A DNA stretch of 64,000 bases from Thuidium tamariscinum (taxonomy: Eukaryota > Streptophyta > Bryopsida > Hypnales > Thuidiaceae): positions 19,743,067 through 19,807,066 of the forward strand of contig OX344758.2 of assembly GCA_947034885.2 (NCBI GenBank), in the 5' to 3' direction. Position 1 is the first letter of the stretch. Each line of letters begins with the position of its first letter. The notes under the pieces were generated by a model. It was not told where the DNA came from. It did not search any database and saw only the letters and a list, made by a program, of their open reading frames with translations. The position numbers and the translations under genes were made by a program. Of the stretch, positions 1 to 64,000 are shown one piece after another.

Positions 1-341
1 TTCAAGCATTTAGGAAGGAACGCATTTAGAAACCATCTTGATTACTTTTTCCATGCTGCAATGCTAGTCCTTGAACAAAGCCAGATTTATTTCTAAACTG
101 TGCATGTATGAGTTTGTGAGGCCTACTGATCACAAATAGGGCCCTATGCCAGACTGTGTTTGAAAATTCATAACTAATTCAGTATTGCTTCAAAAAATAT
201 GAAACAACTTGTGTTAGATTCCTAGAATGTTTTTTTTTCACAAAAAAAAAAGTTCAAAATATTTGCATCAAAAGGAATACATGGAAAAGGGAGATCAGCT
301 CTTAAATGAGCAGTTTCTGAGCCTCCTCCCTTAGTGCCAGA
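1..341 (+). repeat. Dispersed repeat R, copy 1 (cut by window edge)
   Basis: This stretch is closely similar to 58430-58890 and 62219-62915, and in part to 12449-12597. Shared landmarks in order are 'aaccatc..attactttt', 'gttgcaatgctag', 'gaaaattcataa', 'atgaaacaacttgtg' and 'gagcagtttctgagcctcct'. No coding potential is seen. The function is unknown. The copy matters because it supplies the unoccupied version of the sites used by the CACTA element at 11199 and the MITE at 62400. Confidence 0.75.
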
Positions 342-565
342 TTGCACCAGAAAAAATAATTTGGCTAAAAAACACTACAAAAAATGCCAAAAAACTAGGA
401 TGAAATTGCCAAACAACTTTGAAATTTAAAAAAATATTAGATGAAATCGCATGATTGTGGATGAAAACCTTACTATACATGTAATAAGTAGGTGAATGTT
501 GTAATTTGGAGCACCACTATAACATTTTATATTGCCACTATGTCACTTCTTCAAAAATGAAAAAA
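330..565 (+). repeat. GATGAA-rich MITE-like repeat, copy 1
   Basis: Begins near 'agtgccagattgcacc' and continues with spaced 'ggatgaaa' and 'ttgccaaa' words. An inverted copy lies at 12945-13128, and a diverged relative is the Mutator-like element at 21840-22114. The ends of this copy are not resolved and no flanking duplication was found. Confidence 0.55.
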
Positions 566-676
566 AAAAAACTTGATGCACACCGTGGATCTCCTATTTG
601 GTCTATTTTCACAAACATGGAGGATATAAAGGAATGTGTTTTTTGATGTCCCTCATATAAAACATGCACAACTAGT

Positions 677-1210
677 TTAACCCTAAGGCACTCAGACATC
701 CAATTTTTGGACAATGTATAGATTGAAAATGAGATTTTCTGGACAATTGTACAACTTGGATGAAAGTCATCCTAATTTTTAGAGATACTTTTAAAGGTTG
801 TGGTCCTATCCAAGGGTTGGATATGGTATTACTTGAATACAAATTTTTCAAAAATTACAAACATGGAAGTTTGTCAAGTGGTTGACTTACATTGATTCCA
901 GTTCAAACTTGGAATTGCAAAAATGAGGTCATAGAATCAAAGAATAGAAAAAGTCCAAAAAATCACACTATCAAGAGAACCTCATTTCAAATCCTTTAAA
1001 ACAAAATTTACACAAAAGAAAATGACAATATTTTGTGTGTAAAATATTGGTGATAGCATTGGTGAATCTAACCGTACGGATAGAATCTAAAACTCAAACT
1101 CTACAAGTTCTATTTGCATTTCAATTCCAAATTATTCTTCCAAATAGTACTTTAAGATGATTTTTTCAAAATCATCAATTCTAGAAATGAGTTTGGATGC
1201 TTAGGGTTAA
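677..1210. mobile_element. TTAA-flanked inverted-repeat element (weak ends)
   Basis: The left end reads TTAA-CCCTAAGGCAC and the right end reads GGATGCTTAGGG-TTAA, so both ends give TTAACCCTAAG inward, with a second shared block CATCCAA further in. The inside is AT-rich without an open frame. It resembles the family described at 25260 and 47017, but the terminal repeat is short, so this copy is only a candidate. Confidence 0.35.
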
Positions 1211-3346
1211 GAATACATTAGTAAAATTTGAATTGTAGATCGTTGAATTTGAATACTCGTTAGTACTAAAAACTAAAAACCCTGAAAGTGTGACAAATTA
1301 GAAAGATTGACTTTTGAATATAAAATTTGAAAAAAACATTAAAAATAAAAGATACAATTAAAACAAAAATATATGCAAACACAAAAATTTCAAGTTCATG
1401 GGAATCTAGATCTTCAAAAGTTATAGTAAAATGCTACAAAAAATGGACCTCCTTTCTTGCAATCACCTTGGCCTTGTTGAGATCCTTAGAAATAATTAGC
1501 TACTAGATAAATAAATAAATAAATATATTTGGTCTTGTGTTAGTGAGAAAGACTAATTTTTCAAATGTACATATGTAGAGAAAGGAATCCATGAATGGAG
1601 TATGAATAACTTTGGATTAATATGCAATTCTTTCTCTTTGGTGGTTTCATAAAGGTTGCTATGGAATATTGTGAATTCTTTGACAATTTTGTATACATAA
1701 TTATTTAGTTTGATGGAAAAACAAACCATAAAGTGTGCATGAGAAAACCTAAATAATGGTTGATGAAACTAAAATTAATTATCTTGAATTGATTCATGAA
1801 TTTTTCTTTGAACTAGGCTATTTTTTATAGATCATTGGTGTCATGAACAAGTTGTCAATGAAGAAAACTATAATAACAATATGATCATCTACTTTGGCAT
1901 ATTATATATTCCCGTTAGAAAATGATTATTAAAGACATTGTTTGTGAAGAAACTTTTATAATTTTTCAAACCAATCATTTGGAAATTGCTTAAGAACATG
2001 AAAAGCCTAATGCATCTCGAATACTTTGTATTTTGTGACATGGGTGAATTAAAAAAAAACATGGGGTTATTTCATATGAATTCAATAATAAGATTTATTC
2101 TTGAAAAAAAATTGTAAAGAAATCTAGGTGGTACATCTTCTAACCTAGGATGAGATAGCACTAATGAGATAGCACTAATGACTTTGATAATACTGTATAG
2201 TTTTGTAATAGGTACAAAAATTTCCATAATCAATACTTTCTCGTTGGTCAAATCTTGAACAACAAGTCTAGTTTTGTATTTGTTAGGTTTGTCAAGGAAT
2301 TCTAGTTTAATTATGTATTACCATCTGTATGATATGGTGTGTCTTTCTAGCAATATACCAAGTTTTATTCTAATCAATGTTGTGCACTTCTAGTTGCATA
2401 GCTTGTTGCTAGTCAAGATCATGTTTTATATCATCATATGTAATTGCATGAATTTTAAATTCAAAGTTGCCTAAAAATGAATAATAATGTAAGAGTTTAA
2501 TAAAGATTTGCACTCACGGCTAGATATGCAAGCTTCGAGTGGTATAGGAGAACGTTTGGTAGGGTGATAATTTGGGAGACCTAGATGTAGATGTTGAAGT
2601 TGGTTGGAGAGGTAAAATTTTAGGTGATTGAACATACTTTATAGAGAAATCTATAGAAGGTGTAGGCTAAAGGCTTGTAAGGCTAAAGGATTAACCTTAC
2701 AGGACTATTGCTATTAAGACTAACCACAAATAGTGATGGTTTTAGACAAAGTTTCAATGCGGAAGCCTATACTTGAGCTTGAGTACAAAAGATTAATGCA
2801 ACATTAAACATGAAAAATGAATGAGTTTTATGTTCTTCTAATTTAGTTGAATCAAGTGTCTAGGTCTCATCAAATGTAGTGTCATATGACATGATAATGA
2901 ATTTGGTGTTGGGATTGAAGCAACAAAATCTTGTGGATTGTTAATTCCTACAAGTATGCAAGAAGTGACTTTTGAACCCCATGACCCCCATCTTGTCTCT
3001 TTTATGCTTGGATACTCAACATAGATCTTTGTTCTAAAAATTTCAAAGTAGGATATATAGATCTTGTTGCTTATCCATATTGTATACCAGTCTAGACTTG
3101 TGTCAGTTATGGCTTTTATTGTTCGCTTGTTGAGGAGATAGATTGCATGTTAACAACCGCTTACTAGAAGGGTCTTACTAACATGTAGTGATGACCAAAA
3201 ATATCATGTAAGTTGAACAATGGAGTACTTCTATCATTTGGCTAGACCATTTGCTTTGTGGGATAAATGGTTGATTAAATTCATATCTTATCCTTTTCAT
3301 ATTACAAAACTATTAAAATGCATCAAAGATATATTCCTCCCTATTG
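1211..3346. other. AT-rich stretch, no gene seen
   Basis: I see no coding exon, RNA gene or bounded element here. A short AAAT microsatellite lies near 1506-1530. A doubled 'gagatagcactaat' lies at about 2152-2180. The sequence has the base composition of decayed repeat DNA. Confidence 0.5.
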
Positions 3347-3349
3347 TTA

Positions 3350-3927
3350 GGGCTACTTTACACTAAGAAGCTGGGCCAATTTGCTCTACCAAAGGCCAAG
3401 AATCCTTACTTGTGATTGGTTCAAAGGCTAAAATCAGCCCCAACCCCTTTACACCAAGAGGCTGGGCTAATTTCATAGTCTGAATTTTTTATTCTAAAAA
3501 GACATGATCTGAGATGGCCCAAGTATGACCCCAGCTTGCTGAATTGGGTGCACCAAAAATGGAAGGACAATTCTTGGCCTTGGGACTGATTTCAGATTTC
3601 AACTAAAAAAGCTTATCTCATAAAATATTATTATTTTCAACAAATTTGATTTGTTGGATTTTTGTGCAATTGGCCTCAAGGGAGGTTGGCTTGGCTTCTA
3701 GATGTAAAGCAGTCCTAAAATTTTAGCCCGTCTCTTGTTTTTTCTAAATTTTTCTTGAATCGGCTCAACTTCTTGGCCTCAAGGCCTTTACATACGGGAG
3801 AATTGGCCCCACCTGTAATGTTATTATAATGACTAGTTGAGGCCAACCCCAAAGCCAAAAAGGGGCTGAAATTTTGTGCAATTGTCTTGGAGAGAAATTG
3901 GCCTGGCCTCTAGGTGTAAAGCGGCGC
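3350..3927. mobile_element. PIF/Harbinger-like MITE with nested inner copy
   Basis: The left end GGGCTACTTTACAC and the inverted right end GCGCCGCTTTACACC continue into a shared AGAGGC..GGCCAATTT block, giving terminal inverted repeats of about 30 bp. Both sides carry TTA (3347-3349 and 3928-3930), the target duplication usual for PIF/Harbinger elements. A second inverted pair with the same CTTTACACC motif lies inside (about 3425-3460 and 3685-3725), so one element appears nested in another of its family. There is no transposase frame. The superfamily is inferred from TSD and end structure only. Confidence 0.6.
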
Positions 3928-3930
3928 TTA

Positions 3931-5289
3931 GTTTGAAGTGTGAATAGTTTGTAGCTTGATGATTTTCTTCTCTAGTTTTGAACTTGATGAGTTTATAAAC
4001 ACATAGAATTGGTTCCACTAGCTAATGTAAATGAAGTACAAACTATGAGTATTTGGTAGGTGACAAACTTTATTGGATCTAATTTCAATTTTTCTATTGT
4101 TAGAGCCATACTATTAAAAAAAAGTGGGCTATGTGTGATGAACAATCTATCAAACTCTCATAAAAATTAGTTAAAAATTTAGGATATCCTTTTTTCGAAA
4201 TTTCCTCTTACTCCAATTGAACGTCATCACATGTATTTCTTCATCTTTTAGATTCCCTAGAAGTGGTTGACCTTATTTAAGGAATAATTGAATGTGCAGG
4301 GCTCGTTTATTTCTATAGTCCAATTATCCAATTTCTAAAATCATATAGTAAGCTCTTGAGTCTACACTTGCATTATTGAAATCTCACACACAAGATATAT
4401 CTCTTCCTCATATGACATCATGAGCAACTATTGGTCTAAACTCATAGAAATTACCTCTTCTGGTTGATATTGCTAGGGCATCACAACACCTAAGGTTTGT
4501 TCATAGAGTTCATGTTATGCATGTGACAAAAGGTCTAGATCAATACTCTCACTTTTTATTTTACAGTGTCATTGCTTCCCTTGATCTCAATCCAACAAGG
4601 TTGAGATGGGCTAATAGCAAATTCTTACTCAAGTTGGTACTATATCAATAGGACATAAAGTCTTTACAACCTCAATGACTCTAAAACATCCAATCCCATC
4701 CAAATCAATAGGTTCACTTTCAAACAATTTTTCTTCCACTTGAAAAGACACATGACTTAAAAGCTAGGCCGTTAAAAACTAAGATGTTGCATTTATATGG
4801 TTCCATTTGGCATAATGCCATAGCAATCAATTCATAGCAGGCACAAATTAATTTAGGATTTGATATAAAGTGCATACATTAGAGAAAATTTCAGCCCAAG
4901 TGTAGGCCACTTGGATGCATGAAAATGTACAATTACAACTAAAATCAGCCCAAACTAGCAGTCAGAGAATTTGTAAGGTGAGCAATCAGCTCATGTCCCT
5001 TGTCAGATTTTCAATTAAATAAATCTTCAAAAAAGATTTTTTTTTCATTTCATTTTATTTATTTAAAAAAAATTCTTTAAAAAATTTTCTTTTGAGAATT
5101 ATTTTTTTATTTAATTGTAATTGCACATTTACTAAAACTAAAACAGCCCTCTATAGGGTCCATATTTTCTATAATGTGTTTTACTACAAGAAATCCTGAA
5201 ACTTCCCTACATAGGTTTTAAACATACTCACTATCATAAGAAATATTAGGCTACGTTCAAACTATCATACACCATATTTGAAGCTCACT
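3931..5289. other. AT-rich stretch, no gene seen
   Basis: No feature with support. Reading frames are short and stop-rich, and no inverted repeat with a flanking duplication was noticed. Confidence 0.45.
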
Positions 5290-5795
5290 CTATCTTTGCC
5301 GATATAAAAGACTTGACACCATACAATGCATCTTTGGCTCTCCTCTCCCTTACAAGTTTTCTAGATTATGTATATTATGGATTCTCTTCTACAGGGATGC
5401 TTTATGGTTGTATTGGATTGCTATGAATCACCTTGTTTTTGTACAAGAAAGGTGTTTTTTCCAAGTTTTCTAAGACACAATTTGGAATACACTCTTAGAC
5501 CTTGGTTGAACTAATCTACTCAAATCCAAACATGTAGCTAGATCTCAACCATAGGATGTTGATCAGATATCCCAACACTTCAATAGTATATGGCTTCATA
5601 CTATTCTAGCTAAACAAAATTATTAGAGCACTTAGGGACCCCCTCCATTGCATTTAAATGTAGTTTTCCATCGATTTTTGTTCTTTGAATTTTGACTCTG
5701 CCTCTTCTTGTGACTAGCCTATGGGCTTGGTGTTTGTTTCTATTTCTTTATTATAATACAATGGATTTCCATTTGTCATCAATAAATACATGTAT
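5290..5795 (+). pseudogene. L1-type LINE 3' fragment, decayed (copy 1)
   Basis: The frame near 5386-5430 reads FYRDALWLYWIAMNH, like the tryptophan-rich stretch near the carboxyl end of plant L1 ORF2 proteins (L-R-x-A-L-W-x-I-W-I-A-x-N). The segment ends with 'ttattataatacaatgg..', then 'tcaataaataca', resembling a LINE 3' end. A related fragment with a clear target duplication is at 30558-31379. The frame is broken by stops and there is no 5' part. The left boundary is approximate. Confidence 0.5.
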
Positions 5796-6216
5796 CAATC
5801 ATCTATCTATCTATGAAATAATCATAAACTACAAAATAGAATATTAAAAATAAAAATAATCAAAAAATTAAGGGAAAAAAGATATCTGTCGGGGCCATTG
5901 TCTTTCAAGGTTCTTTATATTTTTTCCTCTTTTTTTTTAACAAATGAAAATCTATCGCACAACAAAAGATACAAAACAATGAAATCCACACAACCAGACA
6001 AAAGGAGAATGAAAATAGGAAGATTAGGTGAATATGCAAGGAGCCTGCCCTTGCTGGTTCCAAATAACCAAATCCCAAAATTTCAATGGAAGTTGTCCAT
6101 GTGTTATAATAATAATAATAATCTATATTATTATTAATTTAAAAAATATATATTGGTACTAAACGGCTAGTTGATAGAGAAGTTAGGTAGGCTGAGAGGT
6201 TCTAAAAGCAAGCAAG

Positions 6217-6326
6217 CTCTAAAATGGAACACCTTCATAAATGTACATTGTTTGTACATGTTTCTTTTTGATAGCCTTCAATAATGTACAAATAGTGTAC
6301 ATTTAAAAGGGTGTTCCATTTTAGAG
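6217..6326. mobile_element. Hairpin MITE, left copy
   Basis: Perfect 17-bp terminal inverted repeats (CTCTAAAATGGAACACC at 6217-6233, inverted at 6310-6326) enclose a second imperfect inverted pair around 'aaatgtacattgtttgtac'. The whole 110 bp can fold on itself. A near-identical copy at 11032-11141 arose with the tandem duplication. No target duplication is evident, so the superfamily is unknown. Confidence 0.65.
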
Positions 6327-6382
6327 TCCTATGCCACTTCAACTTCAATTTTCATAATGAATTCTACAAAGCTCCAAAAATA

Positions 6383-6708
6383 CACTATAAGAAACTCGCG
6401 TTTTTTGTGTCGTCAAAATAAAAACACATCATGTTTTTAAAAAACGTGACAGCGCTCGCAGTTGTTAGTTTTAATTACACAGGATTTTATTAGATGTCAC
6501 TAGAAACATTGCATGTTTTTTGTGCAATGTGGATATGTCCACTGAGACAAGGATTTTTGTTTGGATGTCACATAGAATATGGTAAGATTTTTCAAACATT
6601 CAAAAAAACATAGATGGCCATGTCAGCAAAGACTTCATTCTAATTTTGAAAAAATTAATAAAAAAATTAATAGTCTGTAGTGAAAAATTTAGAGAAAGGG
6701 TAGCCACA
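6383..6708. mobile_element. CACTA element 5' part, left duplicate
   Basis: Starts CACTATAAGAAACTCGCG, preceded by ATA, exactly like the complete element at 11199. The sequence stays collinear to 'tagccaca', where the LTR-type insertion enters, and resumes at 10562-10606. It then stops at the tandem-duplication junction, so this copy never had its 3' end. Confidence 0.75.
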
Positions 6709-9700
6709 TGTGGGCGCTTTATTCCCACCCTTGGAATAAAGTGTACACAACCAGGCTCTACTATTTTGTGGATGATTCCTAGTGGGTGTCTAACCTACGT
6801 GTAATCCAATTACGCCTTCCAAGCAATGGATCTTTCTAATTTCCTACTCCTAATCGATCTCCTTGCAATTGCTAGGGTGAAATGTCTTCACTTTTGGTTT
6901 TGATTGAATTTGGCTAAGTCTTTTTGGTTGTTTTTGAATTCTTCAGGGTGAAGGGAGTTTAAACTTCACTTGATTTGGTCAATCCTTTTTGACCTTCGTA
7001 CAAGTGAGCGGTTTTTGTCTAAGTATGCATTCTATTCTAGCTTCTTTGTTGTTTACTTGTATTCAAAGTAGTTGTGGGTTTTTTTATGTTCTAAGATATC
7101 TTTTATTTAATCCTAATTCGTTTCCAAGTTGTTCTCTTAATTTCAACAATGGTTCACTTCACTAAGTCTAACTTCTTGGATTAAACACGGAAATAGGTAA
7201 TTGGAGTAAAAAAGGGGATAAGTTTATCCCTTTCAACGTAAAAAACCTCAATACTCAATCTTAGAGTAAAGACAAATTCCTATGGTAAATCTTGACCGTT
7301 GACCGGTTTACCGAAACTTATCTCTCGATTACTTTTCTTTGGAATTGCTCCCAGTTTTCAGCTTTTAACTTCTACTTCTAATCAAATGTCTAATCTTCCA
7401 AAATCTAGGTTTTTGGTAATTCTATCCTTTGTAATGACGTTGAATTTGGGTAATTCTAGGTTTGTATTACTTTCTAATTTGGTGGATAATGGCTAAAGTC
7501 TATGTTAAAGAAATTCGAAAAGATGGAAAAAAAAGGGTTTTCAGAGACTAACCTCCATCATGATGGCTCCCAGGTCTTCGTGTGATTCCATGAAGTCTCC
7601 ACCTCGTGCTTGATCCACCTCCAGCATAATATTTTGGATTTTGGTTTGAATACCTTTGAATGGGGTATCTCCCTTCAAAACCTCCCTCCTTCCTTTACCT
7701 TTGTTTTGTAGTTTTCTTTATCTTTTGAGCTTCTTCCTTCTCTTTTAAATAGTTCCCAAAGTCAACCTATAAAATATCCTAATATAATCTTATTTTTGAA
7801 ATTAATCACTAAATGGTTTTGAAAGTCAATTCCACTACAACTAAGGTTTCCCAACTTTTCTCCAAATTGGCAAACCTCTAACTTCTCAAAGTCAAACTAT
7901 TCTTTTATTTGTTTTTCTCTATTTGTCTCTAATCTAAAACATCCGTGGTTAAGAAAGTCAACTTATTCTACGTGGTTTTCCGCACCACCCAACTCCCTTC
8001 TTCTTCCTCCCCTATTGCTAATGCTTAAATCTTCACTCACACTTCTACACACACACTTGTGCGCTTGATCTTGGAGCTTGTACTTGCAAATTTTGGGGAG
8101 ATTTGGGAAGAATGGCTTGAGCTGGACCTTCAACAACTCGAGTTTTATCAACTGGATGTGTGTATCAAGTTTCTGGGGAGCCAGAACCCCTTCTGGGTTG
8201 ACTTCAGGGTAGCTAATATGCCTCCCAAAGGCTGGGAGGGCTTCTGATCTGGATGGGGTGTGTTTGGGAGGCTGGTCAACTTTGGTTGACCAGATCAGAC
8301 CTGCCCTCACCTTGCTCCCTTCCTTCACCTGGTTCTGGACTTGCTTAGCCTGTTCTGATCTTTGGATTCTCACTCAGTTTGGGAATTTTGGTGTTTTCTG
8401 GCTAATTCTCACACTCTCTGACTTCCTTCTAGTTTGAGAATTTAATCTAAATTAATTCCTACACTCAAGCTTAGACTTAGTCCTCAGAAATTCTTCTAAG
8501 AGTCACACCAGGTGGTACAATTTTCCACAAAATTCAAAACCAGGCCCCCTTGGGGTATCACCCCGTTTGGTTTTGTTCAAAACCAGTTTGATGTGGATCA
8601 AGTTAACATAACCAATCTATATTTAATGGCTGTTAACCAACCGATCTGTACTCACTAGCTGTCAGTGCCGACTGGCGGATGTAGTGCCGGCTGATTGGTG
8701 GCCGGGGCTGGTCCTGGCTGTTGGTCCGAGGTGGAATTTTAATCTTTCTAAAACCCAGCAGTTGCTACCCACGGGTATTACAAATTTTGGGGTCTCCTAA
8801 AAGGACCCTTTCACAAAAAAAACAAATTGGAATTTCGGTATAAGTAAGTTCAAAGCTTCGTCGTCCGGGTGCTTCAAGCCTGAATTTTGGAAAAAATCTA
8901 ATGGAAAAAATCACAAGTCCCTAGAATTTCGACGATAGCTTCGCCGTCCTAGAGGTGTGGACCTCAAATTCTAGGATGACGCCAGGGCTCCGCTTACTCT
9001 AAGAGCCAAAAAGAAGTGTGGATCCTACCCAACTTCCTCGGTGCAATAAGGACCCAAATCACCCGTTTAAGCTTAGGGGGATCCTCGATAAGCCAATCCA
9101 GGCTGTGAATCCCTTGTCAAAAGACTTAAATCGAATGGTTTCGATATCAATCTTCAAAATAGAATACTAATGGAAATTCAAGTGTGTCAAAGGACAAGAG
9201 TGGAGGATACCAAACTTGCAAGATAATCACTTGTCATATAGACTTGAGAAAATGATAGAGATGATGGAATGGATGCAAGTGGTATGAGAGAGTTTTCGAA
9301 AAGAGGTTTGATAATGAAAAGAGTTTTTGAAATTGAAATAAGAGGTGTGATATGAAAATGATAAGAGGTGTAAGAGGTGTGGAATGAGGGGAGGGGGAGG
9401 CCTTTTATACATTTCCAAGGCCTCTTCCCCCCTCAAGTTACGAACTAAACTACCAAAGAAAATCCAAATTAACGATCTAAAAATCTACCCTACTGCTGTA
9501 GCTATTCTAACTTTTGGAGAAATGGTCCGATCGCCAAACGGACAGCGCCATTAGCTCTAGAAGACCCAAATTAGTCTAAGGGAGCCCCTACCCCTTACTC
9601 TCGGAGCCCAAATGCGCTCCAAAGCTAACATTCACAAACCGGTAAAAAGGGTGGAAAATCTATCTTTTGGAATTGATTTTTCCCAAAGGTTTTGACTAGC

Positions 9701-10556
9701 CAGGGTTGTCGGGAAGGTCCAAGAATGTCGGAAAAGAGTCTAAGTTGACCCGAATCGGGCTCCGTATGCTCCCGTGCGCTGGTCAACTCACAAGAGTTTT
9801 GGTAAAACCATCAAAACTTGTCTCCGCTGTCGGTTCTGGTACTTGTTGATGTCAGAATGTCTTGAAATTTGGCAGGACGCTTATTTATGCTAAAACATAC
9901 TATCCTAATTTTTAGTGGGATTTTACCATCACCGTGGAATTTTCTATGAATTTCCAATTGCCGGTAAAAGCGGTTGACTTCCCATGGAGTCATTTCCGTA
10001 ATCCAGAAAATTACGAAACTCTTAGGGGATCTTCTAAAAAGCCCCCTAATGACAAGTGCAAAGTTTTGCTAAAAACATACACTGTCTAATTAAAGTAGAA
10101 ATTGCACTATGGCGGAATTAATTCCTCCGGGGAGGAATCATTCCCGTACAAAGGAATCTCTACTAGTTGGCTTTGCCGTGACGCTCGTAGGAGACTGTCG
10201 GACTCCCGTGGTTGCCAATCGGAATCCAATCTTCCGGGAACCCTCGTCAAGTATTCCGATAATGCCTGCCTTAATGCTTTAGCGCTAAGTCGCATCTCGA
10301 GTATTTGCTAGTGTAATCTCCTGTGAATTGCGTAATATCATGTCTAATCTCCTGATAAGTTGTAGAAACTGGCTCAAAGGAGTCTTTTAACGTACTCTGG
10401 AATAATTATACCCATTTCTCCATCATTAGCGGGAATTGGATCAATCCTACTTTGAGCACTCTTTTTAGTTGGTTTTTAACCATAATGACCCTAAATATGA
10501 GCAATAAGCGAAAAAAAGAAAAATCCAAGGCCTAAGTGACAATGACGGGACTCACA
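6709..10556. mobile_element. Solo-LTR-like insertion (3.85 kb, TG..CA)
   Basis: The segment begins TGTGGGCGC and ends GACTCACA, the TG..CA termini of LTR retrotransposons, and is flanked by the 5-bp direct repeat CCACA (6704-6708 and 10557-10561). The other duplicate has the uninterrupted sequence GCCACATGGCATG at 11557-11569, so the insertion and its target duplication are confirmed inside the window. I found no second copy of the start or end within the insertion and no gag/pol frame. A solo LTR from a long-LTR family is therefore the likeliest reading. A LARD-like non-autonomous unit remains possible. Base composition between about 7.9 and 10.4 kb is richer in GC than the surroundings. Confidence 0.75.
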
Positions 10557-10606
10557 CCACATGGCATGTTTTGTAGAGAAAAAGGGAATGGATGGATGAT
10601 TTGGAT

Positions 10607-11607
10607 CTATCTATCTATCTATCTATTTATGAAATAATCATAAACTACAAAATAGAATATTAAAAATAAAAATAATCAAAAAATTAAGGGAAAAAAGATA
10701 TTTGTCGGGGCCATTGTCTTTCAAGGTTCTTTATATTTTTTCCTCTTTTTTTTAACAAATGAAAATCTATCACACAACAAAAGATACAAAACAATGAAAT
10801 CCACACAACCAGACAAAAGGAGAATGAAAATAGGAAGATTAGGTGAATATGCAAGGAGCCTGCCCTTGCCGGTTCCAAATAACCAAATCCCAAAATTTCA
10901 ATGGAAGTTGTCCATGTGTTATAATAATAATAATAATCTATATTATTATTAATTTAAAAAATATATATTGGTACTAAATGGCTAGTTGATAGAGAAGTTA
11001 GGTAGGCTGGGAGGTTTTAAAAGCAGGCAAGCTCTAAAATGGAACATCTTCATAAATGTACATTGTTTGTACATGTTTCTTTTTGATAGCCTTCAATAAT
11101 GTACAAATAGTGTACATTTAAAAGGGTGTTCCATTTTAGAGTCCTATGCCACTTCAACTTCAATTTTCATAATGAATTCCACAAAGCTCCAAAAAATACA
11201 CTATAAGAAACTCGCGTTTTCTGTGTCATCAAAATAAAAACACATCATGTTTTTAAAAACGCATCATGTTTTTAAAAACGCATCATGTTTTTAAAAAACG
11301 TGACAGCGCTTGCAGTTGTTAGTTTTAATTACACAGGATTTTATTAGATGTCACTAGAAACATTGCATGTTTTTTGTGCAATGTGGATATGTCCACTGAG
11401 ACAAGGATTTTTGTTTGGATGTCACATAGAATATGGTAAGATTTTTCAAACATTCAAAAAAACATAGATGGCCATGTCAGCAAAGACTTCATTCTAATTT
11501 TGAAAAAATTAATAAAAAAATTTATGGTTTGTAGTGAAAAATTTAGAGACAGGGTAGCCACATGGCATGTTTTGCAGAAAAAAAGGGAATGAATGGATGA
11601 TTTGGAT
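10607..11607. repeat. Tandem duplication, right copy
   Basis: Near-identical to 5801-6708 plus 10562-10606. The junction lies at 'gatttggat|ctatctat' near 10606, inside or next to a CTAT microsatellite, while the same left-side words at 11598-11607 continue into unique CACTA sequence ('gcataatatgg'). This copy has three rather than one unit of a roughly 20-bp 'catcatgtttttaaaaa' repeat near 11240-11297. Confidence 0.85.
11032..11141. mobile_element. Hairpin MITE, right copy
   Basis: Duplicate of the hairpin at 6217-6326. One terminal position differs (ggaacatc versus ggaacacc), so its inverted repeat is 16 of 17. Confidence 0.65.
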
Positions 11608-12448
11608 GCATAATATGGATGAAAACAAGTAGTCTTTATACTAGTCCAGTGGTAGGAGGAGAGACAATCCATATGGGATATGCAAGAATAATGTTGAGAT
11701 GTTTAAGAAAACATCTCGATGTTTGAAATGACATCAACATGTCTAAATGACGTGACATGTCTCAAATGACATCAACATATTCAAATGTCAAGTTGCCATT
11801 TTCTCAAATCCCATATCTTTTGTCTCACCTAGGGCTGAGAAAAGATATAAGTATATTCTTTCCCTCCTTCATTTTCATTAACTTTAAATGAAGTGATCTT
11901 TTCATTTTGCCATCAAAAATTCTCAAGAATGTAAATGGTAAGTTTTTAAATTTTTTCTAATTTAATAGTTTTATTTGTTTTGTTTTATTTTTAATTTAAT
12001 ATTATTTGTTTTCTGACTTGGCCTTGTAGATACAATATGTACTAATTGACATTTAATTTGATGTCTAAAAAAAACATCTAAATTGGCATCTTAAAAAACA
12101 CCATTAAAATTTTTAAGTGACCCAAAAGTGTGCTGACAAAGCATTCCACATTGGTATAATTTGGGGTCCACGTCACAAAAAACATGGATGAGGCAATGGA
12201 TGAAAAAAAATCATAGGTGGCATTGCCCACCAAAAAATTGCTGATGTGGACCTTCCCGCACTGCCAAATGGCACTATTTGGGGCCCTCAAATTAACCTGT
12301 CTTGAAGGACGTCTAAAAAAAGAACGTGTTTTCCGTTTTTTCCACCATGTTTTCTGCTTGTCCATTTTGACGGATTTTAGATGATATTGTGTTTGACACG
12401 AAATTGCATTTTTTTTGACATCCCAGAATTCGTTGTTTTCTTATAGTG
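11199..12448. mobile_element. Complete non-autonomous CACTA (En/Spm-type) element
   Basis: The left end CACTATAAGAAACTCGCG and the inverted right end CACTATAAGAAAACAACG share a perfect 12-bp terminus typical of CACTA elements. Both flanks carry ATA (11196-11198 and 12449-12451), the 3-bp duplication expected of this superfamily. The host sequence 'gctccaaaaaATA | ATAcaaaacaacttg' matches repeat R at 183-205 ('gcttcaaaaaATAtgaaacaacttg'), an unoccupied site. The element is 1250 bp and holds no transposase frame; a 95-codon open frame inside has no recognisable features. Confidence 0.85.
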
Positions 12449-12597
12449 ATACAAAACAACTTGGGTTAGTTGTCAATTCCACTTTTCTTTTAAGGAAAAT
12501 TTAGTGAAAAATATTCCAAGAATTTCCCTTCCCCAAAATTCAACTCCAGCTCTTAGATACTCCATTTATGGACCTCCTACCTTAGTGAACAAAATTT
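12449..12597 (+). repeat. Dispersed repeat R, copy 4 (right part)
   Basis: Continuation of the repeat R copy split by the CACTA insertion. The left part is at about 11161-11198. It is similar to 195-340 and 58755-58880. Confidence 0.6.
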
Positions 12598-12723
12598 TTT
12601 AACAAAAAACGGGCTACGACTGTATCCACTAAGTCACTTTAAGAATAAATTACTCAGTTTCTAAATTTGAAGAAGAAGAACATGTGTATAATTGGTTCAA
12701 AGTTCATCTTGTGGTTGCAACTA

Positions 12724-12900
12724 GGGCTTTTTTTTCTTTTTTTTTTCTTAAACAAATCGAATTCCATTACAAAACACCGAGTACAAAGCTGCCAAGCCTA
12801 ATAGGCTGGACAAAAGGAGGAGAGAGAAGGAGAGAGAGAAGGAGGAGAGAAATTACATAAAGAGACAAGGATCAGGTTCGTGTCTAGTCCAAACTATACT
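12724..12900 (-). repeat. Possible LINE 3' end with A-tail, plus GA-rich tract
   Basis: Read on the minus strand the segment ends '..ttttgtaatggaattcgatttg' followed by 'tttaag' and an A-rich tail (complement of 12729-12752), a shape seen at plant LINE 3' ends. It abuts a GA-rich simple repeat at 12815-12850. No coding match and no target duplication were identified. Confidence 0.3.
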
Positions 12901-12944
12901 ATCATCCACTCTAGTAGCAAGCACTGGAACTAAGACTTTCTTTT

Positions 12945-13128
12945 TCATATTTGAAGAAGTGCCATAGTGGCAATATAAAATGTTATAGTGGTGCTCCAAA
13001 TGGCAACATTCATCCATTTATTGGATGTATAGTAAGGTTTTCATCCACAATCATGTGATTTCATCCAAGTTTTTTGACATTTTTTGTAGTGTTTTTTAGC
13101 CAGATTATTTTTCGTGGTGCAATCTGGC
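12945..13128 (-). repeat. GATGAA-rich MITE-like repeat, inverted copy
   Basis: Reverse complement of 330-565, with the same order of words: 'agtgccagattgcac', 'gatgaaatcacatgattgtgg', 'ggagcaccactataacat', 'gccactatggcacttcttc' (one or two differences each). Ends not resolved. Confidence 0.6.
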
Positions 13129-14914
13129 ACTAGAAAGCAGAAAAACAAAAGCCCTGGTGGCAACCCATTATTTTATTCAGGGGGGCAGCTAAATTGGGGA
13201 GCCTGCCAGCACTTCATTTTTGTGGGAGAAAACAGGGATGTTGATTGTGGGAGCTCAATAATGCGAAACAGAATTAGGACTGAATCGGACAAATGAAGAA
13301 ACTGCTATTTGTGAGACTCAAAAATAGTATCCTCTTAAAATTAAAATTAAAAAAAAAAGAAATAGTAGCTTTTAAAAAATTTACAAAAAGGGTAATTGCC
13401 AGCACTCCACTCAGCAGTGAGGATACTATTAATATTAGGCTCAAATCTGTGCTGTCTTAATAGGGGAGCTTTTTTTTTTTCTTTTATGAAACAAATGGGT
13501 TTTATTTGGCTTGGTGATGCATCAAGGGTAGTAGCATGTTTCAAAAAAAATAAAAATAAAAATAAAGGGCAGTAGCATGACCTGCAATTAGTGTGTGTAT
13601 CCTTTATTCGCGGTCAACGGACCCCCCGCATGTATATGATGACGTGGAAAATGAAGGCAGCCTTGAATGCAGTAGCACAATGTCCGGAGAGAACCGCCGG
13701 TGGCAATGAACGGGGAGTACCGGCATTTAGTTACAAGTTAGCCGGTTGGTTCAGAATGAAGTTCAAAGTTTCATGAAAAAACCTGATCATTTTAGAGGGA
13801 AAAAAAAAAGAATATTTTTTATTTTTTTAAGGCCTAGCTGAGAGTATTCTCCAAGCAACTGGTTGGTGCAAGAAAATGTAGGATTTTAGCCGGTTAAGCT
13901 AAAATTTCTTCCCGGACTGTGGCCGGTGGAATTTGGGGAAAAACGAGTTGCAATTTGAAAACATCAGTAAAAAAACAGTGAACAAATATATAATGTTTCT
14001 ATTCAGAATTTTAAAAATAAAGAAAATTCAGGTAGTATTTAAAAAATTGATTAATTATGGGAATTGATGGGAAATAGTTGGTAAAATTTTAAAAATATCT
14101 TGAATGATGCAGTAGCATTTCGGTATTAAAATGATTTATTGTTGTTGTTATGTATTGCTACTACATAGGAGATTGCAAATTGACAATAAATACATCTAAT
14201 TTTGACTTTGTTACTTGGTAAACAAGATAGTCTAAAATCACCCAAAGAAGGTTTTAATTAGTGCATGATTCAATTTGGGTTCAAAAAGAGTCAATAGACC
14301 CAAGCAGGACTCATCAAGTGAGTTATTGTAGAACAAATCATAAGACAGTTTTACCCCATCTAAGAAAGCTTGTCATTGGAGAATGTCAATCAAAGACAAC
14401 TCAAAGTGTCTCTATCAATGGCATCCTAAGATTAAAATATTTTAGATAATTGTCTAAGGTTGGCATTCTATAATGAATGAAACCAATATATATTGGTAGA
14501 ATTAAATCCATGATTGGTTTTTCAAGGGCTCCATTTTGTTAGTTTACAACATTTTTTCAAAATTTTCAAGAAAGAAAAGAAATTGCATTATAGAAGCTTC
14601 ATTTTTTTTTCCCCAAAAGCAAAGGAAATCAATTTAAAATGTGAAAATGAAATCTCTACACTTGAGTACTTCATTTTTAGAGATTTTCTCAAAAGCTAAA
14701 GAAACCATTTCAAATGAGAAAAAAACAAATTTTGGAGGGGGAAAAAACTCAAAGTATAAATTATAGGAGAATTAACTGTAAAGTGTGTAATGCAAGACAA
14801 GAAAGTGGAAAAAATACAAGAAAGTTTAGAAAAAACAGAAGACAAAACTCCTTGGAGTACTAAAACTGAAGTCTTATAAAGTTTGGTATTGTGTTTTCTT
14901 TCTACTATTCTTGA
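13129..14914. other. Unassigned stretch with a GC-richer patch
   Basis: No gene is recognised. A patch at 13580-13760 has more balanced base composition and an open frame of 61 codons without recognisable features. The remainder is AT-rich with homopolymer runs. It could contain remnants of a gene, but I cannot name one. Confidence 0.4.
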
Positions 14915-14918
14915 TTAA

Positions 14919-15298
14919 GGTAGAACCACCTATAACCAATCATTTAAGGTATTCTAGATATTCTGTAGTAGTGCAAAACAAAAAATATATTTTCATAGGC
15001 GCAAAGATAAAAATGATGGGGATTGCAAAAACTTTGGTAATTTTATAACATGAATTGAAATTATTATGAATTTTGGAAGGCGAAAAATGTGCTAGATTGA
15101 ATGCCAATTTGTGGGGTCTTTTATTTTCGATCACACAAAAAAATACCTTTTTACTCACTCCTTCCTACTTTCTTGCACACTACTTTGGGACATGTGCCAT
15201 GAACTTTTAGTCCCAACTTTAAAAACAAGAAAAAAAACACAATCACGTCCATCAACAAGTTGGCTATGGGATGCCAATTGATTATAGGTGGTTCTACC
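14919..15298. mobile_element. MITE with 22-bp inverted ends
   Basis: The left end GGTAGAACCACCTATAACCA and the inverted right end GGTAGAACCACCTATAATCA differ at one position over 20 and continue as CAAT. Both sides are bordered by TTAA (14915-14918 and 15299-15302). TTA/TAA (PIF/Harbinger-like) and TTAA target sites cannot be separated here. It lies just upstream of the PUB pseudogene exon. No transposase frame. Confidence 0.6.
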
Positions 15299-15455
15299 TT
15301 AAACCTTCCTTTGACCACCATTCTCAAACACAGGCCAAACTTTATGATGGACTCTATCGTACATAAAATACCTTTTTTTATGACAAGCAACATTGTTTAA
15401 ATTTTTTTTTAAAATGTATTCTATATTTATAAATGAAGCATTTTTAAAATTGCAG

Positions 15456-15827
15456 ACAAACAATTGGATGAAATTCATCCACTCTTCAGTATGATTGAAA
15501 GAAGGCAGTGCCTGCGGTGTACTGACTGTGACCATCGAACAGACCTATTGCGCTGTTCATGGATTACCTGGATAAAACTGAACTCCGGTCAGTGCATTGA
15601 ATGCCGTAGCCTTTCCCTCCTGCCAGATGAGATGATTCCCAACCAGTGGCTTATTAGGAAGATAATAAGATATTGCGAAGATAAAGCTGCCTGATTACGG
15701 TATTAGGAAGCTGAAGGAGAAGTTCCAAGCCGTTTTGACTTCCGAGACGGGCTCCAACTTCGAAATTCGTGTGACCCTACTGGAGCTACCAAAACTGACT
15801 GAAACACCCGCCCGGAATGTACCGCAG
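15456..15827 (+). pseudogene. U-box/ARM (PUB-type) E3 ligase exon, frameshifted
   Basis: Three consecutive reading frames give parts of a plant U-box protein. Frame one (from about 15519) reads VLTVTIEQTYCAVHG, like the U-box V-T-V-x-x-x-Q-T-Y. Frame two (about 15561-15691) reads WITWIKLNSGQCIECR, then IPNQWLIRKIIRYCED, like the U-box W..W..G...C..C and I-P-N-x-x-L-R-x-x-I-x-x-W-C. Frame three (about 15687-15827) reads YGIRKLKEKFQAVLTSETGS and LLELPKLTETPARN, like the lead-in to ARM repeats. The spacing from the QTY tyrosine to the tryptophan is 8 residues, as in U-boxes, if one shift is allowed. An acceptor-like TTGCAG precedes 15456 and a donor-like CAG/GTAACA follows 15827. At least two frame breaks mean this copy cannot make the protein unless the assembly has errors. 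Family identity is by motif reading only. Confidence 0.5.
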
Positions 15828-15849
15828 GTAACAAGTTCAGACATTTGAA

Positions 15850-17900
15850 ATCAACCATTGACGATCTTTCTCGAGTTCAAATCCAATTTAATAAGCACTT
15901 ACTGTATCACAAAAGCTGTCCCACTCTACTGTAGCGGAAAGAACTTCCTTGTGTTTATGGTTTGTTTGTTTTTCGTCAGGGAGGAATATTTGTACCTCAT
16001 GTGTATGTAATAAATAACGCTATTTGTGTTGGAAGAGTCTTCTCACGTATCATCAATTCCATTCATTGGTAGAAGCAATACGGAACGCATGCCTCATCTA
16101 CAACGAAATGTAAGTTCAAATAAAAGCTAGGCTTTCAGTTGCTTTGATTGATGTGATTCACTGCAAGCTCACCAATTACCAATAATGAAGAGGACTCCAT
16201 TATTTATATAAAATTATGCCTGCCCAGCTCGGCTCAAAAGAAGGATCACACGGCTTTTAAGAGATCAACTGGATCCTGGAAGTTGGAATGGAAGGGAGAG
16301 TCAGCGCTTTCTGTGAATGAGTGTGGGAAAAGTGGATCGAGCAGGCAAGGCGGGCACCGACCCCGCCAACATCCGTCCAATGCTCCGGCAACTCGGTAGG
16401 GGAGTCACACTGGAGATTCCGCGCACAAAATGCAGATAAGCGACTGTGGATTCAAATTTTACTGAAACAGGAATATGCGAGCAAACCGTGCATAACATTA
16501 TTGACCAGATGTCGAAGGGTTTCAATCTTGGAACTTGAAGAGAGTCCAAATATCTTGCAAGGTGTTTGCAATATCTCCCAAAGGATGAGGTGGCAATCTT
16601 CTTTCACTCTTAGGTTTTCAACGTAGGTTGCAAAATATTTGGAAGTACAAAGTTTTTTTTCCACAAATCTTTTCAGGTAAGTAACTTCGAAACCAGTTGT
16701 CCTTTCTCTCCCAGAACAACCGATTAGAATATGGAAGAACTAAGCAAGGTGGTGCCCAGGAAGTACCGTTGGAAACTGTAGCATTGTCAAATCATTCATG
16801 CTACAGAACTTGGAGCCATTTGGAGATGTCTAGAATCGTTTTCAATCCCTCACCAAGAATCCTGCAAACGGTAACGTTTTCTAATGATGAAGGGGATAGA
16901 AAATCAACCTTCTAGAATGTTAATTAGGTATTCTGTGAGCGCATGCAATGGAAGCCAGATTAGAGGAACAACCTCAAGTGCATTATGTTTTATGTTCCTG
17001 TTTTTCGTCTCATGTTCGTTGTCGCAAAGACCGTGGTACTCATTGAATTGTATAATTTCAACGAGTTAGTTGAACCCACTAAGTAGAAAGACTTTGAATT
17101 CAGGAAAAGCGCACCACTCATGCAAACAGGCATGATCCAATTGTAGAATTTTACAGGCGTGTAATTACAGTTATTGCCAAAGCTTCCATTGTCTACACCC
17201 TCATTATCTCCTTGTTTACTTTGCTCCACTCATGAGGCCCCCAGTCTCTGCATTGCCACTACCACTCTCTCTCACTCAACATTCTTTCCATCATAAGCCA
17301 CCTGTATAATGCGACCCTTTAGATGCCTGATTTCCTTTTGTGGGGTGCACAGAATCCCAACTTCAAATCATTGATCGACTGCACTCTGCTCAGTACCTTC
17401 TGCCAGCAAAAAGAGCCACATACACTCACCTCGCAACCATGGATGAACACATCTCTTCATTTACAAGTTGGCTTATGTAATTCCCATCCAATAGCAGTTG
17501 AATTTCTCAACTACAATAATGCAACTCAGGTCTATTTCTGTCCTGCAGTATCATTCAAAAACTCTACTATAAAAGACAAATAAACTGCGGAAGACACGTC
17601 GGAAAGGAAGGCACAGTAAAGCTCTCCAATGATGACCGTGAGGGCCTTGGACATCTCGAGCCCCGTGAAGATTCATTGCAAACAATAATAATTCAAAAGG
17701 GTTTGAATCAGGCTTCAGTGATTTGTGTCCCAAAATAAAGAAAAAAAGGAATGGGAATGAGGCTCAAGCGTAGAGTGTACGTCAATCATGCATTTCATGT
17801 ACTGGAAGGTAATACAACAAATGTTGAGGAGCTTGAACCTCAGGAATGATCAACTGGTCTGTCTGTACAGATTGATTCAGTCCGTCCGAGCTAAACAATG
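15850..17900. other. GC-balanced unassigned region next to CSLA
   Basis: Base composition is more genic than the flanking repeats, but no exon can be named. An acceptor-like CTCTCCCAG before 16714 is followed by an open stretch reading NNRLEYGRTKQGGAQEV, which could be a decayed ARM repeat continuing the PUB pseudogene; this is speculative. Other open frames (16321-16626, 17323-17583, 17551-17733) show no domain I recognise. Confidence 0.35.
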
Positions 17901-17931
17901 AGACGGGTCCTCCGTAGGTACAATCATGAAT

Positions 17932-17937
17932 TTTATT
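17932..17937 (-). terminator. Likely polyadenylation signal of CSLA (AATAAA)
   Basis: On the minus strand AATAAA occurs about 300 bp after the CSLA stop codon, within TTCAATAAAATTC. This is a plausible 3' UTR length. The interval 17938-18235 would then be 3' UTR; it includes a GCATGCATGCATGC simple run near 18045-18058. The choice is inference without transcript data. Confidence 0.45.
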
Positions 17938-18235
17938 GAATTTATGATAGATTGTTGTGGCTCTGACTGATCGACGACCCCGCCACATAATTCTTATAAT
18001 TGCTAGCTAGGTTCTAGATCGAGGAGCTGTCCAGAGCCGGAGATGCATGCATGCATGCGTGCAGCAGCGGCCACAAACGAGGCAATATACCTCAAAAACT
18101 ATGGAGTGACTCGGTTGAAAATTGGAGGATGCAGTGAGGATTGATTGTTCTCAAAGCTTTGCTATGAGGCAGCGTTGGAATTGATCAGCATTTTGAAATT
18201 GGGCTGTTGATCAGTCTCTCTGATACTCCATCTCA

Positions 18236-20667
18236 CTATGAGTAGGCGGGGACGAAGGTGCCGACATAGCCCAGGCCCATGATCAGAAAGGCGCATGATT
18301 GCAAGAACAAGTACACGAAGAAGTGGTTGCGGCCCTGGAAGTAAAAGTCGTACCAGGCGCAAAACATCAAAAATCCTCCAGTCCAAAGCTCCAAAATGTG
18401 TAACCTGCAATATCAAGCCACACACCCCAAGGGCCACATCAGTTCAATGTCAATTAATCCGCTGCACAAATTTTAACACTAAACATCACTATAACCAAAC
18501 CTCTTATCTATCCACACAGGACAATGCCTTCGGGAGTGAGTAGATTTGTGAAGATTTGAGAGAATTAGGGTTTGGGGGGAATGACAATTCACCTCTCGGA
18601 CATTTTCCAGCCGCGAGCTAGCAAGTTGCTGGCCATACGCTGCAGGGTGTACTTCTTCCCATACTTGGCAGACCTATACTTCATTAGGTTTCCGAGTTTC
18701 TCAGTCACCACCCACTCATTCACATTCCCGATGTCCAACAATCCAATGATCGTCGCCTTCGTCCGGTGCAACGACATCACATTCTCAAACACGATCCAGA
18801 ACACCAGCAAGTGCAAAGATCTGCGACACCAGATTAATCACATTGTCAGAATTTCACCGGCTATGGAGGTACCAGAGCGCGAATGTGATGGCGAGAATAG
18901 TAATGTGCGTACTTGGGCGTGGTGATGGCGTTCAAGAGCGTGATGATTGAGGGCACGTACACCGCTCCCCAGAAAGGCAAATCGACTTCAGGTACCAGCA
19001 CCGACGCGGGGATGACCACACAGTAAAACGTGAAGGTCACTAAATGCGCCACAATCTTGCGCACGAAGAAAAACGCGTAGATCATGTGCAACCTCTTCCA
19101 GAGCTTCAGCTTCTGGTTCTTGAGGATGGTGGGGAGCACCTTGCGCATGAGATTGGCTGGGCCACACGACCACCTGTGCTGTTGGAAGCGGAACGCCTTG
19201 AACGTGCTAGGAAGCTCATTCTTCACCTCAAGGTCGTGCAAGTAGACGAACTTCCATCCGCACAAACCAGCACGCACGGCCAAGTCCATGTCCTCAACCG
19301 TGGTTCTGTCGTTCCAGCCTCCAGCTTCCTCCATAGCACGAATACGCCATACGCCGGCTGTGCCATTGAAGCCGAAGAATCCGTAGGTGGCAGACCCCAC
19401 ACGCTGCTCAACTGAGAAATGGTAATTCAAGGATACCTCTTGCATCTTCGTCATCAAGCACTCGTTGCCATTCACTGCACCACGAAAAATACCCCACCTA
19501 TTTAGTTAGAATTCATTTACATCGACCTAGACGCGTGGATCTCAATTAAGAGAAAGCTAATCATGTCATTTAGTACTAGAACAGGATCAACCACCGACAT
19601 TCGGTCTGTAAGATTCCATTACGTGAGGTCCAATCATCCCGCCTGGGCATGTCAGACTGCTGCAAGGGCCTTGTCAGGGGGCTCGTAACTCGATTCACAT
19701 CAAAAAGCTCTGTCTTAGACAGCTGCCCATGTAGACGCCAGAGAAAGAGTGTTTAACGTTTCCAATCATGGAGTATAGAAAGCTGGAAGTGCAAGGAGTC
19801 TATCTAGGACGATGCTGTTGTTTGCACATGCTAGTTTGGACGAGTTCTGACAGTGAGGGCGAAGGAACTGTACCGAATTTCCAGCGCGCCTGGACAAGCG
19901 CAAGCTGCGGGTTGTGAACGAGGAATGGAACCGTTCGCCACAAGAAATCGGGCTCAGGCTGGAAGTCGGCATCGAAAATGGCCACATGCTCACAGGTAGC
20001 GACATACGGGTGCTTCATGCCCTGCTTCAAGGCGCCAGCTTTGTAGCCCTTTCGGTTGGACCGCGTCTCGTACTTGATGTTAATGCCCTTGCTGGCCCAA
20101 CGCTGCACCTCCATTTGCACCAATTCCTGCAACCACAAGAAGGCGTGGATTGTGAGCTACTCCTGATCCCATGCACCACCATCCCAGTGCGTACGCGTTC
20201 CTTATCAATTACTGCATCCCATATTATTACTGCATCCCCCAATTGGAATTTGTTCCTACCTTGGTGGTTTGATCCGTGGAGTCATCCAGCACTTGGATGA
20301 TGATCCGATCCGCAGGCCATGAAAGTCCACAGGCCGCTTGAATCGACAACTGGTACACCTCCCTCTCGTTAAACATGGGAATCTGCACCAGCACCATGGG
20401 GTAGGACGAGTTCCCGAACTCCAAGTCGTCCCGGATGGGCTCAAACTTGTACACCGTTTCCGGCCTCCGGCCCAGGAGCTTCACGAACACCATCACCCCG
20501 CACATGAACATGCGCTCCACGAACAGCATTGTGACCATGACCAAGCACACATTGATCGCGAATTGCAGCAGAGGGGCCACAATGGGCGCCCTCACGTCCA
20601 ACCACAGCTGCAGCAGCTGATCGAGCAGCGCGGATATCGATCCCACGCCCGCCATCGCCTCCGCCAT
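18236..20667 (-). CDS. CSLA: Cellulose synthase-like A, glucomannan 4-beta-mannosyltransferase
   Basis: Five exons join without frame conflict: 20667-20260, 20126-19874, 19474-18913, 18820-18593 and 18404-18236 (stop TAG included), giving 539 residues, usual for CSLA. Introns of 133, 399, 92 and 188 bp all follow GT-AG. The start has a purine at -3, G at +4, and an in-frame TGA 18 bases upstream. The protein is a family GT2 processive synthase of the Golgi that makes the mannan/glucomannan backbone from GDP-mannose (and GDP-glucose). An amino-terminal membrane segment lies near residues 34-62. Catalytic-loop residues are present: DDSTD (128-132), FDADF (187-191), TVEDMD (279-284) and QQHRW (318-322). 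Hydrophobic segments follow, and the carboxyl end reads [11 protein letters not shown]. All key GT2 residues are intact, so the gene is probably functional. It has no recognisable partner gene nearby. CSLC was considered, but the sequence around QARWKF..NECLMT and the length favour CSLA. Confidence 0.95.
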
Positions 20668-21530
20668 CTCGACAAACGCGTCTCACCCTTGCAATCCCAC
20701 CACTGTGTGCTACCCCGCAAGGCCGAGCCCCCACCCAACAGAACTAGCTCGTACTAGCCTTCCCGCAAGCAGGAAGTTTCCGAATTGGGGCACCACATGA
20801 GAGCTAGCCCGCTCGCTCAGACTGCCATATCGATCGAACTTCCGACTGATGATCAGACCTTCCTCGACCACCCCAATGGGAGCTAGCTCGCTCGAGCGGA
20901 AACTGGCAAGGGGGTATTGCACCGCGACCTCTTGGACACGCGCTGCACTGCACTGCACTGGCTGAATAATGAGGCGAGTGAGCCTTGGAGAGTGAGCTTG
21001 AGGGGCAGCTGCGGTATGTAAGATGAAGAGGCGGACCGAGGCCGTGGTGGGGCCTGAATCATGCACCGAGGTGGGGTCCCTGCATAATTCAACCAGCCCA
21101 AGTTACAGCCGAGCCGAGCCCGACCTCCCGTCCGTTCCCTGCAATGCCTGCCTGGTGGTGCCGCCTCCGCGCGTCCCTCCCTCCGCCCTGGGGCTGGCTC
21201 CATTATTATGGCATCACTACCACTGTGCACTCGTCGCTGGCCGGAAGGAAGGCCGCAGGCCAGTGCAGCTGCGCGCGGTTCAGCTCATTTATTCCGGGGA
21301 ATCAGTTCTTCCACCACCAGCACTGCCCCAACCGTTGGGACGGGACCTCGCGGAGCGACGAGTCCAGCGGCGACGAGCGCTTGGTCAAACGGAGGAGACC
21401 GGTACCGGCACGGCACACGCACGGGAGGGACGTCGGTTCCGGAAGCTGGCATCTTCGCAAATTTGCAGGGCCGTGTGGGGGAACCACGGCAGACTGGGAA
21501 CCGGTATTTAGGGTAATGGCCCTGGGGACC
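20668..21530 (-). promoter_or_regulatory. GC-rich 5' flank and probable 5' UTR/promoter of CSLA
   Basis: The stretch upstream of the CSLA start is strikingly GC-rich and CpG-rich for this AT-rich window and fades by about 21.55 kb. It probably holds the 5' UTR and core promoter. I see no convincing TATA box at a sensible distance. Long open frames here on both strands follow from the composition and are not credible genes. Transcription start unknown. Confidence 0.45.
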
Positions 21531-21534
21531 TGGA

Positions 21535-23045
21535 ATGCACGTGATAATATGGAGTTCTGGCTCTCAACAGGGAATGGATTAATGGCTCTACGGAAGGCAG
21601 TACTTCGTTCTGCAATAGAACTACGCTTCCCTTCTGGAGAGACAAACTGGGGTTGTGTCACTGAACTTCCGAATTACGATTGTTTCTCGGTAGTGTCACA
21701 CCACCTTGGGCGGCTGGGCGCTGGAAAAGGTGATAGGCATGTGATAATATGGAGTCAGGTGACATGGAACGTCAAACAGAATGTGACATTAGTAGAGAAG
21801 ACGGTACTTGTGTTCTGGTTCTGGCATCTGTTGGGACCAGCCCTTTTTTTTACTTTTTGAGAACTGAGTGCCAAGATGGCAATCACTTCAAATTTGGTGA
21901 AGCATTGTATTTCTACATTCATCCATCTTTTGGAATTAGAAACACTTTTTGGTCATATTTATACACTTTTTCATCCAAATTTGGCAACTTCATCCATATT
22001 TTAAAGAGAATTGAAAATTTTCTGTCAAAAAAAGATTACTTTCATCTGGCGAAAAAAAGACATTTTTTTTAAATAGTGCAATTTGGCCACACGGTGCCGG
22101 AAAAAAAAGGGATGGTTGGGACCAATGATCTCAGAACAGATTCAAGGTTTTTAGCCAAATGTTCATTTTTGGAAGATTTCTTAAAAATTTTACAAAGGGC
22201 ATGAAAAATTAAGTAGAAAATGAGCGAAATTTAGCTAGTTTTGGAATCACTAGTTGGGACTTTTGGTTTCGGGACACATTTGCAGGGGCGTGTTGTGTAC
22301 CTTGGTGAGGGCAAAGCCCAAGAAAGAGGTACAACTTCTTGCAATTTTTCTTGCAACCCCCAATGGCAAGGACATTGCTTGACGTAAAATACTATAGGAA
22401 ATTGAAAGACTAGTATGAATAGTTGGGATGGAAATTTGATGTTGGATGAAAAATCCATAATGCTCAATTACATGTGCAAAAACACATAATTGGGCATTAC
22501 GGCTTGAATGCCTACAAAACCTGCCCAAGAAATGAATGGGGAATTTGGTGTGAGTGGTTTATGTTACTAATATGGCTTTGGAGCTTGATATACTGATATG
22601 CATGTGGTAATATGGAATTTGATAACATAGAATGTAAAATTGAATGTGCCATACTATAGAATTATTTTGACTTGGTCAAGCATCTTTAGACTATTTTTAG
22701 TTGTGCAAATACAAGATCTGCACACCATAATGTGTAACTTCACATTTACTAGTGTTTCTCATTGATGCCACAACCTAGGTTCCCAAAATGCACATCATAA
22801 TGGTGATAATAAGATCATTGTGAATGAAGAGTGTATTGGGGGTAGTTTGACCTACACTTTGGCGGTAGATAGCCAAATCAATTTGCTCTTGTATCAAGTA
22901 TCTTAGGGGTAGGTATACATGGCATAACCACATTATATAATTACTAATTTACAAGCATAATTCTTTTATTGACAATCTATGCATTCCAAAATTGGCACAT
23001 CCAAATACGGAGTTATATAACATTGAATGTAAAACTAGTCACATC
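21535..23045. repeat. Decayed repeats sharing an 'ataatatggagt' unit
   Basis: Related blocks start with 'gtgataatatggagt' at 21541 and 21741, 'gtggtaatatggaat' near 22604 and 'ccaaatacggagt' near 23000. The last three continue with 'gacatggaacgtcaaac', 'aacatagaatgtaaaat' or 'aacattgaatgtaaaac'. The units are diverged and unevenly spaced. They start just beyond the CSLA GC-rich flank. Nature unknown. Confidence 0.45.
21840..22114. mobile_element. Mutator-like MITE with 10-bp target duplication
   Basis: Flanked by the perfect direct repeat GTTGGGACCA (21830-21839 and 22115-22124). Ends GCCCTTTTTTTTACT and, inverted, CATCCCTTTTTTTTCC share CCCTTTTTTTT, followed by a second pair of related words (GTGCCAAG / GGCACCGTG). 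A 10-bp duplication is typical of Mutator-like elements. The inside is rich in 'ggatgaa/ttcatcc' and 'ttgccaaa', linking it to 330-565 and 12945-13128. No coding frame. Confidence 0.55.
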
Positions 23046-25259
23046 ATTAATAGAAATATTTTGGATTTTATATCTCAAAATGGTTATTATCTCTATTGTA
23101 GACAAGTTTTTAATTGTAGCAAGCTCTAATTAGCAAAGAAGATTTTGGCCAAGATTGGTACGTCCTTTTTCATTGATAATATTGTTATCCCAATCTTTTT
23201 TTTCTTCATCTTTTGTCAAAATCTTTATGTTCATGTATAAAAAAGTTGGTCAAAGTCTTTTGTTATGAATGGAAAATCTCTTATTGTTACCTCCTTGTTT
23301 TTTATTACAATTACATGCAACTTCTTATCCTATAATAAAGTATAACAACAAGAATAGACTAAGAGAGTTGGTTTTCAAATGCAATGGAAGTTATCTATGT
23401 ATATTTAGTTCTTATGTTCATCCATTCTAAAAAACTTGACTTCACTAATAATGAAATTTAATTGATTACCGTATTAGTTCCCTTGAAAGTCTTATACATT
23501 TTATACTAGCTTGATGAAGATTTTTTACCACAAGAACATAAACATCAACACTATTCAAAAAGAGAATGTCATAAACATTGTTGATAAAAACATTCATTAC
23601 AAGTAAAAATACATAGCATTTTAAATTGAACTAGTGTGCTTAACACTAAATTTAATTTAATTTATCAGCATAATTGTTCTCCTATCTCTTTCAAAAGGTC
23701 ACTTTCGTCGAAGGAAATCAAATGGAAAGGCTAAATTTGTTCCTCGGCAGCGTTCATTATATGATATTAGGGAGGACGAGAGATTACAGATGAAATGATA
23801 TTAAAGAAGGTGCGTTATTAAAGAAGGTGTGCTATTAAAGAGGTTGTGCTTTTAAAGAGGGTGTGTTATTAAAGAGGATTGGGTGAATGCTGTATGGGTG
23901 AATAGCGGGCCGGGCTACTACTGTAGGATTCCAAATAGACAGTCATTTCAATTTGTAAGAAAAAGAAAAGGATTGAATGTTACAAATTTTAAAAGATCAT
24001 TTTTGCACTCAGCTTGGTGGGCTTTGGGACTCAATGAGTGTTTTTTTTCTTTTTCTGTTTTTCTTTTTTTTTTCTTTTTTTTTACTCAATGAGTGCTTTG
24101 AAGCAACGGTAACCACAACTAACAATTCAAGTGCAAATAGTGTGGGTTCAAAATGGCAGGAGGGAGTCCAAATTTAGCCCCCTCTTGTTCGTATTAGCCC
24201 AGATTTTCTGCTCACTGTCACTGTTGGGAAGATGAATTATTGGGCCATGATTTTGAAATACAAGGGCGATGATTTACAAATTACAATTGATTTTTTCCTT
24301 TGCTGGGCGGCTTCACTTTGGATGCCTTTTGGGGTCAAGTGTCAACGACTTAGGTTACCACTGCCTTACTTTGTTGCACCAATTGCTGCACAGAAACATA
24401 GACGTTGGTTTCATTTTTAAAGAATTATATAATTTTTCAAAGAATTACATAATTTTTCAGATTATTCAGTTCTGATTTCTTTTTTGAATTCACTTGTTGT
24501 TGGCTGTTGTTTGGTTTTAATTTTTAATTAGAATTTTAGAGTAAAGTAGGGGGCTGTAAAAGCGACCCTTTACCAGCTGATTTGCATTTTGGAGAAGCTA
24601 AATTCCTTAAAGCAATTTTTAGTAAATTTTCGTGGTAAGAAACATGGAATTGGCGTCTAACCCAAGTCATTTCATATTTTTTGGACCTTCATGGAATTAG
24701 TTATGAATTTTTGAAGTTGAAAACACAGTGCTTTCTAAAAGCAACCGCTTGCTGAAATGTACACTTCTGGTACATGTTAGAAGCAAAATCTAATAGATTG
24801 CTTTTAGAGATAGGGTCACAATTATAGCCCCCTACCTTACCCAAGGTCAGATTTGGGCAAAAATTAAGTCACTTTTGAAAAAAAGAGCCATGTGTCATCT
24901 TGTTAATGGTGTAATGGTGTAAGGTGATGTGGACTATGAAAATATGATGTGGAAATTCAATTATGGCACTTGGGTGCCAAATCACACCTCCATGTATGGT
25001 AGTAGTGTAAGTCACTTTGTTTTATCACTCAATAGTTATAACCTAGCCATATCTACACTTTATTTGAATAAAATCACCAATTTTTACATTACGGGTTTAA
25101 AATTATTCCATCCCTTAATAATAGCATTAGATTGCAATACTTTTGGAATTGTGAAAATTTGTGAGGTGCCCTCGTGTGGTGGTTCACAATACTTTAGAAA
25201 GAATCAACATATTTATGGTCTATACTATTTTCATACTATTTCAAAAAGACTTCTCATGA
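23046..25259. other. AT-rich stretch, no gene seen
   Basis: No bounded element or exon is supported. There is a short degenerate direct repeat 'ttaaagagg(t/g)tgtg' at 23800-23880 and a pyrimidine-rich tract at 24040-24085. A segment near 24910-24970 ('ggtgtaaggtgatgtgg..') has a relative near 58950-59000. Confidence 0.45.
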
Positions 25260-25733
25260 TTCAACCTGTAAAGGACCAAACAATATTTTTTGGCAATATT
25301 GTAATTTTAGGCAACTCACTACAAATGGAGTTTTTATCTTTTTTCTTTGAAATTTTTATTTTTTTTCTTTGAAATTTTCATGCAACATATGCCTTAGGAG
25401 TAGCTTCAAGGGGCAACAATTTTTAAAACTTTTGATTACATAATCAAAAAGTTATTTCTTGATATGTGATTTTTTAAATCTTTTGACAAGCCATCTAGCT
25501 CATAAATCTTCTTTAAAAATCACTTTCTGAATAAATGAAAATTTATAAACTTTTTTTTAAAGATTTATATATGTAGGAAGCTTTGAATCATTCCATTTAG
25601 AGTAATGAGATAAAACTTATAAAGAGTCTTTTGTTTTATGGGTAGTTATTGAATCCCTACAGGTTTTACTACCCACAAACTATAGACCCTCATAAATTTT
25701 ATCTCATCAATCAAAATGAAATGATTTTATGAT

Positions 25734-25783
<50 letters not shown>

Positions 25784-26063
25784 TGTATATATATATAATG
25801 ATTTTTAATTTTTAATTTTTTCAAAAAGTGATTTTCAAGGAAGGTTTCTAAGTTACCTAGGTTATCCAAAGATGTTAAAAAATCACATATCATGCAAAAA
25901 CTTTTTCACCATGTAGTCAAAGTTTTAAAAATTGTTGCCCCTTGAAGCTACTACTTAAGCACATATTGTGTAAAAATTTCAAAGACAAAAATAAAAATCC
26001 CATTTGTAGAGGCTTGCCAAAAATTGCTATATTGCCAGCTTCAATTGGTCCTTTAGGTATTAA
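25260..26063. mobile_element. Long-inverted-repeat element, TTAA family 1, hairpin form
   Basis: The two ends read inward as TTCAACCTGTAAAGGACC and, inverted, TTAATACCTAAAGGACC. The match continues with TTTTGGCAATAT, GGCAA and CTACAAATGG and on through several hundred bases, so nearly the whole element is a giant imperfect hairpin centred near 25655. An AT microsatellite (25733-25798) expanded in the right arm. Half-copies of the same arm occur at 32340-32505, 34230-34270, 41708-42000, 47090-47640 and 50580-50775. No open frame of note. Confidence 0.65.
25733..25798. repeat. AT microsatellite
   Basis: Alternating AT/TA run interrupted by 'tacatata' and 'gtatata', inside the right arm of the hairpin element. 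Confidence 0.9.
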
Positions 26064-27080
26064 CTTTCATTTACATTTATGTAAAAATTAGTTTCAAGGA
26101 GTTATAGTGATTTGAATAGAAGGAAAGAGGTCTGTGGGCACCATATTCTCACATTGTATCTTATAGCCAAAGAAAATTTGTGACAAATATATTAACCTTT
26201 AAAGGATTAGCTTGCTAAATTTGGCAACATAGCAATTTTTGGCATGTACATGTGAATAGAGATTTGTCTATATTTTTGGTCCAAATTTTAATAGAATGTG
26301 GAGGCAAGGAATATCTTTCATAAGCAATAAAAATCAAGACATTTGGAAATATGGCTCAAAAGTTATAGCCTAATATGTTGGAAACAATTTGAAATTGGTT
26401 TTCTTCATTTATATTTGTATAGAAAGCTTTGAGTTGTTTCAATTTGATCGATGAGTCAAAAGTTATTAGGAATTTTTGTTTGCAGGCAATTATGGATTTT
26501 CTGTTCTAAAATAAACTTTGAAATCATTTATTTGACTCAATTTTCAATCATTTTCAAAAAAAATGAAATCATTGGATGTAAATTGTTTATTACAACATTG
26601 CCCAGGTGATAACTCGCGATTTTTAGAAAACTATATGACTTAAAAGATAGGGTCTATTTAGTTCAAAGGGGATAATATGTAGGACTATTATAGGGTCCTT
26701 GAAATGTCACATATCCTATTATATATAAATTAGGCTATGCATAAACATCATTTAGTAGGAATTTCTATTAATAAATTAGCCTTTACAAATAGGATTTGTA
26801 CAAAAAATTTGTAGTAGAATGAGTATAGATGTAGACAAAAAAATTTAAGTGAATGATAAAACTTTCACAATCTAGTAAATCTATGGATTTTTATCAAAAG
26901 ATTTGTTATTACTACCAAATTATTCTAGCTTGTACATACAAACCTTTCCATAAGTATGCCAACTACGTGAAAACATGTAAAAATCTATTGTTTCTAAGAC
27001 AAAAGAGTTGAGCTCTAAATTTACATTGAGGTTGTACTATGGGGATTTGTGTTCACCTAAAGTACTGTTTAAGAAATTGG
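26064..27080. other. AT-rich repeat-derived stretch
   Basis: Contains an isolated inverted end of the TTAA family (TTAACCTTTAAAGGATTAG at 26192-26210, then 'ggcaacatagcaattttt') without a matching second end. Otherwise nothing recognised. Confidence 0.4.
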
Positions 27081-28510
27081 TGTAGGGTTTGGGTATCATC
27101 AGTGCAATGCAAGTAAGTTTGCATAGAATGTTGTACTTGTTATCTCGCACCTTTGATGTGTTTTTGTGCAAGGCGAATAAGGCTTGTTGTGATTTTTTTA
27201 GCTATCTTTTGTTGTTTAAGACTTTGGAGATGGAAGACAATTGCTTAGAATTGGTGTTTTGTAAAGGCCTCGGAATTCTTTCTGGTAGTGCGTGCTCCTA
27301 GGATTAGAAGTTTTGGTGTTGTGTTTACATTGTCTCCATTAGTAAAGCTTTGGGGGTGCTTTCGGTCAAAGTACAAGGGGTGGGTGCATTTGAGGAAAGC
27401 TCTTGTAGCATGGGGCATTCAAATAGAGTTCAAGCCCGGTGAATTTGTGCAACGTTCAAATTGTATTGGATCAATGTTCAGGTGTATTTGAGCAATGTTT
27501 TGAGGCTGCACTAGACAAAGTTTGGTGGGTGTGATTGGGATTGACTCTGTGAAGACAGATCGGGATAAGCAAGGTCGGTGAAGATACATCGGAAAAAGAA
27601 AGGTCGGTGAAGGACAATCATGGGCAAGTTTGTGTAAGGCAAACAAAATTTGCGGTGATTTTTTCAACTCTCTTTTTGTAGTTTTATAGTTTGATTTTGC
27701 AAAGCAATCACTTTAAGTTTGTTACTACTTGTTGTTTGTTACAAGTGCCACTCTTAGTTACAATCATGGCAGGTTGTTCATGCGATTATATTTGACAACA
27801 GAAGACGTTGGAGACAAGTTTGGGAGATGTTCAAGAGTCAATGGGAAGAATAGGGTTAGTAGTACTACTGGCTACAGTGATTGTGTTCAAGATTATTTTT
27901 GCAATTTCTTCTAAGCTTTATGTCTCATTTGTGTCTTACCACAAGTCGTTGTTTCTTGTTGCTCGTATTGTTTGCAAGTGACTTAGAACGACATAAGCCC
28001 AAGGGAGGTTATTGTTGTAGAGAGCAAAATTGTATTTGTCATCTACCTTATCCATTTTTGCTTGTATTGGTGGCTAATTGGCATCCTATGTGTATCTCAC
28101 TTAATTAAGCTAAGGGACAACATTTTTGAGTGGTGTTTGGACTCTAAAACTACATTTGGCAAATTCTTTTTGTTGCTTTTGATTGTTATTGTGTGTGTGC
28201 CTAAAATTATTTGATATATTGTTGTTTTTGTTGTATCAATAGAATAGTGGGTCTCAGGAGAAGGTGTACCTAATTTTTGATTGTCAATAGTACTTTGCTA
28301 TTCTCTAAAATTTGGTAGGGCTACACTGGACAAAGTTCGATGGGCATGATTGGAGATCAACAAAGTTTGGTGATTGGGTGCAATCGGGGTGAGTCTATGA
28401 AGATCCATCGAGAAACAAAAACTTAGTGAAGAAAATCAAGGTTCAGTCTGTAAGGATCTATCGGCAAAAAAAAAGGTTGAACGGGACAATCACAAGGTAA
28501 ACTTTGACTT
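27081..28510. repeat. Region with diverged direct repeats about 0.8 kb apart
   Basis: The segment at about 27508-27620 ('actagacaaagtttggtggg', 'gaagatacatcgg') recurs at about 28322-28500 ('actggacaaagttcgatggg', 'gaagatccatcg'), and shorter units repeat inside each. The stretch is richer in G and T than its neighbours. Possibly an old retroelement, but without end signatures. Reading frames show no known domain. Confidence 0.35.
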
Positions 28511-29761
28511 TCTCTATGAATTTTCAACACCCCACCAAAAGATCCTAAGCCATAAGAAAATTTGCTCTTGTCCAGCACTTGAAATGAAAAAACTAGTCTA
28601 ATTGATCAATCATGGTTATTACTTTTAATTGATGAAATCAATGAACTTAAGATATTTGCACCCATAACGTGATTTAGTGCAATTCACTAAGAACTAATTG
28701 AAATTTTGATAAGGGAAGATGATGTGTCTAAGTCTAGAGAATTGAAGAGTAAGTGAATTGAAGTGCCAAAAAATTTAAGACTTGGCTGAGAGCAAAAAAG
28801 TGAATTTTGTAAAGTGTATTTTCATTTTGTATCTTTAAGGTTAACATATACTGTTTTTGCTTAAAGTATGATCCTTGAGAATGAATGAAAGAATCACAAG
28901 TATAAGATAAGTTAAAAATTAAAAAACTTATAATTGCTATTTTGTTTAATTATTATGTTATGCTCAATAATTGGAGTTAAAATTTTATGTTAAACATTAT
29001 AAAATGTTGTATCTAAATAGGTGTGTAGTTTTAGATATAAATTTTTATTAAGCTAAGGTTTTAATATAAGTTATCATGTAATTAACAAAAATTCCTATTT
29101 AGAATTCTAGGATGCTCATTGTTTATAGAATTCACTATCTACAATATTACTAAAATTAGGAAAAAAAGTGTGATGAGTTGGCATATAGCTAGTTTGTTGT
29201 CTATATGTGTTGGTTGTACTATTATAATTATCAAGGTACAGATTACAGGTAGTCACTTCATTTGAGAATGAAGGTGATGTCAATTTAATGAAGCTCTATG
29301 GGCAATTTATTTTAGAGAGAAGATAGATTATTGCTTATTGGTGTTGCTATAGACGATATCAAAGGTGTGGTGTTGATTAGAGGTGTTAATTTTGGTGGAG
29401 CTACTTATCTACAACAAGTGTTGATCTACAACATTTATATGGAATCTTTTCTATGCTTTGACACTATAAACTCTAGATTTGCCTCAACTACTTGATCATA
29501 TGCTTATAAATATTTAGAATCATCCTCTTTTTACTAGTAATTTTTAGTACTCTTTTATTTTTTTATTTTAAATTCAAAACCATTGCAAATGCATCTCTAT
29601 AGATAAAATACATGGTCTCTATGTTACAATAGAGGTCATATTCTTGTGTTAAATTTACAATGTTTTTAGAGCGTCAATTTCTCATGTTCATGTTATATTA
29701 ACACGATATCAAATTTTTTAGAATACATGTTATAGAATTTAGAAATATTTAAAACTAATGT
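28511..29761. other. AT-rich stretch, no gene seen
   Basis: Nothing supportable was found. Confidence 0.45.
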
Positions 29762-30029
29762 TGCATTAGATGAAATTTGAGGGCATTAGAAGATTGCGGG
29801 TTCCCGGACTACGGGAACACAGTTTTTGCCCTGTGAACTCGAATCCTATGTGGTCGTGACCCTGCCATGTAATTTTTTTTTAAAAACTTTTTTAAAACTT
29901 ATTTTCATATTTCAAGACCGAATTTAAAAAAAAATTAAAGCCGGCCTAACAATGGCCAACGGCATTGGGAGCCATTTTGAGAATAGACCCAAAATGGCCC
30001 TGTAATGCCCTTAGATTTCTTCTAATGCA
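29762..30029. mobile_element. MITE-like element with TGCATTAGA ends
   Basis: The left end TGCATTAGATGAAATTTGAG and the inverted right end TGCATTAGAAGAAATCTAAG match at 16 of 20 and continue as GGCATTA. The inside is GC-richer with two small hairpins ('ggttcccggactacgggaac' and 'gccattttg..caaaatggc'). No clear target duplication, so superfamily unassigned. Confidence 0.5.
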
Positions 30030-30358
30030 TTTAACATTTTTATTTGTCATTTGAAATTGTACTACAATACAAGTAGTACATATATTAAAAAAAAGTGTAC
30101 ATGTAAGACACTACTTTTATGTTGCATATTGTAAATGGATATGAAAAAATTAAACATATAAATTTTGTATATAAGATAGTCCAACTATAAAAACCAAATG
30201 ACTAAATTTATATATAAAATACCATCATTTTAATTACTATAATGAAGGTAAATAGTCCCGTATCAAACACCCTCTTAACTTAGGTGTATACTTAAAAGTA
30301 CAAGGAGTCATCTCCTCGGGCAACATTGCAACCATTGGGATTGGCATTTTTCAACTCC

Positions 30359-31846
30359 TTGACTCCTAAATGCCCAAGGCCTTTTTTAATTAAGCTTCTA
30401 GGAATTTGTTCTATATTCTACAAACAATCAACATTTTGATAAGCTTTATTAATTTTTTGTTCAATGTAACTGTATAAATTCAAATTAGACATGTTAGAGA
30501 TCATTTAGAAAAAGAAAATATGATGATACCACTTATGGATCGAAAGATTATAATGTTCAACACAACTAGATGCAATGTTTGATTCCCTCAAAATGGCCTA
30601 GTATCCTTCCATTGTCTTTTATACTTGATTGGAAAGAAATTTGGTATATATCAAGTTCTCAAAAAGAGTTAGCCTTCATGTAGACCGTGTAGCACAATGT
30701 GGTTGCCGCTCACTCATGGCAAGCACATATCAACCCCACTATAGATACACGGTGTAATTGTTGCCCTTTAGCTGTATAGGAAACATCTATCCATAGGTTT
30801 TATGATTGTCAAGGTACCCAAAAAGTATAGGAGTACACGCAATGCATTCTTCATCATCTAAGTGGAGCTAATCCAATGTTAGGTTTGCATGCATGCTTTT
30901 CTGAAATCCAATGTATCTTTGGCTCCACTCTCCTTTGCAAATTCATGACAGTCAAAACCATTTGGTTCATCTTACGTAGTGCCTCACTATAGTTGATTTG
31001 GATTGCTAAAAACACTAAGGTGCTTAACCATATCCAATGGCCTCTAGACTTTATCTACCAAGCTCTTTAGAGAATAGTATTGGATGTTGGACATGGTGCC
31101 TTATTAAAGACCTACAAAACTCTCCCTCAATAAGCTACTTCTATTTGGGAGAATTTTGACAAACAATGGACCATGTCTTTAGTGTTGGCCACTCAACATA
31201 GTAAATAAGTTCATTGGAATAGCAAAGGCCCCAATCTTTGTAAGTTTAGGTAGTTTTTCTTTTGTTTATCTTTCTCTAGTTCTTTGTTCTTTGTCCAACC
31301 ACTTGGCTTGGCTAGTTTTGTATCTTGGCTCTTTTTAATGTAGTGGGGTCTCTCCATTTGTTCAAAAATAAATAAATTTTAATGTTTGATAAGAAGGTGT
31401 AGAAACTACAAAAGTGACTCAAAGTCTTTTGATCCACTTTTCACATGTCAAATCTCAACAGTTGGTAGCCAAAAAAATATGAGGTAAAAGGGCCTAGACT
31501 GCATAACCCCAATCAATTTATGGCTTTTCAAAAATCTGTTCTATAATTTTTTTAAATGAATTTCAAATGTGTTTTTTCTTCCAAGATTTAGTGCATTTGA
31601 TTCTCATTTCCAAGAGCCCTTAACACTAGAGAAAATCAATATTCCAATGGATCTCCTTGTATAAAATTTTGGATATGAAAATCATAGTCATTCACTTTCA
31701 AAATCAATTTTTTGATGCTTAAAGAGGACTTTACAAATAATTCTCCAAAAATACAAACTATTAAAAATAACAACTTGATTAGGTTTTATTTTACTTCAAA
31801 GTTTTGCAAGCACCATATTTTGGTGCCTTGGGCATCTAGGGGTTAA
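30359..31846. mobile_element. TTAA family 2 element, interrupted by an L1 fragment
   Basis: The left end TTGA-CTCCTAAATGCCCAAGGC and the inverted right end TTAA-CCCCTAGATGCCCAAGGC agree at 16 of 18 inside the tetranucleotide. The left 200 bp and a later block around 'aagtgactcaaagtcttttg' are collinear, inverted, with 56340-56699, which lacks the 30558-31379 segment. Removing that insertion leaves about 0.65 kb. No open frame. Confidence 0.55.
30558..31379 (+). mobile_element. L1-type LINE 3' fragment with 7-bp target duplication
   Basis: Flanked by TAATGTT at 30551-30557 and 31380-31386. The related sequence at 56450-56530 runs through this point without the insertion. Near 30972-31020 the plus strand reads LRSASL, stop, LIWIAKNTKVLNH, matching the tryptophan-rich carboxyl region of plant L1 ORF2. 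The 3' end has 'ttgttcaaaaataaataaattt', an A-rich tail as expected after target-primed reverse transcription. Strongly 5'-truncated and full of stops. Confidence 0.65.
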
Positions 31847-32505
31847 AGAATTTTTTTTAAATTTTGTACTTTGAATCATTTGCTGCTTCTTTTTGAGCAT
31901 GTAGCCAACTTGCATTGGATAATGAATTTAATGAGTAACTACCATTTAGAACTTTTTTTCATACAAATGTGACCTTGAAAAGTGCAACGGCCAAAGTTTT
32001 TGCAAGAATAATATTTTTGTCAATTCAAATGCTAGTATCTTGCAATCTACTTGGTGAAAAACTCTAAGAAATTTATACACGTTTTCAAACCAATTTATTA
32101 CAAGATCCTACAATTATAAAACTCAAAAAGTGTTTTCTAAAAACATTTGGTATTGATACTAGGAATGATAGTTTTTGACTGTTTTGGAGTAAACTAAGTA
32201 TTTATTTTTTAATTTAATTTTCTTATATAGGAATATATATCTTTTTATGTACATATAAATCTATAATATTAATTTCAAATTTCTTTTTTAAATTAAATTT
32301 TTGTTTTAACTACCCGATTTGCCCACTAAGAAATGAAAATTACATATCATGCTATAATTTTTTAACCATGTACCTTAAAGCTACTCCTTAGATGTATATT
32401 GTGTGAAAATTTCAAAGAAAAATAAATAAAAATTCCATTTGTAGTTAGTTCTTTATAATCACTATGTTGCCAAAAAATGCATCTTGGCTCTTCATGGATT
32501 AAGAG
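31847..32505. repeat. TTAA family 1 partial copies
   Basis: 31860-32190 resembles the inverted left half of the family-1 element at 49836, and 32270-32505 resembles its right half, ending 'gttgccaaaaaatgcat' then 'ggattaag'. The two halves face each other, suggesting rearrangement or a deletion derivative. Confidence 0.45.
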
Positions 32506-32974
32506 AGGCACAAAAACAATAACAACCAAGGTCAAAGAGTAAACATTGAAGAAATATGATCTAAAACAAAAACAAAAACTAGAAAATCTAATAAACAAGC
32601 AAAGAGAAGAATCCTTTTTGTTTCAAATAATATAAGAGTCAATCCTACAAGCCCCAATGGATGAATGGATTCAAATACTATTTAACTTGTCTAAGATATT
32701 AGAAGAATGGTCGGGTTGTTGGCAAACCGTAAGTTGAGCTTTAACTTCTTAAGGATGTTGTTATTTTTCATACACTCCCTTGTTGTATACACAAAGGATA
32801 ATTGAGTACCACTTGGGTTCCATTCAAGTTGTAGATTTTGCTCCAAGTTACAAACATACTATTCATCAATTGAGAATTTTTGGAAATTTTTGAGTGATTA
32901 GAGAGGATCAAATATATTCAATATACAAAAAACAACATATGCTAGCTCTTTTAGCAAGTAACATCCTTGAGGAG

Positions 32975-34300
32975 TTACCCCCAAAGGTTTTTCACTATGT
33001 TTTTGGGTGATTGCAAGAAACACCTCTCCTATTTGTTGCGTTTGGCTGATTTTTTCGGGAGTACTTTAAAATTAGAAAATTAATTTTTAAAAAATTTGAA
33101 AAATATAAATAGTGTATATACCTCTAAGATGAAGGTTTTGACTGAAGGAAATGGATAGGAAAATTACCTAAGTAGGAGAACTTGAAAAGTGCCAAACCTC
33201 CAGAAAATACATATCTTCATGTTTTAATTAGGGAAAAATATTAAAAATAGATATTTTCAAAAAATAAAAAATGGCCATTTGTGACAACTTTATAGAGATG
33301 GTCATTCACCAAAAAAACCACCAAAATAATATTTTATATGTTTCAAAATACAAGCAGAAGGGAGCTCACTTTGTAGACCTCCACACCTCACAAAATTAAA
33401 TTTTTTTAAAAATCCTTCCCTAGAAAGCTAGAAGTCTTTTAGAAGACCATCTCATCCAAATTTCATGTTAAAATCATTAAAAAAAGGTATAGCTCAGGTA
33501 TAGAAAACCCCTAAACTGCCAAGTGTGACATCCAATCGGGGGCTATTTATAGATAGTAAACTATTTTTGAAAATTATGAAAAAATTATTGAAGGTTTATG
33601 ATAGTTATGAGGACCTTCCCTCCAAATCTTGAGTCAATCGGAGCTAAAACACAGAAGTTATGGCCAAAAAACAAATTAGAATGCGACGTGTGACACAAAA
33701 TAGGACAGGTGTTTCTTGCAATCACCCTTTTACAAAAAAATGTTTCATAACCTGCGATTTCTAATACAAGTACAAAATTTTAAGAAAAACTTTTTTTTTG
33801 ACATATGTAACTATGGGATCTTGTAGTAAGGTCATTTGAAAAGATGTGGAAAAAAATTTCAGAAATTTTCACTAAGTAGATTGCAAGATATTAACATTTG
33901 AATTGAAAAAAAATCCTATTTTTTATTCTTGCAGAAGCGTGGGTAGTTGCACTTCACAAGGTTACATTTGCATGAAAAAATGTTCAAAATGGTGGTTTCT
34001 TTTTGAATTTGCTCTTCAATACAAGTTCGTTACATGCTCAAAAAAATTCAAATAATTTGGAACTATATAACATATAGGAATAAAATAGTAAGTAGAAAGA
34101 AGTAGAAAATGATTCAAAGCTTTCTACGCAGACATAAATCTAATAAACTAACTTCAAAATTTTATTTCTTGAAATAATAATTAAAAAAAAAATTTAGCTA
34201 TCCAGGCTACCCACCAAGTAAAGTCTACGATATATCATGCCATAATTTTTTAACCATGTAGTCAAAAGGTATGAAAATTAGTGCCCTTATTCATTTTGAA
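32975..34300. mobile_element. TTAA family 1 copy carrying a nested insertion
   Basis: Starts TTACCCCCAAAGGTTTTTCACTATG, close to the left end at 49836 (TTAACCCTTGAAGGTTTTTAACTATG). It is interrupted at 33005-33727 by the GGGTGATTGC element, and continues with words shared with 49880-50600. The right end is not resolved. Confidence 0.5.
33005..33727 (-). mobile_element. GGGTGATTGC-terminus element, copy A
   Basis: Perfect 21-bp inverted ends beginning GGGTGATTGCAAGAAACACC at both sides. It lies in opposite orientation to copies B (37519) and C (48931); for example 'ggccataactt' near its right end, inverted, matches B. The flanks are T runs (ATGTTTTT and TTTTAC), so the target duplication is TTT or TTTT. 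Non-coding. Confidence 0.65.
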
Positions 34301-34402
34301 GTAAGAGTTCGTAGAAAATGTATTTCCTACTTTATTTTGAATGAAGAAAATTCCAGAAATCACTCAATTTTTTTTACAGGTTCAGACTTGACTAAAACAT
34401 GT

Positions 34403-34460
34403 ACGTCAGCAATGGAAATTGTCCATGTGTTTCCAAAAAAAACAAAAAAACATGCAGTAG
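34403..34460 (+). repeat. A-tailed retroposon-like 3' end
   Basis: 'caatggaaattgtccatgtg' followed by 'tttcc' and a long A-rich tail. The same terminal motif with an A-rich or TAA tail recurs at about 6091, 10905, 35080 and 35960. This suggests one SINE- or LINE-derived family; bodies and target duplications are not resolved. Confidence 0.4.
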
Positions 34461-34626
34461 GGTTTTCCAAATATGCAGATTTAAATTTAAAAAATTTAAA
34501 AAATTTAAAAAATTTAAAAATTAATAATTTCGAAAAAAGTAGAATCTTTACTTCGCTCACTGCCATAATGATACAGTACTCCGTAATTTTTTTTGGAATT
34601 CCTGGTTCCCACTCTATTTGCACTTT

Positions 34627-34687
34627 GGGTGGTGGGGGTGGGGGTGGGGGTGGGGAGGGGGGGGGGGGGGGGGGGGGTTGGGTGGGT
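34627..34687 (+). repeat. G-rich tract, possible G-quadruplex
   Basis: Repeated GGGGGT units run into an uninterrupted G tract of about 21 bases and then GGGTGGG. Several potential four-tract G-quadruplexes overlap. It creates a glycine-rich open frame that is not credible as a gene. Length may be unreliable in an assembly. Confidence 0.85.
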
Positions 34688-36090
34688 TCCAAATTTAAAT
34701 TTTTATTAAATTTTTAAAATTGACAATTTTGAAATCTTTAGACGCTGCCAGCCTGTGCCACGAAGCCTTTCTGTTTTTTTCTTTGAAAAGTGAACGTTTT
34801 AAGTCCCAAGAATCAGCTGCTTTTACTTTTTCTTAATATTTTTATAAAAAAAATTTAACCCGGAGATCTGCTTATAGTTTTCTTTCTTTGTTGAAACTAA
34901 TGAACCATAGCTGCTGGAATTTGGGGTGGTCTAGCAGACCACTTAAAATAGTAGCTTTCCATGGTTTTATTTACAGTTTTTTCGACACCACAATTTGATG
35001 CCTTGCCGGGGCATTTAGGGGTTGAGCTACAGAACTCCTTTTTGGAATTCTTTGATTGAAATCATTGTCCGCTATCAGTCGATGGGAATTGTCCATGTGT
35101 TTCAAAATGGGAAAAAAAAAAAAGGAAGAAAAGAAGTCAATTGTACAACATACAATTCAAATCATTCCACTCTTTTATTTTGAATCATTCCACTCTTTTC
35201 ACCAATTAGTGATCAGGTTATTAAAAAAGGAACTTCGATTTCAAATCAGCCTACAGTGGGACTTCTTGTAATGTAATGTACTCCCTCTGTCCCACTAAAA
35301 GCTTCCTAATTAGGCTGATTTACAGTCTTTGCAGGAAGAATTTGGGAAGCTTTTAGAGGGAGTGGCCATTGTTTTTGTTTTTGTTTTGTTTTTAAGTCTT
35401 CTTTGAATTTGCACCCTTCTGAAAGTACCTATGGAAGCAAGTGTGGCTATTGTTGAATTGAGGTGAGGCTGTTGAAACATGACAAACTAAGTTAATGTTT
35501 GTTTTTTCTCTTCCTTTCAACCATGTTTGAATAACTGACTGACTGTTTCAGTTTCAGTTTGTATAACTTTTATGCTCAGTTGAAATAATAGGTAATGATT
35601 GATTGCACAGCATGACTAGTTTGTGTTTTTCGTCTTTTTTAACGGGACTTTAAAAACATACTAATAAAGTATTAGTACTTGAACACCTGCTAATGAGGAA
35701 TTGGTTCTATTTGAGACACACTTGTCTATTGTCAGCAATTGCTGATTGAATCGTGCGTAGATATTATTTATTGAAAAGTCCTCACTTTTGGGAAAGACCG
35801 GAAGACCTGATCGACCCATACACGTCATTTCAAACTTTTTTGAATTGGGGGGCCTGCTGCCCGGCAGCCCGACTGCCCGCTCTGGTCTATGAGAGAGGGG
35901 GAACCGAGACATAAAAAAAATTCTTTAAATTAAACTTTTTTATTTTATTGAAACCCCATGCAATGGAAATTGTCCTCTGTTCCAAAAAAATAGAATAAAA
36001 TAATTATTGAAACCGAGACAAGATTTATTATCAAATTATTGGCAGGCTGGGAGGGTACTGATTTCAAAGAATGTGTAGGGCAGGCGGGCA

Positions 36091-36660
36091 GGAACTGCCT
36101 CTTTTGAGCACATTAAGCACATTGTGACAAACTGTCACAATGTGCTCAAAAAATTTGAAATTTGAAATTTAAATTATTTCCACCCCTGCCCCATCTTGCT
36201 GATTTAAATACTAATATTTATATATTAAAATTTTATTAATTTGGATTCTACATACCTCCACCCCTACCCTTATAATTTTGAAAGGGTAGGGTTCTATACA
36301 ATCAATATTGAATAATGAGAATGGTGTATCTCTATGATATATCCATATACTCAAATACATGTACATATATGTATCCATATCTTGTATGTATTATATATAT
36401 CCACTCCATATCCATATATTATATTCATATTATATCAAGTGTTTGTATTTGTATTGAGTATTGTACTCCAAATTTGTACTTAGATGGCTCAGATTAAATC
36501 TCATCAAGATCAATGGCTTGTAATTTTTTGAAAAATCAATGGCATTTAAGAAGGGAAGTAATTCTTTTTAAAGAAAAATCAAGGGCCCATGATTTTTTTG
36601 AAAGAGGGGAGGGAACTAATGCAACCAATAAGTGACTGCTACTTTTGAGTACATTGTGTG
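36091..36660. mobile_element. ACTGCCTCTTTTGAG-terminus repeat, copy D
   Basis: Left part: 'actgcctcttttgag', then a perfect 14-bp inverted repeat AGCACATTGTGACA with a 3-base loop (36116-36146). The middle has pyrimidine-rich 'ccacccctgcccc' and 'cctccacccctaccctt' blocks and a degenerate 'tatccatat' array (36345-36450). The right end 'gtgactgctacttttgagtacattgtg' repeats the left motif directly. Architecture matches 63372-63990. No coding frame; superfamily unknown. Confidence 0.5.
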
Positions 36661-37518
36661 TATAAGGTAGAAGTTCCTATAAAGTGGGAGCACCCAAAGC
36701 CGTCAATATAAGCAATTCAGCATAGTTGAAGACATCTCTTCTAGGAAATAATATTTCTGTAGTATTAACAAGTGACAATCATGAATATTAAAAAAAAAAT
36801 AGATTTTTCGGATGTTGTATATTATTTCTATGATTTTTCAAAGTGTTAGCTCTTTAAACTACTAAATAGTTACATGAGTGCATCCAAATCTAAATTCTAC
36901 GAAAATCAACTGTTAGCAAATCACAATTGAATATGTGTCCTTCAAATGCATTAGCAAATCAATGTTATACTATATTTTGGGGGCACATTAAACAAACTCT
37001 AGGGACATAATTGGGTGAGTCTCGGGTTTAAAAATAAGAAAACATCCAAGTTGGGTGTTTCCTTCTTAACAAATAACTTAACTCTTCATTGCCTAAAGGG
37101 ACAAAAAGTGCCATTATATAGTTTGGCAACCTAATTCAAAATGTTGTAACCTTTGCATCCAATGTTTGAATTCAATAAAAACGTGTTGAAAAAGTTGTGC
37201 ATACTAGTCTAATTTGTGTGTTAAAATTTCCAAATCAATCCAAGATGTATTGATTATTTGAAAACCATTCAAAGTTTACAAGTTCAATTTGAGTTCACCA
37301 AATAGCATTTTCATGGCAGCAACTTTGGGGCTTATATCTTTTTTGTCCAATGTTTGTTTTCAAATAAATTTATGAATTATGTTCTTCTAGAATTCTAGTT
37401 ATTGTGTTCAAATTTTCATAGCAATCCAAGTTGTTTTGCATGTTTGAGGGCAATTTGAAGTTCAAAAACCAGATATTTTTGGATTGCAATGAACTTCAAT
37501 GGCTTATTTCTTCTTCAT
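36661..37518. other. AT-rich stretch, no gene seen
   Basis: No supported features. The last part (about 37130-37510) is low-complexity AT-rich sequence with loose internal repetition around 'caatgtttg' and 'aatccaag'. Confidence 0.4.
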
Positions 37519-38219
37519 GGGTGATTGCAAGAAACACTTGTACTATTTTACATCACACAACATGTACTGATCTTTTTTTTGGCCATAACTTTTGTGTTTT
37601 GATTCTAAATGACTCAAGATTTATTAAATAGGTACTCATAACTATTATATACCTTTGCGTAATTTTTTTGTAATTTAAAAGAATTATTAAACTATTTTAA
37701 AATAGACCCTGGTTAAATTTCACACTTCCCAATTTGGAGGTTATTTGTACTATTTATCACCAAAAAAAACAAATTTTGAGCTAAAATTTTAAGAAAATAG
37801 TTTTTTAGTTGACTTGTAGCTAATGGCCAAAGGAATTTTCAAAATAATCATTTTTATGTAGTGTAGAAGCCAAAGTGAGCCTCCTTTTGTATGCATTTTG
37901 AAACATGTAAAAAATGATTTTGGTGAATTTTGTGGTGTATGACTATCTCCATAAAGTTGTTGCAAATAGTCCATTTTTATTTTATTTTTCAAGTTTTTTT
38001 CCTATTTTTTCCTAATTAAAACATCAAAGTATATATTTTCTTGAGACTTGGGTCTTTTCAAGTTCTCCTACTTAGAGATTCTCTTAACAAATTTCCTTCA
38101 ATGGTTTTCTTCATTTTGAAGGTATATACATTAGTCTCATTTTAAATCTCTTTTTATTCTCTAATTTTAAAGTACTTTGAAAAAAATCATGAGAACACAA
38201 GTGTTTCTTGCAATCACCC
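37519..38219 (+). mobile_element. GGGTGATTGC-terminus element, copy B
   Basis: Inverted ends GGGTGATTGCAAGAAACACT, perfect for 23 bp. Body is collinear with copy C (48931-49645) and inverted relative to copy A. The exact target duplication is unclear (at most CA). Non-coding. Confidence 0.65.
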
Positions 38220-38839
38220 TCAAACGGTGTTTGTTTCTAATAAATGTTTTTTGGAAAAGTTGCACATTCTAATCTAGTTTGTATGGCTAAAAGTTTATAT
38301 CAATCCAAGAAGTTATGAGTGACTAAGAAGCATTTAAAAAGGAGGTTTAGTTATAGATGTTGTTTTCTCACCATTTTATATATGTATTTTTTTGACATTT
38401 CAAAGTCATTTTGCAAGCACATTGAGTCAATTGATTAACATTTTTCACCTATGTATTTGTATGTTGTTTTTAAATCACTTCCTAATTTGAATTTTTTTTT
38501 CATTTGAGTAGGTTTAGAAATCAAATTTCACCTCCAAATGTGTTTTTAGGAAAATTTCAGCATCCTTTTTTTAGCACTAAAACATTTAAATCTTGCTATC
38601 TAGGTAGCCAAATGACTCCAAATTTCATCCATGTCATTTACAACATGCACACTACAAGATTATATAGTTGAAATTTTCATACAATAGTGACATCTGGACT
38701 TATAAGGCTTGAAAATCAATGATGTTTTTAGAAACATTTGGGACTTAGGTGATGAAGGATTCATTTAAGCATTTAGCCTGTAGAATGTGGTAAATTCATT
38801 GTGAAATTGATCTTGGTGTGTACAAACATGGAGAAGAAT

Positions 38840-39584
38840 CACTACACTAAATAGGGTATTTAGTGTTGGATTACATTTAGTGTAATTACCACCCTACTTG
38901 ACCCTACACTAAATGTCAATTTTAAAATGATTAGCGTAGTGCTAAACTTCAATGCGCCGCCTTCGTGTTGTCTCATAAGAGGATTTCTGGCCCTGAAGAA
39001 GACTGTTTCAAGGGTGTTCCCAGAAACTGTTCCCATTGCTGCAAACCAGCCCCCTGTTGGTCTGGATTTTTGAATTTTGAAAAAAATAAATTTAATTTAA
39101 AAAAATAAATTCCGAATGTTTAAGAAATAAAGAAAATGATTTTTTTTTTAATTTCAAGAATTTTTAAAAAAAATATTAATTAATTTAATTAATTAATATT
39201 TTTTGACGTGGCAGTCACTCTACCACATTAGCACTGCGTTCCCAGATTTCCCAATGCGTTCCTAGCGTTTGGGAACTCGCAATCTTGTAAACCAGCTGAA
39301 AATCCTCTTATGTCACTTTTTACCTTCTAACACTAAATGTAAACCTCTTCATATTTCAAATTTGCCATAGAGTACTTTTAGTGTTAGAAATTACATTTAG
39401 TGTTAGAAATTACATTTAGTGTTACTTACTTTAGTAGGGTAAATGATATTTAGTGTAGTAGAAAATCTACTTGGTTTTGTTGTTTTGGTTGTGTTGATGA
39501 TCAACAGATTTCTATTAATCAACAGAAATTTGTTGATCATCAACACAACCAAAACAACAAAACCAAGTAGATTTTCTACTAGTG
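38840..39584. mobile_element. CACTA-like element with subterminal ACACTAAATG repeats
   Basis: Left end CACTACACTAAATAGGG, right end inverted CACTAGTAGAAAATC, both flanked by AAT (38837-38839 and 39585-39587), a 3-bp duplication fitting CACTA elements. Many copies of 'acactaaatgt' in both orientations crowd both ends, as in subterminal regions bound by CACTA transposases. A 126-bp palindrome (39456-39581) sits immediately inside the right end. An inner pair (CACTACACTAAATA and TATTTAGTGTAGT) suggests the palindrome inserted at, or replaced, the original right end. No transposase frame. Confidence 0.6.
39456..39581. repeat. Near-perfect 126-bp palindrome
   Basis: Arms of about 57 bases starting TAGTAGAAAATCTACTTGG read the same on both strands with one mismatch, around a short centre 'tattaatcaaca'. 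Its right end runs into CTAGTG/AAT, like the foldback at 53397-53560. It may be a foldback MITE of the CACTA type. Confidence 0.85.
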
Positions 39585-39587
39585 AAT

Positions 39588-41707
39588 GCCAAAAAATGAA
39601 TTAAAAAAACAAACAAACTTTTGCTTAATAATGAATATTTCACTCAATAAAAATGTAGATTTTTCATTTGAATCCATTTTTGATTCATAAACTAGCCTAC
39701 TACAATTAGCTTTAGCACTTCTTTCTAAGCAACGAAAGAAGAGAGATGAGTGGATGAGAAGATACATACAAAGAATCTTTTTCAATAAACAATGCACCAA
39801 ATGTTGTCCACAACAAGTTAGCCTATAATGCCATTAGAAGGGGTTGTCTAAAATAGGTATTTGTACCATATATAGTAACATTATATTGACAATCAAAATT
39901 AATTACAATATTTTCCAGAATTAAGTTGACCTTGTCTTTGTATAGTTTGTTTTTGTTTTAATTTTTTTAAATAAACTCCAATTTTCAAATTTAAAAAATT
40001 GAATACAAAATTTGAAGTGCTAGCTTTCATGAAAAACTACAAAATTTTCAAAAATTGCTTTAGAAATGTGAAGGTTGAGTAAAACAATATACACAATCTT
40101 TACACATGTCCAAAGTTGCAATATACATCAACTCCATAATAAAACATTCTTGTACAAAACCAAATTGACATTAAATATGTATTGTATTCACTACAGTATT
40201 GTATTTACCTCAAAACGACCAACCTGCATTTTTTTAACTACATAGCAATTTTGGGCAACTCACCACAATGGAATTTTTATATTTTCTTTGAAAATTTTAA
40301 AATCCCAAAAAACAACACAATTAAAGTATCTTTGTATACTCCTAACAAAGCCAATTTCAAGGAAATGTGTGCAAAAATGCATTAGCTATGCTTGTCCAAA
40401 TTTTAATTGTTTGGCCCTTCACATGAAAAATATTGCTAAAAATATATAATGAATGTAAAAGATGACTAGTTATAAACGTGAAAGAACTAGTTGGAAGGTT
40501 TAGGATTGATTTCTCGAGCATTTAGTGAAATATATGCCCAATTGTGGTAAACCATATTTAGCACCAATGCCAGAGCCCGTTTGCAACACATCATTCTTTG
40601 AAGATTAATTGCAAGGATGTGAAGTGTTGGATCACTCTCATTTTCTTTTTGTTCAAGGATTTGCCTTATAGAACCAATTCATACAATTTGATTTAGAATA
40701 ACATCCATATAGTGGTCACAAAATGAGACTTTTCAAGAATTGTATACAAAAATTGCGCCCGCCTCCAAATCAACTGTGGTCCTTAAGGAATTAATCCCTA
40801 AAGGACCAAAAGGACATAATGTATCTTCTTCAAATTTTCAATGGCAAATTCTCAATAGGGTGAAACAAATTTGTTTATTTTGTAAATTAGGATCTTGTAG
40901 AGTAACAAGTTTACATATTTGTTGCATTGTCTGATTTTCAGAATTTGAATGCAAGAAGTGTTTTAAATTTTATTTAGGAAATATAGTCTAATAAAAGAAA
41001 GGGAGCAAATATAATATTTTTCAATGAAAGAAGTAGTAGAGATGGAAAATATATATTTTTGGAGGATATTTTTAGTCTTTATTATTTAAAAACACACAAA
41101 ATTTGAAGAATTTTTTTCAAATTTTTATTTCTAGCAATTTTTAAAATAAAAAGTCCAATCTAGTGTGATTAAGAATCAAAATAATTAGAATGATTCCAAA
41201 TTTTTTTTTGAAGATGTCCCAAACAATACAATTATTAAGAAAATAATAATTTCAAAATTGTACACATATCTAATTTAAAAAAAATTTAAGATCCAACTTA
41301 GTCAATTTTGGCTTTCTACTCCTTCTATTTGAAAATGTGCACAAATTTGAGGGAGTTTTTTATTTTTGAAATTTCTAAATAAAAAAGATGCAACATTTGC
41401 TTTAGATTCCAAGAAATATTTTTAGGAGGGATTAAAAAAAAGCATTTTTCATCTTCTTATGAATTTTTTTCTCTAAAATCTGCATTTTTTGCCTATGAAG
41501 TCGATCATCCATAATTGTTATAATTTAAGAATCCAACAACCAAAATTTTTCACAATTAATTCCATGTATACTAGACAAAATAAACTTTACTTTTGTTTGG
41601 TTGAAATGATAAAATTTAAGCACATCTATGTGCAAAAAAAATATCAAAGTGGAATAATTCATAGAAAAACTTCATCGTCAAAAAGTTGTTGGGCCTTTAG
41701 GGGCTAA
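39588..41707. other. AT-rich repeat-derived stretch
   Basis: No gene. 40235-40280 resembles the arm of the 25260 hairpin ('catagcaattttgggcaactcac'). A TTAATCCCTAAAGGACC end at 40791 points right, and GGGCCTTTAGGGGCTAA ends at 41707, but the inside does not resemble either TTAA family, so the pairing is doubtful. Confidence 0.4.
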
Positions 41708-42010
41708 AGTCCAACAATTTGCATAACTTTTGACTACAAGGTTAAAAATTTATTCTATCATATGTAATTTTCAGTGTTTAGCAAGCACCTTGGATAATAC
41801 AAAAAGATTCTTTAAAAAATTACTTTTTTGAGAAATAGAAATTTAAAATTAATTTTCTAGATTTATGTAATGTTTAAAGCTTTGAATCATTCCATTTCGA
41901 TTAATGAAACAAAAGTTATCGAGAATTTTAGTTTGTGGGTAGTTATCAATTGTCCACTCTAAAATAAACTTTGAAGTCTTATATATATATAAGGTGTAGA
42001 TTGTTTATTA
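41708..42010 (-). repeat. TTAA family 1 partial copy, inverted
   Basis: Read in reverse it matches the right half of the 49836-50775 element, including 'aaagctttgaatcattccatt' (inverted in that copy) and 'cataacttttgactac'. Truncated at both sides. Confidence 0.45.
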
Positions 42011-42249
42011 CAAGATTATAACCATTGGAATCAATTACGATAGAGTGTGAATGGGAAGCCATGAGCAATGAGCAATGAGAAATTAGATTTGAGCGCTCAT
42101 TGCAAAGATTTTTACTAAAAATAGACATATTAGAGTAATAAATAGTATTGTGAGACCCCAAAATAAAAATCTCAAAAAAACAAAATATTACAAAAAAATT
42201 TGTTGGATGAAGGGACATCCATTCATCTACATACAAATGAGTTTCATCC

Positions 42250-42860
42250 ATGTCATCCATTCATCATCCATCTAAGGAAGGACTCCTTGGATCTATTCAT
42301 CATCTTTCTTTGGGTTCTTGGATTTTGAAGAGCCTTCTTTGGGTTCCAAGATTCCTTTTATCGGAGAGTATAAGGAAGCACTCTAAAGAGCCTTCAGTTT
42401 TGGATCCAAAGAGCTTTCTATTGGCTTGAAGAGACTTTTACAAAAAAAACCAAAGACCCTCATATGACCTTCTGCAAATAGAAATTGGATTAATTAGCTC
42501 CAAAAAATGACTTCTTGGATTTGAAGAGCTTTCTATGGTACCAAAAGTCTATCTAATGACCTATCAAAATAATTAATAGAGGGTCCCTTAGTACTAAGAA
42601 ATATCTCCTTGGATCCGAAAAGACTTCTATAGTACAAGAGTCTATCTAATGACATATTAAAAAATTTAGAGGAAAGACCTTTAGCACCAAAGAAAGGCTC
42701 TCGATACCAAAGAGCCTTCTTTTAGGCTCCGAAGAGTCCACCCTTAATTTAGAGAGACCTTCACAAAAAATTAAAAAAACTTCAAAATAGCCCCCTTCCA
42801 AAAATATAAGGAAAGTCTTTTGGTACAAAGAAATAACTCTTCAATGCCATTACTACCAAG
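42250..42860. repeat. Decayed tandem array, units of about 110-125 bp
   Basis: Units share 'tctatctaatgac(c/a)tat', 'gg(g/a)(t/c)cc(c/t)ttag(t/c)ac', 'ctccttggatc' and 'gaagag(c/a)(c/t)tt'. They are most visible starting at 42548 and 42644, with older units upstream. A possible further relative lies at 45630-45700. Not coding. Could be an old minisatellite or a fragment of satellite. Confidence 0.5.
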
Positions 42861-45800
42861 TCTGGTACAAATTTGTCTATCTTTAGAGTGGATACTGTCA
42901 TATTGGATTTTACATATAAAATATTATAATAAATACGCATGTCATTTTTTTATTAGTTGTCAATTTTTTTTAACAACTTCAAAAGTGTAATCCACATTTG
43001 TTCAATGTTCTCTACAAGTACAATAGTTGGTGGGTAGGCATGTACTGCCTATTTTGAGTCTATTGTCTATTGTGAGAAAATGTTAGGTTCAAAGTGTTAT
43101 TTTATTAATTATCACAAATAATAGACGTGACAAATTGTCATTGGCTATTAATGTTTTTGAAGGGTTAGTGAACCTCATTCTAACTACGTGGCTATGAACT
43201 AGACTAATGTGATCTAGAGAAGCAAATTATTATGAAAGTTAGGGTCTTCACAAGCAATTGGATTATATATAGGAGCACACTGGGCTTTAGGTTCTTTCCT
43301 ACCATTGCTTCCTTACAAGTCAACAAGACATGTCCCATCTTCTTCTATATTGTCAATGACAATGACATTATACTCATATCCTTGTTGTTTTGTTAGGTTT
43401 AAGTATTTGAGCACATGCTTATGTGACAATTTCAGCAAGAGCACTAGTGTCATACTATGCCTTCCATCTTGTTTCCCATTTGATTTTTGACCTGTAGCTT
43501 TTAGGATGTGCGATGTGCACGGCATTCTCCAATTCTGTTCAAAACAAACAAATAATTGACATTGGTGAAGGCTATATGACTTGTGACGAGAAGTAACCCT
43601 AATCGTCTAAATTGAAAATCCTCCAGCAATAAGATATCTTGAATTGAAATGGTCTTTGATAATAATAACACATTTGAAATCTTGAAATCTCTACTAATGT
43701 TAGTGGAACTTGAATAATTATAAAATTGAAGTAGTTATTGATATTAAAATGTAATCATCATTAAAAATTTGCATATTCATACCTGATGTACTAAGACAAG
43801 CAATGCACGGCTTGGTCAATTGCTTCAATAATTGATGGTTGTCTTACTTTACAAATCGAGAATTTGATGAAGTAATGTTGGTTGCCATGTCGTATACGAT
43901 ATATAAATGTAAATATATTGCTTGACTTACATGTATCAATTTCAAAAGAAAATGTAGTAGATGATATTGATGGCTATTTTGAGTTTCCCAAGTGCAATAA
44001 TTTACTGAATTTTGAAATTCATTGAATATTTTATATAGCATATAACTTATATACATAATTCTTTGTAAAATTTTTGTTACAATGTAATGCTCATGATCAT
44101 GATGGAGTGTAACACTCACGAGCTTATGCACTTTGAACGGAAGATGAGAAGACAACTTCACAAAATGACTACACTTGAAAGGAAGTTGAAGAGTCAAATG
44201 AGCTAGTTAATTGGGTAGTTGAAGCTATTTGCACATTGTAAAACCATGTCACATTATCAACGGCTTGTAGGGGGGTTTCAAATTTTTTATATTCACATCC
44301 ATAGCAAGGGGATTTTTCATTTGGAATAGCAAGCAAGATTAGGGCTAGTTGCCAATTTTTGGTACATTGTTTAATCACGTAGATACATCATGTGATTTCT
44401 ACACTACTAAGCTCTTCTGAATTTTACAATCAACTAAGAATACAAGTGTAAACATCACATGCTCTTATGAATGGGAAGATTGATCAATTTTGTCTTTGGT
44501 CATGCATGCCGATGATAGTATAGGATATTGAATATCATCATCATTGTTGTCAATTACAAATAAATTCTAAAGTAACTGCTATGATTCCACCACTCGGATA
44601 ATTTAAACATAAAATGATTTAGTAGTCACTCTAAATTTTTTCTTTAAACTACGCAATAGATTTGTGAGTTCTACATTTAAAGTGAATTTCACATTGAATT
44701 TTTGAATTTAAAGTGCATTCAACGATGAATTTTGAAAATTAAATTGAAATCAAGAGAGAAAATATGATTAATGTATACTATGACATTGAAGTTGCATTAT
44801 TCTTTTAAATTTAGGGTTGAAGTTTCTTCATATTGAAATTATAATTTATTGTAAAAATTAGAAATAGAATTTACTAAGACATCTTAATTGAGATTTATCT
44901 CTTATAGAAATGACATCGAAGATTGTATAACAAAATTTAGAATTCAATTTAATGTTAAATTTAGTTTGAGAAAGAAATACATATTAAATTTATAAATCAT
45001 GAATTTACATTCACTTACATGTCCGTCCCCTAGCTCTTACATTCCATCAATTTTGCAAGAGCTCTCTTCTTTGTACAACCAAAAATATGAGCCCCAGACA
45101 CCTTGAATGCTGAGATGATTGAATAAACATTGAAGAATATTTGACTCAATATGCAAAAACATATTGAACACAGAAAGTCAAAAACATATTGAAAAACTTG
45201 AAATGTAGAATATTTGAATTTGATTAACACAATATGTAATTGACGTTTTTGAAACTGAATTGCAATTGGGAAAGAACCTTCATCCAAAATGTGCCCTGTC
45301 ACTCCTCCCGATCACAAAGAATTTAACACAATGAAACACCAAATTGTATTGCCTAATTGTCGCAGAGAGAAGAAAAAGTTCTAACCCTTTCACGGATTCA
45401 CTAGGATATGAGCGGTTCATGTTTTCTTAAGATCAATAGCTAAAATAGTAGGGCCTTATTATCTTAAATCTCAATCAAATGGCCATTGATTTTTGGCATA
45501 GGTGAGAAGGGGGGGGGGGGGGAGGTGGCAAGATTCATCAATCACCGTAGATAGTCATAAATATTTTTATTATGAATTTAAAATTAAAAAAATTGAATTT
45601 TTTTGTAATCATATTTAAAAAAAAATCCAAACTAATAGACCAAAGATCTTTTGATACTAAAAAATGACTCCTCTAATCCTAAGAGCTATCCATTTAAATT
45701 TCTAAATTTTTGAATTTTTAAAAATAAGGAGAAAAATGGGGCTATTTTTAGTCTCATGCAATAGTCATTCATCATTCAATGCAATTGACAATGGATGTAT

Positions 45801-46079
45801 GTCATTCAACATAGTCAATTAAAAAAAGTTCATCCAAATCCATTCATCTTCATTTATAGCCAAATCTTATTACTTTGAACCATGGATATAGGTATCTTAA
45901 GTTGAAAAGTTTCCAAATTTTCACATATTCTTTTATAAATGTTTTGTGCTCACTGCTCATCACTTGTTGCTCAACGCTCAACACTCATCTCTCCCTACTC
46001 ATACTTTAGCAACTCTGCATTGGAATTGGCATTTTTCAATTCAATAAAAAAATTGTTAAAAATTTAGTATTTTGGATCG
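42861..46079. other. AT-rich stretch, no gene seen
   Basis: Includes a 'tgcctattttgag' block near 43044 related to 36091 and 55600, and a run of 14 G at 45509-45522. No exon, RNA gene or bounded element otherwise. Confidence 0.45.
45509..45527 (+). repeat. G homopolymer
   Basis: Fourteen G followed by AGGTGG. One of three long G/C runs in the window. Confidence 0.9.
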
Positions 46080-46850
46080 TTCCCTACTTTATTGTAGTTA
46101 CTTTTTTTTTCTATATCTTGTACAAGTTTAAATGATCTAAAATTTTCAAGCATGTAGACAACTTGCCCTGAGGAATAAATCCAAAAAATTACAACCATTT
46201 TGAACATTTTATCATACAAATGTGAACTTGTGAAGTGTAACTGCCTATTTTTTTACAAGGCCAAGAAAAGAACTTTGTCAAACATTAAAGAAAATCTAGA
46301 TTCTCTAGATGGCTGCTAAGAACTGACAAAAGAGCCCTAGATTACATTTATTTGGCATAGGCAAGAATTTTTCCCCCATAGGTGTGGTGCACTAAGTGTC
46401 GTGAATACAGCAATGCAGCCCAATGTCAGAGAATTGATACATGAGCACTTGTGTTCAATCGGATGAAATTTGTAGAAAACTAACCTATATTCTTGTTGAC
46501 GATGAAGATATTCACACAAGTTGAAACGCAATTTGGTCAATATTCTTGTACTTTTTCTAGCTTAGTAGGGCTCTCCATATAGAAAGGTTTGTCAAACCTT
46601 AGTGGCCTTCTGAAAAGTCTAAATTTTCTCTAATGATCAAATGTGAATATGTTCCAATCTTCATGGTAGAAATTTTGGAATTTTTTCCATATCTTTTTAA
46701 ATCAGCTTACTATAAGATCCTAAGGTTATTTGTATCAAAAAATGTTTAAGAGAAAAATTTATACTAGTAATAAAAAAATGGTAGTTTTAGAGCATTTTTG
46801 GTGAAAACAAAGTCAAAAAACTTTAGGTGATAAGTAAATGTATAAGTTTT
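46080..46850 (-). repeat. TTAA family 1 left-half copy, inverted
   Basis: Reverse complement of words found at 49860-50230 (for example 'ttgaaaattttgaagtcattt' and 'atagattgcaagacat' with changes). The terminal region near 46835 is degenerate. No gene. Confidence 0.4.
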
Positions 46851-47016
46851 CAATATTTTGCCTCATAATCATTTGCTTTCAATACAACATAGAACCTTCT
46901 TTGTACATTTTTTTAAAGCTTTTGATAGTCTTATGCATCAAAACCTAAAGAAATACTACATTTTTAGGGGGATCACATTTCTTTACATTTAATAATCATA
47001 TGCAATAATAACGTAT

Positions 47017-47644
47017 TTAACCCCTAAAGGACCAAGCTATTTTTTTTGGCAACATAGCAATTCATATGTGAAATTCATAGTAAAGAAAACAACATATCAT
47101 GCCATAACTTTTTAACCACAAAGTCAAAAGTTATGAAATTTTTTGGGCCTAAAAGCTACTCCTTAGGCTCATATTGTGTAAAGATTTCAACGAAAAAAAT
47201 AAAAACTCCATTTGTAGTCAAGGTTGTCTTGTCGGACATATTTTTGGGTTTGGGTGTCGTGTAGGACGTCCAACGTCGTGTGTGACAATGACAACTTGTT
47301 ACGAAGGGTGTCACACCTCGTCACGAAAGTCCATTTTCAGCAGCTCAAAAAAATGAAAATCTTACTATTACTATGAACCTAAATGAAGAATGTAATATGT
47401 ATTCATAAAATTGAAACACTTAATTGAAACCCAACTTAAATATGTCAAAATTTTTAATTTCTAATGATTTATTTTGAAGTCAACTTGATTTTTAGTCTTT
47501 GAGACGTCACGAGGGCCCTACTAGACGTTGCGTGACGTCTGTCTGTCGCGATGTCGCAATGTCCGGTAGAACAACCCTATTTGTAGTGAGCTGCCCGAAA
47601 TCGCTATGTTACCAAAAAACGCAGCTCAGGGCTTTAGGGGTTAA
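47017..47644. mobile_element. TTAA family 1 short element with 43-bp inverted ends
   Basis: Left end TTAA-CCCCTAAAGGACCAAG and inverted right end TTAA-CCCCTAAAGCCCTGAG. The similarity extends over about 43 bases, including TTTTTTGG(C/T)AACATAGC. Without the nested Mutator-like insertion (47219-47578 plus 9 bp) it is only about 250 bp. TTAA is present outside both ends, but it cannot be told from sequence alone whether TTAA is the target duplication (as in piggyBac) or part of the ends. Confidence 0.6.
47219..47578. mobile_element. Mutator-like MITE with 9-bp target duplication
   Basis: Flanked by ATTTGTAGT at 47210-47218 and 47579-47587. Unoccupied versions of this site occur in sister repeats at about 25998, 32440 and 50712 ('ccatttgtag' running directly into 'gagttgcc'-like sequence). 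Ends CAAGGTTGTCTTGTCGGACA and, inverted, AGGGTTGTTCTACCGGACAT are imperfect inverted repeats, with further GACGT-rich inverted sequence inside. The 9-bp duplication points to Mutator-like elements. Non-coding. Confidence 0.7.
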
Positions 47645-48930
47645 GTACAAATAAACTCTAGTAACCAATGCTTTTTATTCTTTTGTTGAATTTTAAAATA
47701 GATAATTTAGAAACTTTTCCTTTGAAAGTGATGATATATTAATTAGAATATGTCATTGTTGAAAACTTTGAATAATTTTCAGAATTAATTGTGATGAAAT
47801 TTGTGAAATTTTTGAGTAAAATATTTCATTAAAATTTCAAAAAGATCTCCAAAAGGACCCTCTTGACCGTCACCGTTGGCTCCTAATAGCTCATTTGTAC
47901 TACCTATACAATGTATCAACAATTCCTTGGCAAATATAAATAGTTGATTTAGGATGCTTGAAAAAATTAATGTTGATTTAATATAAAGTAGTACAGAGTA
48001 CTATATAGTACTGGAAATCACTATCAATACTATAGAGGACACTGGTAGCTGTAAATAGCAAAAAAAGAGTCTGTAGACTTTTTCATTTTTAATAATTCAA
48101 TAAAAATTCACAAAAAAGTGATTAAAAAGCCAATTTGCTAGAGAAGATTACATTTGCATTGCACCAAAGAATTATCATAAGAAATTATTTCCTTCTTCAT
48201 AGCCTTTGCGCAAAGCAAGGTCTTTTTGCACAACCAACGTATTGCTATTTTTCATAAAAATTCATTGTCACTTCTTGTAATGTTAGTAGACATCTAACAT
48301 ATCCAATTTGTGGCTACAAATTTGAATTTTTGGATTAGAAATAGGACTAATACCCCACGTCCACCACCCAATGGTTAAGGTGGACACTACCCCACCTCCA
48401 CCACCCAATGGCTAAGGTGGACACCCAATCGTGGTTAGGTTAAAAATAATAAAATAGTTTTTCTAAAATAAAAAAATTATTCAATGTGTCAAACTACTAC
48501 ATGTACTTTCCTTCCAAATGTCAAGCCTAACAAATAATCAATGCAAAATTTATGAGCAAAAGAACACTTGTCCAAGGGCAAGGGGACAAAAATTAGGACA
48601 AGTGTTTCTAGCAAAAAAATTTGGTCTTGGAGCTCAACACAAAGGTCTAGTAGACTACAACATGCTTTCATAGCAACACTTTTAGGAGCTTTTGGTGCAA
48701 AGGAAGAGGGACTTAGAACTTGAGGTGGATTTATCCAAAGTGGAGATCCAACTTAAATGAAAAATCTCAATTATTTTCATGCACACAATGGCAAGGATAA
48801 CACCAAATGAAGTGTCTTTGTAGGATAACTTTATTTATAAATCTATTCACTACAAATGCTTCAAATGTCCTAAAATTGACATTCTAACTTTTGACCCATA
48901 TTTTGTTACACATTCCCCATAGAATATTAA
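47645..48930. other. AT-rich stretch with a small tandem repeat
   Basis: Contains the tandem repeat at 48351-48430 and a stray GGGTGATTGC-type end ('ggacaagtgtttctagcaa' near 48597). No gene. Confidence 0.4.
48351..48430 (+). repeat. Two-unit tandem repeat
   Basis: 'tccaccacccaatgg(t/c)taa' followed by 'ggtggacac' occurs twice in a row with a partial third 'acccaatcgtgg'. Unit about 38 bp. Confidence 0.75.
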
Positions 48931-49645
48931 AGGTGATTGCAAGAAACACTTGTATTATTTTATATCACACGTTGCGTATTGATATGTTTTTTAGTCATAG
49001 TTTTTTCATTCTAGCTCCATATTATTTGTAATTCATAAAGAAGGTAATTATGACTATTATACATTATTATTATTTTAATTATTTATAAATAGACCCCAAT
49101 TTTATGTCATACTTGCCAATTTAGGTATCTTTAGTACTATTCAATACCCAAATTAATTAATTTAAAGCTAAAATTTGGAAAAGATGGTCTTTTGATAGAC
49201 TTGTAGATATTTTATGAAGTATTCGTAGAAATTTTACATGTTGTAGAAATCCACAAAGTAAGCTTCTTTTAATTTGCTTGCATTTCAAAACAAGTAAGAA
49301 GTTATTTTAGTGTGTTTTTTGGTGAAGTTTTATCTCTATAAAGTTTCTACAAATGGCCAATTTTTTTACTTCATTGATGTACCTTTTCTACTTTTTTTTA
49401 TTAATCAAAATACAAAATATCTACTTTCTCTTGATTTTGGCACTTTCCTACTATTCTCCTATTTAGAGAATTTTTTTATGAATTTCCTTTGGTGGTTACT
49501 TTTGCCTTAAAAGTACATGCATTGGCTATATTTTTTTATTTAGAAAAAATTAGTTTCCTAGTTTTGATTTTTGAAGAAATCCAAAAAATTCATGAATATT
49601 GTTACAAAATGCAACAAATAGTACAAATGTTTTGAGCATTTACCC
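48931..49645 (+). mobile_element. GGGTGATTGC-terminus element, copy C (older)
   Basis: Left end AGGTGATTGCAAGAAACACT is intact apart from the first base. The right end (ACAAATGTTTTGAGCATTTACCC) is degraded. Body collinear with copy B. Older than A and B by the state of its ends. Confidence 0.5.
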
Positions 49646-49835
49646 TATAATAAATGAGAACATTTAGGCCTTAAAATTAGAACATTGTTCTTTACACTAC
49701 AAAGCTCCAATCCTATATTTAATTATATCTTATTCACCTTCTACAATCCAAGAAGTGATAACTAATCTTTAATCTTTGAGTGTCCACTGCCTAGTGCAAA
49801 TACCAAAAGCAAGTCACTCAAGTTGGCTACTCCAA

Positions 49836-50775
49836 TTAACCCTTGAAGGTTTTTAACTATGTTCTTACCGAAAAAGTTCCAAAACTGCCATTTTTATTAC
49901 AAGTACAAAATTTTAAGAAAAAAAACATTTTTATGATACAAGTAGTCAAAAAATCTTTTAGTAAATTGGTTTAAGAAGATGTGGAAGAAGTCTCAAAATC
50001 CTAAACCCAATAGATTGCAAGACATGAACATTTGAATTGAAAAAATTTATTTTCTTGGCCTTGTGAAAAATTAGATAGTTGTACTTTACAAGCTTACATT
50101 TGTATAATAAAATGTCTAAAATGGTTGTAATTTCTTGGATTCAATCTTCAAAGTAAGTTGGCTATATGCTTGAAAATTTTGAAGTCATTTGGAGTTGTAC
50201 AACATGTATGAAAAAATTAGTAAGTACAAAGAAGTGGAGAATGATTCAAAATACTAAATTGTTAAAAATTTATTAATGGAATTGAAAAATTCCAATCCAA
50301 CAATTTAAATGCTTTAATAATCAATCTACACCCAATGTTATTACTATTTTTCAAAAATACTAAAAATTGAATTAAATAAAGGATTTTAAAGTTTATTTTA
50401 GAGTAGAAAATCCATAACTATCCACAAACTAAAACTCCTTATAACTTTTGTTTTATTAATCAAAATGGAATGATTTAAAGCTTTCCACATTTGCATAAAT
50501 CTAAAAAACTAATTTCAAATAATTATTTTCTTAAGAAGAGATTGAAAAAAAAAATTGGACCACCTAGTTTGCCCACCTAACATTGAAAATTGCATATCAT
50601 ACAATAAATTTTTAACCATGTAGTCAAAAGTTGTGCAAATTATTGGACCTTAAAGCTAGTCTCTGGAAAAATGTTTTGTAAATTTTTTTAAAAAAAAGAT
50701 AAAAATTCCATTTGTAGTAAGTTGCCTAAAATTATTAGGTTGCCAAAAAAAACACTTTAGTCCTTTAATGGTTAA
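49836..50775. mobile_element. TTAA family 1 element, full-length form
   Basis: Left end TTAA-CCCTTGAAGG then 'tttttaactatg', right end inverted TTAA-CCATTAAAGGACTAAAG then 'ttttttggcaac'. About 0.94 kb. Each half matches separate copies elsewhere (58150-58421 and 33740-34000 for the left, 47090-47640 and 32270-32505 for the right). No open frame; the left and right halves are only loosely inverted. Confidence 0.5.
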
Positions 50776-52019
50776 AAAATAAGATCCAAGAAGTGTCAAC
50801 GGTGCTATTTTGTGAGCTTGTGAGCATGAGCCTATGAGCGTAGAGCAGGGATTCTGTGAGCATAGAGCTTAAAAATTTGAAGAAGTATTATAAAACTTAA
50901 TTTTATTCATTAAAATTGATTCTATTTTAAAATTTGAATCAAAATTTTTTATTTCTAATAAATTTTAGTACCTATTTTTGTAGACCTATTACTGTGGACC
51001 TATTACTGTGGTAATGATATGGAGTATTGGTTGATCATTATCCTATAGTAATGTAGATCTTTTTGAGGCCTAGAGAAAGGTACTAATGATTTTTATTGAT
51101 GTATTATTATTATAGTTGTTTAGATTTTAGAAAGAAAATTTGTTGATAAAAATCTTTGCTACATTAAATTTTATTTTGGTTGATCATGTCTTGTAGCATT
51201 ATAAGTCTTCTCAAGGCCAATAAGAGGGCATCAATTATTCCCTCTTCATTTTTAAGTCAATGGACTTGTTTAAATTTTAGAAAAAAATTTGTTTGTATGA
51301 TTTCATTATATATGGAAAGAACTTAGTTGCACCAAATTTCATTTTGTTCATGAGTATCTTATAGTAGCATAGGTCTTCTCAAAAGCTAATGTAGGCACCT
51401 ACAATTTTGTCTTAATGTATCAATAATGGAACTTGTTAAGATTTATTTTTTTAATTTTTGATTGATAGGGATTACTTTTGTAAAGAATGAACTTCATTAC
51501 ACAAGATTATTGATTAGTTGACTCATTATCTTCTTGTTCATTCAATGAAGGGATTCATTTCTTCTTTCTTGATCCAATGGTTGTTTATTTATCAACTTAA
51601 AACAATACTTGTCAAGTTTTTCTAGATGAAATTATTATTGCAAAAAAAAAAAAAAAGTTTTTTCTTTTTTTCTTTTTTTTCAGATTCCATACCCAAGTAT
51701 GAGATTCAAGACTATGTAATGAGCACCACCAAAGTATATTTACATACTGTGGAAAGCTATTTTTATAAAATGCTCCATACTCAGCTCTTTTGCAAAAAAT
51801 GACTGAAACGGACTATTAGTGCATATTTCCAGCTTTATTGAAATATAGTATTTACCATACTATAATTTTTCAAAAAATATGAGCCATATACCAACTAGTT
51901 TAGTACAGTACAATGAGGTGTTAATTTTGGAAATCGCAGGCTTTTAATGCAGACAGTGCACCTTGATGAACTGGAATCACGTAGACCCCTGCAGGATGAA
52001 TGAGCTGTAAATAGGAGGA
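50776..52019. other. AT-rich stretch, no gene seen
   Basis: Loose, diverged repeats around 'cttgtagcat', 'tcttctcaa' and 'aatgtagatc' occur at 51040-51400. A mixed A/T homopolymer lies at 51641-51680. Nothing genic. Confidence 0.4.
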
Positions 52020-52440
52020 TTCAGAAAGATCACATGAGCACCGTTACCCACTTTGGGCGGCTCTTTTTGAAACTCTAATTTACCACGATTAATCTCAGCC
52101 CTTGATACTGATCAACTCGGCTGACACACAAGCTCCACAAACCTCCGTATATACTGGATATATATTCCATCTCCTGTTCTGTCGTATATCCATTTTTGGA
52201 CGGACGTTACTGGAGTGCAGGGAGTTATACTTTGGAGATTCCTTGAGCACTTGTCCTGATTTGGAGCTTCGGTATTTCAAGCTTTCTGAGCTACGGCAGC
52301 TTGCATCATGGCTGCGTCACAGCGTTCTTACGGCAACCAGGTTCAGAGAAGTGTTTTTGAGTATACTCGTTGTGAAGTTTCTTTTGTTGTGGTCAATTAG
52401 TTTGTACCTTGTAAAAACGATAACAAGTGATGTGGTCTGA
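52020..52440 (+). other. Possible isolated first exon / gene fragment
   Basis: This patch is richer in GC and in complex sequence than everything around it. An ATG at 52308 in good context (atcATGG) opens a 30-codon frame beginning MAASQRSYGNQ, with a possible donor site at CAACCAG/GTTCAG. Upstream sequence contains 'tatatac' boxes near 52150. No later exon is recognised in the 11 kb to the window end, so this could be a captured gene fragment, a dead gene or the start of a gene with very long introns. I do not recognise the peptide. Confidence 0.25.
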
Positions 52441-53396
52441 AGACACCCGTTGCACCTCACTAACTAAACATTGGTTTGTTTGTGTTTTTGGGATGGGCAC
52501 AGGTGAGGGCCACATCTTCTCGGAACTACTAGTTGATTTAGCAAAGTTACCTTTGCAACAGTGTATAGAGAAGTTTTTTAGACCTATGTCTTGAGATATT
52601 GTTGTGTAAAATTGTTTGAAAAAAGTGTTTTACAGGACATATGAATACCTTGTTGATTCTATGTGGAAAAATAAAGAAACATTGTTGGAACCTTGTTCTA
52701 AATATTATGTTTGTTTGACTGTAGACAATTGGTAGCCTAGATAGACCAATTGTCTCAAAAATAGGGAAATGATAGTTACTGGTTGATGCTACAAGTCTTG
52801 AAAATAGAGAAAAAGTGTATGGCTAAGTAAAAACATGAATCTTCAAGATAGGAGATTATTAGAATAGTGCCCTGATAAAGGGATGTTCCAAAAAAGATCT
52901 TTTTGGTTGGCCGAGGGACTCCCCTCAGTGCCGAGGGGAGTCCTACAATTGCAGGGGAAAAAAAGAATTTTTTTTAATCAAAGTTGTGGGACTCCCCTCA
53001 GTGCCAAGAAGTACTAAAAAGCAAGACCAAGCAAAAATCTAAATTTGTAAAATAACCTCATTTGATTTCAAAAAAATTATAATTAGTCACTAATTTTTTT
53101 TTCTTCATAAAATCTAGCAAAGTACAATAAATGGTAAAACAAAGTTATTCAAGGGACCATGGTAATAGGTCCATGATAATAGTTCCACGGTAATAGGCAC
53201 CAAAATTTACCAAAAATAATCAAATTTGGCCAAAAGTTTTAGATGGAATCTTCAAAAAATTGTGTAGGTTCACAGGCTCACAAAACAGCAACCCTGATGG
53301 TCAAAGGTCTATTTGGAGGCTAAATTTGGGGCACTCAAAGATTAAAGCAGTGCATGTGGATATCTTTGAGGATATTTTTTTTTAGATACTAACAAT
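52441..53396. other. AT-rich stretch with small direct repeats
   Basis: A direct repeat 'gggactcccctcagtgcc' occurs at about 52917 and 52987, and three copies of 'ggtaatagg/gataatagt' with 'tcca(c/t)g' near 53161-53195. No gene. Confidence 0.45.
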
Positions 53397-53560
53397 CACT
53401 AGAAGAAATTTGCGTTTGCCTCAACAAAGTTCACTTGATGTGTTTGTTGAGGCAAACACAAAAATTGCGTTTTTTTATGTTCTTCAACGCAGATTTTGCG
53501 TTTGCCTCAACAAACACATCAAGTGGATTTTGTTGAGGCAAACGCAGTTTTTTTCTAGTG
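53397..53560. mobile_element. CACTA-type foldback MITE (164 bp) with AAT duplication
   Basis: Left end CACTAGAAGAAATTTGCG and inverted right end CACTAGAAAAAAACTGCG begin arms of about 70 bp that share 'tttgcctcaacaaa' and 'cacttgatgtgtttgttgag'. Both sides carry AAT (53394-53396 and 53561-53563). CACTA termini and a 3-bp duplication indicate a non-autonomous CACTA-type element folded almost completely into a hairpin. Confidence 0.75.
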
Positions 53561-53563
53561 AAT

Positions 53564-56339
53564 GAATTTCCACTATTCATACTACTAAAATCATATCTCC
53601 CTCTGTAATATCACAAATGCTACCATTAATACTGGGGGCTCGTATTTGCTATGCTATACATTCATTATATCACATATTGATAAAATTTTGATATATTTGA
53701 ATAGAATGCACAAAAATGATTTCAATAAGTCTTTAAAATGATTATTTTAAATATTTTGTAAAAGTATTTTCAATCATGCATATATAGAAATTGTATTTTC
53801 ACACAATGTGATATTATAGGAATAGAGTAGTAGTTCACAATTACCTTTCTATATCACTTTCTACAAAGGGTGATATTAGAGGAATAGTGTAGTCATTGCA
53901 ATTAAGGTAATACTAAAGAGGATCCATAGGGTGATATTATAGAAGTATCAATTCCATTGCTTCTCTTGGCTTTATACTTCTTTGAACTTCTATGATTTTG
54001 TGTTTTAATTTGTGAGCTTTGAGCTTTCATGATTTCAATTTTCTATTGTTGCTACCAAATGATTTGAGAAATGTATTCATTGAACAAAAGTAATTTTTTA
54101 TTTCACAACAATTATATTGTTCACAAAGTTTTTGAGATTTATAGATTCTTCTTTTCAATTCTTCCATTTGGGTTGCCATTGTTTGTAACAATAGATGTTG
54201 TAACAGTTGATGTTGGTGGTGGCATTTCTCAAGATATCACTGAAGAAGTTGAGACACAAGCCAAAGTTGAAATCATAGCAAATTTTTCAACATCATTGCC
54301 TTTTGTTGATCCATATTCTTTACAAGTATCAAGATCACAATCTATGCATGAGCCTCCACTTTGTATACAACTTCCAAGTCTTAAAGACATTGACTCGGCA
54401 ATTGTACCATCTACAAGAAAAAACACTCTATATTCTAAAAAAGAAACTTAGTTGTTTTCATATTTATTGCATCATCAAAATGTAAAGAAACATATCAAAC
54501 CAAAAAATTGTACTATAGTTGATTGAAAAAAGTTTGCAATACATAGAAATATCGTTGTCTCGTAGAAAGTTGCCTTGGAAATTCTAATTTCCTTGTCCAA
54601 GATGAATTTCAATTTCAACAAAAAATAAAGATGAAGACAAAAGAGGAAAATAAAAATGTAGTAGATATTGTATGCACTTATGTTAGAATTCATGTGTATT
54701 TCATTTAATATATAGTTTATCATGCATGTAAAAGTATGATGATTTATAGAATTTAGTTGTAGTGTTCATACTTTTTACAAAGCATTGTTTTTCAGTTATG
54801 TGTGTTCTTATTTTAACACATGTTTTATTTTGCATAAATCACTATAACAACTTTTATTGCAATCATTTTGTACTTCCTTCACTTCACTATATAATTTCAT
54901 TTATTTTCACTTCATTTTAGACAATTTCATTTACTATATAGAATTTTTTTAATCAATTTATCATTATTGATTTTTCCTTCAATAATGCCAAATTATTTAA
55001 TTGATTTTTAATTTGAAAATTTCCTAATAAAAAATAAAAATAAGAGCATTTACCACTAAGTTGAAGTATATACAATGCGTGGAACATTGTTTAGAATATT
55101 TAATTTTTGTATCTTTAAATCACATTGAAGATTTATTTAATTATTTTGAGAATATTATTATAATTTATGAAGTGAATTCAAAACTTTTCTTCTTTTTAAA
55201 TACAAAGATTTTCTTAGTTGTCATTTAAAAAAATTTAATACTGATGTAGATTTCTAATTTGACTTATGAACAACTTTTATGGCCTTGTATACTTGTCCAA
55301 GTGTTTTTTGTGACTAATCTATGTATTTTTTTAAATTTTTTTAATAATTAAAATATAACTTAATTTGACTCATATAAAAAAAATTCAATTGGAAATTTAT
55401 AATTTTCACACTTTAAAGTCAAATATGCTAAATAACTTTTGTGCATTTCTAATAAAATATCATATCTAAATTCATGTATTAAATATGATGAACCACTTTT
55501 CAACATTTAAAGATTTAGGACAATTATAAATATATTGAAACCAATCCTAGAAGGTCTATTCAAAATCATTTAAACAATCATTGTAGGGATAGGCAGGTAT
55601 TGCCTCTTCTAAGCCTATTGTGTGAAAATGTCAACTATAAAGTATTATTTTATTATTTTCCACAAATAACACATGTGGAAAAATTTCATTGACTGTTGAT
55701 ATTTTTATAGAGGCCGTAAACCCCTTGTTTTTTTGCCACAACTTTTGTCTCGTGGCTTAGAACCTCATAATGCTTGCCATTGTAGCTTCCTTGTGTTTAT
55801 ATCTTTCCAATTATATACTACATGCAATATTCCTTGAGGTAGTCATTGGAAACCCCTTATCCCTATCCCTCAACTATCCCACCTCCATTAGAACATAGTC
55901 AATTTTGAATAGCCATAAGTTCTAGCCTACAAGTCCAAATTGTGCATTCTTTAGACTATTGAAAGAGTCCCCTTAAGAACTTGTCAAGCATGTCTATTAT
56001 ATTAAGTACAAATGGTCTCTACCCTTGTCACGTTCTAATGTCACAAAAATGGTCACGTTTTCATCCAAAATATTTTTCATCCAATCCATTTTCTCCTAAG
56101 TTCAATTAATGTTACACTACAATAGGTTTGTGCTAGTATGACATATATTCAAATTATTTAAATTTAGGGTGCTATTGCACCCTATTTGCTCTAGAGTCTC
56201 TCATTTCTCCCTTCTTAAACTATTGCAAGGCTTCAGAAGTCACCCTCAAGGTCCCCCTTGTTCACTAAGGTACTTCAGACACCTCAAGGAGATATGAGCA
56301 TGACAATATTGGAGAGAAACACATTAGAAATTTATTTTT
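53564..56339. other. AT-rich stretch, no gene supported
   Basis: One open frame of 126 codons (54071-54451) has no recognisable domain. Small repeats 'gtgatatta' occur at 53810-53945. A block near 55590 resembles 43025 and 36091. No RNA gene seen. Confidence 0.4.
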
Positions 56340-56699
56340 AAAAGTTGTAGAGTAGATTTTGAAAAGCAATAAATTGATTGGGGTTGTGCATGTTAGACCC
56401 TTTTACCTCTTATTCTTTTGGTGACCAACTTTTAAGATTTAACATGTGAAAAGAAAATTGAAAGACTTTGAGTCCCTTTTGCAATTTTAACAATTTCATG
56501 ATCGATCAAACATTATAATCTTTCAACCCATGAGTGAAATTGTCAGGTTTTTTTCCCTAAATAATGTCTAACATGTCTAGTATGAATTTGTCTGGTTACA
56601 TTTGAAAAAAATTGATAAAGCTTATCCAAATGTTGGCTTTTTGTTCAATTTAGAGCAAATCCTTTAAAGCTCAAAAAGGCCTTCGGCATAAGGGGTTAA
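56340..56699 (-). repeat. TTAA family 2 partial copy, inverted
   Basis: From the right end it reads TTAA-CCCCTTATGCCGAAGGCC on the minus strand and is collinear with 30359-30557 joined to 31387-31560, without the L1 insertion. The other end is missing or too diverged. Confidence 0.55.
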
Positions 56700-57026
56700 C
56701 TTCAAAGCCCATACTACTTGTTTCGCTAGTTTCTAATGTAAAGTTTAGACTTCCTAGATTTTAGCAAGGAGTAAATGAAATGTACAAGATGGATGAAGTT
56801 GTGAATTAGTCTTAGGCATGTGTCAAGCTCCCCCTTCCTTCAACCAAAGCCCCAAAGTGGAGGCCCAAAGGCAGCAACAGTCACGTCTATATTAGTGCAA
56901 TGAGCCATTTGTGGACTCTATTTTGCCACCCTTTTTTATCCCCGAGAAAAATGTAGGAACTTTTTATTTGCAATGCAATATAAAATTTTGAGTTCATATT
57001 TGCAATCAGAGGCCCCCCCAATTACC

Positions 57027-57836
57027 TTAACCCCTAAATGCCCAAGCCTTTTCAAGTGTGTTTTGACTATGAATAAAGTGCATGGACTTGTAGTCATCCC
57101 TAGTGAAGCAAATTGATTTTTTTCCAAAATCTAACCGGATAGATGTTTAAAGAGCTTATTTATTAGGAAGTACACAAATTTTGAGTACAAAACTGCATTG
57201 GAGTTGTGAGATTATAATGAGAGAAGAGTGCATTTTCTATATTTAGTATGCTGCCTTTTTCCCACAATGTTTCCCAAATTTGCATATAAATTTTTTGGGG
57301 GATTGGAGGTGACATGAACAACTACAAAAAGTGTTAGCACACTAAAATGCACTTCAAAAAAACTTAATTCCACATGAAAAGCTATTAAATTCATTACACA
57401 ATCCACCTTGCAATTGTTGAAATGCAATGATTTTTATAAGTAGAAATTGCAAATATCTCCAAATCAATAGTTGTGAGTTTAAATTTTCAATGGTGAATAT
57501 CATGAAAATACTTTCCTCTTTCCATTGGGACTATTTTCAAAGCAAATGGATACGTACAATTTTTTAGATCTCAAACTAAATGAAACTGCATAAAGCTAGG
57601 AAACAAAGTAAAATTGGCAAGCTTAACACTTCACTTTTAGTACATGTATGCCTTTGAAGACCTCTCAATAATCAAATATGTACTTTTTTCACTGAAAAAT
57701 GAAAGTTTGCAATAGTTAACCCTTAAAACTGACCCCAATTTTTTTTAAATGGTCACAGGAATTTAACTGCCCATTCAGAAATGGGCCTCAAATTTCAGGT
57801 TGACCATATATGGTCGATTGGGCAGTTAGGGGTTAA
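57027..57836. mobile_element. TTAA-flanked element(s), family 2-like ends, one nested
   Basis: An outer left end TTAA-CCCCTAAATGCCCAAGCC at 57027 pairs with the inverted right end TTAA-CCCCTAACTGCCCAATC at 57836. A shorter candidate at 57716-57836 uses TTAA-CCCTTAAAACTGACC as its left end. Either pairing may be right. No coding sequence. Confidence 0.4.
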
Positions 57837-58149
57837 AGAGGTGTGTACTGTACAGTAGAATTACCATGGGTGGGTATGTCCGCCGGCATAGCATGATTGA
57901 AAAGAGATTGGAGAAGGGAGAGTGAGGGGTCGTGTACAATTTGTGGACACAAACTGGGGATGGTAACACAGACAAAATATACATTCAGTATTACAGTAGA
58001 CAGCAACACAGTACCCTATGCGAAGGGCAGATTTGACATACAGGGGAGGGCGCTAAAATAGTGCGCGAGGGCCCAAAAACAGTGCGGGCATTTTCAACTG
58101 TGCAGTAAGCGGCTGCGAAACATTAGATGAGATTTGAGGCCTCTGGACA

Positions 58150-58421
58150 ATTTTTCATATGATTGTTGCCATCTAAAGTGTAGCTGCCCTGTTTTCCACA
58201 AGGCGAAAATAATGATTTTCGAGCATTCAAACGCTAATATCTTGCAATCTACATGGTGAAAAACTCTGAATTTTATTGCACATGTTCTCAAACTAATTTA
58301 TTACAAGATCCTACGGTTACAAATCTCAAAAAATGTTTACAAAAAATTTGGTATTGATATGAGAAATGGCAGTTTTTGACCATTTTTGGAGTAAACATAG
58401 TTAAAGAACTTAAGGGGTTAA
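58150..58421 (-). repeat. TTAA family 1 left-end copy
   Basis: On the minus strand it starts TTAA-CCCCTTAAGTTC then 'tttaactatgtttactcc', matching 49836 onward for about 270 bases. It ends without a right half, abutting a GC-richer patch at 57900-58130. Confidence 0.5.
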
Positions 58422-58429
58422 GAGCCACA

Positions 58430-58890
58430 ATGGGTTCTTTCCTAACTAAGTGGATATGTGTCTATTGATTTTATTCAAAATAAGAATTGGTTATTCAACT
58501 ATCTTCTTATAAATGTTAAAAAATTTGAAATAATGATTGATTCATGCATTCATTTTCAATTTTAGAAAGGATTGCATTTAGAAACCATCTCTATTACTTT
58601 TTCTATGTTGCAATGCTAGTTTTTGAACAAAACCAATTTTTTTTTTAAACCAAGCATGTGTGCGTTTCCAAGGCCTACAAACCACAAATTAAGACCCATG
58701 CCACATTTTGTTTGAAAATTCATAAGTAATTCATAAATGCTCCAAAATTTATGAAACAACTTGTGCTAAATTCCTGGTTTATTTTTCTTTGACTGAAAAA
58801 TGAGAAAAAAATATTTCCATCTAAAAAATACATGATAAAAGTGGACCAGCCCTTAAATGAGCAATTTTTGAGCCTCTTACCTTAAACTTA
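58430..58890 (+). repeat. Dispersed repeat R, copy 2 (longest uninterrupted)
   Basis: Collinear with 62219-62915 (without its MITE) and, from about 58565, with 1-341. It provides the unoccupied sequence for the 62400 insertion ('ctattactttttc'). Confidence 0.75.
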
Positions 58891-60761
58891 GTTGTCTCTA
58901 TTAAAAATTTAAATTTAAAAATAAATTAAAAAGTACCACACGGCATCTAGTGATTGATTGGTGTAAGGTAATGTGAACAGGAAATTCCATTTTGGCACCT
59001 CTTTGCTCAATTTTTACCTACATTCATGCCTACATTACAACAATGCTAGCGGATGAACATATACTTGTGAGCCTGTAAGCCTTAAACCTAATTGTAGATG
59101 TGTACCAACAATCATTTGAAGGTGTTTATAACATATGTACCTATAACATAGTAATATTTTACCATGAAAAGAGTCTATAACATAGATACATGTAGCCAAA
59201 GGAAGTATCTATGATATAGACTTCTATGCTAATGGCTTCAAATACTTTGCACTCATGTGCTAGCACTCCCCATGTCTACAACATTCCAAAGCCACAATAC
59301 TTAGGTTGGACCACCCATTCCTAACTATCACCCTATAGCCAATTTGTAGATAGATTTATTTCCAACCTAGGCTTGAATGTCGTTTTTTCTCCTTTTCAAA
59401 GTTGGAACTAATAAGTTCATAACACATGGGTCAAACCACATTCAAAGGTACCATTGGCATTACTTTGTTAGGACATGACTTGAGTCCTTTTTTGAAATTT
59501 CAAAGCTTTAAATTACTTTGATATTGTCATTTTAAGTTTATAGATAGATAATATTGCAATGTGTTTTCTTGATGATTTTGAAAAAAAAATTTATGAAAAA
59601 AAATTCTTCAATGGATATAAATTAGTCTAAATTTAGGATTTTTTTTACAATATAGCATTTTAAAAGGCTTTTTTTATCAAGATTATTTATGCTTCTGAAG
59701 TATACAATTATAAAAAATGATTTTATAAAAATGATTCTTAAACTAAATATAGTACAAATTTTTAATCAATTAATTGATTACTAACAAAGTGTTCATTTGT
59801 TATAAAAAAAAATTTTAATATTTAATTTCAAAAAGATATTATATAGGGACGTAGATGTCAATAATATATACAATTTTTATTTTCACACAATCATCATTTG
59901 GAGTATTTTATGTATTGGAAAAACATTTACTTCTGAATATTATAGAAAATAAACATATATTCAATTTGTGTAAAATAAAAGTCCATTCCCACTCTATCAC
60001 ATGAATATATACCCACATGATTTTTTTTGGATTCAATCACATTATTATTCATTATAAATTAGACTCCTTTTGTCCATTGAAAAACTTGACACATTGATAG
60101 TTCAACCACAATTAATTTTTTAGTAAAGAATTTTGTTTTTTTCATGAACAAAACACTATTAGTCCTAACATGACTTGAAGCTCTAATAAAAAAAGGACTA
60201 AATTATATGTAATTAATAGATTAGCATTAGAAAACAATAGATTGAAAGAAAATACATTGCAAATTTTGGTGTGTTTGATCATTTTTGTGGTACATTAGAG
60301 TGTGATTTGACCCACATATCCCTTACTAGTAAACAAGAAGGTAGTTCTAAAATAATTGGAATTAGAAGAATTTAGAGATTGGTTGTGAATCTGAAGTACT
60401 TTTTACCCTTCAAAATTCTTAGTAATTTCAAATCAAGTGATAAAATTACCGAAGTTTTTGCAATCCTGTCATTTCTATCATTGCACCTACAATAATATTC
60501 GTTTTGCCTTGCACTACACTAAAGCATGTTTAGAATTGCTTATTTGATCAGTTATAGGTGGTTTCACCTTAGTATATGAAATATTTTTGAATTTTATCGT
60601 CTACTTTTCTTCAATTTCCATACTAAATCAATTGTTGCTAAGTAATGAGTCTATTTATTTTTCTATTTATTTATTCTATTTATAATTTCTTAAAGATTTT
60701 TCCACTGATATTTTTTTTAATGTTTTGAAATTGCAAATATTTTTGTTCCATTTCCACATGC
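58891..60761. other. AT-rich stretch, no gene seen
   Basis: Near 60552-60575 'ttataggtggtttcacctta' resembles one end of the 14919 MITE. A segment at 58940-59010 resembles 24905-24975. Otherwise nothing. Confidence 0.4.
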
Positions 60762-60764
60762 TAA

Positions 60765-61987
60765 AAGCATCTCCACTACAACGTAAGATATGAAGCAAAT
60801 TGGATATTTGGCTAGGTCGGGTGACAGTGAGTACCCTACTACATACAAAATAGGACTCTTGAAAGGTTGGGCACAACCAAATTTACTGAGCAAATAGGGA
60901 GTAGTTGAGACTAAGCTAGGGCATGGAAGGGAGGGTTGACTATACTTCTGTCTCGATATTGAGGTACATGACTCTTGTTGGCCATCTAATTTTATTTATT
61001 TATTTATTTAAAAATGAAATGCTTAGAAGCAATTTCAATAATTGAGACTTTCTTTGTTCCAAATAAGATGAAAAATGAAAGTCATCTTGGTTTGAATTTT
61101 CCATTAGAGGAGATTTGAGGCCTCCAAAAGACTATGAGATCTCAAACTACAAGAATAGAGAAACTACCTCGGGAATGCAAATTTGACATGGTTGAGAGAG
61201 TGTCATGTCATCAATTTTTTTTTTTAAAAAGAAAAGAAAAACTTTGGATTTTTTTTGCATTTTAGGACCCCAATTTTTTTAATTTAAAAAATAAATAAAT
61301 TTAATTTTTTAATTTTTAATTTTTAGTAATTGTTGGCTAACAACAACCAATAGTTTTGAAAATGGTTTCGGGAACAAATTTAGGAACATGCTTAAAACGG
61401 GCTTCTTTTGCCCTCAAATCCTTTCTAATGCATAAAAAGTGGAACTTACTATATCCTCTCGGGGTGGAGGGAGGTGTCCCAATCCATGTGGGACACTTCC
61501 TTCCCCCCCGAGAGGATGTGGTGAGCTCCACTATTCATGGAAACTCATACTTTTCTACATCTACATGAAGTGGATGGAGGAAACTCATCTTCTTGGATTT
61601 TTCAAATTAGAACTGGTTTCCTAATTTTGAACTCGAACTAGTTCAAACTAGTTCAAATCCTTATATCCTACATGGGTTGGGGTACCTCCCTCCACCCCAT
61701 GGAGATATAAGGAGCCTTGTCCATTACAAACTCAAATTGTTTTGAGATCTCCTCAAGCAAGGAGAGTGAGATCTCAAAGAATAAAAAAACCAATGTATTT
61801 GGGTTCAAATTTAAAGTGAAATAAACTGGAAATCTTGATTTTTTTTCTTAAAAATCCATTTTAGAGGGTTGCTTGCAATGTTTAGCAGTGGGGTAGATCA
61901 CTATCACCTGATTTGGTGAGAGAGTTGGAGATCCCTAGAAAGGGCCTCATCCCGAGTCAAATTCTGAACCGTGCAGTGGAGATGCCC
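60765..61987. mobile_element. PIF/Harbinger-like element with GCATCTCCACT ends
   Basis: Left end AAGCATCTCCACTACA and inverted right end GGGCATCTCCACTGCA, flanked by TAA on both sides (60762-60764 and 61988-61990). A 3-bp TAA duplication fits PIF/Harbinger. Inside, 61452-61515 forms a strong GC-rich hairpin (CCTCTCGGGG..CCCCGAGAGG), and 'gagatctca' words occur in both halves. No transposase frame. Confidence 0.5.
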
Positions 61988-62218
61988 TAATTGGTCACTA
62001 TTTTCTACCCAGACACTGCACAGAATGGATACAGTAAAAAAATTTGAGTAATAAACAGTCTTAAAAATTATTTGCAATTATAGGAGAGGGTTCCAGAACC
62101 GAGCGGGCTTTTGCAACCATCCAATAGGGGCTCTGAGATGGACATGTGACCTTTGGAAAAATGAACTCTAGATTACAATGGAGCTTGATGAAATTTGTTT
62201 TTACTTCTTCAATGGATG

Positions 62219-62915
62219 GTTTAAGAACCACACTTGGTTCATTCCTAACTAAGTGGCTAGGTGTCTACTAATTTAATTCAAAATTAGAATTTGTTGTTCA
62301 AATACCTTCTTACAAGTATAGAAAAATCTGAAATAATGATTAAATCAAGCATTCATTTGAGATTTTGAAAGGGACACTTTTGGAAACCATTTCAATTACG
62401 GGAGAGGCACCCAATGGTGCACCTACACCCAATGCCATCCATTTCTAAGTCAATCATTCATTCTAGAATAGAAATGTAGCAGGACTATAGACTGCTTATT
62501 GTTTTAGGTCAAAAGAAATAAGCCTTGTACTGCCTACCTACATTTATAGCCTGAAATGATTGTGTGTTGTAGAAACGGACAACATTGGATACAAGTACAC
62601 CATTGGGTGCCTCTCCCTTACTTTACACATGTTGCAATGCTCGTTTTTGAACAAGCCCTTTTTTTTTTTCCAAAATATGCATGGATGGGTTTCCAAGGGC
62701 CTATGATCACAAATAGGAACCTACACTAGATTGTGTTTGAAAATTCATAACTAATTCAATAATGCTTCAATAAATACGAAACGACTTGTGTTTAGATTCC
62801 TCATCTATTTCTCTTTGACTGAAAAATAAACTAAAAATATTTTCATCTTAGGAGATACATGAAAAAGGCAGACTGGCCCTTAGATGAGCAGTTTCTGAGC
62901 CTCCTCTCTTAGTTG
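62219..62915 (+). repeat. Dispersed repeat R, copy 3 (split by a MITE)
   Basis: Collinear with 58430-58890 and 1-341 but interrupted by the element at 62400-62617. Confidence 0.75.
62400..62617. mobile_element. MITE with 20-bp perfect inverted ends
   Basis: Both ends read GGGAGAGGCACCCAATGGTG inward. The flanks are TTAC (62396-62399 and 62618-62621). Copies of the host repeat at 1-341 and 58430-58890 have a single 'attac' with no insertion, so the boundaries are confirmed in the window. TSD may be TTA (PIF/Harbinger-like) with an extra C, or TTAC. Perfect ends suggest a recent insertion. 218 bp, non-coding. Confidence 0.8.
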
Positions 62916-63371
62916 TAGTTACTTTACTTTCGAATCTTGGATGCTAGCAGGTGGCAACAAATTTTATGCTGAATCTATTGCACCTTCCTTCAGTGAGTTG
63001 GTGCAACTGAGTTTTCAATCAAAAAGCACAGTCCCAGTTTCACGTCCTCCAGTTTTTCCTCCAGGAGTTTTTAAATTTTTTTTTTGGAAAACAGCACACA
63101 GACACGTCCATGAAAATTTGAAAATTCCAAGCGCCGGTCCGTGTCACTCATGAGGGCGAGAGTGGCACTGCAGCAGGCACATGAATTATAGAGAAGAAAA
63201 GGGTGTCGCAAACCGACTTGTGAATGCTTAGCGATCGCTCACTGGCCCGGGGGCATATTCCATCAATTTACAGCTGCATCTTGAAGTACGTCAAATGATT
63301 TGCAAGTCTCAAGCACACCCATCCAACTGAACCCACCAAATTTTGGCACACAAACAATTGCATGAGAATGT
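62916..63371. other. Unassigned GC-balanced patch
   Basis: Less AT-rich than its flanks. A 70-codon frame at 62941-63153 and shorter frames on the other strand have no features I recognise. Could be a gene remnant. Confidence 0.3.
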
Positions 63372-63590
63372 GAGCTCATTGTCATTGTGACAAACTGTGT
63401 CACAATGAGCTCAAAAACTAAAAAAATTTAAAATTAAAAAAAAAAATTTGCACCTCCCCCTCAGCCCCTCCCAATCTGATTTAATGATTTAAACATTAAA
63501 TTTTAAATATTAATATTTTCAAGCCCCCTCCCCTCCCAAATTGATATAAATGTTAAATTTTGAATTTTCAAATTTTTTTAATTTGTAAAT

Positions 63591-63616
63591 CCCCCACCCC
63601 CCCCCCCCCCCCCCCC
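63591..63616 (+). repeat. C homopolymer tract
   Basis: CCCCCA followed by about 20 C. It lies at the same relative place as pyrimidine blocks in copy D. G-quadruplex potential on the minus strand. Confidence 0.9.
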
Positions 63617-63664
63617 TCTTATAATTCTCAGAGGGTGGGGTTGGAGACAAAGGATATGGGATAA

Positions 63665-63850
63665 AGGATTCAGTATACAGTATTTTGTATTTGTATATCC
63701 ATATACCGTATTTGTATTCATCATATCTATATTCAGTACTAGTATCCGTATTACATATTAGTACTCTGTATCCCTATACCGTATCCATATATTGTATCAG
63801 TATTCAATTTCCGTATTCAGTATCCGTATTGGTATGCGGTATCAATATCT
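63665..63850 (+). repeat. Degenerate short tandem array (gtatccgtattca-like)
   Basis: Units around 'gtatccgtat', 'tcagtat', 'gtatccatata' recur with spacing near 11-13 bases and heavy variation. A weaker equivalent is at 36345-36450. Confidence 0.6.
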
Positions 63851-64000
63851 GACGGTTGTTGATTTTTCGTAGAGGGGGGTTGGGATTTTTTTAATTCAAA
63901 TCTAACGGCTACTGATTTTTCTGATGAGGGGGGGTGGGAAAATTAATCACATCACAGTGACTGCCTCTTTTCGTCACATTGTGACAAGTTCCAGAGAAAA

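Follow-up and report, generated by a model that had tools for sequence, protein, structure and literature searches.

The window, the whole stretch of 64,000 nucleotides analysed here, carries repeated inward-facing ends that begin with TTAA, and raises the question of which kind of transposable element they belong to. A reading made from the sequence alone had pointed to piggyBac-type transposition, known mainly from animals and the basis of a leading gene-delivery tool. When the 64-kb window was read directly, an end-like sequence was present at every place listed in that sequence-only reading. With up to one mismatch, TTAACCYYTAAAGG matched 8 times in the window against 0.24 expected, and TTAACCCCTAAA 10 times against 0.85 expected, so the inward-facing TTAA ends are real and well above chance. 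The core CCCCTAAA[GT]G, used with up to one mismatch and with TTAA not required, gave 12 matches in the window. Six were preceded by exact TTAA (background 0.0085, P 3e-10) and ten by TTAA or a one-mismatch variant of it (background 0.10, P 6e-9), the remaining two being preceded by GTTA and CCAG. In a set of 19 window ends, where 25261 and 46833 replace 25257 and 46827 as the positions of two of them, TTAA was exact in 14 and had one mismatch in five (TCAA, TTGA, TTAG, TTAT and TCAA); the 14/19 share is a biased test, because many ends were picked with a pattern containing TTAA. A weight matrix of the window ends served for finding candidates only. Termini of the piggyBac form (starting with CCC or CC[C/T]T) were found, and 12 of the 19 ends start with CCC (exceptions: 25261, 26063, 26192, 30359, 40791, 46833 and 50775).

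The search was extended to the genome (363 Mb in 19 contigs), where TTAACCYYTAAAGGACC had 5,366 and TTAACCCCTAAATGCCC 1,498 exact copies, with none for either reversed control. A chance origin of the repeated ends was rejected, since the counts in window and genome were far above expectation or controls. Twenty end pairs were retrieved and selected for TTAA at both ends, so its presence in 20/20 is by construction, and most of the 21/21 in a further count of genome loci are so as well. The wider core CCCCTAAANG was preceded by TTAA in 32 of 36 cases, and this core had itself been the seed for 20 of the loci; the loci near single ends that had been sought for complete elements (L047-L066) were used for this count only. 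In viral_contigs the end matched once in each of 18 stretches, which was taken as chance, and the A-type interior had no match; the genome_contigs scan gave none.

The window elements are decayed, 0.5-1.5 kb long and often nested (Table 1). They were sorted into types A, B, C (whose ends are also termed CCCCTAAATGCCCAAGG-type) and X and the 677/1210 pair. The end is not of one type throughout, as 49836 and 58421 have the B sub-terminal sequence and 50775, 47017 and 26063 that of A. Some exact readings were corrected: the end listed near 25260 lies at 25261 and has TCAA, 30359 reads TTGA-CTCC, 50775 is CCATTAAAGG, and the pair 677/1210 has CCCTAAG. The description as long inverted repeats stood for 25261-26063 only, whose arms extend up to hundreds of bp (about 68-86%); the inverted repeats are short at 47017/47644 (~50 bp), 30359/31846 (28 bp) and 57027/57836 (19 bp). 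Ends absent from the earlier list were the pair 40791/41707, the right ends 46833 and 35025 and the left end 32975. The end at 47017 is the single exact copy of the 17-base end in the window, and the left TTAA of the X-type element (40791-40794) is common to a second inward end, back to back. The right flank of 677..1210 weakly matches 49176-48930 (59%). No right end was found for the A-type element starting at 26192. Transposase fragments were found neither among 10 frames of the window nor among 89 frames of at least 70 aa; these sets overlap, the second omitting 25 frames at 18000-21900 and the first including 5 from that region.

Table 1. Elements, ends and unoccupied TTAA sites of the window, and transposase-bearing elements elsewhere in the genome
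Feature	Position or locus	Length	Strand	Remarks
Paired TTAA-CCCTAAG ends, own sub-terminal sequence	677..1210	534 bp	.	direct reading
A-A type element, long inverted arms (about 68-86%)	25261..26063	803 bp	.	left TTAA now TCAA
A-type left end and homologous interior	26192..26599		+	sequence match
Single TTAA, unoccupied counterpart of genome copy L033	29649..29652		.	one-base gap adjoining
C-type element, TTGA-CTCCTAAATGCCC / TTAA-CCCCTAGATGCCC	30359..31846	1488 bp	.	within B-type element
Remainder of B-type element hosting C-type 30359-31846	31847..32372		-	
B-type left end (TTAC-CCCC), collinear interior	32975..34355		+	split by unrelated repeat 33005-33727
C-like right end, TCAA-CCCCTAAATGCCC	35022..35025		-	
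A-type element, left part, end decayed	40205..40302		+	
X-type element, TTAA-TCCCTAAAGGACC / TTAG-CCCCTAAAGGCCC	40791..41707	917 bp	.	
A-type interior directly after right end of X-type element	41708..41984		-	
B-type element, decayed end TTAT	46020..46833		-	unrelated insert about 46277-46619
A-A type element	47017..47644	628 bp	.	
A/B element, left end B, right end A	49836..50775	940 bp	.	also unoccupied reference
TTAA, unoccupied match to right junction of 40791-41707	50650..50653		.	right side
C-type right end TTAA-CCCCTTATGCCG, with interior	56305..56699		-	partly deleted
C-type element by terminal letters, CCCCTAAATGCCC / CCCCTAACTGCCC	57027..57836	810 bp	.	
B-type right end with interior	58144..58421		-	of B ends, nearest to that of the transposase-bearing element
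Single TTAA, unoccupied counterpart of genome copy L030	58401..58404		.	
TTAA, unoccupied copy of repeat flanking end 58421	62221..62224		.	right side only
Element with both ends	L067 and L068	5,096 bp		
Element with both ends	L070	5,615 bp		
Element with both ends	L071	5,094 bp		
6,812-bp element	L072 with L082	6,812 bp		565-aa frame, PF13843 2.3e-78

Unoccupied counterparts, which are paralogous repeats and not orthologous sites, had one TTAA where the occupied sites carry two. In the clearest case (L037) the occupied site reads GCAGC-TTAA-element-TTAA-GATATG, and the unoccupied other arm of the same palindrome GCAGC-TTAA-GATATG. The counterpart of L030 reads ACATAG-TTAA-AGAACTTAAGG in a gapped alignment; ungapped, there was no clear preference (copy one, 4 bp, 25/46; copy two, 6 bp 23 and 4 bp 22). 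For L033, an old comparison, ungapped alignment favoured a 3-bp duplication (55/64 versus 39 for 4 bp), and with one gap allowed the unoccupied copy had a single TTAA. When 30359-31846 was compared ungapped with two unoccupied copies, a 4-bp duplication was best (48 and 45 of 60, other lengths of 0-3 and 5-10 bp giving at most 39 of 60); gapped alignment did not separate the lengths, the unoccupied relatives having TTAA one base off or lost. The left side of the 40791-41707 junction and the other side of the 58421/62221 junction were searched for an unoccupied match, and none was found. The empty-site comparison proposed with the earlier reading came out for piggyBac at the paralogous repeats L037 and L030, L033 fitting 3 bp when ungapped. 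L037, L030 and the ungapped comparison of 30359-31846 indicate that TTAA was duplicated on insertion, as by piggyBac; L033 is ambiguous. A longer duplication, as made by Mutator elements, was rejected, since the ends that were read showed none beyond TTAA.

The ungapped result for L033 would suit PIF/Harbinger (Tourist-like) elements, a 3-bp class common in plants, if what is read as TTAA were a TTA/TAA duplication plus one more base. However, TTAA recurs with all four letters on either side, it fits L037 and L030, 30359-31846 fits 4 bp ungapped rather than 3 bp, and PF13843 is carried by elements with such ends; we regard this explanation as very improbable. Because TA lies within TTAA, empty sites alone cannot separate the two duplications, and because TTAA is palindromic, the letters would be identical if TA were duplicated and an outer T and A were fixed. 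The empty sites by themselves are therefore also compatible with Tc1/mariner-like elements duplicating TA, with T and A as preferred target and termini ACCCC..GGGGT. Against these, the outermost T was present in 19/19 window ends (25261 and 46833 in corrected register), and the transposase is of piggyBac type, the enzyme deciding the matter for A and B; such an origin is hardly credible.

The transposase was sought with the Pfam profile PF13843 (piggyBac transposase). Matches were scored for 116 of 659 candidates, every listed match being above the cut-off, and 0/14 control genomes matched. Fifteen transposase loci were retrieved. Both ends, all TTAA-CCC, were found in six of them, representing four elements of 5.1-6.8 kb; the other nine showed no convincing end pair within the stretch retrieved. 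Two of the four complete elements are present as two copies, with homology stopping exactly at TTAA: the copies of the 5.1-kb element are 99.98% identical, and the second copy of the 6,812-bp element (L076, L083) has identities of 98.96% and 98.76% over the compared parts. At least ten PF13843 matches were listed with an identical score and a 1,023-aa frame. The stop-to-stop frames of the L067/L068, L070 and L071 elements are 1,023, 1,127 and 1,214 aa long. With phmmer, the protein of the 6,812-bp element matched piggyBat (3.5e-28) and piggyBac (2.5e-22). Alignment of this one protein with 6x67 and 9c0f sets D against D in TIDE, TDNYFSS and GVDVADQ; the catalytic aspartates of piggyBac are D268, D346 and D447. 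The search for transposase genes flanked by such ends, also proposed with the earlier reading, likewise came out for piggyBac: L067/L068, L070, L071 and the 6,812-bp element have ends of this kind and code for a DDE_Tnp_1_7 (piggyBac) transposase. At L068 one TTAA serves both the 5.1-kb element and the end of an A/B element of 930 bp.

Duplication of TTAA would also agree with Kolobok or Sola3 elements, both of which use TTAA. In the portions of the literature available to us, there are reports of Kolobok in chlorophytes and of Sola1 in Physcomitrella. But Kolobok termini are 5'-RR..YY-3' according to the accessible text of PMC9587614, most ends here are CC..GG, and the linked transposase is piggyBac-type; the probability of either superfamily is minimal.

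The 6,812-bp element connects the transposase with the window. Beyond the terminal repeat, one of its ends resembles the B ends of the window and the other the A ends, the same layout as in 49836..50775. All seven A ends matched it better than 200/200 shuffles, and 0/6 other ends did so; both ends of 25261..26063 matched its right end at this level. Two of four B ends beat all 100 shuffles, and 49836 and 46833 tied with the best shuffle. Because this transposase element bears both A-like and B-like ends, the A/B elements of the window are, by sequence, piggyBac-derived. Only types A and B have this sub-terminal link. Ends of types C and X and of the 677/1210 pair had no match beyond shuffles to the ends of the sampled transposase elements, except 35025 (31 versus 30), and no transposase-bearing relative with their sub-terminal sequence, including that of 677..1210, was found among the sampled loci. 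They would be placed with piggyBac by TTAA and termini only. This lack of partners among the sampled loci is what would be seen if they belonged to another superfamily with coincident TTAA-CCC termini. We consider that unlikely, given the TTAA flanks, the CCC termini, the 4-bp duplication at 30359-31846, and the TGCC after the first bases, which resembles both CCCCTAAACGCC of the 5.1-kb element and coral piggyBac MITE ends (PMC2872659, in the part available).

We conclude that the window elements are almost certainly decayed non-autonomous piggyBac elements; the proposal of piggyBac-type transposition is supported by the single-TTAA sites and the linked transposase. The same genome, probably that of a plant as one CslA-like gene suggests, apparently holds complete piggyBac elements with open transposase frames. 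These would supply the transposase, which may bind the TTAA-CCC ends of the window elements, cut the elements out and paste them into TTAA, leaving TTAA on both sides. Internal deletion probably gave rise to the A/B elements, and the elements of types C and X and the 677/1210 pair are probably part of the same system. There is an even chance that two things hold together: that this is a land plant with several piggyBac lines active now or very recently and abundant non-autonomous derivatives, and that these derivatives, tens of thousands by extrapolation from the window, make up a large intergenic share, often lying in each other's TTAA.

In the accessible main text of a land-plant element review (PMC9033089) and of a survey of MITEs in 207 plant genomes (PMC12550479) the word 'piggyBac' is absent. 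In the available parts of PMC10794571 and PMC10004981 it is only named in lists, the latter placing it among angiosperm MITE superfamilies. The portions seen of a fern (PMC6890710) and a grass (PMC8319324) annotation give 1,230 short piggyBac hits and one, respectively. Where a genome has such ends by the thousand together with open transposase frames, it would supply native piggyBac elements testable in plants, and many insertions datable via empty sites.

Like plant Tourist and Stowaway MITEs, the elements are small, abundant and non-coding. Both differ from them in their termini. Stowaway elements make a 2-bp TA duplication. Tourist elements make a 3-bp TAA/TTA duplication (PMC10004981, accessible text). 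Kolobok shares the TTAA-specific 4-bp duplication, whereas its RR..YY ends (PMC9587614, same portion) contrast with the CC..GG ends and piggyBac enzyme found here. The coral CMITEs, as described in the available part of PMC2872659, are piggyBac-related, duplicate TTAA, can adjoin their neighbours and have ends such as CCCCTCAGTGTCC, with CGGCAGTTAAGGGG on the right side, that resemble those of the window; they are ~100 bp long, whereas the elements here measure about 0.5-1.7 kb and are more diverse. With the piggyBac superfamily our elements share TTAA on both sides, CCC termini, the DDE_Tnp_1_7 domain, and phmmer matches to piggyBat (9c0f) and piggyBac (6x67) with aligned aspartates. They differ from piggyBac, of ~2.5 kb in the accessible text of PMC10813416, in the 5.1-6.8 kb length of the complete elements, in the 1,023-1,214 aa that the stop-to-stop frame spans in three of these, and in their host, which is probably a plant.

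The sequence-only reading had described paired TTAA ends in the window and tentatively linked them to piggyBac. Direct inspection located end-like sequence at every place it listed, and the motif was commoner than expected by chance; intact TTAA, however, is missing at 25260 and 30359. When the inward core was searched without TTAA, 6 of the 12 occurrences in the window were directly preceded by TTAA, and 10 of the 12 by TTAA or a version with one mismatch. Additional ends were found at 40791/41707, 46833, 35025 and 32975. Long arms, which had been ascribed to the whole set, are present in 25261-26063 and in none of the other elements. Ends were typed by window self-comparison, and terminal letters were used where self-comparison found nothing. 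The seven best-paired elements occupy 6,120 bp (9.6% of the window), and at 40791-40794 one TTAA is common to two inward ends.

Element ends and other features of the window (window positions)
Feature	Positions	Basis or remark
A-type ends	25261, 26063, 26192, 40205, 47017, 47644, 50775	
B-type ends	32975, 46833, 49836, 58421	
C-type ends	30359, 31846, 56699	homology
C-type ends	57027, 57836, 35025	terminal letters
X-type ends	40791/41707	
Separate type	677/1210	
Foldback element	62400-62617	218 bp, GGGAGAGGCACCC
Repeat family with ends GGGTGATTGCAAGAAACAC	33005-33727, about 37519-38212, 48929ff	
388-bp element	14915-15302	identical inverted ends TTAAGGTAGAACCACCTATA, 20 letters
Glycosyltransferase gene	18220-20700, minus strand	GC-rich
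Direct repeat, ~870 bp	5881-6710, 10697-11564	93.6% identity
Repeat R	9-333, 58418-58893, 62221-62920	lacks clear ends of its own
Insert within B-type element	46277-46619	ends CATTARAGAAAATYTAGA; doubtful short duplication

The window's own genome (363,211,507 bases in 19 contigs) was searched for exact copies of the ends. TTAACCYYTAAAGGACC occurred 2,755 + 2,611 times and TTAACCCCTAAATGCCC 769 + 729 times, with no occurrence of either reversed control; end copy numbers beyond these exact counts are extrapolations. In the window TTAACCYYTAAAGGACC has a single exact match, against 0.95 expected from the genome mean. Twenty end pairs were fetched from among the first 100 places listed for one contig (C1). 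Eighteen measured 915-934 bp including the TTAAs, and the other two 1,171 and 1,663 bp. Seventeen of the 18 matched one another (best identity 85.6-99.4%); L038 matched none of the others. The longest stop-to-stop frames in five fetched pairs checked were 73-95 aa.

The piggyBac assignment, which the sequence-only reading had drawn from the ends, gained its enzyme in the same genome, where the piggyBac transposase domain PF13843 was found in elements with TTAA ends. The search scored 116 matches of 659 candidates, and every one listed cleared the cut-off, with E-values from 5.7e-80 to 1.4e-70. Frames of 500-1,200 aa are common among them, as are inner stops. Fifteen loci were fetched, with two extensions. 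L067 and L068 have 5,096 bp in common at 99.98% identity, and on either side, where the flanks differ, their similarity breaks off precisely at TTAA; because of this identity, piggyBac activity was probably recent. Two further elements were bounded by their ends, L070 (5,615 bp, 16/16 terminal bases matched) and L071 (5,094 bp, 12/16). An element of 6,812 bp (L072 plus L082, C7:5102411-5109222) encodes a 565-aa frame matching PF13843 and the piggyBat and piggyBac structures. A second copy of this element, on C3 (L076, L083), has identities of 98.96% and 98.76% over the parts compared, and each of its two ends falls at TTAA. Within the stretches fetched, nine of the 15 loci (L069, L073, L074, L075, L077-L081) gave no convincing end pair.

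The left end of the 6,812-bp element resembled the B ends at 58421 (score 37, against at most 27 in 100 shuffles) and 32975 (29, against at most 25), and was level with the best shuffle for 49836 and 46833. Its right end exceeded 200/200 shuffles with all seven A ends and exceeded all shuffles with none of six others (30359, 57027, 57836, 41707, 677, 49836), the score of 30359 being equalled or passed by 6 shuffles and that of 49836 by 7. Of the remaining ends compared, 35025 exceeded its shuffles by one point, against L067. Element 49836-50775, with B on the left and A on the right, has the layout of the 6,812-bp element. In one member of the 0.93-kb family, L028, 210 aligned columns are 62% similar to the left end of the 6,812-bp element, and the match stops at TTAA; no similarity to that left end was found for L027.

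The C-type element 30359-31846 is nested in a B-type element. Its flanks were joined and compared ungapped with two unoccupied B copies, assuming duplications of 0-10 bp. A 4-bp duplication gave 48/60 and 45/60, and lengths of 0-3 and 5-10 bp at most 39/60; with gaps allowed, 4 bp (86 and 82) and 1 bp (86 and 84) were not separated. TTAA is shifted by one base in one of these two unoccupied relatives and has been lost from the second. Six unoccupied relatives of the 41707 right junction had TTAA (two, near 50652 and 32370), TCAA (two), TTTA and ATAA (one each). The sole unoccupied copy for 58421 has TTAA at 62221-62224. Left sides of the unoccupied counterparts of 41707 and 58421 were searched for and not found.

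Among genome copies, the single TTAA proposed for empty sites was seen with L037, which lies inside one palindrome arm while the other arm has the same sequence with one TTAA, and by gapped alignment with L030, which lies inside a B-type end (counterpart 58401-58404). Ungapped scores for L030 were weak (one copy 4 bp best, 25/46; the other 6 bp 23, 4 bp 22). In the counterpart of L033 the single TTAA (29649-29652) adjoins a 1-base gap, and ungapped comparison instead favours 3 bp over 4 bp (55/64 vs 39/64). The right end of L079 matches the window near 57436, on the right side only, with ATAA at the junction. At L068 one TTAA is common to a 930-bp A/B element and the 5.1-kb element.

Several other repeats lie among these elements. 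The foldback element is not piggyBac-like; it has a 4-bp duplication, TTAC, and its unoccupied copies (58520-58680 and 1-120) fit 4 bp best (47/60 and 46/60). It interrupts one copy of repeat R, another copy of which begins exactly at the TTAA of the 58421 end. In the GGGTGATTGCAAGAAACAC family, whose first copy is nested in a B-type piggyBac element, the duplication may be 5-6 bp long, the best fit, and T-rich. The 388-bp element may be Kolobok-like, given its TTAA and GG..CC ends; CTAA stands at a copy near 60355-60571. The glycosyltransferase gene is presumably CslA-like and suggests a plant host. It carries a family-2 domain (PF13632, 6.4e-17, Pfam), and a PDB search with its frame matched only bacterial-type cellulose synthases.

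The comparisons show TTAA on both sides, a single TTAA at unoccupied counterparts, and a piggyBac transposase encoded by elements that have ends of this kind. The piggyBac transposase would mobilise the window elements in trans, and the A/B elements may have arisen by internal deletion. The C, X and 677/1210 elements are probably piggyBac members too. No complete piggyBac element in a plant was reported in the titles and abstract openings searched, which lay mostly outside the subscription literature. Tandem arrays are treated in a short section of PMC2872659, and the literature consulted also included further sources (PMC10813416, PMC9587614, PMC10794571, PMC12550479, PMC9033089, PMC6890710, PMC8319324, PMC5199201, PMC8634313, PMC10619864, PMC3762812). 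PMC10004981 counts PiggyBac as one of seven MITE superfamilies in angiosperms, and plant piggyBac-type MITEs are therefore not new as a claim.
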